The notes under the pieces: generated by a model
Databases searched by the model: none
Seen by the model: the letters and a program-made list of their open reading frames with translations, nothing else
What the model was told of the DNA's origin: nothing
From: a virus
Length of the DNA stretch: 36,093 nucleotides
IMG/VR virus record: IMGVR_UViG_3300033571_008540
Coordinates: 1 to 36,093 of that record
Direction: 5' to 3' (one strand)
Made by a program: the position numbers and the translations under genes
Shown here: piece after piece, positions 1-36,093 of the stretch
Position numbering within the stretch: the stretch's first letter is position 1
Layout: every line of letters begins with the position of its first letter

Positions 1-980
1 AACAACCTGCCCCAGTATTGCATCTGCCCAGCTAGCGACATTGAAGGCTTCAAATCGCTGCCTGATTCAATGCACACGTCAACACCCGATGCCTGCGCTA
101 AATCAAACCCGAAGCCAAGTAAATCGCAAAACGTAATCACCTGAATTTCACGGCGTGCGTAATCCCTAAAAATACGGCGTTGCTCGCTTATATCCGTGTT
201 TCCGTCAACATGCACCGCGACAATGCCAGCGTTTCTAAATTGTTCCGCCACAAGCTGCGAGTGTTTAATACTAGCACACCGCACGATGTGTATCTTCCCT
301 TCGCAGCGCATCTGATAATCACGCACGCAATCACCGATAATCACGCCCTGTGCTTCCATGTAGCCAGCAAGTTCGCCCTTCGCATAATCGCCAGCCGTTA
401 CCTTAATCTGCGATAGGTCTGGCTTTGTTCTACCGTAAAACAGGCGATAATCCGAAAGCCGTTTATTCTCAATTAGCCACGAAATAGGTTTGCCAGTAAC
501 CATCGTATCATACCAGCAACCTAGCCCCTTGCCTGACATTTTCCACGGGGTAGCTGATAATCCTAGAATCCATGAATTAGCAGCTTGGTAATGTCGTATA
601 ACTGAATCTAGCGCACCATCGCCAAAATGCGTTTCGTCGGGAATCAATAAGTCACACTTCGGCAACTTATTTAATCGCCGCGCCATCGTGTCAATCATAC
701 CAATATACACACGGCTAAACGGGTTGTATGTACGCCCAGCCGCAATGAAGCTGTGCGGTATATCTAGCTCGCGGAATGTGTTGCTTGTTTGCTCTAACAA
801 CGCTTTCCTCGGCACTGTAAATATAATCGTGCGGTCTTTATTCTTCGCCGCTTCAATCATGTGCGTTGCCATTCTAGTTTTTCCTGAACCAGTGGCCGAT
901 ACCATAAGCACCAATTTACTTACACGCATCGCCTGCCGCGCATCGTCAACGAGTTCTAGCTGGTCGGAGTATAAATTCAA
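1..980 (-). CDS. SF2 DEAD/DEAH-type DNA helicase, N-terminal part (runs off the window start)
   Basis: Translation of the minus strand from a TTG at 980 gives about 326 residues with no stop to the window edge. Motifs seen: Walker A ATGSGKT (residues 29-35), a DETH box (115-118), motif III SAT (142-144) and a motif VI-like QMQYWGR just before the edge. These define an ATP-dependent superfamily 2 helicase of the kind found in phage replication or recombination modules. The TTG start overlaps the TGA stop of the upstream primase-helicase gene (TTGA), and a GGGGG-containing Shine-Dalgarno lies upstream, so the genes are translationally coupled. The missing C-terminus is supplied by the reading frame at 36093-35758, which continues with a zinc ribbon. 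TTG is chosen because the nearby ATG runs straight into a stop. Confidence 0.9.
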   Translation of the reverse strand, partial: MNLYSDQLELVDDARQAMRVSKLVLMVSATGSGKTRMATHMIEAAKNKDRTIIFTVPRKALLEQTSNTFRELDIPHSFIAAGRTYNPFSRVYIGMIDTMARRLNKLPKCDLLIPDETHFGDGALDSVIRHYQAANSWILGLSATPWKMSGKGLGCWYDTMVTGKPISWLIENKRLSDYRLFYGRTKPDLSQIKVTAGDYAKGELAGYMEAQGVIIGDCVRDYQMRCEGKIHIVRCASIKHSQLVAEQFRNAGIVAVHVDGNTDISEQRRIFRDYARREIQVITFCDLLGFGFDLAQASGVDVCIESGSDLKPSMSLAGQMQYWGRL

Positions 981-3649
981 ATTAACTCATCCCCCTTAAA
1001 CAACGCAATCGGCAAACTAACAGCGCTGGTTTTTACGCCCTTCGCAAAATACACGCATTTTTCTTTGCGGGCATCAGGCACATCAGATAACGTGCGGCTC
1101 CATTTGATTTCCCATTCTGTGCCGCGTAAAACCTTCGCTAAGTTATGGCTACGGCTGGCTATGCATACCGTGTCATCACGCACCGCTATTCCGTAATTTC
1201 TAAGCATTTTATCGGCGTTGCTATCGCGTTCGATGTGTACCATGCTAATTAGCTCACCTATCGACGTTTCAGCGCCGTTGCTGCCATAACGTAGCAGTGA
1301 TTCCGCAATTGTCTGCACCAAGCGCATTGGGTCGCCATCCTGCGCAATAATCGTGTGGTCTGTCCAGTCGTGGCTTGCAATCCATTTTTCTGCTTCCTCC
1401 GGCGATACCTTGCTAGTGCTGCCTAATAAATACAAGCCAGCTAGCATCGTGCCAATCTGCTGCGACGCTCTGGCAGCCTTCAAAACCTTGCGCGATGCCC
1501 GCTGAAACGTCCGGATATTCGCAAGCAAACTATCCATATTTTCTAGCGTTCTAGCTAATAATCGCTCACCGTAATCGTCCGTTATGGTGTCCTCTATGAA
1601 CGCCACCAAATCATCGTACTGTTGCATCGCATTGTGTGCGCGGTTTTTCTTAATCACCATGAAGCTAATGCGGCTTTCATCTGCGGTTTTATCAACGGGC
1701 GGATTGATGGCACTAAAGCACGCACAGAATCGCGCCTTAAACGGTTTCTGCCCGAATTTTTCAACCGTTGCACCCGTTGACGCCTTACGCGCTAACCCGA
1801 TAACGGCTGCCATGCTAGGCGATGGTTCGGCCTCATCAAACACAAGCGGCCTAGCATCATAACCCATCGCGCTGCGAATCGCTGGTTCAGTAGTGCCGCC
1901 ATCCACGTTAAGCGACATACTGCCTAGCACTGGCTTAATAATCCTATCCATCACCGTGGATTTGCCCGACTCAGCCTCGCCCGTAATATAAATGTGCGGC
2001 CTATACTGTAGCGCGGCGCATATCGGGGCAATCACTAGCCAGCCCGCAAGCAACGAGCCACTAAGTTTATTTTCCCAGCTTACGGCCTCGCATATCTTGC
2101 GTAATCTGTGCGCCTCGGCATTCGTAAGCGCGTTATCAGCCGGGCGCATTAAACGCGGCGCTGCTATATAGGTGTGGTGCGATAGATAATCCTTAAAATC
2201 TAGCCGCGTGCCGTTAACATACAGTGAATCGCCGCAGTGCAAAACAACATCACCATTATCAATCCAAGCACCACAACCGCGCACCCTATCGGCTTCTTTA
2301 TATACGCCGCGCTGTTTCGCCAGTTCTAGCAGTGCATTCATGGATAGCAGCGCTATCTTGCTGTGGCTGGCTTTCTCATAGCCAAATTTCGTTTCCCAGT
2401 TATACAGATTATCTAGCTGCAACAGGTTCTGCATGCTGTGCTGACTCGCCGCCAATGCCACAATCTGCCGAGCACCAAACGGGAAATAATAATAGATTCC
2501 GTCATTATAACCCAGCACGCGGTAGTTCATCCCAAAATCACCAACCTGAGATTTACGCACAGGCTCTAGAATTTCACCACCCACGGCGTTGGGGACGGCG
2601 GGAGAGAGAGCCTCGCCGTGGGTGGCTTCTTCAACAGTTTCCTGCCGAATTTCTAACGCATCATTGAATATGCGTTTAATTTCATCGTGGCCAAATCTAA
2701 CGGCGTAATCGTTCCAGTCTGTCGGTTTATCTGCTTCGTTGCCATTGAACGGCGGTTTAATAACCTGCGCGCCACCTATAGCCACAGCCGCTTGTTTAGC
2801 TAATTCTAAACCAACGTTCAAACAAAAATCATTCTCACGCCATTCCGTCCAGCGGTTATCATCGCCTGATAACTTTGCGCGGTCAACATTAGCTGGCCGT
2901 TTCTTAGGGTTGAACGTCCACTGGTCGTTGTCGGCGGCAAATACGAAGCGTGCATCTAGGTATTTCTTTTTAAGCGCCAATGCCACGTTTTTAAGGTTGC
3001 CAGCATCCATCGCTGCAAACACCGCATAACCCGTGGCTTCCTTAATCGATGCGCCTGTTGCCCAGCCCTCGCAGATTACAATAACGCTTAAATCGTCACC
3101 AGCCTTTGCAAACGGCGAATAACCGCCAGCCTTCTGCATCCCCTTATTATAGCCCTTCCATGATTCGGTGATGCGCTGGATGCCTAACATAGCGCCCGAT
3201 GAGGCATAAATCGGAATATATAACTCACCCGTCTTTGCCCTGATTCGCGCATTGTGCGGCTTGATATTCTTTGCGGTTAAGTAAGCGTGGCTGGTTGCTT
3301 TAGGCGCTTTATTGAACAAACGTTTAAGCCAGCCGTCCAGTTTTTTACGCCGCCTTGCATCAAACGCTGCACGCTCTTTCTTCTGATTCTCACGAACCGC
3401 ACGAATCTCTGCTAACTCGGTTTCGCTTAAATCCGTTTTTACCCCGCTTCGAACGCTGTGCGACTGCCCGCTTCGATGGTCAAAAAACCAGCCGCCATTC
3501 TCGTTCATGCAGTACGAAGCACGCTTTTCCGAACGCTTGTCACCGACCACCTGATAATAGCGCGCTTTATCGTCTAGCACTATATCGGCGTGGTTAACAG
3601 GCTCGCAACCAGCTTCACGCATTGCGTTGATTATGTTTTCGGGGGTCAC
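977..3649 (-). CDS. Toprim-primase / DUF927-type helicase fusion
   Basis: 890 residues. The N-terminal third has a Toprim fold signature: CEGWATGAS at 193-201 (catalytic Glu) and AADND at 238-242, as in DnaG/phage primases. The C-terminal half has a P-loop ATPase with Walker A GEAESGKST (557-565) and Walker B LVFDEAE (602-608), typical of DUF927-type helicases. It probably primes and unwinds DNA at the phage fork. No zinc-binding primase domain is obvious at the N-terminus, though the segment around 20-75 could be a recognition domain. The start is GTG at 3649, two bases after the stop of the upstream small gene, with only a weak Shine-Dalgarno. It overlaps the downstream helicase start by four bases. 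Confidence 0.88.
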   Translation of the reverse strand: MTPENIINAMREAGCEPVNHADIVLDDKARYYQVVGDKRSEKRASYCMNENGGWFFDHRSGQSHSVRSGVKTDLSETELAEIRAVRENQKKERAAFDARRRKKLDGWLKRLFNKAPKATSHAYLTAKNIKPHNARIRAKTGELYIPIYASSGAMLGIQRITESWKGYNKGMQKAGGYSPFAKAGDDLSVIVICEGWATGASIKEATGYAVFAAMDAGNLKNVALALKKKYLDARFVFAADNDQWTFNPKKRPANVDRAKLSGDDNRWTEWRENDFCLNVGLELAKQAAVAIGGAQVIKPPFNGNEADKPTDWNDYAVRFGHDEIKRIFNDALEIRQETVEEATHGEALSPAVPNAVGGEILEPVRKSQVGDFGMNYRVLGYNDGIYYYFPFGARQIVALAASQHSMQNLLQLDNLYNWETKFGYEKASHSKIALLSMNALLELAKQRGVYKEADRVRGCGAWIDNGDVVLHCGDSLYVNGTRLDFKDYLSHHTYIAAPRLMRPADNALTNAEAHRLRKICEAVSWENKLSGSLLAGWLVIAPICAALQYRPHIYITGEAESGKSTVMDRIIKPVLGSMSLNVDGGTTEPAIRSAMGYDARPLVFDEAEPSPSMAAVIGLARKASTGATVEKFGQKPFKARFCACFSAINPPVDKTADESRISFMVIKKNRAHNAMQQYDDLVAFIEDTITDDYGERLLARTLENMDSLLANIRTFQRASRKVLKAARASQQIGTMLAGLYLLGSTSKVSPEEAEKWIASHDWTDHTIIAQDGDPMRLVQTIAESLLRYGSNGAETSIGELISMVHIERDSNADKMLRNYGIAVRDDTVCIASRSHNLAKVLRGTEWEIKWSRTLSDVPDARKEKCVYFAKGVKTSAVSLPIALFKGDELI

Positions 3650-3651
3650 AG

Positions 3652-3927
3652 CTAAACCGCTTCAATAGCTTCAATCGCCGCGTGAATATCAGCCCGCACG
3701 CTTTGATTCGCCGGGCTAACAACACCGAGGCACGAATATAACGCTAGCCTCGATTTCTCCAGCGCAATCGTGCTGTTGGCGGCTTGCTTATTCTGAAATT
3801 CAATCTGGTGGTCGATTACTGAGTTCACGCTACCCCCGTTTCGTTTATGATATGTGTTGCTATGTTTAAGTATATCAATTTTTCCTTGCAATTCTGCGGC
3901 TATTTTTCCATGGGTAAAATCGTTCAT
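3652..3927 (-). CDS. Unknown small protein, early operon
   Basis: 91 residues, no family recognised. Mostly helical in appearance, with a Lys/Gln/Asn-rich middle and an Ala/Ile-rich C-terminal helix. AGGAGAG precedes the ATG at good spacing. It ends two bases before the GTG of the Toprim/helicase gene, so it may be coupled to it and could be a replication accessory protein; that role is inference from position only. Confidence 0.7.
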   Translation of the reverse strand: MNDFTHGKIAAELQGKIDILKHSNTYHKRNGGSVNSVIDHQIEFQNKQAANSTIALEKSRLALYSCLGVVSPANQSVRADIHAAIEAIEAV

Positions 3928-3938
3928 CGTTTTCTCTC

Positions 3939-4217
3939 CTATGCTTCAGGTATTTGTATGGTAGTTATGGGGCAATCGCTTAAGAATACCTCTACACCAT
4001 TTAAAAAATGGCGCTTACCTGCTTTTAGCGAAGCATATATATGGATATTCACTTTGTTAGAAACATCTGCTGCCGCTTGTTTTGTTTCATGTAATAATCT
4101 TCCATAAATTGTTTTACCAGTTGCGGTGAAACTCACATTTCTCCACCCCTTGCAATTCTCTGGCTCTGCTTCCATGAATTGCGCCTGTAAATCTGGCTTG
4201 CGTGTCGTTGTCGTCAT
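3939..4217 (-). CDS. Unknown small protein, early operon
   Basis: 92 residues, unrecognised. It begins with a run of Thr residues and has several short hydrophobic beta-like stretches (KTIYGRLL, VNIHIYA, VEVFLSD, ITTIQI), suggesting a small beta-rich fold. GGGAG precedes the ATG by seven bases. Its start overlaps the stop of the upstream membrane-protein gene by ATGA. Base composition resembles the neighbours. Confidence 0.68.
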   Translation of the reverse strand: MTTTTRKPDLQAQFMEAEPENCKGWRNVSFTATGKTIYGRLLHETKQAAADVSNKVNIHIYASLKAGKRHFLNGVEVFLSDCPITTIQIPEA

Positions 4218-4408
4218 TTCACCACTCCCTCAAAATTTTCTATCCCCGCATCCGAAACGCGCTTAGACCACTCGGCAACACAAGCCTCGCTTTTCCAGTG
4301 CATTTCATTGCAGATTTCTAGGCGGCCTGCTTCCTTAAACGTAAGCGCAACAATAACCACCAGCCACAGCCCCAGCGTAACGAAAACCCAAGCCCAAAAC
4401 TTATCCAT
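4214..4408 (-). CDS. Small single-span membrane protein
   Basis: 64 residues. A Trp/Val/Leu-rich segment at residues 4-23 forms one transmembrane helix; the remainder is charged and contains two Cys. Likely inner-membrane anchored. A GGGGG sequence precedes the ATG. It follows another tiny membrane protein and overlaps the next gene by ATGA. Function unknown; small membrane proteins in early phage operons often act on host physiology, but nothing here shows which. Confidence 0.66.
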   Translation of the reverse strand: MDKFWAWVFVTLGLWLVVIVALTFKEAGRLEICNEMHWKSEACVAEWSKRVSDAGIENFEGVVK

Positions 4409-4417
4409 AACAACCCC

Positions 4418-4546
4418 CTATAAAAACAATATAAAACCGATTAAAAACCCTAGTAACCCAGCCGCTACACAGCCGCCAATGTGTTGAACAAGCGTATAGT
4501 TTCGGCGTCTAGGGTACTCGTACATATAAAAATTTCGTGTTTTCAT
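4418..4546 (-). CDS. 42-residue membrane protein
   Basis: Read directly from the minus strand: ATG at 4546, TAG at 4418-4420. The N-terminal half is Arg/Tyr-rich (RRR at 13-15). The C-terminal 20 residues are Gly/Leu/Ile/Phe-rich with no charges and end the protein, so they form one transmembrane helix with the basic part cytoplasmic. A good Shine-Dalgarno (AGGAGAG) lies seven bases upstream of the ATG, and the gene fills the gap between its neighbours. Function unknown. Confidence 0.62.
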   Translation of the reverse strand: MKTRNFYMYEYPRRRNYTLVQHIGGCVAAGLLGFLIGFILFL

Positions 4547-4555
4547 GTTACTCTC

Positions 4556-4831
4556 CTAATACGTTCTATGTTCATCAAAATCACTTACAGTGCGCTCGTA
4601 ATATAGCTGGTGCCTGATGCGGTCTACTTGTGTACCTTCATTATCAATCGCTACCAATACGCATCTATCGCTACGGGTTTCGCCTGATTTTAGGTAACAA
4701 TCTTCGTAATACGCATAATACCAATTATCAGCCGCCTTAGCCGCCTCCTCCTGTGTATCGGCCTGCAAATCGTGCTGCTTGCCGTTATACTCGAATGTCC
4801 AGATGATTTCCGTTGTTTGAGGGTGTGCCAT
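4556..4831 (-). CDS. Unknown 91-residue protein
   Basis: The start is placed at the ATG at 4831 (MAHPQTTEIIW), which has GGGAGG at ideal spacing and lies one base after the stop of the preceding gene. The frame is open further upstream, but that part overlaps the real 57-residue gene in another frame. The protein is rich in Tyr, Asp and Gln, with an EEAAKAADNWYYAYYED helix in the middle and paired beta-like stretches around it. No family recognised; likely cytoplasmic. Confidence 0.68.
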   Translation of the reverse strand: MAHPQTTEIIWTFEYNGKQHDLQADTQEEAAKAADNWYYAYYEDCYLKSGETRSDRCVLVAIDNEGTQVDRIRHQLYYERTVSDFDEHRTY

Positions 4832-4832
4832 A

Positions 4833-5006
4833 CTATGCCTCCCACCGTTGTACGTTTGCTTTAACCTTATACCCATCGGCTTCATCATTGCCAGTCGAAA
4901 CCAATAAAACAGCTTTTTTAGCAGACTCAATTTGTTGGGCGCTCCATTCTTGGTAATATCCGGTTACTGATATTGTGAGGGCAGTAAATAATTTTTCGGT
5001 ACCCAT
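4833..5006 (-). CDS. Unknown 57-residue protein
   Basis: ATG at 5006 and TAG at 4833-4835, with a near-perfect Shine-Dalgarno AAGGAGG upstream. The protein begins MGTEKLFTALTISVTG and carries a helical Gln/Ala/Lys segment and an acidic tail region. It ends one base before the next start, so the pair is coupled. No family recognised, but the ribosome site and tight packing make it a convincing gene. Confidence 0.62.
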   Translation of the reverse strand: MGTEKLFTALTISVTGYYQEWSAQQIESAKKAVLLVSTGNDEADGYKVKANVQRWEA

Positions 5007-5007
5007 G

Positions 5008-5214
5008 TTATGCCTCCTTCACTTGATTTAACGCGGCGGTCATGCGCTCGCCATACTCTGCTGACCTGCGCACGCTCAAAGTCGTGTTACATGCCTGCCG
5101 CCAGCAATGCGCCGCCAATTTCCATGCCTCGGCACGTTCGGCTTGCATCGCTTCGGTTGCCCACTGCGAGTGTGACTTGTAGATATTTGCTGTGGTAAAT
5201 GCGTGGTGTGTCAT
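5008..5214 (-). CDS. Small helical protein, ANR-like
   Basis: 68 residues with a pattern seen in the ANR family of small regulators: an Ala/Glu-rich helix, then WKLAAHCWRQA, then a second helix with an Arg near the end. In ANR proteins such helices bind AraC-type activators; here the match is by pattern only. A strong AAGGAGAG precedes the ATG. It is the first gene after the possible second leftward promoter at 5263-5291. It could equally be an unrelated small helical phage protein. Confidence 0.6.
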   Translation of the reverse strand: MTHHAFTTANIYKSHSQWATEAMQAERAEAWKLAAHCWRQACNTTLSVRRSAEYGERMTAALNQVKEA

Positions 5215-5262
5215 GATTTCTCTCCTTGGTTGTTTAACCAGCCGTCCCTGACTGATATATAC

Positions 5263-5291
5263 GGTGTAGCAGGTCGCAAACGTTGCGTCAA
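5263..5291 (-). promoter_or_regulatory. Possible second leftward promoter with dyad in its spacer
   Basis: On the minus strand, TTGACG (5286-5291) is followed after 17 bases by TACACC (5263-5268), a good -35 with a weak -10. An AT-only inverted repeat at about 5292-5311 lies just upstream and could act as an UP element. A perfect dyad CGCAA-ACG-TTGCG (5275-5287) sits between the boxes, where a bound regulator would block RNA polymerase. It would read the 68-residue gene and everything leftward. Confidence 0.38.
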
Positions 5292-5310
5292 TAAAAATAA
5301 TAATTATTTT

Positions 5311-5589
5311 TTAGGCGGGGATTTCCTCGTCCTCGTCCATGCCAAAAACAGACGCCATACCGTTGCCATTATAAACACCAGTTACTTGCCTGTTTTTCAC
5401 CGCCGATTTGTGCGCATCCTCAAGCATCAATAACCCAGCTTGCAACAGCACCGAGTGACTAACGCCATACTCTTTAGATAGCTCGGCCACCTTATTTAGC
5501 ACTTCAGGCAAAATCATCAGGCTAGTTTTAACGGGCTTAACCCCAAAACTTTTCTCGTGAAGCAGGCGTAACGATGTAATAATAAGCAT
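5311..5589 (-). CDS. Ribbon-helix-helix-type regulator (candidate early repressor)
   Basis: 92 residues. Residues about 18-58 look like a CopG/ParD-type ribbon-helix-helix unit: a VKTSLMI strand followed by two helices (LPEVLNKVAELSKEYG, then SHSVLLQAGLLMLEDA). Such proteins bind DNA as dimers through the strand. The C-terminal 25 residues are acidic (DEDEE). It is the first gene of the leftward unit, directly below the strong promoter at 5622-5651, and two direct repeats lie between promoter and start. Self-repression is the natural inference. GGAG lies about ten bases before the ATG. There is no adjacent toxin gene, so an antitoxin role is unlikely. Confidence 0.68.
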   Translation of the reverse strand: MLIITSLRLLHEKSFGVKPVKTSLMILPEVLNKVAELSKEYGVSHSVLLQAGLLMLEDAHKSAVKNRQVTGVYNGNGMASVFGMDEDEEIPA

Positions 5590-5598
5590 AAAAATTTA

Positions 5599-5623
5599 CT
5601 CCGATGTAAAGTTAAGCTCCGAT
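5599..5623. repeat. Direct repeat pair, candidate operator
   Basis: ATCGGAG occurs twice on the minus strand, at 5617-5623 and 5599-5605, eighteen bases apart, each followed by similar A/T-rich bases. The first copy touches the -10 box of the leftward promoter and the second lies in the short leader of the ribbon-helix-helix gene. Spaced direct repeats are common operator forms for that family. Confidence 0.45.
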
Positions 5624-5651
5624 ATTAGAGCAAACCACAAGGCAATGTCAA
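5622..5651 (-). promoter_or_regulatory. Main leftward (early) promoter
   Basis: TTGACA (5646-5651) and TAATAT (5622-5627), separated by 18 bases on the minus strand, form a near-consensus sigma-70 promoter. It lies 33 bases above the start of the ribbon-helix-helix gene and is the first promoter of the whole leftward unit, so it is probably read by host RNA polymerase right after infection. Confidence 0.75.
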
Positions 5652-6073
5652 GCGGCTAAATTTACGGCGTCACGATTTCTTGCAACCTACAGTTTAATCA
5701 TCGGCGCCATTAATCGCCACAAACTAGAATAGCAGAAAATTCGCTGCTATACCAATTCATAAAAATCAACGGGTTGCGTGTCAACTGATTTTTAAAAAAA
5801 TACCACTTAGTAAAACACACCACGTTGCAAATAACATTGCCTTGCGGCGTGCATACCTGCACATATATGGTGCATATCTATATCTATTATCTGATATTCT
5901 TAAGAAAAGAAAAGAAAAACAAGCGTTTAGATAGCTGCGGACGTGTCAGAAAATGTGGCAACTGTAGGGTTTGAGCCAATCTGATTTTCCGCCACGGCAA
6001 GTATTGAAAATAATTGTTGCGTTTTGTAAAAATTTATGTAAGGCTAGCAAACCTATAACAAGCGAGGTCTAAG
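5652..6073. other. Intergenic control region between divergent units
   Basis: No convincing gene. It holds a 7-bp stem (ATAGCAG/CTGCTAT, 5729-5735 with 5744-5750, 8-base loop) that lacks a T-tract on either strand, a dyad TGCAC/GTGCA (5858-5874) with a GTGCATA direct repeat (5849-5855, 5870-5876), a TATCTA-rich stretch and a purine tract of A and G at 5902-5922. AT-rich DNA with repeats between divergent promoters could hold operators or an origin of replication; this is inference. Confidence 0.45.
6004..6032 (+). promoter_or_regulatory. Possible rightward promoter
   Basis: TTGAAA (6004-6009) and TAAAAA (6027-6032) with a 17-base spacer, about 40 bases before the start of the small gene at 6074. 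The -10 is weak. It is the best sigma-70-like site I can see for that gene. Confidence 0.35.
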
Positions 6074-6289
6074 ATGGAAGTTACTATTGATAAGAACATA
6101 CCGCTAACTCTAACTAAAAAAACCAGTAAGGGATTGACCGCAGTTTTTCGTAAGCTCGAAATTAATGATTCGTTGGTGCTGCCACTGAAAAAACGAAACA
6201 TGGTTTACAATCTAGCAATCTACGCAAGAATCAAAATCGCAACCAGAACCATCAGCGAAACCGAAATCCGCGTCTGGCGTGTGGCTTAA
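6074..6289 (+). CDS. DUF7303-like small phage protein
   Basis: 71 residues. The pattern matches a small protein seen in many phages (DUF7303): an N-terminal I-x-K-x-IPL stretch, a middle FRKLEINDSLVLP resembling the family's 'level of ... GDSFFVP' strand, and a C-terminal arginine followed by a RVWRV ending. The function of the family is not known; the fold looks like a small beta-rich domain. GAGG precedes the ATG by seven bases. It stands alone between the control region and the long inverted repeat, and is the first rightward gene. Confidence 0.65.
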   Translation: MEVTIDKNIPLTLTKKTSKGLTAVFRKLEINDSLVLPLKKRNMVYNLAIYARIKIATRTISETEIRVWRVA

Positions 6290-6290
6290 A

Positions 6291-6384
6291 TCGGTTTTAA
6301 AGGGCCGTGTAGCGTTTTTGTACCCGATATTCGCATCGTTTGACACCGGAACAACAAAACGCTTAAAAACGGCTTTAAAATCGA
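6291..6384. repeat. Long imperfect inverted repeat upstream of terminase
   Basis: The left arm 6291-6321 (starting TCGGTTTTAAAG) pairs with the right arm 6351-6384 (ending CTTTAAAATCGA). The arms match over about 30 bases with two or three small gaps, around a loop of about 29 bases. Both arms carry the blocks TTTTAAAG, CCGT and GCGTTTT. It lies in the gap of about 195 bases between the DUF7303-like gene and the terminase genes. It lacks the T-tract of an intrinsic terminator. A packaging recognition site, a structured RNA or an operator are possible. Confidence 0.6.
6340..6368 (+). promoter_or_regulatory. Possible promoter inside the inverted repeat
   Basis: TTGACA (6340-6345) with TTAAAA (6363-6368) after 17 bases. 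The -35 lies in the loop and the -10 in the right arm, so folding or protein binding at the repeat could control it. It would read the terminase genes. The -10 is poor. Confidence 0.35.
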
Positions 6385-6399
6385 AATGCGGGCTATTAA

Positions 6400-6414
6400 A
6401 ATTAACGCTTGCAA
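6400..6414 (+). repeat. 15-bp repeat, copy 1
   Basis: AATTAACGCTTGCAA occurs here and again at 13328-13342. Both copies are in non-coding gaps before late genes (small terminase candidate, scaffold). TTGCAA could serve as a -35 box in both, so a shared promoter or regulator site is possible. Confidence 0.45.
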
Positions 6415-6483
6415 AACTAATTAAATCTAGTTACTAATGATAATCGTTCGCAATAACTTCAATAATTTGTAGCCCGAACTCAT

Positions 6484-6822
6484 ATGGTTGATAAAAGAAT
6501 CAAGGCAGGCGGCGGAAAACCCGACAAAATCATTCGTGACGCGTTGTTAGCCGTTCAGCGTCAAGAACCTGAGCGCCTTAAACGCGTTGCTCGTGCTTGG
6601 TGGGATGCTGCCGAAACAGACCAAACAGCACGCAGCGCATTAGCTGATAGGCTTGATGGTAAAGCTATCCAACCCATCGCGCATTCTGTGACCGAAGAAA
6701 CCACTGATGAAGGTATGTTAGATGCAACAATCAGAGAGATTGCAGGCAAAGTTGGAATTGCTCTCGGCGCTAAAAAAGAAACACTCGCTGGTGATGAAGG
6801 ACAACTTCCGAGCGTACATTGA
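6484..6822 (+). CDS. Probable terminase small subunit
   Basis: 112 residues. Identification rests on position directly upstream of, and overlapping, the large terminase, and on a stretch ARSALADRLDGKAIQPI that resembles the 'LADRLDGKP' segment common in phage small-terminase and DUF5681-type proteins. The N-terminus is basic and Gly-rich (RIKAGGGKPDK); the middle is helical with WW residues. Small terminases bind the packaging site and hand DNA to the large subunit. No clear Shine-Dalgarno precedes the ATG, and no better start is evident. It overlaps the large subunit gene by 101 bases, which is long. Confidence 0.62.
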   Translation: MVDKRIKAGGGKPDKIIRDALLAVQRQEPERLKRVARAWWDAAETDQTARSALADRLDGKAIQPIAHSVTEETTDEGMLDATIREIAGKVGIALGAKKETLAGDEGQLPSVH

Positions 6823-8143
6823 GCACTTCAGCACTGAGCCGTCACCAGCCCGACACCACCAATTATTGATTGATAAGCTGCAAGATGTCGCTGATGGTAA
6901 AATCAAGCGCCTGATGGTGTTTATGCCGCCCGGTAGCGCTAAATCGTTCTATGCCAACGTGCAGTTTAGTTCGTGGTGGATGGCGCGGAATCCGGGTAAG
7001 AAACTCATAACTGCGAGTTATTCGCAAGAGGTGGCCGATAAATGGGGCAGGCGTGTTCGTGGCATCGTGAAGGATGAACAATTTGAACAAGCGTTCAATG
7101 TCGCACTAAGCGCAGAATCACAAGCCGCTGGTCGCTGGGCATTGAACGATGATACAGAATACTATGCAGTTGGCGTGGGCGGCTCGGTCACATCGTTTCG
7201 AGCTGATGGCGCTATTATCGATGACCCAGTGAAGGGGCGCGAGGAAGCCGAATCGGAAACCATGCGCGCTAAAATAAAGGAATGGTATCTCTCGGATTTC
7301 TGGACGCGCCTCAAGCCTGAATCGTTCGTGGTGTTAATCATGACGCGCTGGCATGAGGATGACTTAGCTGGATGGTTGCTAGAGCGTGCAAAGAATGGCG
7401 GCGAGCAGTGGGATGTCCTTTGCCTGCCAATGGAAGCCGATAGCGCTGATGACCCGATGGGGCGGCAGATTGGCGAACCGTTGTGGCCCCAGTGGTTTAC
7501 GCCGCACATGCTAACACAGGCGAAACTTGATGCGCGTAACTGGGCTTCATTGTATCAGCAGCGACCGTCACCTGAAACCGGGGCGTTCTTCGAGTCGCGC
7601 TGGTTCAAGTATTACGAAACGCTGCCCGATAATCTTCGGCTGTATGGTGCGAGCGATTACGCCGTGACTGATGGCGGTGGTGATTACACGGTTCACGGCA
7701 TCTTCGGGCTTGACACAGCGGATAACTTGTACGTTGTGGACTGGTGGCGTGGGCAGAAAGCAACGCTTGACTGGGTGGAGCAGCTCATCCTGATGATTAA
7801 GGCGCATCGGCCCGTCATGTGGTTTGAGGAGGCTGGCGTTATCTTCAAGAGCATGAACCCGATAATCACGAAACGGCAGCAAGAGGCTAACGCTTACTGC
7901 ACACGCAAGCAGATAACGCGCACTCGAAGCAAGGAAATGTCTGCACAGGCGATTCGTGGCCGTATGCAGCAAGGCAAGGTGTACCTACCTGCTGCCGCTG
8001 AATGGATGGCCTCGCTGCGTGCCGAAATGCTAACGTTCCCCAGCGGCAAACACGATGACCAAGTGGACGTTATGGCCTTGATTGGCATGGCGTTAGGTGA
8101 TATGAGCAATGACGTGACGCAGTATAAATCGATTATGATGTAG
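6722..8143 (+). CDS. terL: Terminase large subunit (packaging ATPase-nuclease)
   Basis: 473 residues. The ATPase domain has Walker A MPPGSAKS (residues 68-75), the TASYS segment after it (98-102) and Walker B ending in DD (167-168). The conserved SLYQQRPSP block (276-284) marks the linker to the RNase H-like nuclease domain, whose acidic residues are visible as SDYAVTD (311-317), FEEAG and HDDQVDV near the C-terminus. It cuts concatemeric DNA and pumps it through the portal. The ATG at 6722 has GAAGG nine bases upstream. A later in-frame ATG at 6794 would also keep the whole ATPase core. Confidence 0.92.
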   Translation: MQQSERLQAKLELLSALKKKHSLVMKDNFRAYIEHFSTEPSPARHHQLLIDKLQDVADGKIKRLMVFMPPGSAKSFYANVQFSSWWMARNPGKKLITASYSQEVADKWGRRVRGIVKDEQFEQAFNVALSAESQAAGRWALNDDTEYYAVGVGGSVTSFRADGAIIDDPVKGREEAESETMRAKIKEWYLSDFWTRLKPESFVVLIMTRWHEDDLAGWLLERAKNGGEQWDVLCLPMEADSADDPMGRQIGEPLWPQWFTPHMLTQAKLDARNWASLYQQRPSPETGAFFESRWFKYYETLPDNLRLYGASDYAVTDGGGDYTVHGIFGLDTADNLYVVDWWRGQKATLDWVEQLILMIKAHRPVMWFEEAGVIFKSMNPIITKRQQEANAYCTRKQITRTRSKEMSAQAIRGRMQQGKVYLPAAAEWMASLRAEMLTFPSGKHDDQVDVMALIGMALGDMSNDVTQYKSIMM

Positions 8144-8150
8144 GGGGATT

Positions 8151-8318
8151 ATGAACGCGCTAAGGATATATTATAAAATCAAGCATTGCATGAGGCAGAT
8201 GCGCTCACGCATTTTTGACCGCAAAGCAAGGCGTGCAGTAAGCTATGCACGCGACAAAGCGTCTGTTATATGGTTTTTAGACCGTGAGCGTCCGAATTGG
8301 CGCGCGAGATTAAAATAA
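8151..8318 (+). CDS. Small basic protein of unknown function
   Basis: 55 residues, very rich in Arg and Lys (MRQMRSRIFDRKARRAV), with WFLDRERPNW near the C-terminus. ATG at 8151, TAA at 8316-8318, and AGGGGG directly upstream. It starts eight bases after the large terminase stop, so it is in the packaging operon. High positive charge suggests nucleic acid contact, which is only an inference. Confidence 0.6.
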   Translation: MNALRIYYKIKHCMRQMRSRIFDRKARRAVSYARDKASVIWFLDRERPNWRARLK

Positions 8319-8332
8319 CCAATTAATTACTA

Positions 8333-8361
8333 TTGACAATGCGTCGCATTCGCAATAATAT
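8333..8361 (+). promoter_or_regulatory. Strong rightward promoter for the head genes
   Basis: TTGACA (8333-8338) and TAATAT (8356-8361) with exactly 17 bases between them, a near-consensus sigma-70 promoter in the 104-base gap between the small basic gene and the portal gene. The leader of about 55 bases carries no obvious gene. Confidence 0.75.
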
Positions 8362-8422
8362 CTCGCTTGTGCAGTCGCGGCGGTAACACGCATTAGGATA
8401 GCACCCACAACAAAGGGTGATT

Positions 8423-10654
8423 ATGTCTGAAGATATTTTAGGCCAAGCGAAAGCGCACTATGAATCAGCCCGTGATGGCTGGAAAGAAATCAACGAAAAA
8501 GCCCTTGAAGACCAGCAGTTTCTTAGCGATGAGCCTTATGCGCAGTGGGATGAGCGCGAAGCACAAGCCCGCATTGCAGTCAACCGCCCTGTTGTAGAAA
8601 TCGACCAGCTTAGCCAGTTCGTGCATCAGGTTGCTAACGATATTCGCCAGAACACGCCAGCGATTCACGTGCTACCTGTTGGTGACGATACCGACATCGA
8701 AACCGCTGAAATGATTGCAGGCCGCATTAAGGCCATTGAGTATAAATCCAACGCCGACGCCGCCTATGACATGGCCGCAGACTTCTCGATTCGTTCCTCG
8801 CTGGGCTTTATCCGCGTTGACCATTGTTACATCAACGATAAGGGCTTCGAGCAGGAATTGCGTATTAAACGCGTAGTCAATCCGCAAGCCATTCTGCTCG
8901 ACCCTAACAGCATTGAGCCAGACGGTTCGGACGCTAAGTATGGCTTCGTATTTGAGAAAATCACCGTAGCCGAGTTCAAGCGCAAATACCCCGATGCAAC
9001 TCCTATTTCGTTTGGTGAGGAGCCATCGTCGCGCATCCCCGGCGAGCAAGATGAGCTGACCATTGCCGAATATTACTACATCATCGACAACGACACGGAG
9101 CATGGTTTATTGAACGATGGTTCAAGCGAGCCAGTGGTCAAGGGCAAGAAATACAAATCAAAGCGCATGATTAACAAGCCCACCGTGATGCGTTGCTGGG
9201 TATCGGGCGAAGATATACTAACCGAGCCTTCCAAGTTCCCCGGCAAATACGTGCCACTAGTTCCTGTGTATGGCGAAGAAGCGTGGATTGGTGGCAAGCG
9301 CAATTTATACAGCCTGATTCGCAAGGCAAAATCGCCTGCCATGATGTATAACGCGCTGAAGTCATCGGAAACCGAGATTCTATTTAAGCAGCAGCAAGCG
9401 CCAGTGCAGGCAGCGGTTGGGCAGATGCGCGGGTTTGAGAATGACTGGCAAAAGCCCGATAAGGCGATGGTGCTGTACTATCACCAGACGGACGCAAGCG
9501 GACAGCCAGCACCACCCCCACAGCGTTTAGCGCCACCACAGGTTAGCAACGGTTACGCGCAGGCTTCGCTTGATGCTGAGGCAAACATCCGTAAATCGAT
9601 GGGCATGTACAACGCAGGCATTGGCCGTCGTGATGGTGACGCTTCAGGCGTTGCGCTTAAGCAGCTTGAAATGTCAGGTGATGTGGCCTCGCTGCACTTT
9701 GCTGATAACTTGAATCGTTCAGTTGCGCAGGTGGGCAAAATCATCGTGTGCGCGTTGCCTGAAATTGAAGATACGCCGCGCATCGTTTCTGTTGTTACGA
9801 AGGAAGATGAGATTAAATCCATTGGCATCAACGGCAAGATGACGCCAGACCAGAAACGCAGCTATGACTTCCGCACTGGTGAATATGATGTTCGCGTTGT
9901 TGCTGGCCCATCATTCACTACGCAGCGTCAAGAAGCTGGGCAGATGTATGCGGATTTAATTGGCAAGATGCCTGACCTGATGCCCATCATTGGCGACTTG
10001 GTGTTTAAATATCAGGATAACCCCGGCTCTCAGGCAATTAGCTCGCGCCTTAAGAAACTGGTTGACCCTAAGCTGCTTGACGAATCAGAGCGCGACAAAG
10101 AGCAGCCGGATATGGCGTTGCAGCAGATGCAGCAAGAGGCGCAACAGGTGATTGAAGCCGCACAACAGCAGATTCAGCAGCTAACTCAGGAATTGCAGGC
10201 TGCTAAAGCCGACAACGCAGTGAAGCAGGCTGATGTGCAGGTGAAAGGCGACGAGCTACAGCTTAAGGCCGCTGAGTTGCAGTTGAAGCAACAAGAGTTA
10301 GTTATGAAACGCGACGAGGCGGCGGCTAAGAATGAGCTAGAATATAAAAAGATGGAAGCCGACATCATTAAAACGCGCTTGGCAAGCAAATCATCGGTAA
10401 GCCCTGATTTAGCCATGACTGACCCCGATTTGCACGAATCAGGAGTTGCGCCAATAACTGTGGTGCTTGAGCAGTTTGCGAACCAGTCGCAACAACAAGC
10501 GCAGATTCTGGCTGAATCGTTGCAACAGATTGCCGCGGTTCAAGCGAATCAAGCCGAGCAACAGTCGCAGAGCATGGCGATGTTAGCGCAGGCGATTAAC
10601 ACCCCTAAGCAGGTAGTGCGGGATAAAGACGGCAACCTCATCGGGGTTAGATAA
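8423..10654 (+). CDS. Portal protein, P22 family
   Basis: 743 residues. The N-terminal half matches the P22-type portal: WDEREAQARIAVNRP, then a segment on NDIRQNTPAI and later RVVNPQAILLDPNS. Twelve copies form the ring through which DNA enters and leaves the head. From about residue 560 the protein becomes Gln/Ala/Glu-rich helix (QQMQQEAQQVIEAAQQQ and on), as expected for the long helical barrel of this family. The ATG at 8423 is chosen because AAGGG lies seven bases before it; a GTG two codons earlier is less likely. Its stop overlaps the next ATG (TAATG). Confidence 0.92.
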   Translation: MSEDILGQAKAHYESARDGWKEINEKALEDQQFLSDEPYAQWDEREAQARIAVNRPVVEIDQLSQFVHQVANDIRQNTPAIHVLPVGDDTDIETAEMIAGRIKAIEYKSNADAAYDMAADFSIRSSLGFIRVDHCYINDKGFEQELRIKRVVNPQAILLDPNSIEPDGSDAKYGFVFEKITVAEFKRKYPDATPISFGEEPSSRIPGEQDELTIAEYYYIIDNDTEHGLLNDGSSEPVVKGKKYKSKRMINKPTVMRCWVSGEDILTEPSKFPGKYVPLVPVYGEEAWIGGKRNLYSLIRKAKSPAMMYNALKSSETEILFKQQQAPVQAAVGQMRGFENDWQKPDKAMVLYYHQTDASGQPAPPPQRLAPPQVSNGYAQASLDAEANIRKSMGMYNAGIGRRDGDASGVALKQLEMSGDVASLHFADNLNRSVAQVGKIIVCALPEIEDTPRIVSVVTKEDEIKSIGINGKMTPDQKRSYDFRTGEYDVRVVAGPSFTTQRQEAGQMYADLIGKMPDLMPIIGDLVFKYQDNPGSQAISSRLKKLVDPKLLDESERDKEQPDMALQQMQQEAQQVIEAAQQQIQQLTQELQAAKADNAVKQADVQVKGDELQLKAAELQLKQQELVMKRDEAAAKNELEYKKMEADIIKTRLASKSSVSPDLAMTDPDLHESGVAPITVVLEQFANQSQQQAQILAESLQQIAAVQANQAEQQSQSMAMLAQAINTPKQVVRDKDGNLIGVR

Positions 10655-11457
10655 TGCCAATTAATCACGTTACAGTTGCGAGTGACCCGCAAGAGCCTAG
10701 GCTTGGCGCTTCTGATTGGAATGCGGCGCATACGAACCCTGATATTGCGGACGTTACTGGATTGCAGGCCGCTTTAGATGCAAAATCGCCACTAGCTAAC
10801 CCAGAATTTACGGGAACAGTTAAATTTACGACTCAGCAAGCGACCAATGCAGCAGGCACGACATTTAAAACCAATGGCGGCTCTGATTGGCTTCATGGTG
10901 GAAACGGCGGCTCTCCTAACGCCACTGCTTATGGTGGTTGGAATTTTGATGGGGCAACGGCTAACACGTTGGCTTCATTCGGTGCATCAAAAACACTTAC
11001 AAGTCTTGCTACTAGCACCTATCCAAGCCTTACTGAAATTAGCTACGTTAAGGGCGCGACTTCTGCAATACAAACGCAGATAAACGCAAAACAAGATACG
11101 CTTGTTTCTGCCACTAACATTAAAACCGTAAATGGGAGCAGCCTTTTAGGCTCTGGCGATTTAGCAATTACTAGTGCCATTTCATTTGCCGCGGTTGAGA
11201 AAAATCTTGGCAGCGTTCCTAAAACAGCGGGCAGCTTTACCGTGACTGGATTAAGCGGGCTTACGATTGGCAAGCCTGTAAATATGTTTCAAGCGGCTGG
11301 CCCATACACTGGCAAGGGAACGCGCGCAGATGAAGCGGAAATGGACGGGATTATTGTTAAGGCCGTAGTTACCGCTGTCGATACCATCACCGCTTATTGG
11401 AACGCAGCAACGCGGGTTAAGGGCAACGTAAAATTCAATTATTTAATAGGAGCATAA
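10654..11457 (+). CDS. Fibre-like structural protein
   Basis: 267 residues. Two stretches are typical of phage fibre proteins: ALDAKSPLANPEFTGTV (about 40-57) and NIKTVNGSSLLGSGDLAI (about 155-172). The rest is Thr/Ala/Gly-rich and low in charge, suggesting beta structure. Placement between portal and scaffold, away from the tailspike, suggests a head fibre or decoration rather than a host-binding tail fibre. GGGG precedes the start, which overlaps the portal stop. Confidence 0.68.
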   Translation: MPINHVTVASDPQEPRLGASDWNAAHTNPDIADVTGLQAALDAKSPLANPEFTGTVKFTTQQATNAAGTTFKTNGGSDWLHGGNGGSPNATAYGGWNFDGATANTLASFGASKTLTSLATSTYPSLTEISYVKGATSAIQTQINAKQDTLVSATNIKTVNGSSLLGSGDLAITSAISFAAVEKNLGSVPKTAGSFTVTGLSGLTIGKPVNMFQAAGPYTGKGTRADEAEMDGIIVKAVVTAVDTITAYWNAATRVKGNVKFNYLIGA

Positions 11458-11458
11458 A

Positions 11459-12922
11459 GTGGCAGTTATTGAGAGTGGTATCGACACAAACGTAGCAACG
11501 GTTAATTCTAACAAACAGTTGCTTGTAGTTACAGGCACGGATGCAGAAGGCGCTCCCGCACAAATCGGCGGCATGCGTAACTTTTCAGAGGTTGACCCCG
11601 GCACTATCACAGGCACCGCATTATTAAAATCTGGCGAAGTTTCCCTAGATTATCGCCAGCGTGTAGGTATTGACACAACTAAATTCAACTACACATTTAA
11701 CGCTACATCACAAAACACGGCTAACTGGCGTCACTCGTTTGCCACCATGACCATGACGCAATCGGCTGGTTTCTTAAACGTGAACGCTGCTGGTACTTCT
11801 ACGGTATCTGGCAACTACTCTTATTTAAACACATTTGCTTATTTCCCGCTTATTACCACAGCGCCATTAGCTGTTGAGTTTTCTTCAGCGTTTTCTGCAT
11901 TGCCGATTGCTAACGAAGTATTGCAGTTCGGTTTAGGAATTGCGACAGGTGCGGCTGATGTTGTAGACGGGGTATGGTTTGAATATACATCAGCAGGGCT
12001 TAAGGGATGCACGCGCTATAACTCCGGTACAGTTGTTAAAACCGACTTAGTCGCGTCGCTATCTATAAACGAAGTGCGCCATTTTACAATGGTGGTCGGC
12101 GAGGGCGAAATTCAGTTTTGGATTAATGACTTCCTCTATGGAACGCAAACTATTCCGGTAGGGCAGGGCCAGCCGTTTATGACTTCTGCGTTGCCTGTGT
12201 TTATTCAGAAATACAATAACGGCACTGTAGGTGCTTCACCCAACCTTATCGCTCGCTTCGGTGATGTGAACGTGTCCATCATGGACATTGCCACCAACAT
12301 GACATGGGCTAACCAAATGGCATCATGGGGCTTAGGATTGCAAGGGTTAGACGGCGGCACAATGGGTTCGCCGCAAATTCAATGGGCTAACACCGCCTTA
12401 CCTACCGCTGCTGCAGCAACTAACACCACGGCTGCTTTGGGTGCATTCCTCGGTGGTATTTTCCTAATGAACGCACCAGCGACATCGGCAACGGACGTCA
12501 TTATTGCATCGTGGCTTAATCCTGCTGGTGGGGTAAACCAAACGCCTCGCACGATTAAACTGCGCGGCATTAAGATTGATTGCGTAAACTCGGTTGCTGC
12601 GGTTGCTACTACTGCCACGACATTTGCGGTTGCGCTGGCATGGGGCGGCACTCAGTTATCGCTTGGTACGGTCACGGCGGATTCAGCATCGTTTGCTAAC
12701 AACACCGCAAAGGCACGCCGCATTCAGCCACTAGGGGTTATAAGCTTTCCTGTTGGTGCGGCTATTGGTGCGGCGGCAAGCCCGATTACGTTTGATTTTG
12801 AAGCGCCCATCGTTGTGAACCCCGGCGAATACTTGCAGGTTGTAGCCAAAATTCTTGTGGGTACTGCAACGGCTACCGAAGTATTCCAGTGGATTGTTTC
12901 GCCTAACCTTTATCATGAATAA
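11459..12922 (+). CDS. Large accessory structural protein, possible lectin-like fold
   Basis: 487 residues, GTG start with TAGGAG seven bases upstream. The opening VIESGIDTNVATVNSNKQLLV is an N-terminus I recognise from phage virion proteins (full name unknown). Residues about 75-250 alternate strands and look like a jelly-roll or concanavalin-like domain (VEFSSAFSAL, FGLGIATG, GEIQFWINDFLYGTQ). The C-terminal 200 residues are Ala/Thr-rich beta strands. Probably a virion surface protein; binding target unknown. Confidence 0.62.
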   Translation: MAVIESGIDTNVATVNSNKQLLVVTGTDAEGAPAQIGGMRNFSEVDPGTITGTALLKSGEVSLDYRQRVGIDTTKFNYTFNATSQNTANWRHSFATMTMTQSAGFLNVNAAGTSTVSGNYSYLNTFAYFPLITTAPLAVEFSSAFSALPIANEVLQFGLGIATGAADVVDGVWFEYTSAGLKGCTRYNSGTVVKTDLVASLSINEVRHFTMVVGEGEIQFWINDFLYGTQTIPVGQGQPFMTSALPVFIQKYNNGTVGASPNLIARFGDVNVSIMDIATNMTWANQMASWGLGLQGLDGGTMGSPQIQWANTALPTAAAATNTTAALGAFLGGIFLMNAPATSATDVIIASWLNPAGGVNQTPRTIKLRGIKIDCVNSVAAVATTATTFAVALAWGGTQLSLGTVTADSASFANNTAKARRIQPLGVISFPVGAAIGAAASPITFDFEAPIVVNPGEYLQVVAKILVGTATATEVFQWIVSPNLYHE

Positions 12923-12924
12923 AC

Positions 12925-13329
12925 ATGTCGGTATTTAACGGCCTAGTATTTTCGTCAACGGTATACCTTACGGATGTCAATCCCGTAGTTGATACGGTTG
13001 GCGACTCAACAAAGCACTCATACGACCTTTACCTTGAGAAGGAAAAACAACGCAAACTTAAGGCCAAGCAGGATGAAATCATAGCGCTACGGTTAGAGGC
13101 GCAAGAAAATCTAGTTAAAAAGCGCGAACTTGAGGCGCGCAAAGAAAAGCAAAATACACGGCAGTTACAAGCCACGGTTCGCCGTGAAGCAGAAATAAAC
13201 GAGGAACTTCTGGCGCTATTAGGCCAGCTTATGTTGCTTGAACAGGAATTCAATATGCGCCGCCACCGTGAGGAGGAGCTTATTGTTTTGATGCTGGCAT
13301 TGCCATTCGGAAGTTTGGCCGTGCATTAA
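12925..13329 (+). CDS. Coiled-coil protein of unknown function
   Basis: 134 residues. After about 35 ordinary residues, positions 36-115 form a highly charged continuous helix (repeated K/R/E with Leu/Ile at heptad-like spacing), so a coiled coil is likely. The C-terminus turns hydrophobic (LIVLMLALPFGSLAV), which could be an amphipathic or membrane-associated end. No good Shine-Dalgarno is visible; the ATG lies two bases after the previous stop, which suggests translational coupling. Confidence 0.62.
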   Translation: MSVFNGLVFSSTVYLTDVNPVVDTVGDSTKHSYDLYLEKEKQRKLKAKQDEIIALRLEAQENLVKKRELEARKEKQNTRQLQATVRREAEINEELLALLGQLMLLEQEFNMRRHREEELIVLMLALPFGSLAVH

Positions 13330-13342
13330 TTAACGCTTGCAA
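13328..13342 (+). repeat. 15-bp repeat, copy 2
   Basis: Identical to 6400-6414 (AATTAACGCTTGCAA). Here TTGCAA is followed after about 17 bases by TATATG, which overlaps the scaffold start codon, so its use as a promoter for the scaffold gene would give almost no leader. A protein site is equally possible. Confidence 0.45.
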
Positions 13343-13362
13343 CTTAGAAGGAATATGTTTAT

Positions 13363-14244
13363 ATGGATATACAGGCAGTAATCGCTGAGGCGCAATCTAG
13401 CGCAGAAGCAGCGGAACTCGAAACCACGGCGGAAGCAACCGCAACGGATACCGAGTCACAACCAGCCGAATCAACGACTAAAGAAAGCGAAGATGTAAAA
13501 GAGGATTTGTCCAAAAAGACAGATGCCGAACTTACGGCTGAGCAACTTGCTAAGCGCGAACGTAATCGACAGTCGCACCTTAACCGACAACAGGCTAAGT
13601 TGCGCCGCGAAAACCAAGAGCTTAAACAGAAAATTCAGCAATTTTCGCAACAAGCACCGACACGACAACAGCCAGCCGATGGCGGCGCACCCCTACCACC
13701 TAACGAGGATAATTATAATACTTGGGAGGAATACAGGGTTGCTGAACGCAAGTATTATGAGGATTTGGCTGATTGGAAAATCGAGCAGAAATTATCAGCT
13801 AGAGATAACAAGGCGGCGGAATCAAAAGAAGCCGAGCAAGTAAACGAGTATAAATCTGAAAGACTAAACCAGCACGCCGAGCGTGAAGTTGAGTTTGCCA
13901 AGGAAGTGCCCGATTACGAAGCTACTGTTTACGGTGATTACGCTGACTTCATGAACAATTTACCGCTTCCCGTTGCGGAAGCCCTACTTGAGGCGGATAA
14001 CGCTAGTTTAGCGCTGTACGCATTAGCAAAAGAGGGCGTCTTAGACCAACTGGAAAACATGTCACCTTACCGCATTTCTATTGAAATCGGCAAGGCTGAG
14101 GTTCGCGGTGAAAAGTACCTTGTTAAGGATGTAGCTACAAGCGCTCCTCCACCAGTACATGCAGCAAGGGGAACGGCAACGCCGGGCAAATCCCTAGCTG
14201 ATATGCCGATGGATGAGCTTTTATCAAAATTTAGAAATAGATAA
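13363..14244 (+). CDS. Capsid scaffolding protein
   Basis: 293 residues just upstream of the coat gene. It is highly charged, with an Ala/Glu/Thr-rich disordered start, a basic helix at about 65-105 (AKRERNRQSHLNRQQAKLR), a second long helix (about 125-180) and a C-terminus ending in DELLSKFRNR. This composition and place match phage scaffolds that guide procapsid assembly and then leave the head. The short basic C-terminal helix would bind the coat protein, as in P22 (known for P22, inferred here). AAGGA precedes the ATG. Confidence 0.85.
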   Translation: MDIQAVIAEAQSSAEAAELETTAEATATDTESQPAESTTKESEDVKEDLSKKTDAELTAEQLAKRERNRQSHLNRQQAKLRRENQELKQKIQQFSQQAPTRQQPADGGAPLPPNEDNYNTWEEYRVAERKYYEDLADWKIEQKLSARDNKAAESKEAEQVNEYKSERLNQHAEREVEFAKEVPDYEATVYGDYADFMNNLPLPVAEALLEADNASLALYALAKEGVLDQLENMSPYRISIEIGKAEVRGEKYLVKDVATSAPPPVHAARGTATPGKSLADMPMDELLSKFRNR

Positions 14245-14255
14245 GGAATCTAATC

Positions 14256-15509
14256 ATGGCTAACAATACTATTAATACAGTCAAAAATAATGCTGGCATT
14301 ATCGCTAAGATGATGGCTGGTGAATTAGTTGACAACCTGCAATTCTGCAATGCTATTAGCAAAGCAGACGCAAGCGACTATAAAGGTAAAAACGGCTACT
14401 CGGCTGGTGATACCGTGTACATCAACAAACCTGCGCGCGCAGAAGTAAGCAATGCCGGGTTTGACATTACGTCATCCATCGGCTCGCTGCTTGAGGAAAA
14501 AGTTGCAATGCCTCTTGACTTCACTGCAACTGCTAGTTTTGACCTCGATTCAGCAGAACTTGCTTCGACTGTGAATTTGGAAAGCGTGTACAACCGTTTC
14601 GTGAAGCCATACGCGCACAGCATGGCACAAAACATTGAACAGGGCTTTTTGACTCGCGCAATTAATAACACCGCTAACTTCGTCGGTACTCCCGGCTCGA
14701 CTTCGTTCAGCACCTCGCTGATGCTTTCGGCTGGCGTAAAACAGCAAGAGTTTCTGGCTCCTCAGGATGGCGAAAACTATGCTCTCTTGTCGCCTAAGGC
14801 TCAAGCTTCGGCACTGGATAACCGCAAATCGTTTGTGCAAGCAAGCGATGAGCTGGCGAAACAGTACAAGCGCGGCCTGATGGGTACTGCTGACGGCTTC
14901 ACCTACCTGAGCAACAACTTGCTGCCACGCGTTACTAACGGCGCTGACGTATCGGGTTTTGCAGTAGAAGCCTCGGTTGTAGCGATTAGCAACGGCATGG
15001 CAACCCTCGGTATTGATGGCGTGACTTCAGGCGCAACGATTCCAGCAGGCACCGTGTTTAGCATCAGCGGCGTGAACGCAGTACACCCACAAACGAAAGT
15101 TGACCTCGGCTACGAGCAACAGTTCGTTGTGACTGCGGCTGTAACGGAAACGTCTGGCAACAGCGTTACCTTGCAAATCAGCCCTGCAATTTACTACACG
15201 ACCACCGATTCGCGCCAAAACGTAAGCGCTGCTCCAGTTGATGAGGCTGCACTAACGATTTACAACGGCTCGGCTTCAACCACCTACACGAACAACCTTG
15301 TATTCCACAAGGATGCGTTCCGTATGGTTTCGGTGCCTCTGGTATTGCCTGAGAAAGCAGAATACGCTGCTCAGTACACCTACAAAGGTATCACGGTTGC
15401 AATCATCCGCGACTTCGACATTCTGAAGCGCCGCATGATTACCCGCCTTGACTTCCTCGGTGGCTTTGCTCCGGTGCGTCCAGAATGGGCTTGCCGTATC
15501 ACTGAGTAA
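14256..15509 (+). CDS. Major capsid protein, P22 coat family
   Basis: 417 residues, close to the P22 coat length (430). The N-terminus follows the P22 coat pattern: a helical NTINTVKNN start, then YSAGDTVYINKPAR and a long alpha stretch around AHSMAQNIEQGF. The C-terminus has LEKRRMITR-like DILKRRMITRLDFLGGFA, typical for the HK97 fold P-domain end. AAGGA lies nine bases upstream. It is followed by a strong hairpin, so its mRNA level may be set separately from downstream genes. Codon use is more G/C-ending than in the neighbours, fitting a highly expressed gene. Confidence 0.93.
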   Translation: MANNTINTVKNNAGIIAKMMAGELVDNLQFCNAISKADASDYKGKNGYSAGDTVYINKPARAEVSNAGFDITSSIGSLLEEKVAMPLDFTATASFDLDSAELASTVNLESVYNRFVKPYAHSMAQNIEQGFLTRAINNTANFVGTPGSTSFSTSLMLSAGVKQQEFLAPQDGENYALLSPKAQASALDNRKSFVQASDELAKQYKRGLMGTADGFTYLSNNLLPRVTNGADVSGFAVEASVVAISNGMATLGIDGVTSGATIPAGTVFSISGVNAVHPQTKVDLGYEQQFVVTAAVTETSGNSVTLQISPAIYYTTTDSRQNVSAAPVDEAALTIYNGSASTTYTNNLVFHKDAFRMVSVPLVLPEKAEYAAQYTYKGITVAIIRDFDILKRRMITRLDFLGGFAPVRPEWACRITE

Positions 15510-15517
15510 CACTAACG

Positions 15518-15543
15518 GGGGGCGGTGCCGTTGAACCGCCCCC
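15518..15543 (+). terminator. GC-rich hairpin after the coat gene
   Basis: GGGGGCGGT (15518-15526) pairs perfectly with ACCGCCCCC (15535-15543) around an 8-base loop, eight bases after the coat stop. The sequence after the stem (TAATAACTTT) is only weakly T-rich. It is therefore more likely a partial terminator or an mRNA-protecting 3' end than a full stop. Confidence 0.55.
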
Positions 15544-15567
15544 TAATAACTTTATACAGAGGAAATC

Positions 15568-16101
15568 ATGGCTAAAAATACAGTAAAATACGAAGGCACG
15601 TTTGGTGCCGATAACCGCAAGGTGATTAACGATAACTTCGCGGATATTTCGCGGGTTACAACCGCATTCAGCCAAACAAGCAGCACCACCCTTGCAAACG
15701 TTGTCGGGCTTTTGACCGATACGTTACAACCTGGTGTTTACGCTGTAGACATTAATCTTATCACGACTTCAGGTGCATCAGGCGGCGTCAAAGTTGCCCT
15801 CAAATGGGGCACTGCTTCGATGATTACCGCAACGGCCTTGTCTGTACAAGCAAACGCCGCTGCTGCAACCGCTAACACGACCTTCACAACTTCAACGGAT
15901 GCAGCATCGATTCTTGCAAGCACCGCAGCGATTGTGAACGTGCGTATTACTGGAACCATCACCGTAGCACTGGCTGGCACGTTGCAATTACAGGCTGCAC
16001 AGAACGCATCGGATGCCACAGCAACCACGGTTGCTCTGGGTTCAACGATAAGCTTTGCTGCAATCGGTGCAACTACGCCGCTTAGCTCTGCTATTGTATA
16101 G
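15568..16101 (+). CDS. Probable head decoration protein
   Basis: 177 residues, Ala/Thr/Val-rich, almost free of Cys and Trp, and beta-rich by pattern (PGVYAVDINLITTSG, VNVRITGTITVALAGTLQLQ). Such composition in the gene after the coat protein is typical of capsid decoration or stabilising proteins. AGAGGAAA precedes the ATG. No named family recognised. Confidence 0.62.
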   Translation: MAKNTVKYEGTFGADNRKVINDNFADISRVTTAFSQTSSTTLANVVGLLTDTLQPGVYAVDINLITTSGASGGVKVALKWGTASMITATALSVQANAAAATANTTFTTSTDAASILASTAAIVNVRITGTITVALAGTLQLQAAQNASDATATTVALGSTISFAAIGATTPLSSAIV

Positions 16102-16109
16102 GGGGAGTC

Positions 16110-16403
16110 ATGACGTTTAGCACGAAAACAATTTCGACTGCTATATCGGCATCAACTACATCGGCTTCGGCTGCTATCCCATCAACGGGCGCGCAGTTTA
16201 TTCGAGTAGTAAACCCGACAACCGCGTTATGTTATGTGGCAACTGGTGCTGGCTCTGCTACTGCAACCGCTGCGAATATCGCAGTGGGGGCATATAGCAC
16301 TGAAGTATTGCAGATTGCAACGGGTGATACTCACGTTGCAGTTTTGCTATCAACGGGAACTGGCACCATTCCAGTTTCAAGATGCACTCAATCGAGCGTG
16401 TAA
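16110..16403 (+). CDS. Small beta-rich structural protein
   Basis: 97 residues, rich in Ser, Thr and Ala with alternating strands (QFIRVVNPTTALCYVATG, STEVLQIATGDTHVAVLLS). Resembles the capping or decoration proteins found beside phage coat genes; could pair with the preceding 177-residue protein. AGGGGGAG precedes the ATG. Its stop is directly followed by the next start. Function not proven. Confidence 0.58.
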   Translation: MTFSTKTISTAISASTTSASAAIPSTGAQFIRVVNPTTALCYVATGAGSATATAANIAVGAYSTEVLQIATGDTHVAVLLSTGTGTIPVSRCTQSSV

Positions 16404-17093
16404 ATGACCACAGCCCGCGACATTATAACAAGGTCGCTTCAGAAAATAGGCGCGATTGTGAAGAACGAAGTTCCCGCTGCTGATGAAGCAAACGATGGCT
16501 TAAATTCTCTCAACGCGCTTATTTCTTCATGGAGTAATGATTCGCTGAATATTTACGCCAGAACGTGGGAAACATTCTCGCTTACTGGCGCATCAAGTTA
16601 TACTATCGGCACAGGCGGCAACTTCAACACGGCACGCCCTACTAATATCGTGGCGGCGTACCTTAGAAGCGGCACGATTGATTACCCGATAGATATTATC
16701 GACGATGCTGCCTATGTGAGCATTTCGTATAAAAACTTGCAGGGCATTCCAGAGTTTTTGAATTATGATAACGGCTACCCACTAGGCCGCATTCGTTTAT
16801 ATCCCCTAGACAACGCGGGTTATAGCTTATTCTTGCTAACTGAAAAAGCCGTTAGCCAGTTTGCAACACTAGACACAGATATGTCGCTTCCCGATGGATG
16901 GGAGCGTGCGCTTATTTACAATCTAGCCTTAGAACTAGCCCCCGAATATAGCCAAAAGCCCGATGCGTATATCGTAAAAATCGCCAATGATTCACTTGGC
17001 GCGATTCGGCAAAAAGTAGCGCAAGTCCGCACAATGGACGCATACCCTAGTAACTTAGCTGTAAGGAATATATTTAGCGGCTGGAGATACTAG
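16404..17093 (+). CDS. Tail accessory / head-tail adaptor, P22 gp4-like
   Basis: 229 residues. The start TTARDIITRSLQKIGAI...AADEANDGLNSLNALISSW matches the helical N-terminus of P22 gp4-type tail accessory factors, which bind the portal after packaging. It is longer than P22 gp4 (166 residues); the extra part is beta-like (FSLTGASSYTIGTGG). The stop shares a base with the next GTG. The position before the gp10-like gene is the P22 order. Confidence 0.8.
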   Translation: MTTARDIITRSLQKIGAIVKNEVPAADEANDGLNSLNALISSWSNDSLNIYARTWETFSLTGASSYTIGTGGNFNTARPTNIVAAYLRSGTIDYPIDIIDDAAYVSISYKNLQGIPEFLNYDNGYPLGRIRLYPLDNAGYSLFLLTEKAVSQFATLDTDMSLPDGWERALIYNLALELAPEYSQKPDAYIVKIANDSLGAIRQKVAQVRTMDAYPSNLAVRNIFSGWRY

Positions 17094-18493
17094 TGAAGAT
17101 TAAGCTTGTCGGCCCCTCATATCAACAGCGCTCGCTACCATTTGACGCGCAACGAACAATCAATCTATTCCCGATTACAGATAAGGATGGCTCAGATGTT
17201 GCGTCATTACTTGGAACGCCCGGTTTATCTTTGTTTGCCACGTGTGGTGCAGGTGTGGTTCGCGGCGGATTCGCTTCTGGTAATGGTCGCGTGTTCTTTG
17301 TTTCAAATAACCAGCTTTACGAATTAGATAGCGGCGGCGGTTCAACTGTACGCGGCACGATTACTTCATTCTCTGGAGCCGTGACGTTTGCTGATAATGG
17401 TTTGCAACTAGGAATATGCGATGGGGATAAAGCTTACACGTTTACTTACGCAAGCAACGTATTCGCACAAATAACGGATGCGGATTTTCCAACCGTTGTG
17501 GGAACCATAGATTTTATCGATGGCTATTTTGTTGTCAACGAAAAAGACACTGGCAAGTTTTATATTTCGGCGCTGTACGATGGCACGTCATGGGCTGCAC
17601 TGGATTTTGCAACGGCTGAATCCTCGCCAGACAGATTAGTGCGCGTTGTTAATTTCGTGGGGCAGCTTGGCTTGCTTGGCGAAAGCACGCTAGAAATATG
17701 GCGCAATACAGGGGATAGCACGTTTCCATTTTCGCGCATTTCTGGCTCTACACCTGTTGGCACTGTATCGCCATACACGGTGATTAGCATCGACACATCG
17801 GTGTATTGGGTTGGCAGCAACAATCAAGGCAACGGCGTAGTTTATCAAGCGCAAGGGTTCACGCCTACTAGAATTTCCACAGAAACCATTGAACGCCTGT
17901 TGCAAGCCGAGCCTAATCCTGAGTTATTGCGCTCGTGGACCTATCAGCAAGATGGTCACGTTTTCTTAGTAATTACAGGCGGCGCGCTGGAAACTTCGCT
18001 AGTTTATGATTTGTCAACTGGTTTATGGCACGAACGGGCGTTTTTAAATGAATTTGGCGGGTATGAGCAACACCTAGGAAGCTGCTGCATTTATGCGTTC
18101 GGCAAGCACTTGGTAGGCGATAGAACTAACGGCAACATTTACGAGATGAGCCTAACCGTTTACAGCGACAACGGCAGCGCCATACAAAGACGCCGAGTTT
18201 ATACGCATCTGCTTGACGAATTAAAGCCTGTGCGCTACAATCAACTCACGATAGGTTTTGAGCAAGGTGTCGGTTTGCAAACTGGACAAGGCTCTAACCC
18301 TCTGGTGTCTTTACGAATCAGTAAAGATGGCGCAAGAACGTGGAGTAATTACTACACCACATCCATTGGCGCAGTGGGCAATTACACAACAGAAGTCACG
18401 TTTAGGCGCTTAGGCATTCAACAGATATGCACATTTGAGCTTACTATATCCGACCCTGTTAAGGTTGCTATCACGGGGAGCTATTTGCAATGA
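17093..18493 (+). CDS. Packaged DNA stabilisation protein, P22 gp10-like
   Basis: 466 residues, very near P22 gp10 (472). Signature N-terminus: YQQRSLPFDAQRTINLFP followed by SLLGTPGLSLFA, then repeated beta-propeller-like strands (NNQLYELDSGG, VGQLGLLGESTLEIWRNTGD, SVYWVGSNNQGNGVVYQAQG). In P22 this hexamer plugs the portal and carries the tail needle. GTG start with GGAG eight bases upstream, overlapping the gp4 stop by one base. Confidence 0.9.
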   Translation: MKIKLVGPSYQQRSLPFDAQRTINLFPITDKDGSDVASLLGTPGLSLFATCGAGVVRGGFASGNGRVFFVSNNQLYELDSGGGSTVRGTITSFSGAVTFADNGLQLGICDGDKAYTFTYASNVFAQITDADFPTVVGTIDFIDGYFVVNEKDTGKFYISALYDGTSWAALDFATAESSPDRLVRVVNFVGQLGLLGESTLEIWRNTGDSTFPFSRISGSTPVGTVSPYTVISIDTSVYWVGSNNQGNGVVYQAQGFTPTRISTETIERLLQAEPNPELLRSWTYQQDGHVFLVITGGALETSLVYDLSTGLWHERAFLNEFGGYEQHLGSCCIYAFGKHLVGDRTNGNIYEMSLTVYSDNGSAIQRRRVYTHLLDELKPVRYNQLTIGFEQGVGLQTGQGSNPLVSLRISKDGARTWSNYYTTSIGAVGNYTTEVTFRRLGIQQICTFELTISDPVKVAITGSYLQ

Positions 18494-18921
18494 CACGCGC
18501 ACTAGTGCCGCCGAAAACTGAGCCGATTGTCGATAAAAAAGACAGTTTTGCAACGCTTAATTGGTTAGTGTTTTTTGACCAGCTAGCAGATGGTGACTCA
18601 GGCACAGCGTGGACTCCTACTTTTGTAGGGCTTACTGAAGTAGGCACAGCAACAAAAACTGGCGTCTATTACAGAATCAGCAAAAAGCTAGTTTACTATA
18701 GAATCGTAATCACGCCCGGCACGAATACCAGCGCAGTTAATGGCACAACATATTGCGACAATTTCCCGCTAACTATGACAGGAAACGGCGCAAACATAAC
18801 ATGCAGCGGATTTACGGCATCAACGGCAGGCACAACATCAGCAGACAAACGAATTTACACGGCCACATGGTCATTAATCACAACCGCAATCACAATCGTT
18901 GGAATAGCAGAGGTACAATAA
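18490..18921 (+). CDS. Unknown structural protein after gp10
   Basis: 143 residues, Thr/Ala-rich beta pattern (WTPTFVGLTEVGTATKTGVYYRISKKLVYYRIVITPG). This Y-R-I strand arrangement occurs in small phage tail or fibre domains. A tail needle would normally follow gp10, but this protein lacks the long coiled coil of P22 gp26. Starts by ATGA overlap with the gp10 gene and ends sharing a base with the next ATG. Confidence 0.6.
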   Translation: MTRALVPPKTEPIVDKKDSFATLNWLVFFDQLADGDSGTAWTPTFVGLTEVGTATKTGVYYRISKKLVYYRIVITPGTNTSAVNGTTYCDNFPLTMTGNGANITCSGFTASTAGTTSADKRIYTATWSLITTAITIVGIAEVQ

Positions 18922-20039
18922 TGGAACCAGAAATAATGCAGCAAATGCAAGCGCCTGAAGATATGGGGCGTTCAACTGATACGGTGCTAGGTCACTTATC
19001 GCTTGGTGAAGTGGTTATTCCGCGTGCATTGCTTGACGACCCGCAGGCGCTAGAAATGCTGCAAGCGTTGTTTGCAGAATATGAAATGGATATAGCGGAA
19101 TTTACCGTTGGCGACCCTGCTAACAAAATCAATCCAGAAACGGGTTATCCTGAGTTTTTCGGCAAGAAATTGCGTAAGATTTTTAAAGCCGCCGCACCCG
19201 CTGCTTTGGCATATTTCGCACCGGGTATCGGCACTGCATTAGGCAGCTCGTTGTTAGGCGCTGGCGCGGCTGGTGCATCTACGCTAGGTAGCGGGTTAAT
19301 TGGTGCAGGTATCGGCGCATTAGGTGGCGGAGGATTAAAAGGCGCACTAACAGGTGCGGTTACTGGCGGCATTGGCGCAAACATTGGAAGCTTGCCGGGA
19401 GCGCTACAGGGGCCAACGCAATCAGGTGCGCCACTAAAGGGAACGTCTAGCGGCTCCGGCATTCTAGGTTCAATAGGCAGAGCAACTGGCATTTCAAGTA
19501 ATAAATTACCATCACTAGGAGGATTAGTAGGCGGCTCAAGTGGCGGTGGCTCGTCATTCTCGCCGCTTGGTATTGCTGCTAACTTATACGGCGGCTCGTC
19601 ACAGGATGCGGCCATTAAGAAGCAGCAAGAGCAGCTTTTGAATGCGAATCAATCGCAACTAGCAAATCTGGAAACATTCGACCCTAGCAATATCACAAAC
19701 GATGCTGGCTATCAGTTTAACCTAGAACAAGGGCAGCAAGGGCTAAATCGTGGCTTGGCTGCCGAGGGTTCGGTATTCTCTGGACGGGCGCTTAAAGCTG
19801 CCGCTGAGTATAACCAGAATTACGCAAACAACGCGTTTGATTCGGCATACCAGCGCTGGCTGCAAAAAACACAGGGCAAGAACGCACTCATTGGTGCGGG
19901 CGGTGATGTGCGCGCCAATGCAACGGGTGCAAAAGCGCAGAATTTATCGCAGTCGCTTAGCAACGCAATTGGCTCACCAGTGGGCGCGTATGGGCAAAAC
20001 AGCCAGCTTGAATTGTTGAAACGCTTAGGATTGGCATAG
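18921..20039 (+). CDS. Ejection-type internal virion protein 1
   Basis: 372 residues. After an acidic N-terminus come PEFFGKKLRKIF and AAPAALAYFAPGIGTALG, then about 120 residues of Gly/Ala/Ser-rich sequence; this pattern is typical of phage proteins ejected with the DNA (P22 gp7/gp20/gp16 group). The C-terminal part is Gln/Asn-rich with NDAGYQFNLEQGQQGLNRGLAAEGS..SGRALKAA, a motif often seen in such proteins. The ATG at 18921 has AGAGG upstream; the frame is open further up, but that overlaps the previous gene out of frame. Confidence 0.75.
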   Translation: MEPEIMQQMQAPEDMGRSTDTVLGHLSLGEVVIPRALLDDPQALEMLQALFAEYEMDIAEFTVGDPANKINPETGYPEFFGKKLRKIFKAAAPAALAYFAPGIGTALGSSLLGAGAAGASTLGSGLIGAGIGALGGGGLKGALTGAVTGGIGANIGSLPGALQGPTQSGAPLKGTSSGSGILGSIGRATGISSNKLPSLGGLVGGSSGGGSSFSPLGIAANLYGGSSQDAAIKKQQEQLLNANQSQLANLETFDPSNITNDAGYQFNLEQGQQGLNRGLAAEGSVFSGRALKAAAEYNQNYANNAFDSAYQRWLQKTQGKNALIGAGGDVRANATGAKAQNLSQSLSNAIGSPVGAYGQNSQLELLKRLGLA

Positions 20040-20046
20040 GTTAGTT

Positions 20047-21036
20047 ATGGCGGATGTAGGGGTTTTTAGCAGGTATAAGGGATTTAATGATTTTCAGTCC
20101 GAGGCCAAGAAAAACAGCCTTGCTGATGCTATTGCTATGGCGCAAATTAAAGCATATCAGGCGAAAGCAAGTTCGGCAGGCCGAGGCGAAAACTTGCCAG
20201 CGGCGTTGCAGATTGCCAAAGAGTATGAAGCCCGCGTTGCAGCAGGTGATATTCAAGGCGCAAACACGATTGCCGCGTTTGCAAAAACCGTTGATAAGGG
20301 TTTACAGATGGGCGCTGATGGCAACTATTACGTTGCTGGCGGTTACGCACCCGCGCTCGGTGAAATAGCAGGCGTTAAAGCTGGTGCGGCACAGCAAGCA
20401 AAGAAAAACGTTGACGCTGTAATGAATCCGATAATTGCTGGTGGTGAAGCAGGGGCACGTTTAGGGCAAGAATTGACTTATGCTCCAACTATTAAACAGG
20501 AAACAGAAAGAGCCGTTAATGAAGTAAGCGGCGAAAAGGAAGCAAAAACTAGCGGCGCAAAGACCGCAACGGCGCTGAAGGCATTTGAGGCGCTTAGTGG
20601 AGCTGCAAAGAAAGCTCCGTCAGGGATGTTTGAAAACGTCTTAGCATCAGGCGCAAACTTAGCTAACATTGAAACTGACAGCGCGAAAGCACAGGGGGCA
20701 TTTCAGGCCAAGCGCGGTAAGGCTGAGCAGGTTATTCGTAAGCTATACCGTGTAGCTGGTAGCGGTGCTGACACGAACAGAGATGCCCAGCCACTTATTG
20801 ATATGCTTCCCACTGCCTATGATTCGGAATCAGTTAAGGCGGCCAAAATTAAAGCCACAACCGAGGCGCTTAATGATGACATAGCAGTAACAGCAAAATT
20901 TTACGGAAAAGCGAACCCGTTGCTAAAGCCCCTAAAGCCAAAATCACGCGGCGAAACGGAATTTAACGCTCGTAAAGCAGCAAAGGCACCAAAGCCGCGC
21001 CTGAAATACAACCCTAGCACTGGGGAATTTGAATAA
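20047..21036 (+). CDS. Ejection-type internal virion protein 2
   Basis: 329 residues, Ala/Lys-rich and largely helical, without a membrane span or signal. It ends with RLKYNPSTGEFE, a tail seen in several phage internal virion proteins. Between two other ejection-type genes, so it probably forms part of the trans-envelope DNA channel. AGG lies seven bases before the ATG. Stop overlaps the next start (TAATG). The assignment is by position and composition, not by a catalytic motif. Confidence 0.68.
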   Translation: MADVGVFSRYKGFNDFQSEAKKNSLADAIAMAQIKAYQAKASSAGRGENLPAALQIAKEYEARVAAGDIQGANTIAAFAKTVDKGLQMGADGNYYVAGGYAPALGEIAGVKAGAAQQAKKNVDAVMNPIIAGGEAGARLGQELTYAPTIKQETERAVNEVSGEKEAKTSGAKTATALKAFEALSGAAKKAPSGMFENVLASGANLANIETDSAKAQGAFQAKRGKAEQVIRKLYRVAGSGADTNRDAQPLIDMLPTAYDSESVKAAKIKATTEALNDDIAVTAKFYGKANPLLKPLKPKSRGETEFNARKAAKAPKPRLKYNPSTGEFE

Positions 21037-22523
21037 TGCCGATTGTTGAAGTAAACGGGCAGGAATTAGAATTTCCCGATGATATGCAGCCTGATGCTAT
21101 CAAGGCTGTATTGCGTGAGAAGTTTCCCGCTGCAAATGCGAATCAATCGCAATCATTTGGGCAACGTGTTGGCAGTAGCATTGAAGGCTCTTACAATAAA
21201 GCTAAAGACATTTTCAAGCAATCCACATCAGGCCAACTTAACCCTGCTATGGGCGGCATTCAAATTCTAGGGCAAGGCGTTAACGCTGCGTCGGCGTTAC
21301 CTGCTGAGGCTATTGCGTCTATATTACCTGATGAGGCAAAACAGGTACTCGGTGGCGCTGTTAATTACATTGGCAATTTACCTCGTAAGGCATCTGCGGC
21401 TTTAGAAAATACATCAGTAGGCCGTGGCGTGGGTGATTACCTTATGGAGCGTCCAGAGTTAGCTAAAACGCTAGGGCAAGTGGCAGATACGGCTAAGGCG
21501 GCTGGCACTATTGCAACTGCCGTACCGTTAGCCAAAGCAACCCGCGCCGTAACAGCAGCGACTGGAAGCGGCATGGAAACCGTGGGCAACGCGCTTTATA
21601 AATCAGGCGAGCAAGCGTTCAAAGCAAACCGCAATAACTTTGTGCAAGATTTAATTACGCCGAAATTAACGGCAGGCGTTCGAGCTGAGCAGTTTGGCCG
21701 TGCTACTGAAAAAGGGCTAATGCGTAATCGCGTAGTTGCCCCATCAGCACAAGAGCAAGCAATTATAGATACTATTGCAGAATTGCCTGTTAAAAAAAGC
21801 AAATCATTACTTGGCAATGCAAACATTATTGAAAAAGCCAAAAACGCTGAAGCCGAAAATCTAGTGACGGCGTTAAAAGCAAATGACGTTGCTATTGCGG
21901 ATGACGTGATTCTCAATAAATTATTTGGTGTAAGAAATGAACTAGCTAAAAATCCTTACATTGTAGGTGATGGCGCAAAAGCAGCGGATAACGTGCTAAA
22001 TTCTGCGATTGACATTATCGCGCAGAATCCACGCACAGCATCAGGGCTTTTAGAAGCCCGCAAGCAATTAGATAGGTTAGTTGCATCACAGCGCGGCTCT
22101 AAGTTATTTGACCCTGCACTTGAAAGCCCGATTACAAACGCTGTGCAGCAAATTAGGCAGTCAATCAACGATATGGTTGCCGAAGCTGTGCCTGATGCAG
22201 GCGTTAAAGCGTCGCTAGCAAAACAATCGAATATGTATCGCGCACTAGAAAATATCACCACTAAGGGCGCATACGAAAAAGCAAGCCGACTTGGCCGCGC
22301 AGCTTCAAAAGTTCAAGATGCAGTAAGCCTTAAAGGCGCAATCGGTGCTGCCGCTGCTGCTGGTGGATTAGGCGCTCTCGGCGGAACTTCGGTATTAGCC
22401 CCCGCTGCATTAGGCGGCGCTGTATTATACGGCGCAGGCAAAGCATTAACAGCCCCATCACTAAGAAAAGCAATCGGCAGCACGCTAGCCGGTTCAGGTA
22501 AAATTCTAAAAAAGGTAAAATAA
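21036..22523 (+). CDS. Ejection-type internal virion protein 3
   Basis: 495 residues. The opening VEVNGQELEFPDDMQPDAIKAVLREKFP is the small N-terminal module found on many phage internal virion proteins. The middle is Ala-rich helical, and the end (AIGAAAAAGGLGALGG, then VLAPAALGGAVLYGAGKAL) has two hydrophobic stretches that could insert in a membrane. Ends with basic SGKILKKVK. No transglycosylase motif seen. With the two preceding genes it forms a set of three, as in P22 gp7-gp20-gp16. Confidence 0.73.
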   Translation: MPIVEVNGQELEFPDDMQPDAIKAVLREKFPAANANQSQSFGQRVGSSIEGSYNKAKDIFKQSTSGQLNPAMGGIQILGQGVNAASALPAEAIASILPDEAKQVLGGAVNYIGNLPRKASAALENTSVGRGVGDYLMERPELAKTLGQVADTAKAAGTIATAVPLAKATRAVTAATGSGMETVGNALYKSGEQAFKANRNNFVQDLITPKLTAGVRAEQFGRATEKGLMRNRVVAPSAQEQAIIDTIAELPVKKSKSLLGNANIIEKAKNAEAENLVTALKANDVAIADDVILNKLFGVRNELAKNPYIVGDGAKAADNVLNSAIDIIAQNPRTASGLLEARKQLDRLVASQRGSKLFDPALESPITNAVQQIRQSINDMVAEAVPDAGVKASLAKQSNMYRALENITTKGAYEKASRLGRAASKVQDAVSLKGAIGAAAAAGGLGALGGTSVLAPAALGGAVLYGAGKALTAPSLRKAIGSTLAGSGKILKKVK

Positions 22524-22524
22524 C

Positions 22525-25500
22525 ATGGCCGTACTTCTAATTCCCCCATACCTGCAATTTTTTGATGCTAACGGCGACCCATTAAGCCTCGGCAAGGTTT
22601 ACACTTATGCTGCTGGCACAAACACGCCTAAAGCCACGTTTACCGATAACACGTCCAACACTCAGGCCGCTAACCCTGTTGTGCTTGATTCGGCAGGTCG
22701 TACAGCAATGTGGGGTTCAGGTTCGTATAAATTTGTTGTTTACGACGCAAACGATAACCTTGTGCGTACAACGGATAACGTAGCATCATATACAACTATT
22801 GAATCAGAAGCAGATACATATTTTCAAGCATTTTCTGGCACTGGCTCGCAAACGGCATTTACGCTTAGCACCAATTTGGGAACCGATGAAAACGCTATCA
22901 TGGTTTACGTTTCCGATGGCCTAGAGCAGCACGTTACTAACGGCACGTTTGCTACAGATACAGCGTGGACTAAGGGCGCAGGCTGGACAATCGGCTCTGG
23001 TGTAGCTACGGCAACAGGCGCTATTAGCACTGCATTGAGCCAGACATCGGCTGTAACCTTAATCGAAGGCCAGTCGTATAACCTTATTTACACGGTTACG
23101 CGCTCGGCGGGTGGAATCATTCCAAGCATTGGCGGCACTAATGGTACTGAACGCACAGCCAATGGAACTTACCGAGAAACAATTATCGCAGGCAGCACGC
23201 AAACCATTGCCTTTACTGGTAACGCATTTACTGGCACTGTAGATACCATCACCATTACGCCTTCAGATTTTAAGGGCTATGACATCCAAGCCCCTACTAG
23301 CTACACGCTATCAGGCACGACGCTGACATTCGGGACAGCCCCACCAATCGGCACTGGCAACATTTACGTGTTCGCCCCATCTGCTTTAGTTGCAGCAGCA
23401 TCAGCTTCGGCAGACGCAGCAGACGCATCGGCTACAATTGCAACAAACAACGCCAACGCCACGGCAGCGGATGTGATTACAACTAACGCAAACGTAGCAA
23501 CAACTACTGCAAACGCTGCTACAGCCACCACACAGGCAAACCTAGCAATCGCTGCGGCAAGTGCGGCGCTGCTATCTTCTGGCATCGTGAGCGTTGCGCA
23601 ATATACGGCTGGCGGAACTTCTGATGATACCACGCTATTTCAAAACGCAATCAACGCTGCTGTTGCGGCAGGCAAGGCGCTATTCGTACCACCAGCAACT
23701 TACACGGTAACGGGCTTAAGCATCACTGGCTCGCTGCTAATGTACGGCGTAGGCGAATCAACGATTATAAAACAGAAAGCCTCCACTAGCGGCGATATGG
23801 TTGCGTTTACTGGTAACGCGTCGCAGTTATATGTGCGCGATTTAGTAATGGATGGCAATCAAGCGAACCAATCAGCGCAATCCGGCAACATGCTTATTCG
23901 TTCAACCGCCGACGGCGCAGCTAGTGCTGATTCCGTGGTTGTATGCCTAGAAAACATCGAATTTCGTAACCCCGCATACGCCGCTGTAAGCATGGAAGGC
24001 GACAACGCCACGGGAACGCGTGAGATTCTATTCGGGCGCAATCTTCGCTTCAGAAACGGCGCTGAAGGTGTTGAAAACGTAGGCACTGACTATGTGCCGC
24101 GTGATATTAGCCTAGTGGATAGCGTTGAAGTGTTTTTATCGGATTTAGATTTCGATAGCGATTCAGCGCCTACCATCGGGCGCTCTGGCATTGTCATCGG
24201 GCAATCGCAGGATGCAAGCATTCGCTACACTGAAGGCTTTATTACTAACGTAAATATGCGTCGCCGTGGTTGCAATGTGTCGCAAGGGCTTGGTGCTGTT
24301 GATTTTTATATATGGGCCAAAAACTTCACGCTATCGAACGCAATCATTAAAAACAGCGCATTCGCTGGCTTGAAGTGGAAAGGCAATTGCCAAAACCTTA
24401 GCTTCCTAAACGTTACTGTTGATGGAACGCCTGCTAACATTGCTGCGGTTGCAGGCAACGCTTCGACGACAGCCGATTCTGGCGACATTCTAACTATTGA
24501 CGGATTGCGTGTTTTAAATACTGACTATGCAGCTAACTATGCGGTGATTATTAACGGCAAGGTTGGCAGTGACTATTCGGCTGCAATGAACATCCGCAAC
24601 GTGACGATTCAGGGCTTAACTGGTTCGGGCATGGTGTTCTATGATTGCAAAAACGTCAACATTGAAAACCCTGAAATTATTGGCGGCGTTGTTGGCTTGA
24701 GCCTGCAATCTGCGTGCGACGGATTGGCGCGCATTAAGGGTGGGCGTTTAATAGGCCAAAGCAGTTACGCCCTTTACCTTGATAATAACGAGGCCACATT
24801 TGACTATGAGTGGGCTGACACCATTGTGCAGGATAACAGCCGTACTGGTTCTTCTGTGTATGTGGAAGGGCGGCATGGGGCTATTCGCAATATCCGCTTT
24901 AGCAATGTGGATGATATGCTGTTATGGGGCGACCATACCACGCTTATTCTTGACGATGTGGCTGGCACTGCAATTAATGGTGACGCTGGCTTAACATCAA
25001 ACAGCGCCACGGTAACCGCGCTGCACATTACTGATTGCTACATTCCGTCAAGCGTAGCAACGCCAATCACGCCCGGCACGTTTACTAGCATCGTTTACGC
25101 TGGCAACAGTTTCTCAATCGGCCAAGCGCAAGGGCAAAATCTGCTTATTAATCCATCGGGTGCGGTGTATCAGCGTGATGTTGCGGCTACGGCAGATGAT
25201 GCTTATTTTGCGGATTGCTGGTATATTTTGAGCCAGACTGGTACGGTAACGCCTTCGCGTTTAACCAACCCTGAAGATGGCTACCGCAACGGCGTTCGCA
25301 TTACGCAATCGCAGGTTACGGCGCAGCGTTATGGATTTGCGCAAATCATCGAAGGCCAGAATTGCGCATTCCTGCGGGGTAACAAGGTTACATTCCGCCC
25401 GCGTGTTAGGGCTTCTGCATCACAAGCAATACGTTATGCAATTATTGGCTGGACTGGCACCGAAGATAGCGTGACTTCGGATTTCGTAAACGATTGGACA

Positions 25501-26118
25501 TCATCCACCTACACCACGGGCAACTTTTTTATTAGCACTACCACAACCATTATTGCGGTAGGAGCAAGCACGCCAACCGCAAATACATGGACAAACCTGC
25601 CTGCAATTAACGGCAGCGTTGGTTCGACTGTAAACAATCTTGCAGTGATGGTATGGACGGAAGGAACCGCAGCGCAGAACTTTACGCTTGATTTCGATTT
25701 TGCATCGCTCAATCAAGGGGTTTTGCCTATTACATTCGAGCAAAGAACATATGATGCTGAGTTTCAGCTTTGCCAGCGTTACCTTCCAACATGGTCGGTT
25801 ACTTCGGCGGCGGTGCAATCGGTGGCTCTAGGGCAATGCATATCCACCTCGGTTGCTGGTGTATTCTTTGATTTCAAAACACCTACTAGAATCCCTGTAA
25901 CGGCTATTACGCTATCAGCAAATAGTGATTTTGCTTTGCGTGATGCGTTAGGCGCGGCAAGCGTTGTTACGGCTGTGTCATTCGGCACCGCTTCCCGTGA
26001 TAGCGCAGCGGCAAACATTACGGGAACGGGCGTGCCATTTGTCGCAGGTAGCGCAACAAGGCTATTTTCAACCGCATCTGCAACTGCTAAAATACTATTT
26101 ACGGGAGCCGAATTATGA
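22525..26118 (+). CDS. Tailspike / tail fibre with beta-helix domain
   Basis: 1197 residues, the largest gene. Residues 1-95 follow the P22 tailspike head-binding type (GKVYTYAAGTNTPKATFTD, NPVVLDSAGRTAMWGSGSYK). A jelly-roll-like insert (about 120-260) and an Ala/Asn/Thr-rich helix (about 285-350) come next. A right-handed beta-helix then starts with GTSDDTTLFQNAINAAVAAGK (about 365) and runs to about 850 (pectate-lyase-like fold). The last 330 residues, from NLLINPSGAVYQR, match the carbohydrate-binding-like C-terminal domain of many phage fibres, with FEQRTYDAEFQLCQRYLPT. It probably binds or cuts host surface polysaccharide. ATGA overlap with the next gene. Confidence 0.88.
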   Translation: MAVLLIPPYLQFFDANGDPLSLGKVYTYAAGTNTPKATFTDNTSNTQAANPVVLDSAGRTAMWGSGSYKFVVYDANDNLVRTTDNVASYTTIESEADTYFQAFSGTGSQTAFTLSTNLGTDENAIMVYVSDGLEQHVTNGTFATDTAWTKGAGWTIGSGVATATGAISTALSQTSAVTLIEGQSYNLIYTVTRSAGGIIPSIGGTNGTERTANGTYRETIIAGSTQTIAFTGNAFTGTVDTITITPSDFKGYDIQAPTSYTLSGTTLTFGTAPPIGTGNIYVFAPSALVAAASASADAADASATIATNNANATAADVITTNANVATTTANAATATTQANLAIAAASAALLSSGIVSVAQYTAGGTSDDTTLFQNAINAAVAAGKALFVPPATYTVTGLSITGSLLMYGVGESTIIKQKASTSGDMVAFTGNASQLYVRDLVMDGNQANQSAQSGNMLIRSTADGAASADSVVVCLENIEFRNPAYAAVSMEGDNATGTREILFGRNLRFRNGAEGVENVGTDYVPRDISLVDSVEVFLSDLDFDSDSAPTIGRSGIVIGQSQDASIRYTEGFITNVNMRRRGCNVSQGLGAVDFYIWAKNFTLSNAIIKNSAFAGLKWKGNCQNLSFLNVTVDGTPANIAAVAGNASTTADSGDILTIDGLRVLNTDYAANYAVIINGKVGSDYSAAMNIRNVTIQGLTGSGMVFYDCKNVNIENPEIIGGVVGLSLQSACDGLARIKGGRLIGQSSYALYLDNNEATFDYEWADTIVQDNSRTGSSVYVEGRHGAIRNIRFSNVDDMLLWGDHTTLILDDVAGTAINGDAGLTSNSATVTALHITDCYIPSSVATPITPGTFTSIVYAGNSFSIGQAQGQNLLINPSGAVYQRDVAATADDAYFADCWYILSQTGTVTPSRLTNPEDGYRNGVRITQSQVTAQRYGFAQIIEGQNCAFLRGNKVTFRPRVRASASQAIRYAIIGWTGTEDSVTSDFVNDWTSSTYTTGNFFISTTTTIIAVGASTPTANTWTNLPAINGSVGSTVNNLAVMVWTEGTAAQNFTLDFDFASLNQGVLPITFEQRTYDAEFQLCQRYLPTWSVTSAAVQSVALGQCISTSVAGVFFDFKTPTRIPVTAITLSANSDFALRDALGAASVVTAVSFGTASRDSAAANITGTGVPFVAGSATRLFSTASATAKILFTGAEL

Positions 26119-26294
26119 TACACGACATTGACACAAAAACCGAAGCATTACGAATTGCAGGCGGTGCTGGCTTGCTTGCTAGCTGGCAGGTAACGGCTAG
26201 CTTTATTGTGGCGTTGCTTACGATTGCATATTTCGTGTTGCAGATTATTATTTTATGGCCGAAAGCGCGTGCTGTATGGAAGGGGACTAAATGA
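26115..26294 (+). CDS. 59-residue membrane protein (holin candidate)
   Basis: Read directly: ATG at 26115, TGA at 26292-26294, GGGAG upstream. A single long hydrophobic segment at about 26-48 (TASFIVALLTIAYFVLQIIILW) is followed by a basic tail (PKARAVWKGTK). Both ends overlap neighbours by ATGA, directly before a second membrane protein and the endolysin, so it belongs to the lysis cassette. It could be a holin or pinholin-type partner. Confidence 0.65.
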   Translation: MIHDIDTKTEALRIAGGAGLLASWQVTASFIVALLTIAYFVLQIIILWPKARAVWKGTK

Positions 26295-26773
26295 TTGCGT
26301 TATTATCGACGTTATTAGGGTTTTTAGCGAGCGCCGCGCCTAAGGTTTTTGAGTCGTTCCAAGATAGGCGCGACAAGGCGCACGAGCTTAAAATGCTCGA
26401 AATCCAAGCCAAGATGCAGGCCGAGAAATCTAGCGCTGATTTAGATGCGATTTTACTAAACGCCGTTAGCGCGCAGAATGTTGCAACACAGGCAAGCTAT
26501 CAAGCGGATATGGCGGCGAATAAGGAAGTCGGCAACCGCAAGATTATCGCGTTTTCTGCTAGCGTGCGGCCTGTTATTACCTACGCATTTTTCCTGCTTT
26601 ATGCGCTGGTTAAATTCGCGCAGTTTTACCTTATTATTAACCCAGCGCTACCGTGGCAGGAATCAGGCAATTACGCGCAGGCATTGGTGGCAATATGGGG
26701 CGAGGAAGATATGGGGCTGTTTTCTGCGGTGCTAGCGTTCTGGTTTGGCAATCGCATCATGCAACGGAAATAA
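26291..26773 (+). CDS. Putative holin, two or more membrane spans
   Basis: 160 residues. An N-terminal hydrophobic helix (IALLSTLLGFLASAAP), then a charged coiled-coil-like stretch (RRDKAHELKMLEIQAKMQAE) and two C-terminal hydrophobic segments (VRPVITYAFFLLYALVKFAQFYLI; MGLFSAVLAFWFGNRIM). This layout, with an RP just before the first C-terminal span, is typical of phage holins of the three-span type. It would form the membrane hole that releases the endolysin encoded next. AGGGG precedes the ATG. Confidence 0.75.
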   Translation: MIALLSTLLGFLASAAPKVFESFQDRRDKAHELKMLEIQAKMQAEKSSADLDAILLNAVSAQNVATQASYQADMAANKEVGNRKIIAFSASVRPVITYAFFLLYALVKFAQFYLIINPALPWQESGNYAQALVAIWGEEDMGLFSAVLAFWFGNRIMQRK

Positions 26774-26774
26774 T

Positions 26775-27206
26775 ATGCGCCTGTCTAAACGTGGCGCCGA
26801 TTTAATCAAGCATTACGAAGGCTATGAGTTAGAGCCTTATATTTGCCCCGCTGGCTATTGGACTATCGGCTGGGGGCATCGTATTAGCGACGAGGAGCGT
26901 TTTAAGTTATCGGCAGGAATATCGATAACAGAGGCGCAACAGCTATTTGATTATGACATAGCGCGGTTTGAGCGCGGAGTTTTGCGACTAATAACGCGGC
27001 CTATGACACATGGGCAGTTTGATGCGCTGGTATCGTTTAGCTTCAATTTAGGGCTTGGCAGGTTGCAGGCGTCAACGCTGCGAGCAAAATTCAACCGTGG
27101 CGAATATGCAGGCGATGAATTGCCTAAATGGGTATTTAGTAAGGGCATCAAGCTAGCGGGGTTGGTAAAACGCCGCTATGCCGAAAAAGCGCTGTTTGAC
27201 GCATAA
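26775..27206 (+). CDS. Endolysin, GH24 lysozyme
   Basis: 143 residues. GH24 (T4/P22 lysozyme-type) fold with the catalytic segment HYEGYELEPY..C.AGYWTIGWGH: Glu15 is the general acid and Thr30 aligns with T4 Thr26. The position of T4 Asp20 is Cys24, a substitution I know from many phage lysozymes (LCPAG type). It hydrolyses the peptidoglycan backbone. There is no signal peptide or SAR segment, so export needs a holin. The ATG at 26775 is chosen (GGA about eight bases upstream); the frame is open 30 bases further only via a TTG overlapping the holin gene. Confidence 0.9.
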   Translation: MRLSKRGADLIKHYEGYELEPYICPAGYWTIGWGHRISDEERFKLSAGISITEAQQLFDYDIARFERGVLRLITRPMTHGQFDALVSFSFNLGLGRLQASTLRAKFNRGEYAGDELPKWVFSKGIKLAGLVKRRYAEKALFDA

Positions 27207-27214
27207 AAAGCTAA

Positions 27215-27232
27215 GGCCACCTTTCGGTGGCC
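27215..27232. terminator. Hairpin after the late operon
   Basis: GGCCACC (27215-27221) and GGTGGCC (27226-27232) pair around a 4-base loop, nine bases past the endolysin stop. On the plus strand no T-tract follows; on the minus strand TTAGCTTTTT follows, so the site fits a leftward terminator best but may also end the late mRNA. Confidence 0.6.
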
Positions 27233-27263
27233 CTAGACCCACAGCAAGCTATGGGGGATATTG

Positions 27264-27290
27264 AAAAAAAGCCCGCGTTTTAAGCGGGCT
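27264..27290 (-). terminator. Rho-independent terminator for the leftward unit
   Basis: On the minus strand AGCCCGC (27284-27290) pairs with GCGGGCT (27270-27276) around a 7-base loop and is followed by seven T (27264-27270, sharing its first T with the stem). It is a textbook intrinsic terminator, just past the last leftward gene, and it would keep early transcription out of the late operon. Confidence 0.85.
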
Positions 27291-27315
27291 AAGCTATCCC
27301 AGACAAGAGAGAAGT

Positions 27316-27432
27316 TTATCGTATAGCAATAATACCCGCGTTGTCAACCTTCACGATATTTTTCGTGTATAGTGGCAATGGTTTGCTTACCGAGCAACCA
27401 GAAACAAGCAATATAACCAGAATGTAGCGCAT
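27316..27432 (-). CDS. 38-residue lipoprotein candidate
   Basis: ATG at 27432, TAA at 27316-27318. The first residues (MRYILVILLVSGC) form a short signal peptide with a lipobox (LVSGC, Cys13); after lipidation a 26-residue tail with KPLPLY would remain in the periplasm. It is the last possible leftward gene, 27 bases after the previous stop and 26 bases before the terminator. No clear Shine-Dalgarno is present, so translation needs proof. It is a candidate outer-membrane spanin-like or exclusion protein by analogy only. Confidence 0.5.
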   Translation of the reverse strand: MRYILVILLVSGCSVSKPLPLYTKNIVKVDNAGIIAIR

Positions 27433-27459
27433 AGGCGCATACTAGCAGCATAATCATAA

Positions 27460-27642
27460 CTAACCATTGCTGTTATTGCATAGGGGGTATGCATTAGACT
27501 TAAGAATAGCATCGGCGATTAATACGTCAATCGCTGCCCTGATTTTGCGGAATGTTTCAACATCGTTTTTATCTACATTGGCAATCGTGTGAATAACGTA
27601 CCCGCGCAAATTGCCTTCCCATTGTCCAAAATCATGCGTCAT
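27460..27642 (-). CDS. Unknown 60-residue protein
   Basis: Start set at the second of two close ATGs (27642, MTHDFGQWEG), because GAGG sits nine bases before it; the first ATG (27651) is hard against GAGG. The protein looks helical (FRKIRAAIDVLIADAILKS) with an Asn-rich C-terminus. It overlaps the preceding gene by eleven bases. Family not recognised. Confidence 0.58.
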   Translation of the reverse strand: MTHDFGQWEGNLRGYVIHTIANVDKNDVETFRKIRAAIDVLIADAILKSNAYPLCNNSNG

Positions 27643-27925
27643 TTTCTTCATCCTCTGGCTCGAATTGTATCACCGTTTCCGGCGTGCTTATCGCTAGGCT
27701 GGCTTCCATCAGTGCGCCCATCATTTCAAGGCGGTTTTCATCAAAGCAAACCTGTGACGCGCTAACTTCAACCTCGCCGTTATCAATAGTTATGATTGAC
27801 AACGGCAAATCCACGGCATCGGCAAGCTGCACCAGAAAAGCAATAGTTTTAACTATATCGTCTGGCAAGTGCGATTTTATTTCAGCGTTATGCTCTGGGT
27901 GTAAGTCAATGATTTTTTCGTTCAT
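27632..27925 (-). CDS. Unknown acidic 97-residue protein
   Basis: Start set at 27925 (MNEKIIDLHPEH), which overlaps the upstream stop by ATGA and has AGG about eight bases before it; a longer frame overlaps the exonuclease gene. Helix (DDIVKTIAFLVQLADAVD), two strands (LSIITIDNGEVEVSAS), a second helix and a very acidic tail (EPEDEEND). The acidic end suggests binding to basic protein or DNA mimicry, but that is speculative. Cytoplasmic. Confidence 0.62.
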   Translation of the reverse strand: MNEKIIDLHPEHNAEIKSHLPDDIVKTIAFLVQLADAVDLPLSIITIDNGEVEVSASQVCFDENRLEMMGALMEASLAISTPETVIQFEPEDEENDA

Positions 27926-29052
27926 AGCTTTACCTGTTTTTCTGAAAATGATGAAACAGCGCCGCAATCACCGCAACGAAACTGTGGGCGCTTGGTGCTT
28001 GCAGTCATTTCGTAACCTATTAGCCTAAGATTATCGTTTCCGCATGTTTTACAGCGATTCACAGCGTCATCAATAAACTTATTCATATTAATCTTTTTGC
28101 TAAATTGCGGTTGCAATTTCAGAAACACCGCTTCTAGCAAATCCACATCTTGCACGTTATAAGCGGCCATTTCTTCAATCGCGCTAGGTTCGTTATTTGC
28201 GCAACCTACCCACAGATGCGCGTCGGTTTTGTTTTTTCTGCCAAGCCCCAAAACGTCGCCTAAATGGTCTAGGCGGTTGCTATTAAGCGAGCGCCCAAAC
28301 TTCTTTTTAGCTATCTTGTAGGTGTCAAGAATCATTTTATTAGGCAGTGGCGGCAAGCCATTAACCTGCAAGCGCGCATCAATAAACGGCACGTCAAAGC
28401 CATCCGCATAATGCCCTACCACATAATGCGCTTGCTCATATTCGGGAAAAAACACTTCTAACAAGCCGCCATCCTTATACGCTTCATCCATGATTAAAAC
28501 ATGAGTTTGCGTATCGCCAAGCCATTTATACGCTAGAGTGCAGATAGATTTTGCGCGCTTAATAAACGCGGTAGGAATTGGCATTTTTGAGAATGTATCA
28601 AAAAAATAACCCTCGTTTGGGAGGGTTTCAATATCAAATAGTAGCGTTCTGCATTCATCGAATTTGCTTGACTTTGGGATATAACCACCCCCACCCTGTG
28701 CGTCCACAGGGTCAGCATGTGAACTCATGCTGACGGAATTCACTTCATGGCGGTTATTGCCAGAAAGGTTTGCGGGGCTATTCTGTATAAGCGCCTTCAC
28801 GGCCTGCAAATCCGCTGGTATTTTAACGGGGGCAGGCGCGGCGTCAAAATAATTCGTTAATCCCTTTTCACGAATCAAGCATTTTGCCTCGGTGGGTAAT
28901 CTTGCTATGTGCGCCAGTAGGTTCTTAGCGCGCCCGTAAAGCGTGTTATATTTGATGCCGTATTTCGTTGCAATTACGTCTAGCGGGGCATCGGCATTTA
29001 TCCACTCAACCACAGCCTGCTTTATTTTTTCATCAGAGTGCTTAACGGTCAT
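27922..29052 (-). CDS. HTH + DnaQ-like 3'-5' exonuclease + zinc ribbon fusion
   Basis: 376 residues. Residues 1-50 look like a homeodomain-like HTH (KQAVVEWINADAPLDVIATKYG, then LYGRAKNLL). The middle is an RNase H-fold exonuclease of the DEDD type: LLFDIETLP (DIE at 140-142), VGHYADGFDVPF (213-223) and AAYNVQDVDLLEAVF (Exo III-like, about 296-310). The C-terminus has Cys at 334, 337, 360 and 363, a zinc ribbon. The exonuclease could trim DNA ends or RNA; the HTH and zinc ribbon would target it. Start: GAGGAA before the ATG. Overlaps the following gene by ATGA. Confidence 0.82.
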   Translation of the reverse strand: MTVKHSDEKIKQAVVEWINADAPLDVIATKYGIKYNTLYGRAKNLLAHIARLPTEAKCLIREKGLTNYFDAAPAPVKIPADLQAVKALIQNSPANLSGNNRHEVNSVSMSSHADPVDAQGGGGYIPKSSKFDECRTLLFDIETLPNEGYFFDTFSKMPIPTAFIKRAKSICTLAYKWLGDTQTHVLIMDEAYKDGGLLEVFFPEYEQAHYVVGHYADGFDVPFIDARLQVNGLPPLPNKMILDTYKIAKKKFGRSLNSNRLDHLGDVLGLGRKNKTDAHLWVGCANNEPSAIEEMAAYNVQDVDLLEAVFLKLQPQFSKKINMNKFIDDAVNRCKTCGNDNLRLIGYEMTASTKRPQFRCGDCGAVSSFSEKQVKL

Positions 29053-29101
29053 ATTTCCTCGCTGCGGTTATATTAACACGGTTTATTCACAATCTAAAGG
29101 T

Positions 29102-29278
29102 TTAAAAATTCATGCTGCCGTAAAGTATCGTTTTTGCACCACATTGCGGGCATTTATCGTTATTAATTACCGCGTGCTGCAATTCTGCGCTTGACTTTTC
29201 AGCAGGCCAAGCAACGGCCGCCCATATATGCAAACATACGCCGCACTCTAGTAAAACTGCACCATGTTCGTTACTCAC
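29102..29278 (-). CDS. Small zinc-ribbon protein
   Basis: 58 residues. GTG at 29278, three bases before it the TAG of the upstream gene; TAA at 29102-29104. It has two metal-binding pairs: ECGVC (Cys 12, 15) and KCPQCG (Cys 43, 46), separated by about 27 residues, so it likely folds around one zinc ion. A weak Shine-Dalgarno (GGCGGG) is upstream. Zinc ribbons of this size often act as adaptors in phage transcription or DNA metabolism; role unknown. Confidence 0.6.
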   Translation of the reverse strand: MSNEHGAVLLECGVCLHIWAAVAWPAEKSSAELQHAVINNDKCPQCGAKTILYGSMNF

Positions 29279-29279
29279 T

Positions 29280-29636
29280 CTAGCCCGCCTTTGGTGTTGA
29301 TAGCGCTTGTGGCACCGTCCAGCCAGATTTAAGCCGCTGGTGTAATGCCTGCTTTGTCAAGCCCAATTCCTCTGCCCACTCAGCCATGCACTTAGTTTCG
29401 CCGTTAAACGTGTAAAATTGGCTGTTGTTACCCGTGTACCGCATGGCTGTTTTTCTGTCGCCGAATGCGTAATTGATAGATGATATTTTGCGCGTAGGGT
29501 CTGGTGGGTAAAGATATTGTTTTGCGGGGAATATACCGAAAAACGCCGCAAAATCTGCGTAGTTTATGAACTCCCCGCTTAACAGGTTTTTAGCCCTTAA
29601 ACGTGAGTGCTGGCGTATTTCGGTAGGGGGTTTCAT
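29280..29636 (-). CDS. Putative DNA-binding protein with C-terminal repeat-type HTH
   Basis: 118 residues from the ATG at 29636 (ATGA overlap with the preceding stop); an earlier TTG is not needed. The last 45 residues (TFNGETKCMAEWAEELGLTKQALHQRLKSGWTVPQAL, quoted in part) follow a helix-turn-helix module that is common at the end of phage HNH endonucleases and NUMOD-type proteins. No HNH motif precedes it; the first part has Lys/Arg and Tyr/Pro (KQYLYPPDPTRK). So it may be a DNA-binding protein or an endonuclease remnant. Confidence 0.6.
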   Translation of the reverse strand: MKPPTEIRQHSRLRAKNLLSGEFINYADFAAFFGIFPAKQYLYPPDPTRKISSINYAFGDRKTAMRYTGNNSQFYTFNGETKCMAEWAEELGLTKQALHQRLKSGWTVPQALSTPKAG

Positions 29637-29794
29637 AAAGGCTCGCAATTCCCAATATGAGTTAATCCAAAAAACGGGCTATGTGCGTAAACATATAAAA
29701 ACGTATTTTCTGATAATTGCATCACGCTATAGCCCGTAACATTGCTAGCGCCGTTTATATCGCGCATCATGCTTACAATATCTAAAAGTGTCAT
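29633..29794 (-). CDS. Unknown 53-residue protein
   Basis: ATG at 29794 overlaps the stop of the gene above (ATGA), TGA at 29633-29635 overlaps the start below (ATGA); such double coupling supports it although the Shine-Dalgarno (GTGGG) is weak. Helical start (LLDIVSMMRDI) then a beta hairpin-like stretch (VMQLSENTFLYVYAHSPFFGL). Family unknown. Confidence 0.58.
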   Translation of the reverse strand: MTLLDIVSMMRDINGASNVTGYSVMQLSENTFLYVYAHSPFFGLTHIGNCEPL

Positions 29795-30090
29795 TTTACC
29801 CACCATGAACGCCGACTAACCAAAGAGCCATCCTTGATTTTCATATGCCTTATAAACTCCTCAGAATTAACAACGTAATCTTCCGGCCTGTTTTTAAAAG
29901 CCAGCGCATGATTTATACCGTCTGAACAAAACTTTGAATCGCAAATATAATGATGACTTTTTACATGCTTGCTTTGATAAATTTCCACGGGGTTTAGAAA
30001 TTCGACACGAAATATAACCGGCCTTCCTAATATAACCCAAAGAATTGCTTGCGCTCTATCTCTTACGGCGTTACAAAATTTATTCATCAT
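29791..30090 (-). CDS. Unknown 99-residue protein
   Basis: Two Met codons open the frame (MMNKFCNAVRDR). GAGAGGGT precedes them, in a leader shared with the next gene upstream. Middle part HVKSHHYICDSKFCSDGINHAL contains Cys and His residues that could bind metal but do not form a classic motif. Ends SWWVK, overlapping the next start. Confidence 0.62.
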   Translation of the reverse strand: MMNKFCNAVRDRAQAILWVILGRPVIFRVEFLNPVEIYQSKHVKSHHYICDSKFCSDGINHALAFKNRPEDYVVNSEEFIRHMKIKDGSLVSRRSWWVK

Positions 30091-30099
30091 TTTACCCTC

Positions 30100-30336
30100 T
30101 CAATCCTGTTTCCTACGGTCAACGCTGCCTAATGACTTGCACCACGGCTGCTTGTAATCTTTCATTTCAAAGCATCGCAGCTCAATATAGCCCTTATGCA
30201 ATTTGTATCGCCTATGCACGCATCCATTTGATATAGAGCGAAGGTAACGCAGCGCTCTATATACAGTTAGCGGCCTTGACCATTTGCATAGCGCAAAGGT
30301 TTTCCAGTAAGTGCAGCCAGTTCTAAAGCCGTTCAT
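30100..30336 (-). CDS. Unknown basic 78-residue protein
   Basis: Arg/Lys-rich (VYRALRYLRSISNGCVHRRYK) with five Cys (CTYWK, LCKW, GCVH, RCFE, WCKS), calculated net charge strongly positive. GAGAGGGT before the ATG is the same leader as in the following gene. Overlaps the stop of the upstream gene by ATGA. Could bind nucleic acid; not assigned. Confidence 0.6.
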   Translation of the reverse strand: MNGFRTGCTYWKTFALCKWSRPLTVYRALRYLRSISNGCVHRRYKLHKGYIELRCFEMKDYKQPWCKSLGSVDRRKQD

Positions 30337-30683
30337 TTCACCCTCTCAATGCTAGGCTCGCCATCGGTAAGGGTGACTTTGTAAATGTGCTTAAACTTTT
30401 CAAAATATGGCATGTAGGGCGATGCGTTATCTGGCGGAAGAAAATTGCCATACTGATATTCAATATGCACCACAGGCTCCGGCTTTGGCTCGATGCGGAT
30501 GATGTCGAAACCCCACCCACATTCATCCCGTAACCACTTCCCGTCCAGACTCCAAGCCCCTGTATAATACCCAAAAGCTACAAGTGAACCCCACTCATAG
30601 CATTGCTGTACAGGAATCACTGCGCCGTTTTCAAGATGCAGCTTATCGCCAGCTTTGATTTTTGTTGTGTCGATGCTAGTCAT
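30333..30683 (-). CDS. Unknown 116-residue protein
   Basis: Opens TSIDTTKIKAGDKLHLENGAVIPV, a strand-turn-strand pattern of small phage proteins with SH3-like barrels, then Trp-rich turns (WSLDGKWLRDECGWGFDI). AGAGGAGCAACC leads into the ATG. The end (SIERVK) overlaps the next gene. No domain name can be given. Confidence 0.62.
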   Translation of the reverse strand: MTSIDTTKIKAGDKLHLENGAVIPVQQCYEWGSLVAFGYYTGAWSLDGKWLRDECGWGFDIIRIEPKPEPVVHIEYQYGNFLPPDNASPYMPYFEKFKHIYKVTLTDGEPSIERVK

Positions 30684-31021
30684 TGGGTTGCTCCTCTTTG
30701 TTTAGCTAGGTGTTTGGCGTATTTTCTCACGTCTGCTATGTTTCTAATAGGCCACTTTTTACCATTCTTCTCAATAATCATGCCACCCTTAGCCATATTG
30801 CGACATTCACACAGATAGTATGATGCCAGCGAATCGCCCAATATCTCATCGAGCAATTTCACAAGGTTACCTGCAATGCCCTGCGTCATAATGTTTTGGT
30901 GCGGGTGAAAGTCGCCGTACAGGTCTTTGAGTGTTTGGTTCACTGATAACAGCGCATCCTCATCGGCTTCCATTAGTTGCAGCATTTCGCAGGCGTGTTC
31001 TATCAGTTTTGTGTTAGTCAT
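30680..31021 (-). CDS. Unknown 113-residue protein
   Basis: Helical N-terminal part (LIEHACEMLQLMEADEDALLSVNQTLKDL), one CEC pair, and a basic C-terminus (RKYAKHLAKQRG). GGGAGCAACC precedes the ATG, matching the leader of the next gene downstream. Overlaps its neighbours by 4 and 8 bases. Function unknown. Confidence 0.62.
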   Translation of the reverse strand: MTNTKLIEHACEMLQLMEADEDALLSVNQTLKDLYGDFHPHQNIMTQGIAGNLVKLLDEILGDSLASYYLCECRNMAKGGMIIEKNGKKWPIRNIADVRKYAKHLAKQRGATQ

Positions 31022-31190
31022 TGGGTTGCTCCCTTAATTCTGTTGGGGCTTTATCGTAATCTACGTCAATCCAATCATATGTTCCCGCAAGTGATGAACT
31101 AATGCCAGATGGAAAACAGTGCCATCGCTGTAAAACGCTTTTTCCAAACAGGCCGCGCCTAACTCTGTACCTAGTTGTTTTATTGCACAT
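31014..31190 (-). CDS. Unknown 58-residue protein
   Basis: Start placed at 31190 (MCNKTTRYRV), where the ATG shares one base with the stop of the gene above (TGATG); an extension four codons longer overlaps that gene. N-terminal part is very basic (RYRVRRGLFGKSVLQR), the rest acidic and Tyr/Trp-containing (YDWIDVDYDK). Likely cytoplasmic; unknown. Confidence 0.55.
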   Translation of the reverse strand: MCNKTTRYRVRRGLFGKSVLQRWHCFPSGISSSLAGTYDWIDVDYDKAPTELREQPND

Positions 31191-31603
31191 CACACCCCCC
31201 ATTCTTTCCAGCCCTGTAGCGGGGCGGATAGGGTGAGGGTCTGTTTCGCCCGCCCTATTGGCGCGGCGTGAGGGTTGTAATCATCATCCATTTCGTCGTC
31301 GCAGCATTCATCTAACAAATATTCCAAAGCCTCGCGCTGGCTATCAATCACGCCTAGCAGTTCGCGGAATGCCTGCATCATGGCCTGATATTCGCTCGGA
31401 AAAAGCACAACGGTTTGCTCCCCTTGTTGCATCATTTCATCAACGCGTCGCTTTGCATCAAGTTCAAATATCCGCTTAATGCGTTGCTCTAGGTCGCTTT
31501 CTTGTTTACGCGACTCTAGTTCTAATTCGCCACGATGATGTGCCAGCATTTCTTCGAATGCCGTAATCAAACGGCTGTCTGCTTCTGTGGGGTTATCAGT
31601 CAT
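31190..31603 (-). CDS. Coiled-coil protein of unknown function
   Basis: 137 residues, acidic, with a helix from about 10 to 95 rich in Glu, Gln and Arg, ending in ECCDDEMDDD. The C-terminal segment NPHAAPIGRAKQTLTLSAPL may be a flexible linker. GGAGCAACCGAA precedes the ATG. Overlaps neighbours by ATGA above and TGATG below. Coiled coil is likely to dimerise; no homologous family recognised. Confidence 0.62.
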   Translation of the reverse strand: MTDNPTEADSRLITAFEEMLAHHRGELELESRKQESDLEQRIKRIFELDAKRRVDEMMQQGEQTVVLFPSEYQAMMQAFRELLGVIDSQREALEYLLDECCDDEMDDDYNPHAAPIGRAKQTLTLSAPLQGWKEWGV

Positions 31604-32112
31604 TTCGGTTGCTCCTTCACTGTTAACGCGCCCGCTTCGATTAGGGCGTTGATTATTCTATCGGCTTCTGCCCGATTACCTGAATGCGGTTCGCTGATTA
31701 TAAGCACCAACTCCTCGCGTGTGTATTTAGGTTGATGAAGCTCAGGCCACTCCCAGTCAACCTTGCGCGGCTCGTGGATACCAACCGCTGTAAACGGCAG
31801 TACATCGGTATGCACCAGCTTTTGCTGTGACAGGTTATCCAGTAGCTTTGCGTCGGGCAGAAAATCCGAGAACAAGCCAACAACCTGATACGCCTCAGCG
31901 CAAATCGTTTCTAATTCCTCAATGCGGTCATCGTAGCGCTTTAACGTGGTTTCGGTAGGCCACCCTTGTAACGCCTCTCGCACCCCATCGGTGGCAACTT
32001 CGCTGCACGAACACGGCACTTGCGTAACGGTGCGGCTAACCGAACCATCCTCGTAATACTCCGGCTCGTAAGTGTAGCCAGCGCCTCCGCATAGCTTGCA
32101 AATATCACTCAT
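31600..32112 (-). CDS. Protein with DnaJ-like zinc-finger start
   Basis: 170 residues. The opening CKLCGGAGYTY and CSCSE (four Cys plus Gly-rich turn) resembles half of a DnaJ zinc finger (CxxCxGxG), here followed by a helical region (RYDDRIEELETICAEAYQVVGLF) and a C-terminal helix (NRAEADRIINALIEAGAL). It has no J domain, so it is not a co-chaperone proper; the zinc module probably serves protein binding. Overlaps both neighbours by ATGA. Confidence 0.65.
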   Translation of the reverse strand: MSDICKLCGGAGYTYEPEYYEDGSVSRTVTQVPCSCSEVATDGVREALQGWPTETTLKRYDDRIEELETICAEAYQVVGLFSDFLPDAKLLDNLSQQKLVHTDVLPFTAVGIHEPRKVDWEWPELHQPKYTREELVLIISEPHSGNRAEADRIINALIEAGALTVKEQPK

Positions 32113-32240
32113 AAAAACCTCACATTTTCAAAAATCCATACCACGCCAGTATAAGAAGCAAAAGCTAGCGCCATGATTCCGACCCAAGCTAAAACCAATA
32201 ACAAGTTAATAAGTCTGGTAATATTGGGCTTGTAACTCAT
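32109..32240 (-). CDS. 43-residue membrane protein
   Basis: Start set at 32240 (MSYKPNITRL) with GGAG about eight bases upstream; the frame extends further but overlaps the next membrane protein gene. One transmembrane helix at about 11-35 (INLLLVLAWVGIMALAFAS), basic N-terminus, so N-in orientation. Function unknown. Confidence 0.58.
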   Translation of the reverse strand: MSYKPNITRLINLLLVLAWVGIMALAFASYTGVVWIFENVRFL

Positions 32241-32437
32241 TTCTTTTCTCCATCGGTTATGCGTGAGAATAGCCGTATGCCCAGCACGACAGGATAAGCT
32301 AACCAATTAACAGGCCACCACCAAACGAATCTGCACACGCTAGACGGGTCGTTAGAGAAATAAACGCTACCAGATGGAATAACCACAAGGATGCAGGGAA
32401 AAACCCATACATATTGATTCGATACCTGTATCTTCAT
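32237..32437 (-). CDS. 66-residue membrane protein
   Basis: Hydrophobic segments at about 9-24 (YVWVFPCILVVIPSGS) and 36-55 (RFVWWWPVNWLAYPVVLGI), with a basic C-terminus (RITDGEKK), suggesting two spans or one span and an interfacial helix. AAGGAGTAG leads into the ATG. Overlaps the following membrane gene by ATGA, so they may act together in the inner membrane. Confidence 0.6.
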   Translation of the reverse strand: MKIQVSNQYVWVFPCILVVIPSGSVYFSNDPSSVCRFVWWWPVNWLAYPVVLGIRLFSRITDGEKK

Positions 32438-32439
32438 AA

Positions 32440-32799
32440 CTACTCCTTCATCGCTGCGTTGAGTTCGGTTAGCACTTGACGTGCGAGCTTGATTTTAGCG
32501 CCGCTGTCAGTTTCATAGCCTGAGAAAACAGCTATCGCGCCTTGCGCCTTCAATACTATAGCCTCCAACCGCTTAATCTTCTCGGCCTGTGCTGCAACAA
32601 CGCGTGCCATTAGTGGGGCAGCGGACTCAAAAGCAGCCCGCGCAAGTCTTTTATAATCAAACAAATCTGTTTCTTCTATAATTTGCAGAATATAATCTTC
32701 ATCGGCGCTTGTATTTTGCTCAGATGCAATCTTGTAATCCTCCGCTTTAATAGCATCGCACATCAGCTTCACTGCTTCGTCTATCTCAGTCTGGTTCAT
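32440..32799 (-). CDS. Unknown helical 119-residue protein
   Basis: Start at 32799 (MNQTEIDEAVKLM), with AGGAGA and an ATGA overlap with the gene above. Helices at 4-20 and 38-115, Ala/Lys/Glu-rich (AAQAEKIKRLEAIVLKAQGAI). Resembles small phage proteins that form coiled-coil dimers. Not recognised. Confidence 0.62.
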   Translation of the reverse strand: MNQTEIDEAVKLMCDAIKAEDYKIASEQNTSADEDYILQIIEETDLFDYKRLARAAFESAAPLMARVVAAQAEKIKRLEAIVLKAQGAIAVFSGYETDSGAKIKLARQVLTELNAAMKE

Positions 32800-33506
32800 A
32801 CTTTCTCCTGTGTAATCGCTGTATCTTGTGGATTGTGTCTGCCCGACTCTGCATGCCACGTTTGCGGTTGCATGACGCGGTAAGCCTTCAACGCTTCTGG
32901 GTTAGGCTTCACAAAGCTGTCATCCTTCCATAGAATCCTATTGTTCGGCATGGCTGCAATCTGGCCGCTGCCGTCTTCGAGAAGCAACAGGTGGTAGCAC
33001 TTATGCTCTGGCGGGTACTGGCTAAAACCGTTGTCTGTGTGGTCAAGTGTGAACCAGTAGCTTGCTGGTATCATTCGGCCATCTGGTGTTCGGTATTCGC
33101 AGCTCATTTCGCGTAGGTACTCGTACTGCACCGTTGAAAAATCCCAGCCGTGGCAATCCCAGCATTGCAGGTCACTAATTGGATGCGGCGCTGGCTTCGG
33201 GTTTAATTCTACAGAGTCGCCATTTTTCACGCGATGGTAATCTTCTTCAGATAACGCGTACACCATAAACGGGCGCATAACATTCCTTGGTTTTTCCCAG
33301 CGCAGCTTATGAATAGGTATGCGCGCCCACTGCGCCCCGCTCTCGCATAGAATCGAGAAGTGAAGAGCGCGACTTGGAATGCTAGTAACGCCAATAATCA
33401 CACACGGCTCAAATCCCAATGAGTCGTCTAACCCACGCAAGATATCGGTTTGCACATACCCATATAAATGTTGAGGTACAGATGCGTTAAGTGTGTAGTG
33501 TGTCAA
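32796..33506 (-). CDS. Conserved-looking phage protein of unknown function
   Basis: 236 residues from a TTG at 33506, selected for its AGGGGAG Shine-Dalgarno six bases upstream; an in-frame TTG at 33557 falls at the possible promoter and has none. N-terminal half with PSRALHFSILCESGAQWARIPIHKLRW is a segment I recall from hypothetical phage proteins, without known role. Middle has CWDCHGWDFS (Cys, His) then ASYWFTLDHTDNG...EHKCYHLLLLEDG.GQIAAMPNNRI. His and Cys count suggests metal binding. Overlaps the next gene by ATGA. Confidence 0.65.
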   Translation of the reverse strand: MTHYTLNASVPQHLYGYVQTDILRGLDDSLGFEPCVIIGVTSIPSRALHFSILCESGAQWARIPIHKLRWEKPRNVMRPFMVYALSEEDYHRVKNGDSVELNPKPAPHPISDLQCWDCHGWDFSTVQYEYLREMSCEYRTPDGRMIPASYWFTLDHTDNGFSQYPPEHKCYHLLLLEDGSGQIAAMPNNRILWKDDSFVKPNPEALKAYRVMQPQTWHAESGRHNPQDTAITQEKV

Positions 33507-33530
33507 CGTTTTCTCCCCTATCCCGTTTTC

Positions 33531-33557
33531 AATATAGCAACCGTTGCACCAAGTCAA
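33531..33557 (-). promoter_or_regulatory. Possible internal leftward promoter
   Basis: TTGACT (33552-33557) with TATATT (33531-33536) on the minus strand, spaced 15 bases; TATTGA at 17 is an alternative. It lies between the XRE regulator gene and the 236-residue gene, next to the site a regulator might use. The spacing is short, so it is uncertain. Confidence 0.32.
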
Positions 33558-33560
33558 TCA

Positions 33561-33761
33561 CTATTTACGCTTTTTGCCACAAACATAATCAAGCCCAATC
33601 ATAGCGTAGGCCAATAACCTAGAAATAGGCAATTCACCAGTTTCTTTATAGGTTATGTTTCGCTTGCTGGCTTCAAATTCATCTGCAAGTCGCTGCTGGC
33701 TAAATCCATGCTTCTTACGGATTTCGCGCATTTTGTCTGGTGTTATATCGTCTGGCTTCAT
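33561..33761 (-). CDS. XRE/Cro-type HTH regulator
   Basis: 66 residues. The helix-turn-helix follows the XRE pattern: MREIRKKHGFSQQRLADEFEASKRNITYKETGELPISRLLAYA (positions about 11-53; quoted in parts), with the Q-x-x-L-A core and the KETGE turn before the fourth helix. Small Cro-like proteins bind operators as dimers. It overlaps the preceding gene by ATGA. It could control the possible promoter at 33531-33557. There is no lysogeny gene nearby, so it is not a convincing prophage repressor. Confidence 0.75.
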   Translation of the reverse strand: MKPDDITPDKMREIRKKHGFSQQRLADEFEASKRNITYKETGELPISRLLAYAMIGLDYVCGKKRK

Positions 33762-34369
33762 GCTGGAATTTCCTCGTCGTTAAAATTAATCTCGGTGGTG
33801 GCGTTTATAATATCGTTATACAGCCCAGAATATGCATTTCTGAAGCGCTCAATAACTGCGGCCTCACGTTGCAAAATCGCGTCAACGTCACCTCCCGCTT
33901 GAATCTCTGCAATAATCTCTGCGGCCTTCTTTTTGGCGGCATCGGATTTGTCCACCTTAGGCGCACTCGCAGATTCCACTAACAACTTAACCGTGTATGG
34001 CTTTTTGCTTTGCTTGCTTGCCGTTAGCGACATGGTTAAATCGTGCGGAATATCCGACATATGGCTAATGCGTATGCCGCCCACTTCAGCGCCCGCCCAT
34101 GTAACCTTAGGGTCACGAAATAGCGTTAGTTTCTTGCCTACCCATTTTTCGGCATACTTACCCCACGCATGCACAAAAACCCGCGTCATGCTTTTGCATG
34201 GATAGTACGGCTTGCCATTGTCACCGATATAGCTGACCGCCACGGGTTGCTCACCTTGCCGCTTGCTAACCTTGCTAATTTCAACCGTTATCGGGCCAGC
34301 AATCAAATCATCAGCGTTTAGCTGGTCTGATTTCGGTTTAATGGCATCAGTTACATCAATTTGCGTCAT
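33758..34369 (-). CDS. Conserved phage protein paired with YqaJ exonuclease
   Basis: 203 residues. It shows a pattern I recognise from unannotated phage proteins: LNADDLIAGPITVEIS, GKPYYPCKSMTRVFVHAWGKYAEKWVGKKLTLFRDPKVTWAG, then VGGIRISHMSDI; the C-terminal third is charged helix ending in an acidic tail. The first part looks like a beta-barrel, perhaps OB-like. Coupled by ATGA to the YqaJ exonuclease, so a single-strand annealing or ssDNA-binding partner is plausible, as in Red-type pairs, but no named annealing family signature is visible. GAGGAG precedes the ATG. Confidence 0.68.
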   Translation of the reverse strand: MTQIDVTDAIKPKSDQLNADDLIAGPITVEISKVSKRQGEQPVAVSYIGDNGKPYYPCKSMTRVFVHAWGKYAEKWVGKKLTLFRDPKVTWAGAEVGGIRISHMSDIPHDLTMSLTASKQSKKPYTVKLLVESASAPKVDKSDAAKKKAAEIIAEIQAGGDVDAILQREAAVIERFRNAYSGLYNDIINATTEINFNDEEIPA

Positions 34370-35049
34370 ACAACAATCTCCTCTTCAATTTTACGTTCGG
34401 TTGGTATTAGGCGGTAGTTTTTATCCGCTAATTTTGCTTCATATTCCGCCATAAGTTTGCTTAGCTTTTCATGAAATACGGTTGCGGCTTCAACAATCGC
34501 AGCCTGTATCTTTTCGTCTGGATATACGCGCAACGTAAGCATGGGCAACCCCGCGCTATAGGTGATGTAGTCAATCCATTTGCGCTGCGTCACCAGCAAG
34601 CCAGTCTGTAGCTGTAGCATATATTCATCAGGCGCGACGTTTTCCAAAATACTCTGCACCTGAAACTTCTGGCGGCGTGACTTGATTTCTATTAGGCCAT
34701 CTTCACCAACTAAACCATCAGGTGAGAAGCCAATGGTAAAGCCGTGGTCATCGTTTAGCACTATCCCGCATTCATCCACTTGCTCGTAATTATCCGAATA
34801 AATATCACGCGCATCAGCTTCGTCAGACATACCGCGCAACATATCTTCGCTAATATAGCTAGGCTCGGTAAAGCCAGTGATGCGTTGCGCCAGTAATTCA
34901 TAAACGTGGGCGCGCTCTTTATCGTTGCTGGCAATTTTTAGCGTAGGCGTTAAAATAGTTTTAACCTCGCTTGCCGTAAGTATGCCGCAGCGTATAGCGT
35001 GCCATTCATCCGAACCCTGCACGATGTCGTTTCTGTAAATAATAGCCAC
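34366..35049 (-). CDS. YqaJ-family phage recombination exonuclease
   Basis: 227 residues. The lambda exonuclease/YqaJ fold is clear: GSDEWHAIRCGILTASE near the start (12-28), FSPDGL with Asp111, GLIEIKS with Glu121 and Lys123, and YMLQLQ with Gln146. These form the two-metal active site for 5'-3' degradation of dsDNA ends. GTG start at 35049, sharing a base with the stop of the small membrane gene, with GGGG upstream. Overlaps the partner gene by ATGA. Confidence 0.92.
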   Translation of the reverse strand: MAIIYRNDIVQGSDEWHAIRCGILTASEVKTILTPTLKIASNDKERAHVYELLAQRITGFTEPSYISEDMLRGMSDEADARDIYSDNYEQVDECGIVLNDDHGFTIGFSPDGLVGEDGLIEIKSRRQKFQVQSILENVAPDEYMLQLQTGLLVTQRKWIDYITYSAGLPMLTLRVYPDEKIQAAIVEAATVFHEKLSKLMAEYEAKLADKNYRLIPTERKIEEEIVV

Positions 35050-35138
35050 TATAACCCCACGTTGTTAATAATTAACCAAGCAAACACAGAGCCGATTGCC
35101 ATAGTGGCGGCAAGCAAAACAATATCGAAATTAGACAT
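35049..35138 (-). CDS. 29-residue membrane peptide
   Basis: ATG at 35138, TAG at 35049-35051, with TTGGAGGTTACA upstream, one of the best ribosome sites in the window. The peptide is a single hydrophobic helix (IVLLAATMAIGSVFAWLII) with a short polar start. It overlaps the gene above by eight bases and the exonuclease GTG by one. Besides any own role it may mainly couple translation into the exonuclease gene. Confidence 0.55.
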   Translation of the reverse strand: MSNFDIVLLAATMAIGSVFAWLIINNVGL

Positions 35139-35361
35139 TGTAACCTCCAACAATAATATACATAACGCGGTAACCTTGTTCGTAAATCTTGATACCGCGC
35201 TTTTTGTCTAGCCACTTCTGCGCTTTGGGCGAGCGTGCCTTATCCTGTTTTGCGGCTTTCAAGATTATGTCTAAAAAATACCTAGCCTGAATTTTCGTTC
35301 TAAAACTATTTGGCATCATGTGCCGTTCAACTTCTGAAACTTTTACGATTCTATATAACAT
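35131..35361 (-). CDS. Unknown basic 76-residue protein
   Basis: GAGGGGACG precedes the ATG. Helical Lys/Arg/Ala-rich middle (RTKIQARYFLDIILKAAKQDKARSPKAQKWLDKKRG) and a beta-like C-terminus (YEQGYRVMYIIVGGYNV). First gene below the promoter at 35384-35412, so it may be strongly made; a DNA-binding role is possible from its charge. Not recognised. Confidence 0.6.
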   Translation of the reverse strand: MLYRIVKVSEVERHMMPNSFRTKIQARYFLDIILKAAKQDKARSPKAQKWLDKKRGIKIYEQGYRVMYIIVGGYNV

Positions 35362-35383
35362 AAGCGTCCCCTCTCATGCAATC

Positions 35384-35412
35384 TATATATAGCAATGTTT
35401 GCCACGCGTCAA
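35384..35412 (-). promoter_or_regulatory. Leftward promoter for the recombination genes
   Basis: TTGACG (35407-35412) and TATATA (35384-35389) at 17 bases on the minus strand. It lies in the 55-base gap after the VRR-NUC gene and reads the recombination block, giving it expression independent of the long early transcript. Confidence 0.6.
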
Positions 35413-35416
35413 GCGG

Positions 35417-35761
35417 TTATTGCACTATTTTTTTTGCGTCCTCTGTACTGCGCGCAACGCCAGCTTTTCCGCCATTTTGTAGCACAAACGCAATAAAATC
35501 TTTCTGTGCAATCGACGGATAGCCCTTATCGGTTTTTACTTCAATCGCTGTAAATATAGGCACAGTCTGGCCTACCATATCAGGAGTAATTGTAACCCGC
35601 GTAAACCCGATTAAATCCGATGCGCCAGACGCAAGCAAACCAGCGGCGATTCTGCGCTTGCCGTCCTCGCTGCGAAAATTCCCGCGCACGTTTTTCCAGA
35701 TAACGCAATCGTTTTTTGCAGCGTCTAACCGTATCGTTTGCACTATGTTGCTCTCGCTCAT
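35417..35761 (-). CDS. VRR-NUC domain nuclease
   Basis: 114 residues, the whole protein being one stand-alone VRR-NUC domain. Motifs: GLLASGASDLIGF (Asp49), FTAIEVKT (Glu74, Lys76) and AQKDF (Gln86), the PD-(D/E)XK metal site; the end has GGKAGVARS. Stand-alone VRR-NUC proteins act as structure-specific nucleases and sit beside helicases in phages. Its start overlaps the stop of the helicase gene by ATGA. Confidence 0.88.
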   Translation of the reverse strand: MSESNIVQTIRLDAAKNDCVIWKNVRGNFRSEDGKRRIAAGLLASGASDLIGFTRVTITPDMVGQTVPIFTAIEVKTDKGYPSIAQKDFIAFVLQNGGKAGVARSTEDAKKIVQ

Positions 35762-36093
35762 TTTGCGCCCCTTGCCTTTATAACGTTAATTGCCCAGCCG
35801 TGTGGGTTCTTCATTCCGCGCTGTTTACCTAGCGCCACCAGCTCGTTATAACTACGCGCTGCACCTTGCGCCTTTTTACGTTCCATTTTTTGCGCTTGCC
35901 TATCTTCCTTTGTAGCCTCGATTAGCTCGCCCTCGACTTCATCAATTTCGCGTGAATTAATCGGATAAATATAGCCACAATTCGGGCAAACTGGCGCTGG
36001 CCTGTGTGCTGTGTAGCATTTGTCGCACTGCCTAACTGCAACCGTTTTTTCACTGGATGCGCGTTTAGTCTGCACCCTATCTTCTAGCGTCCA
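35758..36093 (-). CDS. SF2 helicase, C-terminal part (enters from the window end)
   Basis: The minus strand is open from the edge: 111 residues starting WTLEDRVQTKR, where 'WTLE.R' is a common linker near the end of phage DEAD/DEAH helicases. A zinc ribbon follows (CDKC about 15 residues later, then CPNCG), then an acidic and basic helical tail. I take it as the second half of the helicase at 980-1. Joined directly, the halves are out of frame, so the linking stretch is not in the window. The first in-frame Met is at 36075, but it lies inside the helicase pattern, so it is not the real start. Overlaps the VRR-NUC gene by ATGA. Confidence 0.85.
   Translation of the reverse strand, partial: WTLEDRVQTKRASSEKTVAVRQCDKCYTAHRPAPVCPNCGYIYPINSREIDEVEGELIEATKEDRQAQKMERKKAQGAARSYNELVALGKQRGMKNPHGWAINVIKARGAK

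Follow-up and report, generated by a model that had tools for sequence, protein, structure and literature searches.

A survey covering about 4,000 viruses found that about one genome in ten has eliminated a recognition site completely or nearly so. The sites concerned were almost exclusively those of orthodox Type II enzymes, the genomes were mainly those of non-temperate dsDNA phages, and GATC was scarce in each of the 46 phages with hosts carrying GATC-specific Type IIM enzymes (PMC6286503). Phage phiX174 is without any GATC, and putting GATC back in a variant lowers its mutation rate eightfold; the absence is explained there by mismatch repair, though the authors call its cause unclear; cutting of under-methylated phage DNA by MutH is among the proposals that this report cites (PMC5014478, citing Deschavanne and Radman 1991).

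We describe here the loss of GATC, and of several other restriction sites, from the viral record IMGVR_UViG_3300033571_008540, the window analysed being the whole record of 36,093 bp. The window is a near-complete, circularly permuted dsDNA genome of a P22-like tailed phage of about 36.18 kb. A single helicase gene is split across both ends, with the N-terminal part at 3..980 (minus strand) cut by the low end and the C-terminal part at 35758..36093 (minus strand) cut by the high end, and about 84-90 nt (~0.1 kb) are absent between the two, an estimate supplied by the homologues in the related viral records L217, L219 and L167, where the helicase is in one piece. Because the ends nearly join within one gene, GATC is missing from practically the whole genome, and the window is not just a stretch of some larger genome that happens to be poor in GATC.

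The gene order of terminase, portal, scaffold, coat, adaptor and gp10 is that of a P22-like podovirus. On the plus strand lie the genes for the terminase large subunit (6722..8143; phrog_38, 4e-101), the portal protein (8417..10654; phrog_156, 7e-107, with P22-like portals among the named matches), the scaffolding protein (13363..14244; phrog_8865), the major capsid protein of the P22 coat type (14256..15509; phrog_283, 1e-59, with P22 coat matches), the packaged-DNA stabilisation or head closure protein (gp10, Hc3; 17093..18493; phrog_578, 1e-109) and a lysozyme (26745..27206; PF00959, 2e-36). The minus strand encodes a primase/replication protein with a Toprim match (977..3649; phrog_35358, 3e-106; PF13362) and a YqaJ-like exonuclease (34366..35049; PF09588, 1e-15). 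We also note a small protein at 32796-33557 (minus strand), situated among small genes, that matches phrog_3704, a family labelled ferredoxin; a PADLOC search of ten small proteins of the window gave no match. No integrase was found in this near-complete genome with its tailed-phage head and packaging genes, and the phage is probably not temperate, a lifestyle predicted from gene content.

An automated count finds no GATC in the window (1..36093) on either strand, the word being self-complementary, in agreement with the first-pass annotation, which had reached the same result by eye and had put the chance expectation at about 140. Base composition gives 140.5, and the other models give somewhat fewer, with 124.8 expected from a maximal-order Markov model and 80.9 from a first-order Markov model of dinucleotides, for which the Poisson probability of zero is about 7e-36. 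The tetranucleotide count with Markov expectation that the annotation had suggested shows GATC to be the only tetranucleotide counted fewer than 15 times, and its remark that GATT, GATG and GATA are common is borne out by counts of 193, 176 and 150 respectively. Nor do the encoded proteins dictate the loss, since shuffling of synonymous codons in the 33.1 kb of coding sequence leads to an expectation of 95±7 GATC, with a minimum of 74 in 300 shuffles, and zero was never reached in 1000. In the three codon registers the shuffle expects about 45, 7 and 43 sites respectively; none is present, and each register has therefore been cleared.

GATC is not the only word affected. The first-pass annotation held the loss to be specific to GATC, and this does not stand, because CCWGG, GGNCC, RCCGGY, RGGCCY and CAGCTG are also nearly or wholly gone. 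A scan of degenerate palindromes in the window finds a single CCWGG (EcoRII/Dcm-type, at 15730..15734) where about 56 are expected, and RCCGGY 2 against 45, RGGCCY 0 against 25 and CAGCTG 0 against 20; together with GATC (0/125) all of these have observed/expected ratios below 0.1 with more than 15 expected, the thresholds that Rusinov et al. 2018 apply to site elimination (CB < 0.1, expected > 15), although our ratios use Markov or codon expectations and not their exact CB formula. GGNCC occurs 12 times against 74 expected, including a single GGWCC (AvaII-type, at 17937..17941) against about 21, and CCGG 34 times against 102. Codon shuffling yields the same picture, with observed/expected counts of 1/41.5 for CCWGG, 10/49 for GGNCC, 2/34 for RCCGGY, 0/20 for RGGCCY and 0/13 for CAGCTG, lows that were reached in 0 of 1000 shuffles, and with GGNNCC at 26/72 and CCGG at 32/85 in coding sequence. 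The control words are within or near the ordinary range, CCSGG being 18/24.7 (not significant) and GANTC 96/83, and CATG and CTAG are near normal by the same shuffle. That CCWGG is lost but its sister CCSGG and GANTC are near normal argues that selection reads exact recognition sequences at the level of the motif. GATC and CCWGG thus constitute at least two independent targets of four to five bases. The list of six-base sites is less secure because a CC..GG or GG..CC frame is common to several of the words, and part of it may come from one pressure and not from many enzymes.

The comparison with related phages that the first-pass annotation called for indicates that the GATC-free state has been kept up. 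Three viral contigs from other metagenomes (L161, L169 and L170), which may derive from one phage or from several, align with the window at 80-89% DNA identity, and the 11.6 kb of alignments contains no GATC despite 1,910 substitutions. Permuting these substitutions within the same codon position and base class predicts about 31 GATC (3.5+8.2+14.1+5.3), although L169 and L170 overlap on the window and the counts are not fully independent. CATG, ACGT and AGCT, which served as control words, are as expected, L169 is also without CCWGG and GGNCC beyond chance, and the single GATC in L170 (at its base 868) lies outside the aligned part. Because relatives that have diverged by 11-20% remain GATC-free, selection has acted during the divergence of these phages and not only long ago.

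We consider it highly probable that long selection by several orthodox Type II restriction systems of the hosts removed their recognition sites from the phage genome. From the sites lost we infer the enzymes concerned, which would include one or more GATC cutters of MboI, DpnII or Sau3AI specificity, an EcoRII-type CCWGG cutter, and enzymes that cut within GGNCC, RCCGGY, RGGCCY, CAGCTG or similar sequences. Phage DNA would arrive unmodified and any molecule with a site would risk cleavage, such that point mutations destroying a site would be favoured and newly arisen sites purged. Nearly all sites could be removed by synonymous change, as by replacing the Asp codon GAT with GAC before C, the Ile codon ATC with ATT or ATA after G, or by choosing other Gly or Arg codons ahead of Ser; the proteins would then be unaffected and the loss nearly costless at the protein level. 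Strong selection, for example by GATC-cutting restriction enzymes, had been proposed in the first-pass annotation and is the most likely reading of the GATC loss, in that the absence survives the codon controls, is kept in relatives and is paralleled in phages K and T7. The part of that proposal that does not hold is a purely Dam-linked or GATC-only pressure, which is insufficient because other sites have been lost as well.

Searches of the window for four methyltransferase families (PF02086, PF05869, PF01555 and PF00145, covering Dam, D12, N6/N4 and C5 enzymes) gave no match, and on this search self-methylation by a phage-encoded methyltransferase or Dam is an improbable cause of the loss. 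Across the relatives, several of which are represented by fragments, methyltransferase presence and GATC level follow no consistent pattern: among those with normal GATC none was found in L172, L196 and L198 and one in L219, and the GATC-depleted L167 and L171 each carry one. The best terminase relatives in bacterial genomes are 48-49% identical and located in unclassified Proteobacteria bins, too distant for assigning a host, and the named phage relatives of the capsid, portal and gp10 point in no single direction, having hosts from Rhodoferax to Vibrio.

There are several other explanations to consider. The one that survives best involves methyl-directed mismatch repair, either because fast-replicating phage DNA is under-methylated and its unmethylated GATC sites are nicked by MutH, or because loss of GATC raises the mutation rate by escaping repair. 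Selection of this kind has been proposed for phiX174 and enterobacteriophages, and the GATC depletion taken alone would fit it too. The window shares with phiX174 the entire absence of GATC (PMC5014478), but phiX174 is a 5.4-kb ssDNA phage, its case is interpreted through mismatch repair and involves no loss of several other sites, whereas the loss in the window is not limited to GATC. Mismatch repair predicts loss of GATC only and leaves the disappearance of CCWGG, GGNCC, RCCGGY, RGGCCY and CAGCTG unaccounted for; we therefore regard it as an unlikely explanation of the whole profile, although it could add to the loss of GATC.

Avoidance of modification-dependent nucleases, such as DpnI-type enzymes acting on G6mATC and SauUSI- or McrBC-like enzymes acting on methylated CCWGG, would have the attraction of linking GATC and CCWGG as a Dam/Dcm pair, with methylation by one host exposing the phage to such nucleases in the next. 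The alternation of DpnI, DpnII and DpnIII cassettes in Streptococcus (PMC12707154) is in keeping with this, but RCCGGY, RGGCCY and CAGCTG are left unexplained and avoidance of the sites of modification-dependent enzymes was weak in the viral survey cited above (PMC6286503), and we think it very improbable. Slightly less probable again is a general aversion to palindromes, or an effect of composition or codon usage, in which no restriction enzyme takes part. Many palindromes are indeed mildly low and words framed by CC and GG are low as a group, but CTAG, ATAT and TATA show no shortage or are in excess, GCGC is over-represented against the codon shuffle, CCSGG and GANTC occur at about their expected numbers, and the complete absence of GATC holds up against codon-preserving controls; the shuffle and the CCWGG/CCSGG contrast lead us to reject a composition or codon-usage effect.

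As the motifs of Dam and Dcm, GATC and CCWGG are known to be difficult for long-read base calling. An artefact, whether through digestion of the library with a GATC enzyme or through systematic miscalls at methylated GATC and CCWGG, is nonetheless scarcely credible and is rejected, as the three relatives from other metagenomes agree on the loss, no one-mismatch neighbour holds the missing counts (GGTC and GACC are at 0.56 and 0.75 of first-order expectation), the replacement words are varied, and a 36 kb contig would survive a GATC digest only if truly without a site. At places where GATC occurs in relatives and the encoded residues agree, the window carries varied synonymous words (GACC 14 times, GTTC 6, AATT 4 and GATT 4), a tabulation that is illustrative only since the residues differ at 211 of 248 places.

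Returning to selection by host restriction enzymes, the wider distribution of site loss is informative. In a tree of 49 relatives built from the portal, coat, adaptor and gp10 proteins, and with depletion defined as GATC below 0.25 of expectation, 10 of the 13 rows of the window's clade are depleted and none of the 36 others, and depletion needs at least 4 changes on the tree, where shuffled labels need 9.2. The tree was quickly built and some of its rows are sparsely filled; although the 13-row clade is starred (99), the deeper order is not relied on. GATC depletion is clade-level yet labile, with normal GATC inside the clade in L172 (107/128) and L198 (16/16), and depletion of GTAC (1/47) and GANTC (2/45) instead in L199. 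A patchwork of this kind would be expected if exposure to host restriction systems changed. We tentatively suggest that the lost-site sets of the clade are inherited but swapped between lineages (GATC, CCWGG and GGNCC in the window, GTAC and GANTC in L199), that the set in the window converges on that of T7 (GATC, CCWGG and RCCGGY), and that such a set might act as a fossil record of the restriction systems of hosts. If true, this could aid host prediction for uncultivated phages.

Losses of other sites are also seen. GANTC is strongly depleted in L032 (3/41) and L219 (3/36) as well as in L199, which may reflect CcrM- or HinfI-type systems in their hosts. Among named P22-like phages, GTAC is nearly absent from Pan3 (L185, 1/38), Pam1 (L186, 0/37) and MW202483 (L180, 1/87), two of the three being Pseudanabaena phages and the other a spring-water phage. 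Two integrase-bearing virus contigs (L065 and L066) have zero GATC in 20-21 kb where about 71 are expected, which is unusual because temperate phages seldom eliminate sites.

The site loss in the window is clear-cut, and evasion of bacterial restriction enzymes, its highly probable cause, is already well known. No principle is changed, since about a tenth of phage genomes had previously been described as showing complete or near-complete elimination. What it adds is a statistically strong multi-site case in an uncultivated phage clade, whose labile site profile provides a testable lead to the restriction systems of the host. Among described phages, Staphylococcus phage K has likewise wholly lost GATC over a lytic phage genome and so avoids Sau3A (PMC6532042), although it is an unrelated 140-kb phage of a Gram-positive host for which that cognate enzyme is known. 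Escherichia phage T7, a lytic podovirus of about 40 kb, is similarly depleted by the same method (GATC 6/141, CCWGG 2/83, RCCGGY 3/26), but it retains the majority of its GGNCC (79/108) and the full expected number of RGGCCY (19/19) and differs in gene set, whereas the window combines zero GATC with a P22-type head. In named P22-like phages GATC reaches 0.3-1.2 of its expected count. The P22-like podoviruses Rhodoferax phage P26218 and DSL-LC05 have portal, P22 coat and stabilisation proteins ~28-40% identical to those of the window, but their GATC stands at 0.57 and 0.82 of expectation respectively. DSL-LC05 (L176) has kept GATC and lost CCWGG instead (1/106), and Thalassomonas phage BA3 (L189) also has CCWGG nearly gone (1/37) with GATC near normal, these being independent single-site losses in other P22-like phages.

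Follow-up and report, generated by a model that had tools for sequence, protein, structure and literature searches.

The two ends of a 36,093-nt virus contig (IMG/VR record IMGVR_UViG_3300033571_008540, analysed over its whole length and hereafter called the window) hold adjoining parts of one SF2 helicase gene, and the gene order closes across them. We consider that the window is very probably the near-complete genome of a circular or circularly permuted phage, in which an intact helicase gene was opened by the assembly with the loss of about 82 nt. The tailed-phage genome would be about 36.18 kb long, either circular or linear and circularly permuted, and the window would represent almost one copy of it, opened by the assembler inside an ordinary SF2 helicase gene. 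The phage's own copy of the gene would be intact and the loss a matter of assembly; the assembly may have stopped there because co-occurring strains formed a variant bubble, because coverage dipped, or through an assembler artefact. The genes around the join are listed in the table.

Table. Genes on both sides of the join, in minus-strand order
Feature	Position	Strand	Basis
Toprim primase / replication protein	977..3649	minus	Pfam Toprim_3 5.3e-10; phrog_35358 DNA primase 3.2e-106
Helicase N-terminal part (SF2, RadD-like)	1..980	minus	326 open codons (980-3), TTG start at 980; bases 2-1 (TT) left over
Helicase C-terminal part	35758..36093	minus	111 codons and stop; aligned in frame to the intact tails of relatives
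VRR-NUC nuclease	35417..35761	minus	Pfam PF08774 1.3e-07
YqaJ-type recombination exonuclease	34366..35049	minus	Pfam PF09588 1.1e-15
phrog_11517 protein, function not assigned	33758..34369	minus	After the exonuclease here and in relatives

The N-terminal part has the features of an SF2 helicase with two RecA domains, including sequences that we take to be a Walker A motif (ATGSGKT), a DExH box (DETH) and an SAT motif. It matches Pfam ResIII (1.8e-18) and Helicase_C over their cut-offs, and also DEAD. Among PHROGs it matches the helicase family phrog_16 (5.1e-53), a broad family of phage DNA helicases with 986 profile positions, of which the match covers 271-560. The C-terminal part has a frame that is open right up to the contig end at base 36093. 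It carries a four-cysteine motif (C-x2-C-x9-C-x2-C), in line with the zinc ribbon that the earlier note had placed at the right end, and a conserved tail (G-M-K-N-P-H-G-W-A), and its stop codon overlaps the next gene. The C-terminal part alone matched no family in Pfam, PHROGs or NCBIfam, and its profile gave weak matches among solved structures (best E 0.061, mostly ribosomal protein L32). Since it has no family model, this part was compared against relatives instead. Its codon use is a mild outlier, with 3% of sampled in-frame pieces lying equally far from the genome average, and is much nearer to that of in-frame than of out-of-frame pieces. When the ends are joined directly, the sequence reads ...TTG TTT GGA CGC TAG, with the stop two codons past the codon that spans the join; this is exactly the frame shift and TAG described earlier. 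The accompanying claim that 3k+1 missing bases would restore the frame is also correct, since two bases are left over on the N-terminal side.

In relatives, both parts belong to one gene. The first 20 loci, from which the window was excluded, came from two scans of viral contigs, one per part, and from three GenBank phage records. In all 20, the N and C matches share strand, open frame and order, and the C-terminal part aligns to the tail of the phrog_16-matching gene itself. A broader search, for which the query was an alignment of intact relatives, gave 80 loci, 79 of which have one frame with both parts, the exception being L098, which had no C match. Five further loci were taken from genome contigs, bringing the total examined to 105, and both parts lie in a single uninterrupted frame in 101 of them (95 distinct). 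A C-part match was undetected in L098, L104, L105 and L106, and no locus was dropped for a break. On these sequences an intact helicase gene is the rule among relatives, and 101 of 105 is not an unbiased frequency, since the queries were gene parts or intact genes and the count is favourable by construction. The earlier note had proposed one helicase gene split by the window ends and had named a family comparison as the check for separate proteins; the relatives, with both parts in a single frame, bear out its proposal.

The alternative that the ends come from two separate helicases, with a missing stretch of several kilobases, has a precedent in Synechococcus phage S-LBS1, where two annotated SF2 helicases lie about 1 kb apart with a methylase between them. 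We regard this as very unlikely here, since a second helicase of the same kind was found near the gene in none of the 95 distinct relatives (stretch examined, median 7.3 kb). Moreover, each of the five nearest relatives has both parts in a single frame with a spacing of 84 nt, and the points where the left-end part stops and the right-end part starts are neighbours in one family alignment, without overlap. The congruence of N and C relatedness has little power to separate the two cases: the rank correlation is 0.374, where true pairs have a median of 0.365, and in this weak test the C-terminal part of the window ranked 32nd of 96, the median for true pairs being 16.

The spacing between the two parts in one gene was counted where the N alignment reaches residue 326, in 37 of the 95 distinct relatives. 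It is 84 nt in 21 of these, 90 nt in six, 168 nt in five, 93 nt in two, and 87, 102 and 147 nt in one relative each. All five relatives nearest by the N-terminal part (L002, L023, L003, L019 and L024) have 84 nt, and the spacing is divisible by three in 20 of the first 20 loci. Since two of the 84 nt are already in the window as the left-over bases, the best estimate from these relatives is a missing stretch of 82 nt (27 x 3 + 1). The length of about 100 bp put forward earlier is too high, since the corresponding spacing of 102 nt is found in one of the 37 relatives against 21 with 84 nt. Five of the first 20 loci (L008-L012) have 28 extra residues directly after motif VI, with a spacing of 168 nt and not 84. 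An assembler k-mer overlap trimmed from both ends was also considered and is not favoured. The CheckV authors describe end repeats of 55, 77 and 99 bp, lengths equal to assembler k-mers (PMC8116208). Lengths of 77 and 99 are not of the form 3k+1, and a trimmed k-mer of 55 would give a spacer below any seen.

The gap would be larger than 82 nt if an intein, an intron or another insert were located at motif VI and had thereby caused the assembly to break. Such inserts tend to favour conserved motifs, the true gap size is not fixed by anything inside the window, and homing endonucleases are annotated elsewhere in the record of one relative (MW202485). However, the 95 distinct relatives contain no such insert, their spacing between alignments ranging from 84 to 168 nt, which makes this explanation highly improbable. 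Scans of the window for tRNAs and Rfam families gave no match, though the missing stretch itself lies outside the window. We give similarly little credence to the specific form in which some members of the population carry an intein or self-splicing intron at the motif VI arginine and this forked the assembly.

The reading of one ordinary gene opened by the assembly is consistent with the organization of the neighbouring genes. Along the minus strand, the window has the order primase, helicase N-terminal part, join, helicase C-terminal part, VRR-NUC, a small gene, YqaJ and phrog_11517. The coding strand is unchanged across the join, and the GC skew is continuous through it (-0.171 in the first 2 kb and -0.145 in the last full 2-kb bin). 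Four-base overlaps connect the primase with the helicase start (TTGA) and the helicase stop with VRR-NUC (ATGA). Four relatives (L004-L007) have primase, helicase, VRR-NUC, YqaJ and phrog_11517 in this order, all on one strand. In 63 of the 95 distinct relatives the best VRR-NUC match is on the helicase strand and downstream of the intact gene, and no relative has it elsewhere. The primase match is upstream on the same strand in 31 of the 95; in 11 it is downstream, and in two it is upstream but on the opposite strand. For YqaJ, 18 relatives have the match downstream and one has it upstream, in both cases on the helicase strand, and a further four have it upstream on the opposite strand.

Several other features were observed in the window. 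The minus-strand gene at 32796-33557 received the PHROG label 'ferredoxin' on residues 126-240 (4.2e-31), a label that may be wrong, and its protein matched nothing in Pfam or NCBIfam. A 21-nt direct repeat (95%) at 30674-30694 and 31012-31032 lies at the starts of two successive minus-strand genes. The 376-residue product of 27922-29052 (minus strand) has a DNA polymerase exonuclease-like domain (phrog_403, 6.9e-51), and Pfam and PHROG reported no polymerase domain in it. Two terminator-like stem-loops on the minus strand (27211-27290) lie near the convergence of two gene blocks; the promoter and terminator scan covered 26700-28000 only.

The break falls within motif VI, whose pattern we take to be Q-x-x-G-R-x-x-R. 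The Q, the G and the first arginine are present at the left end, and the second arginine lies inside the gap; the earlier statement that the left end carries motifs I to VI thus holds except for the end of motif VI. In the relative L002, the second arginine is R328. This residue is invariant in the eight sequences of alignment A1, and the invariant positions past the break also include L327, A334, I336, D338, N342 and G347 (L002 numbering; the list is partial). In the structure model of L002 (mean pLDDT 76.2, pTM 0.70), the gap corresponds to residues 327-354, which follow the helix 316-326 and contain the strand 334-338. Its position makes this strand the closing one of the second RecA domain. 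The tail past the gap, with the four cysteines and the closing helices, is modelled at low confidence, with several blocks below 60. Since the last arginine of motif VI and the closing RecA strand both fall in the gap, a functional motor is unlikely to be formed by either part on its own.

The closest solved structures are those of the E. coli repair protein RadD (PDB 6jde, 7r7j and 8h5y), the best match of family profile A1 (1.9e-43). RadD is also the top structural match of the L002 model (VIA-align Z 29.1, rmsd 4.9 over 336 residues), although it is tied in this comparison with other SF2 motors such as 7egb_6 (Z 29.0). A phmmer search of solved structures with the N-terminal part of the window at E 1e-10 found none. 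The phage protein is not RadD itself: the NCBIfam RadD model scored 48.3 bits for the N-terminal part and 43.0 for L002, against a cut-off of 720. In addition, RadD has two tandem zinc fingers, with eight cysteines, after its RecA domains (PMC9049331), whereas the phage tail has four cysteines in all. The spacers of L002, L003 and L019, three of the five nearest relatives, contain one cysteine or none, and a second zinc finger in the missing stretch is therefore unlikely. RadD is reported to speed RecA strand exchange, with unwinding so far undetected (PMC9049331, PMC10238739, PMC8887467), and to bind the SSB tail through three arginines (PMC10238739). We infer only that the phage helicase may work like a RadD-type motor. 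It would be a RadD-like SF2 motor that binds and hydrolyses ATP through its two RecA domains and also has one zinc ribbon and a conserved tail at the C terminus, and it would act beside the primase, the VRR-NUC nuclease and the YqaJ exonuclease in replication and recombination.

Two relatives are particularly close to the window in the helicase region. MW202485.1 (Caudoviricetes sp. ctHz2215; complete, circular, from Manatee Spring) is 56% identical in the N-terminal part and 49.5% in the C-terminal part, with 84 nt between the parts in one open frame. Its helicase is directly preceded by the primase and directly followed by VRR-NUC; unlike in the window, the gene is intact and internal to the record. 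When the 41 window sequences were compared with MW202485.1, the helicase being counted as two, matches were confined to the primase, the two helicase parts and VRR-NUC. L002 (IMGVR_UViG_3300020045_011632) is 66% identical in the N-terminal part and 44% in the C-terminal part, also with 84 nt between them, and like the window it has the YqaJ and phrog_11517 genes after the helicase. It differs in its intact gene and in being a 16.9-kb contig, and a VRR-NUC match between its helicase and YqaJ was not found.

The contig ends have no exact direct repeat of 5-200 nt, and closure is thus without direct proof. This absence is compatible with circularity where an assembly stops short. The repeats of at least 20 nt in the window comprise two short direct families only, neither of which is at the ends. 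Exact searches of viral contigs, with the two ends as a pair separated by 60-90 nt and with the ends singly, gave no match and hence no bridging contig, and a megablast search of window positions 1-20000 against phages gave no match. The claim that the genome is circular or permuted and nearly closed is nevertheless supported, since the join is flanked by the genes that neighbour the helicase in relatives. On sequence alone, a circular molecule, a permuted linear molecule and a head-to-tail concatemer all fit.

The portal of the window is of the P22 type (1.1e-134), and portals of this type go with headful, permuted packaging. The nearest records of TerL are from two Pseudanabaena phages, Pan3 and Pam1, each of which was deposited as circular; the packaging class of Pam1 is left without an assignment in PMC9382816. 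A further alternative is that the window ends are physical ends, either fixed virion ends (cos) or an attachment site within the helicase gene. Library coverage often falls at physical DNA ends, and here one gene contains both ends. We nevertheless find this extremely unlikely, since the type of the portal suggests headful packaging, the window yielded neither a tyrosine integrase nor a serine resolvase domain, and a break at this place is seen in none of the 105 loci, a count favourable by construction.

Comparison with other phages (L019, L131 and L132) reveals a mosaic genome. MW202485 shares only replication genes with the window. For Pam1 and Pan3 the shared proteins are TerL, the head closure protein and one or two more, and the closest matches of the portal are in other phages. 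A 4.8-kb contig from metagenome 3300037507 (L107, IMGVR_UViG_3300037507_003158) matches the terminase and portal region, with 88.9% and 81.1% DNA identity to window positions 6706-10656. This identity indicates that related strains exist, and nothing ties it to the assembly break. The interval between terL and the portal gene is about 390 nt longer in L107 than in the window, suggesting that a small segment was gained or lost in one of the two.

With a gap of 82 nt, the window would be approximately 99.8% complete (36,093 of about 36,175 nt). A pair of contig-end fragments that belong to a single family and leave a gap of 3k+1 bases is a useful test, which can show near-closure where repeat-based tests fail. 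The record is most likely an almost closed genome rather than that of a phage with a broken helicase gene, and the helicase should be annotated as one gene, not as two proteins or a pseudogene. The split brings no new biology: the gene is an ordinary one in which a nearly closed phage contig begins and ends, and the minus-strand replication block is one unit across those ends.
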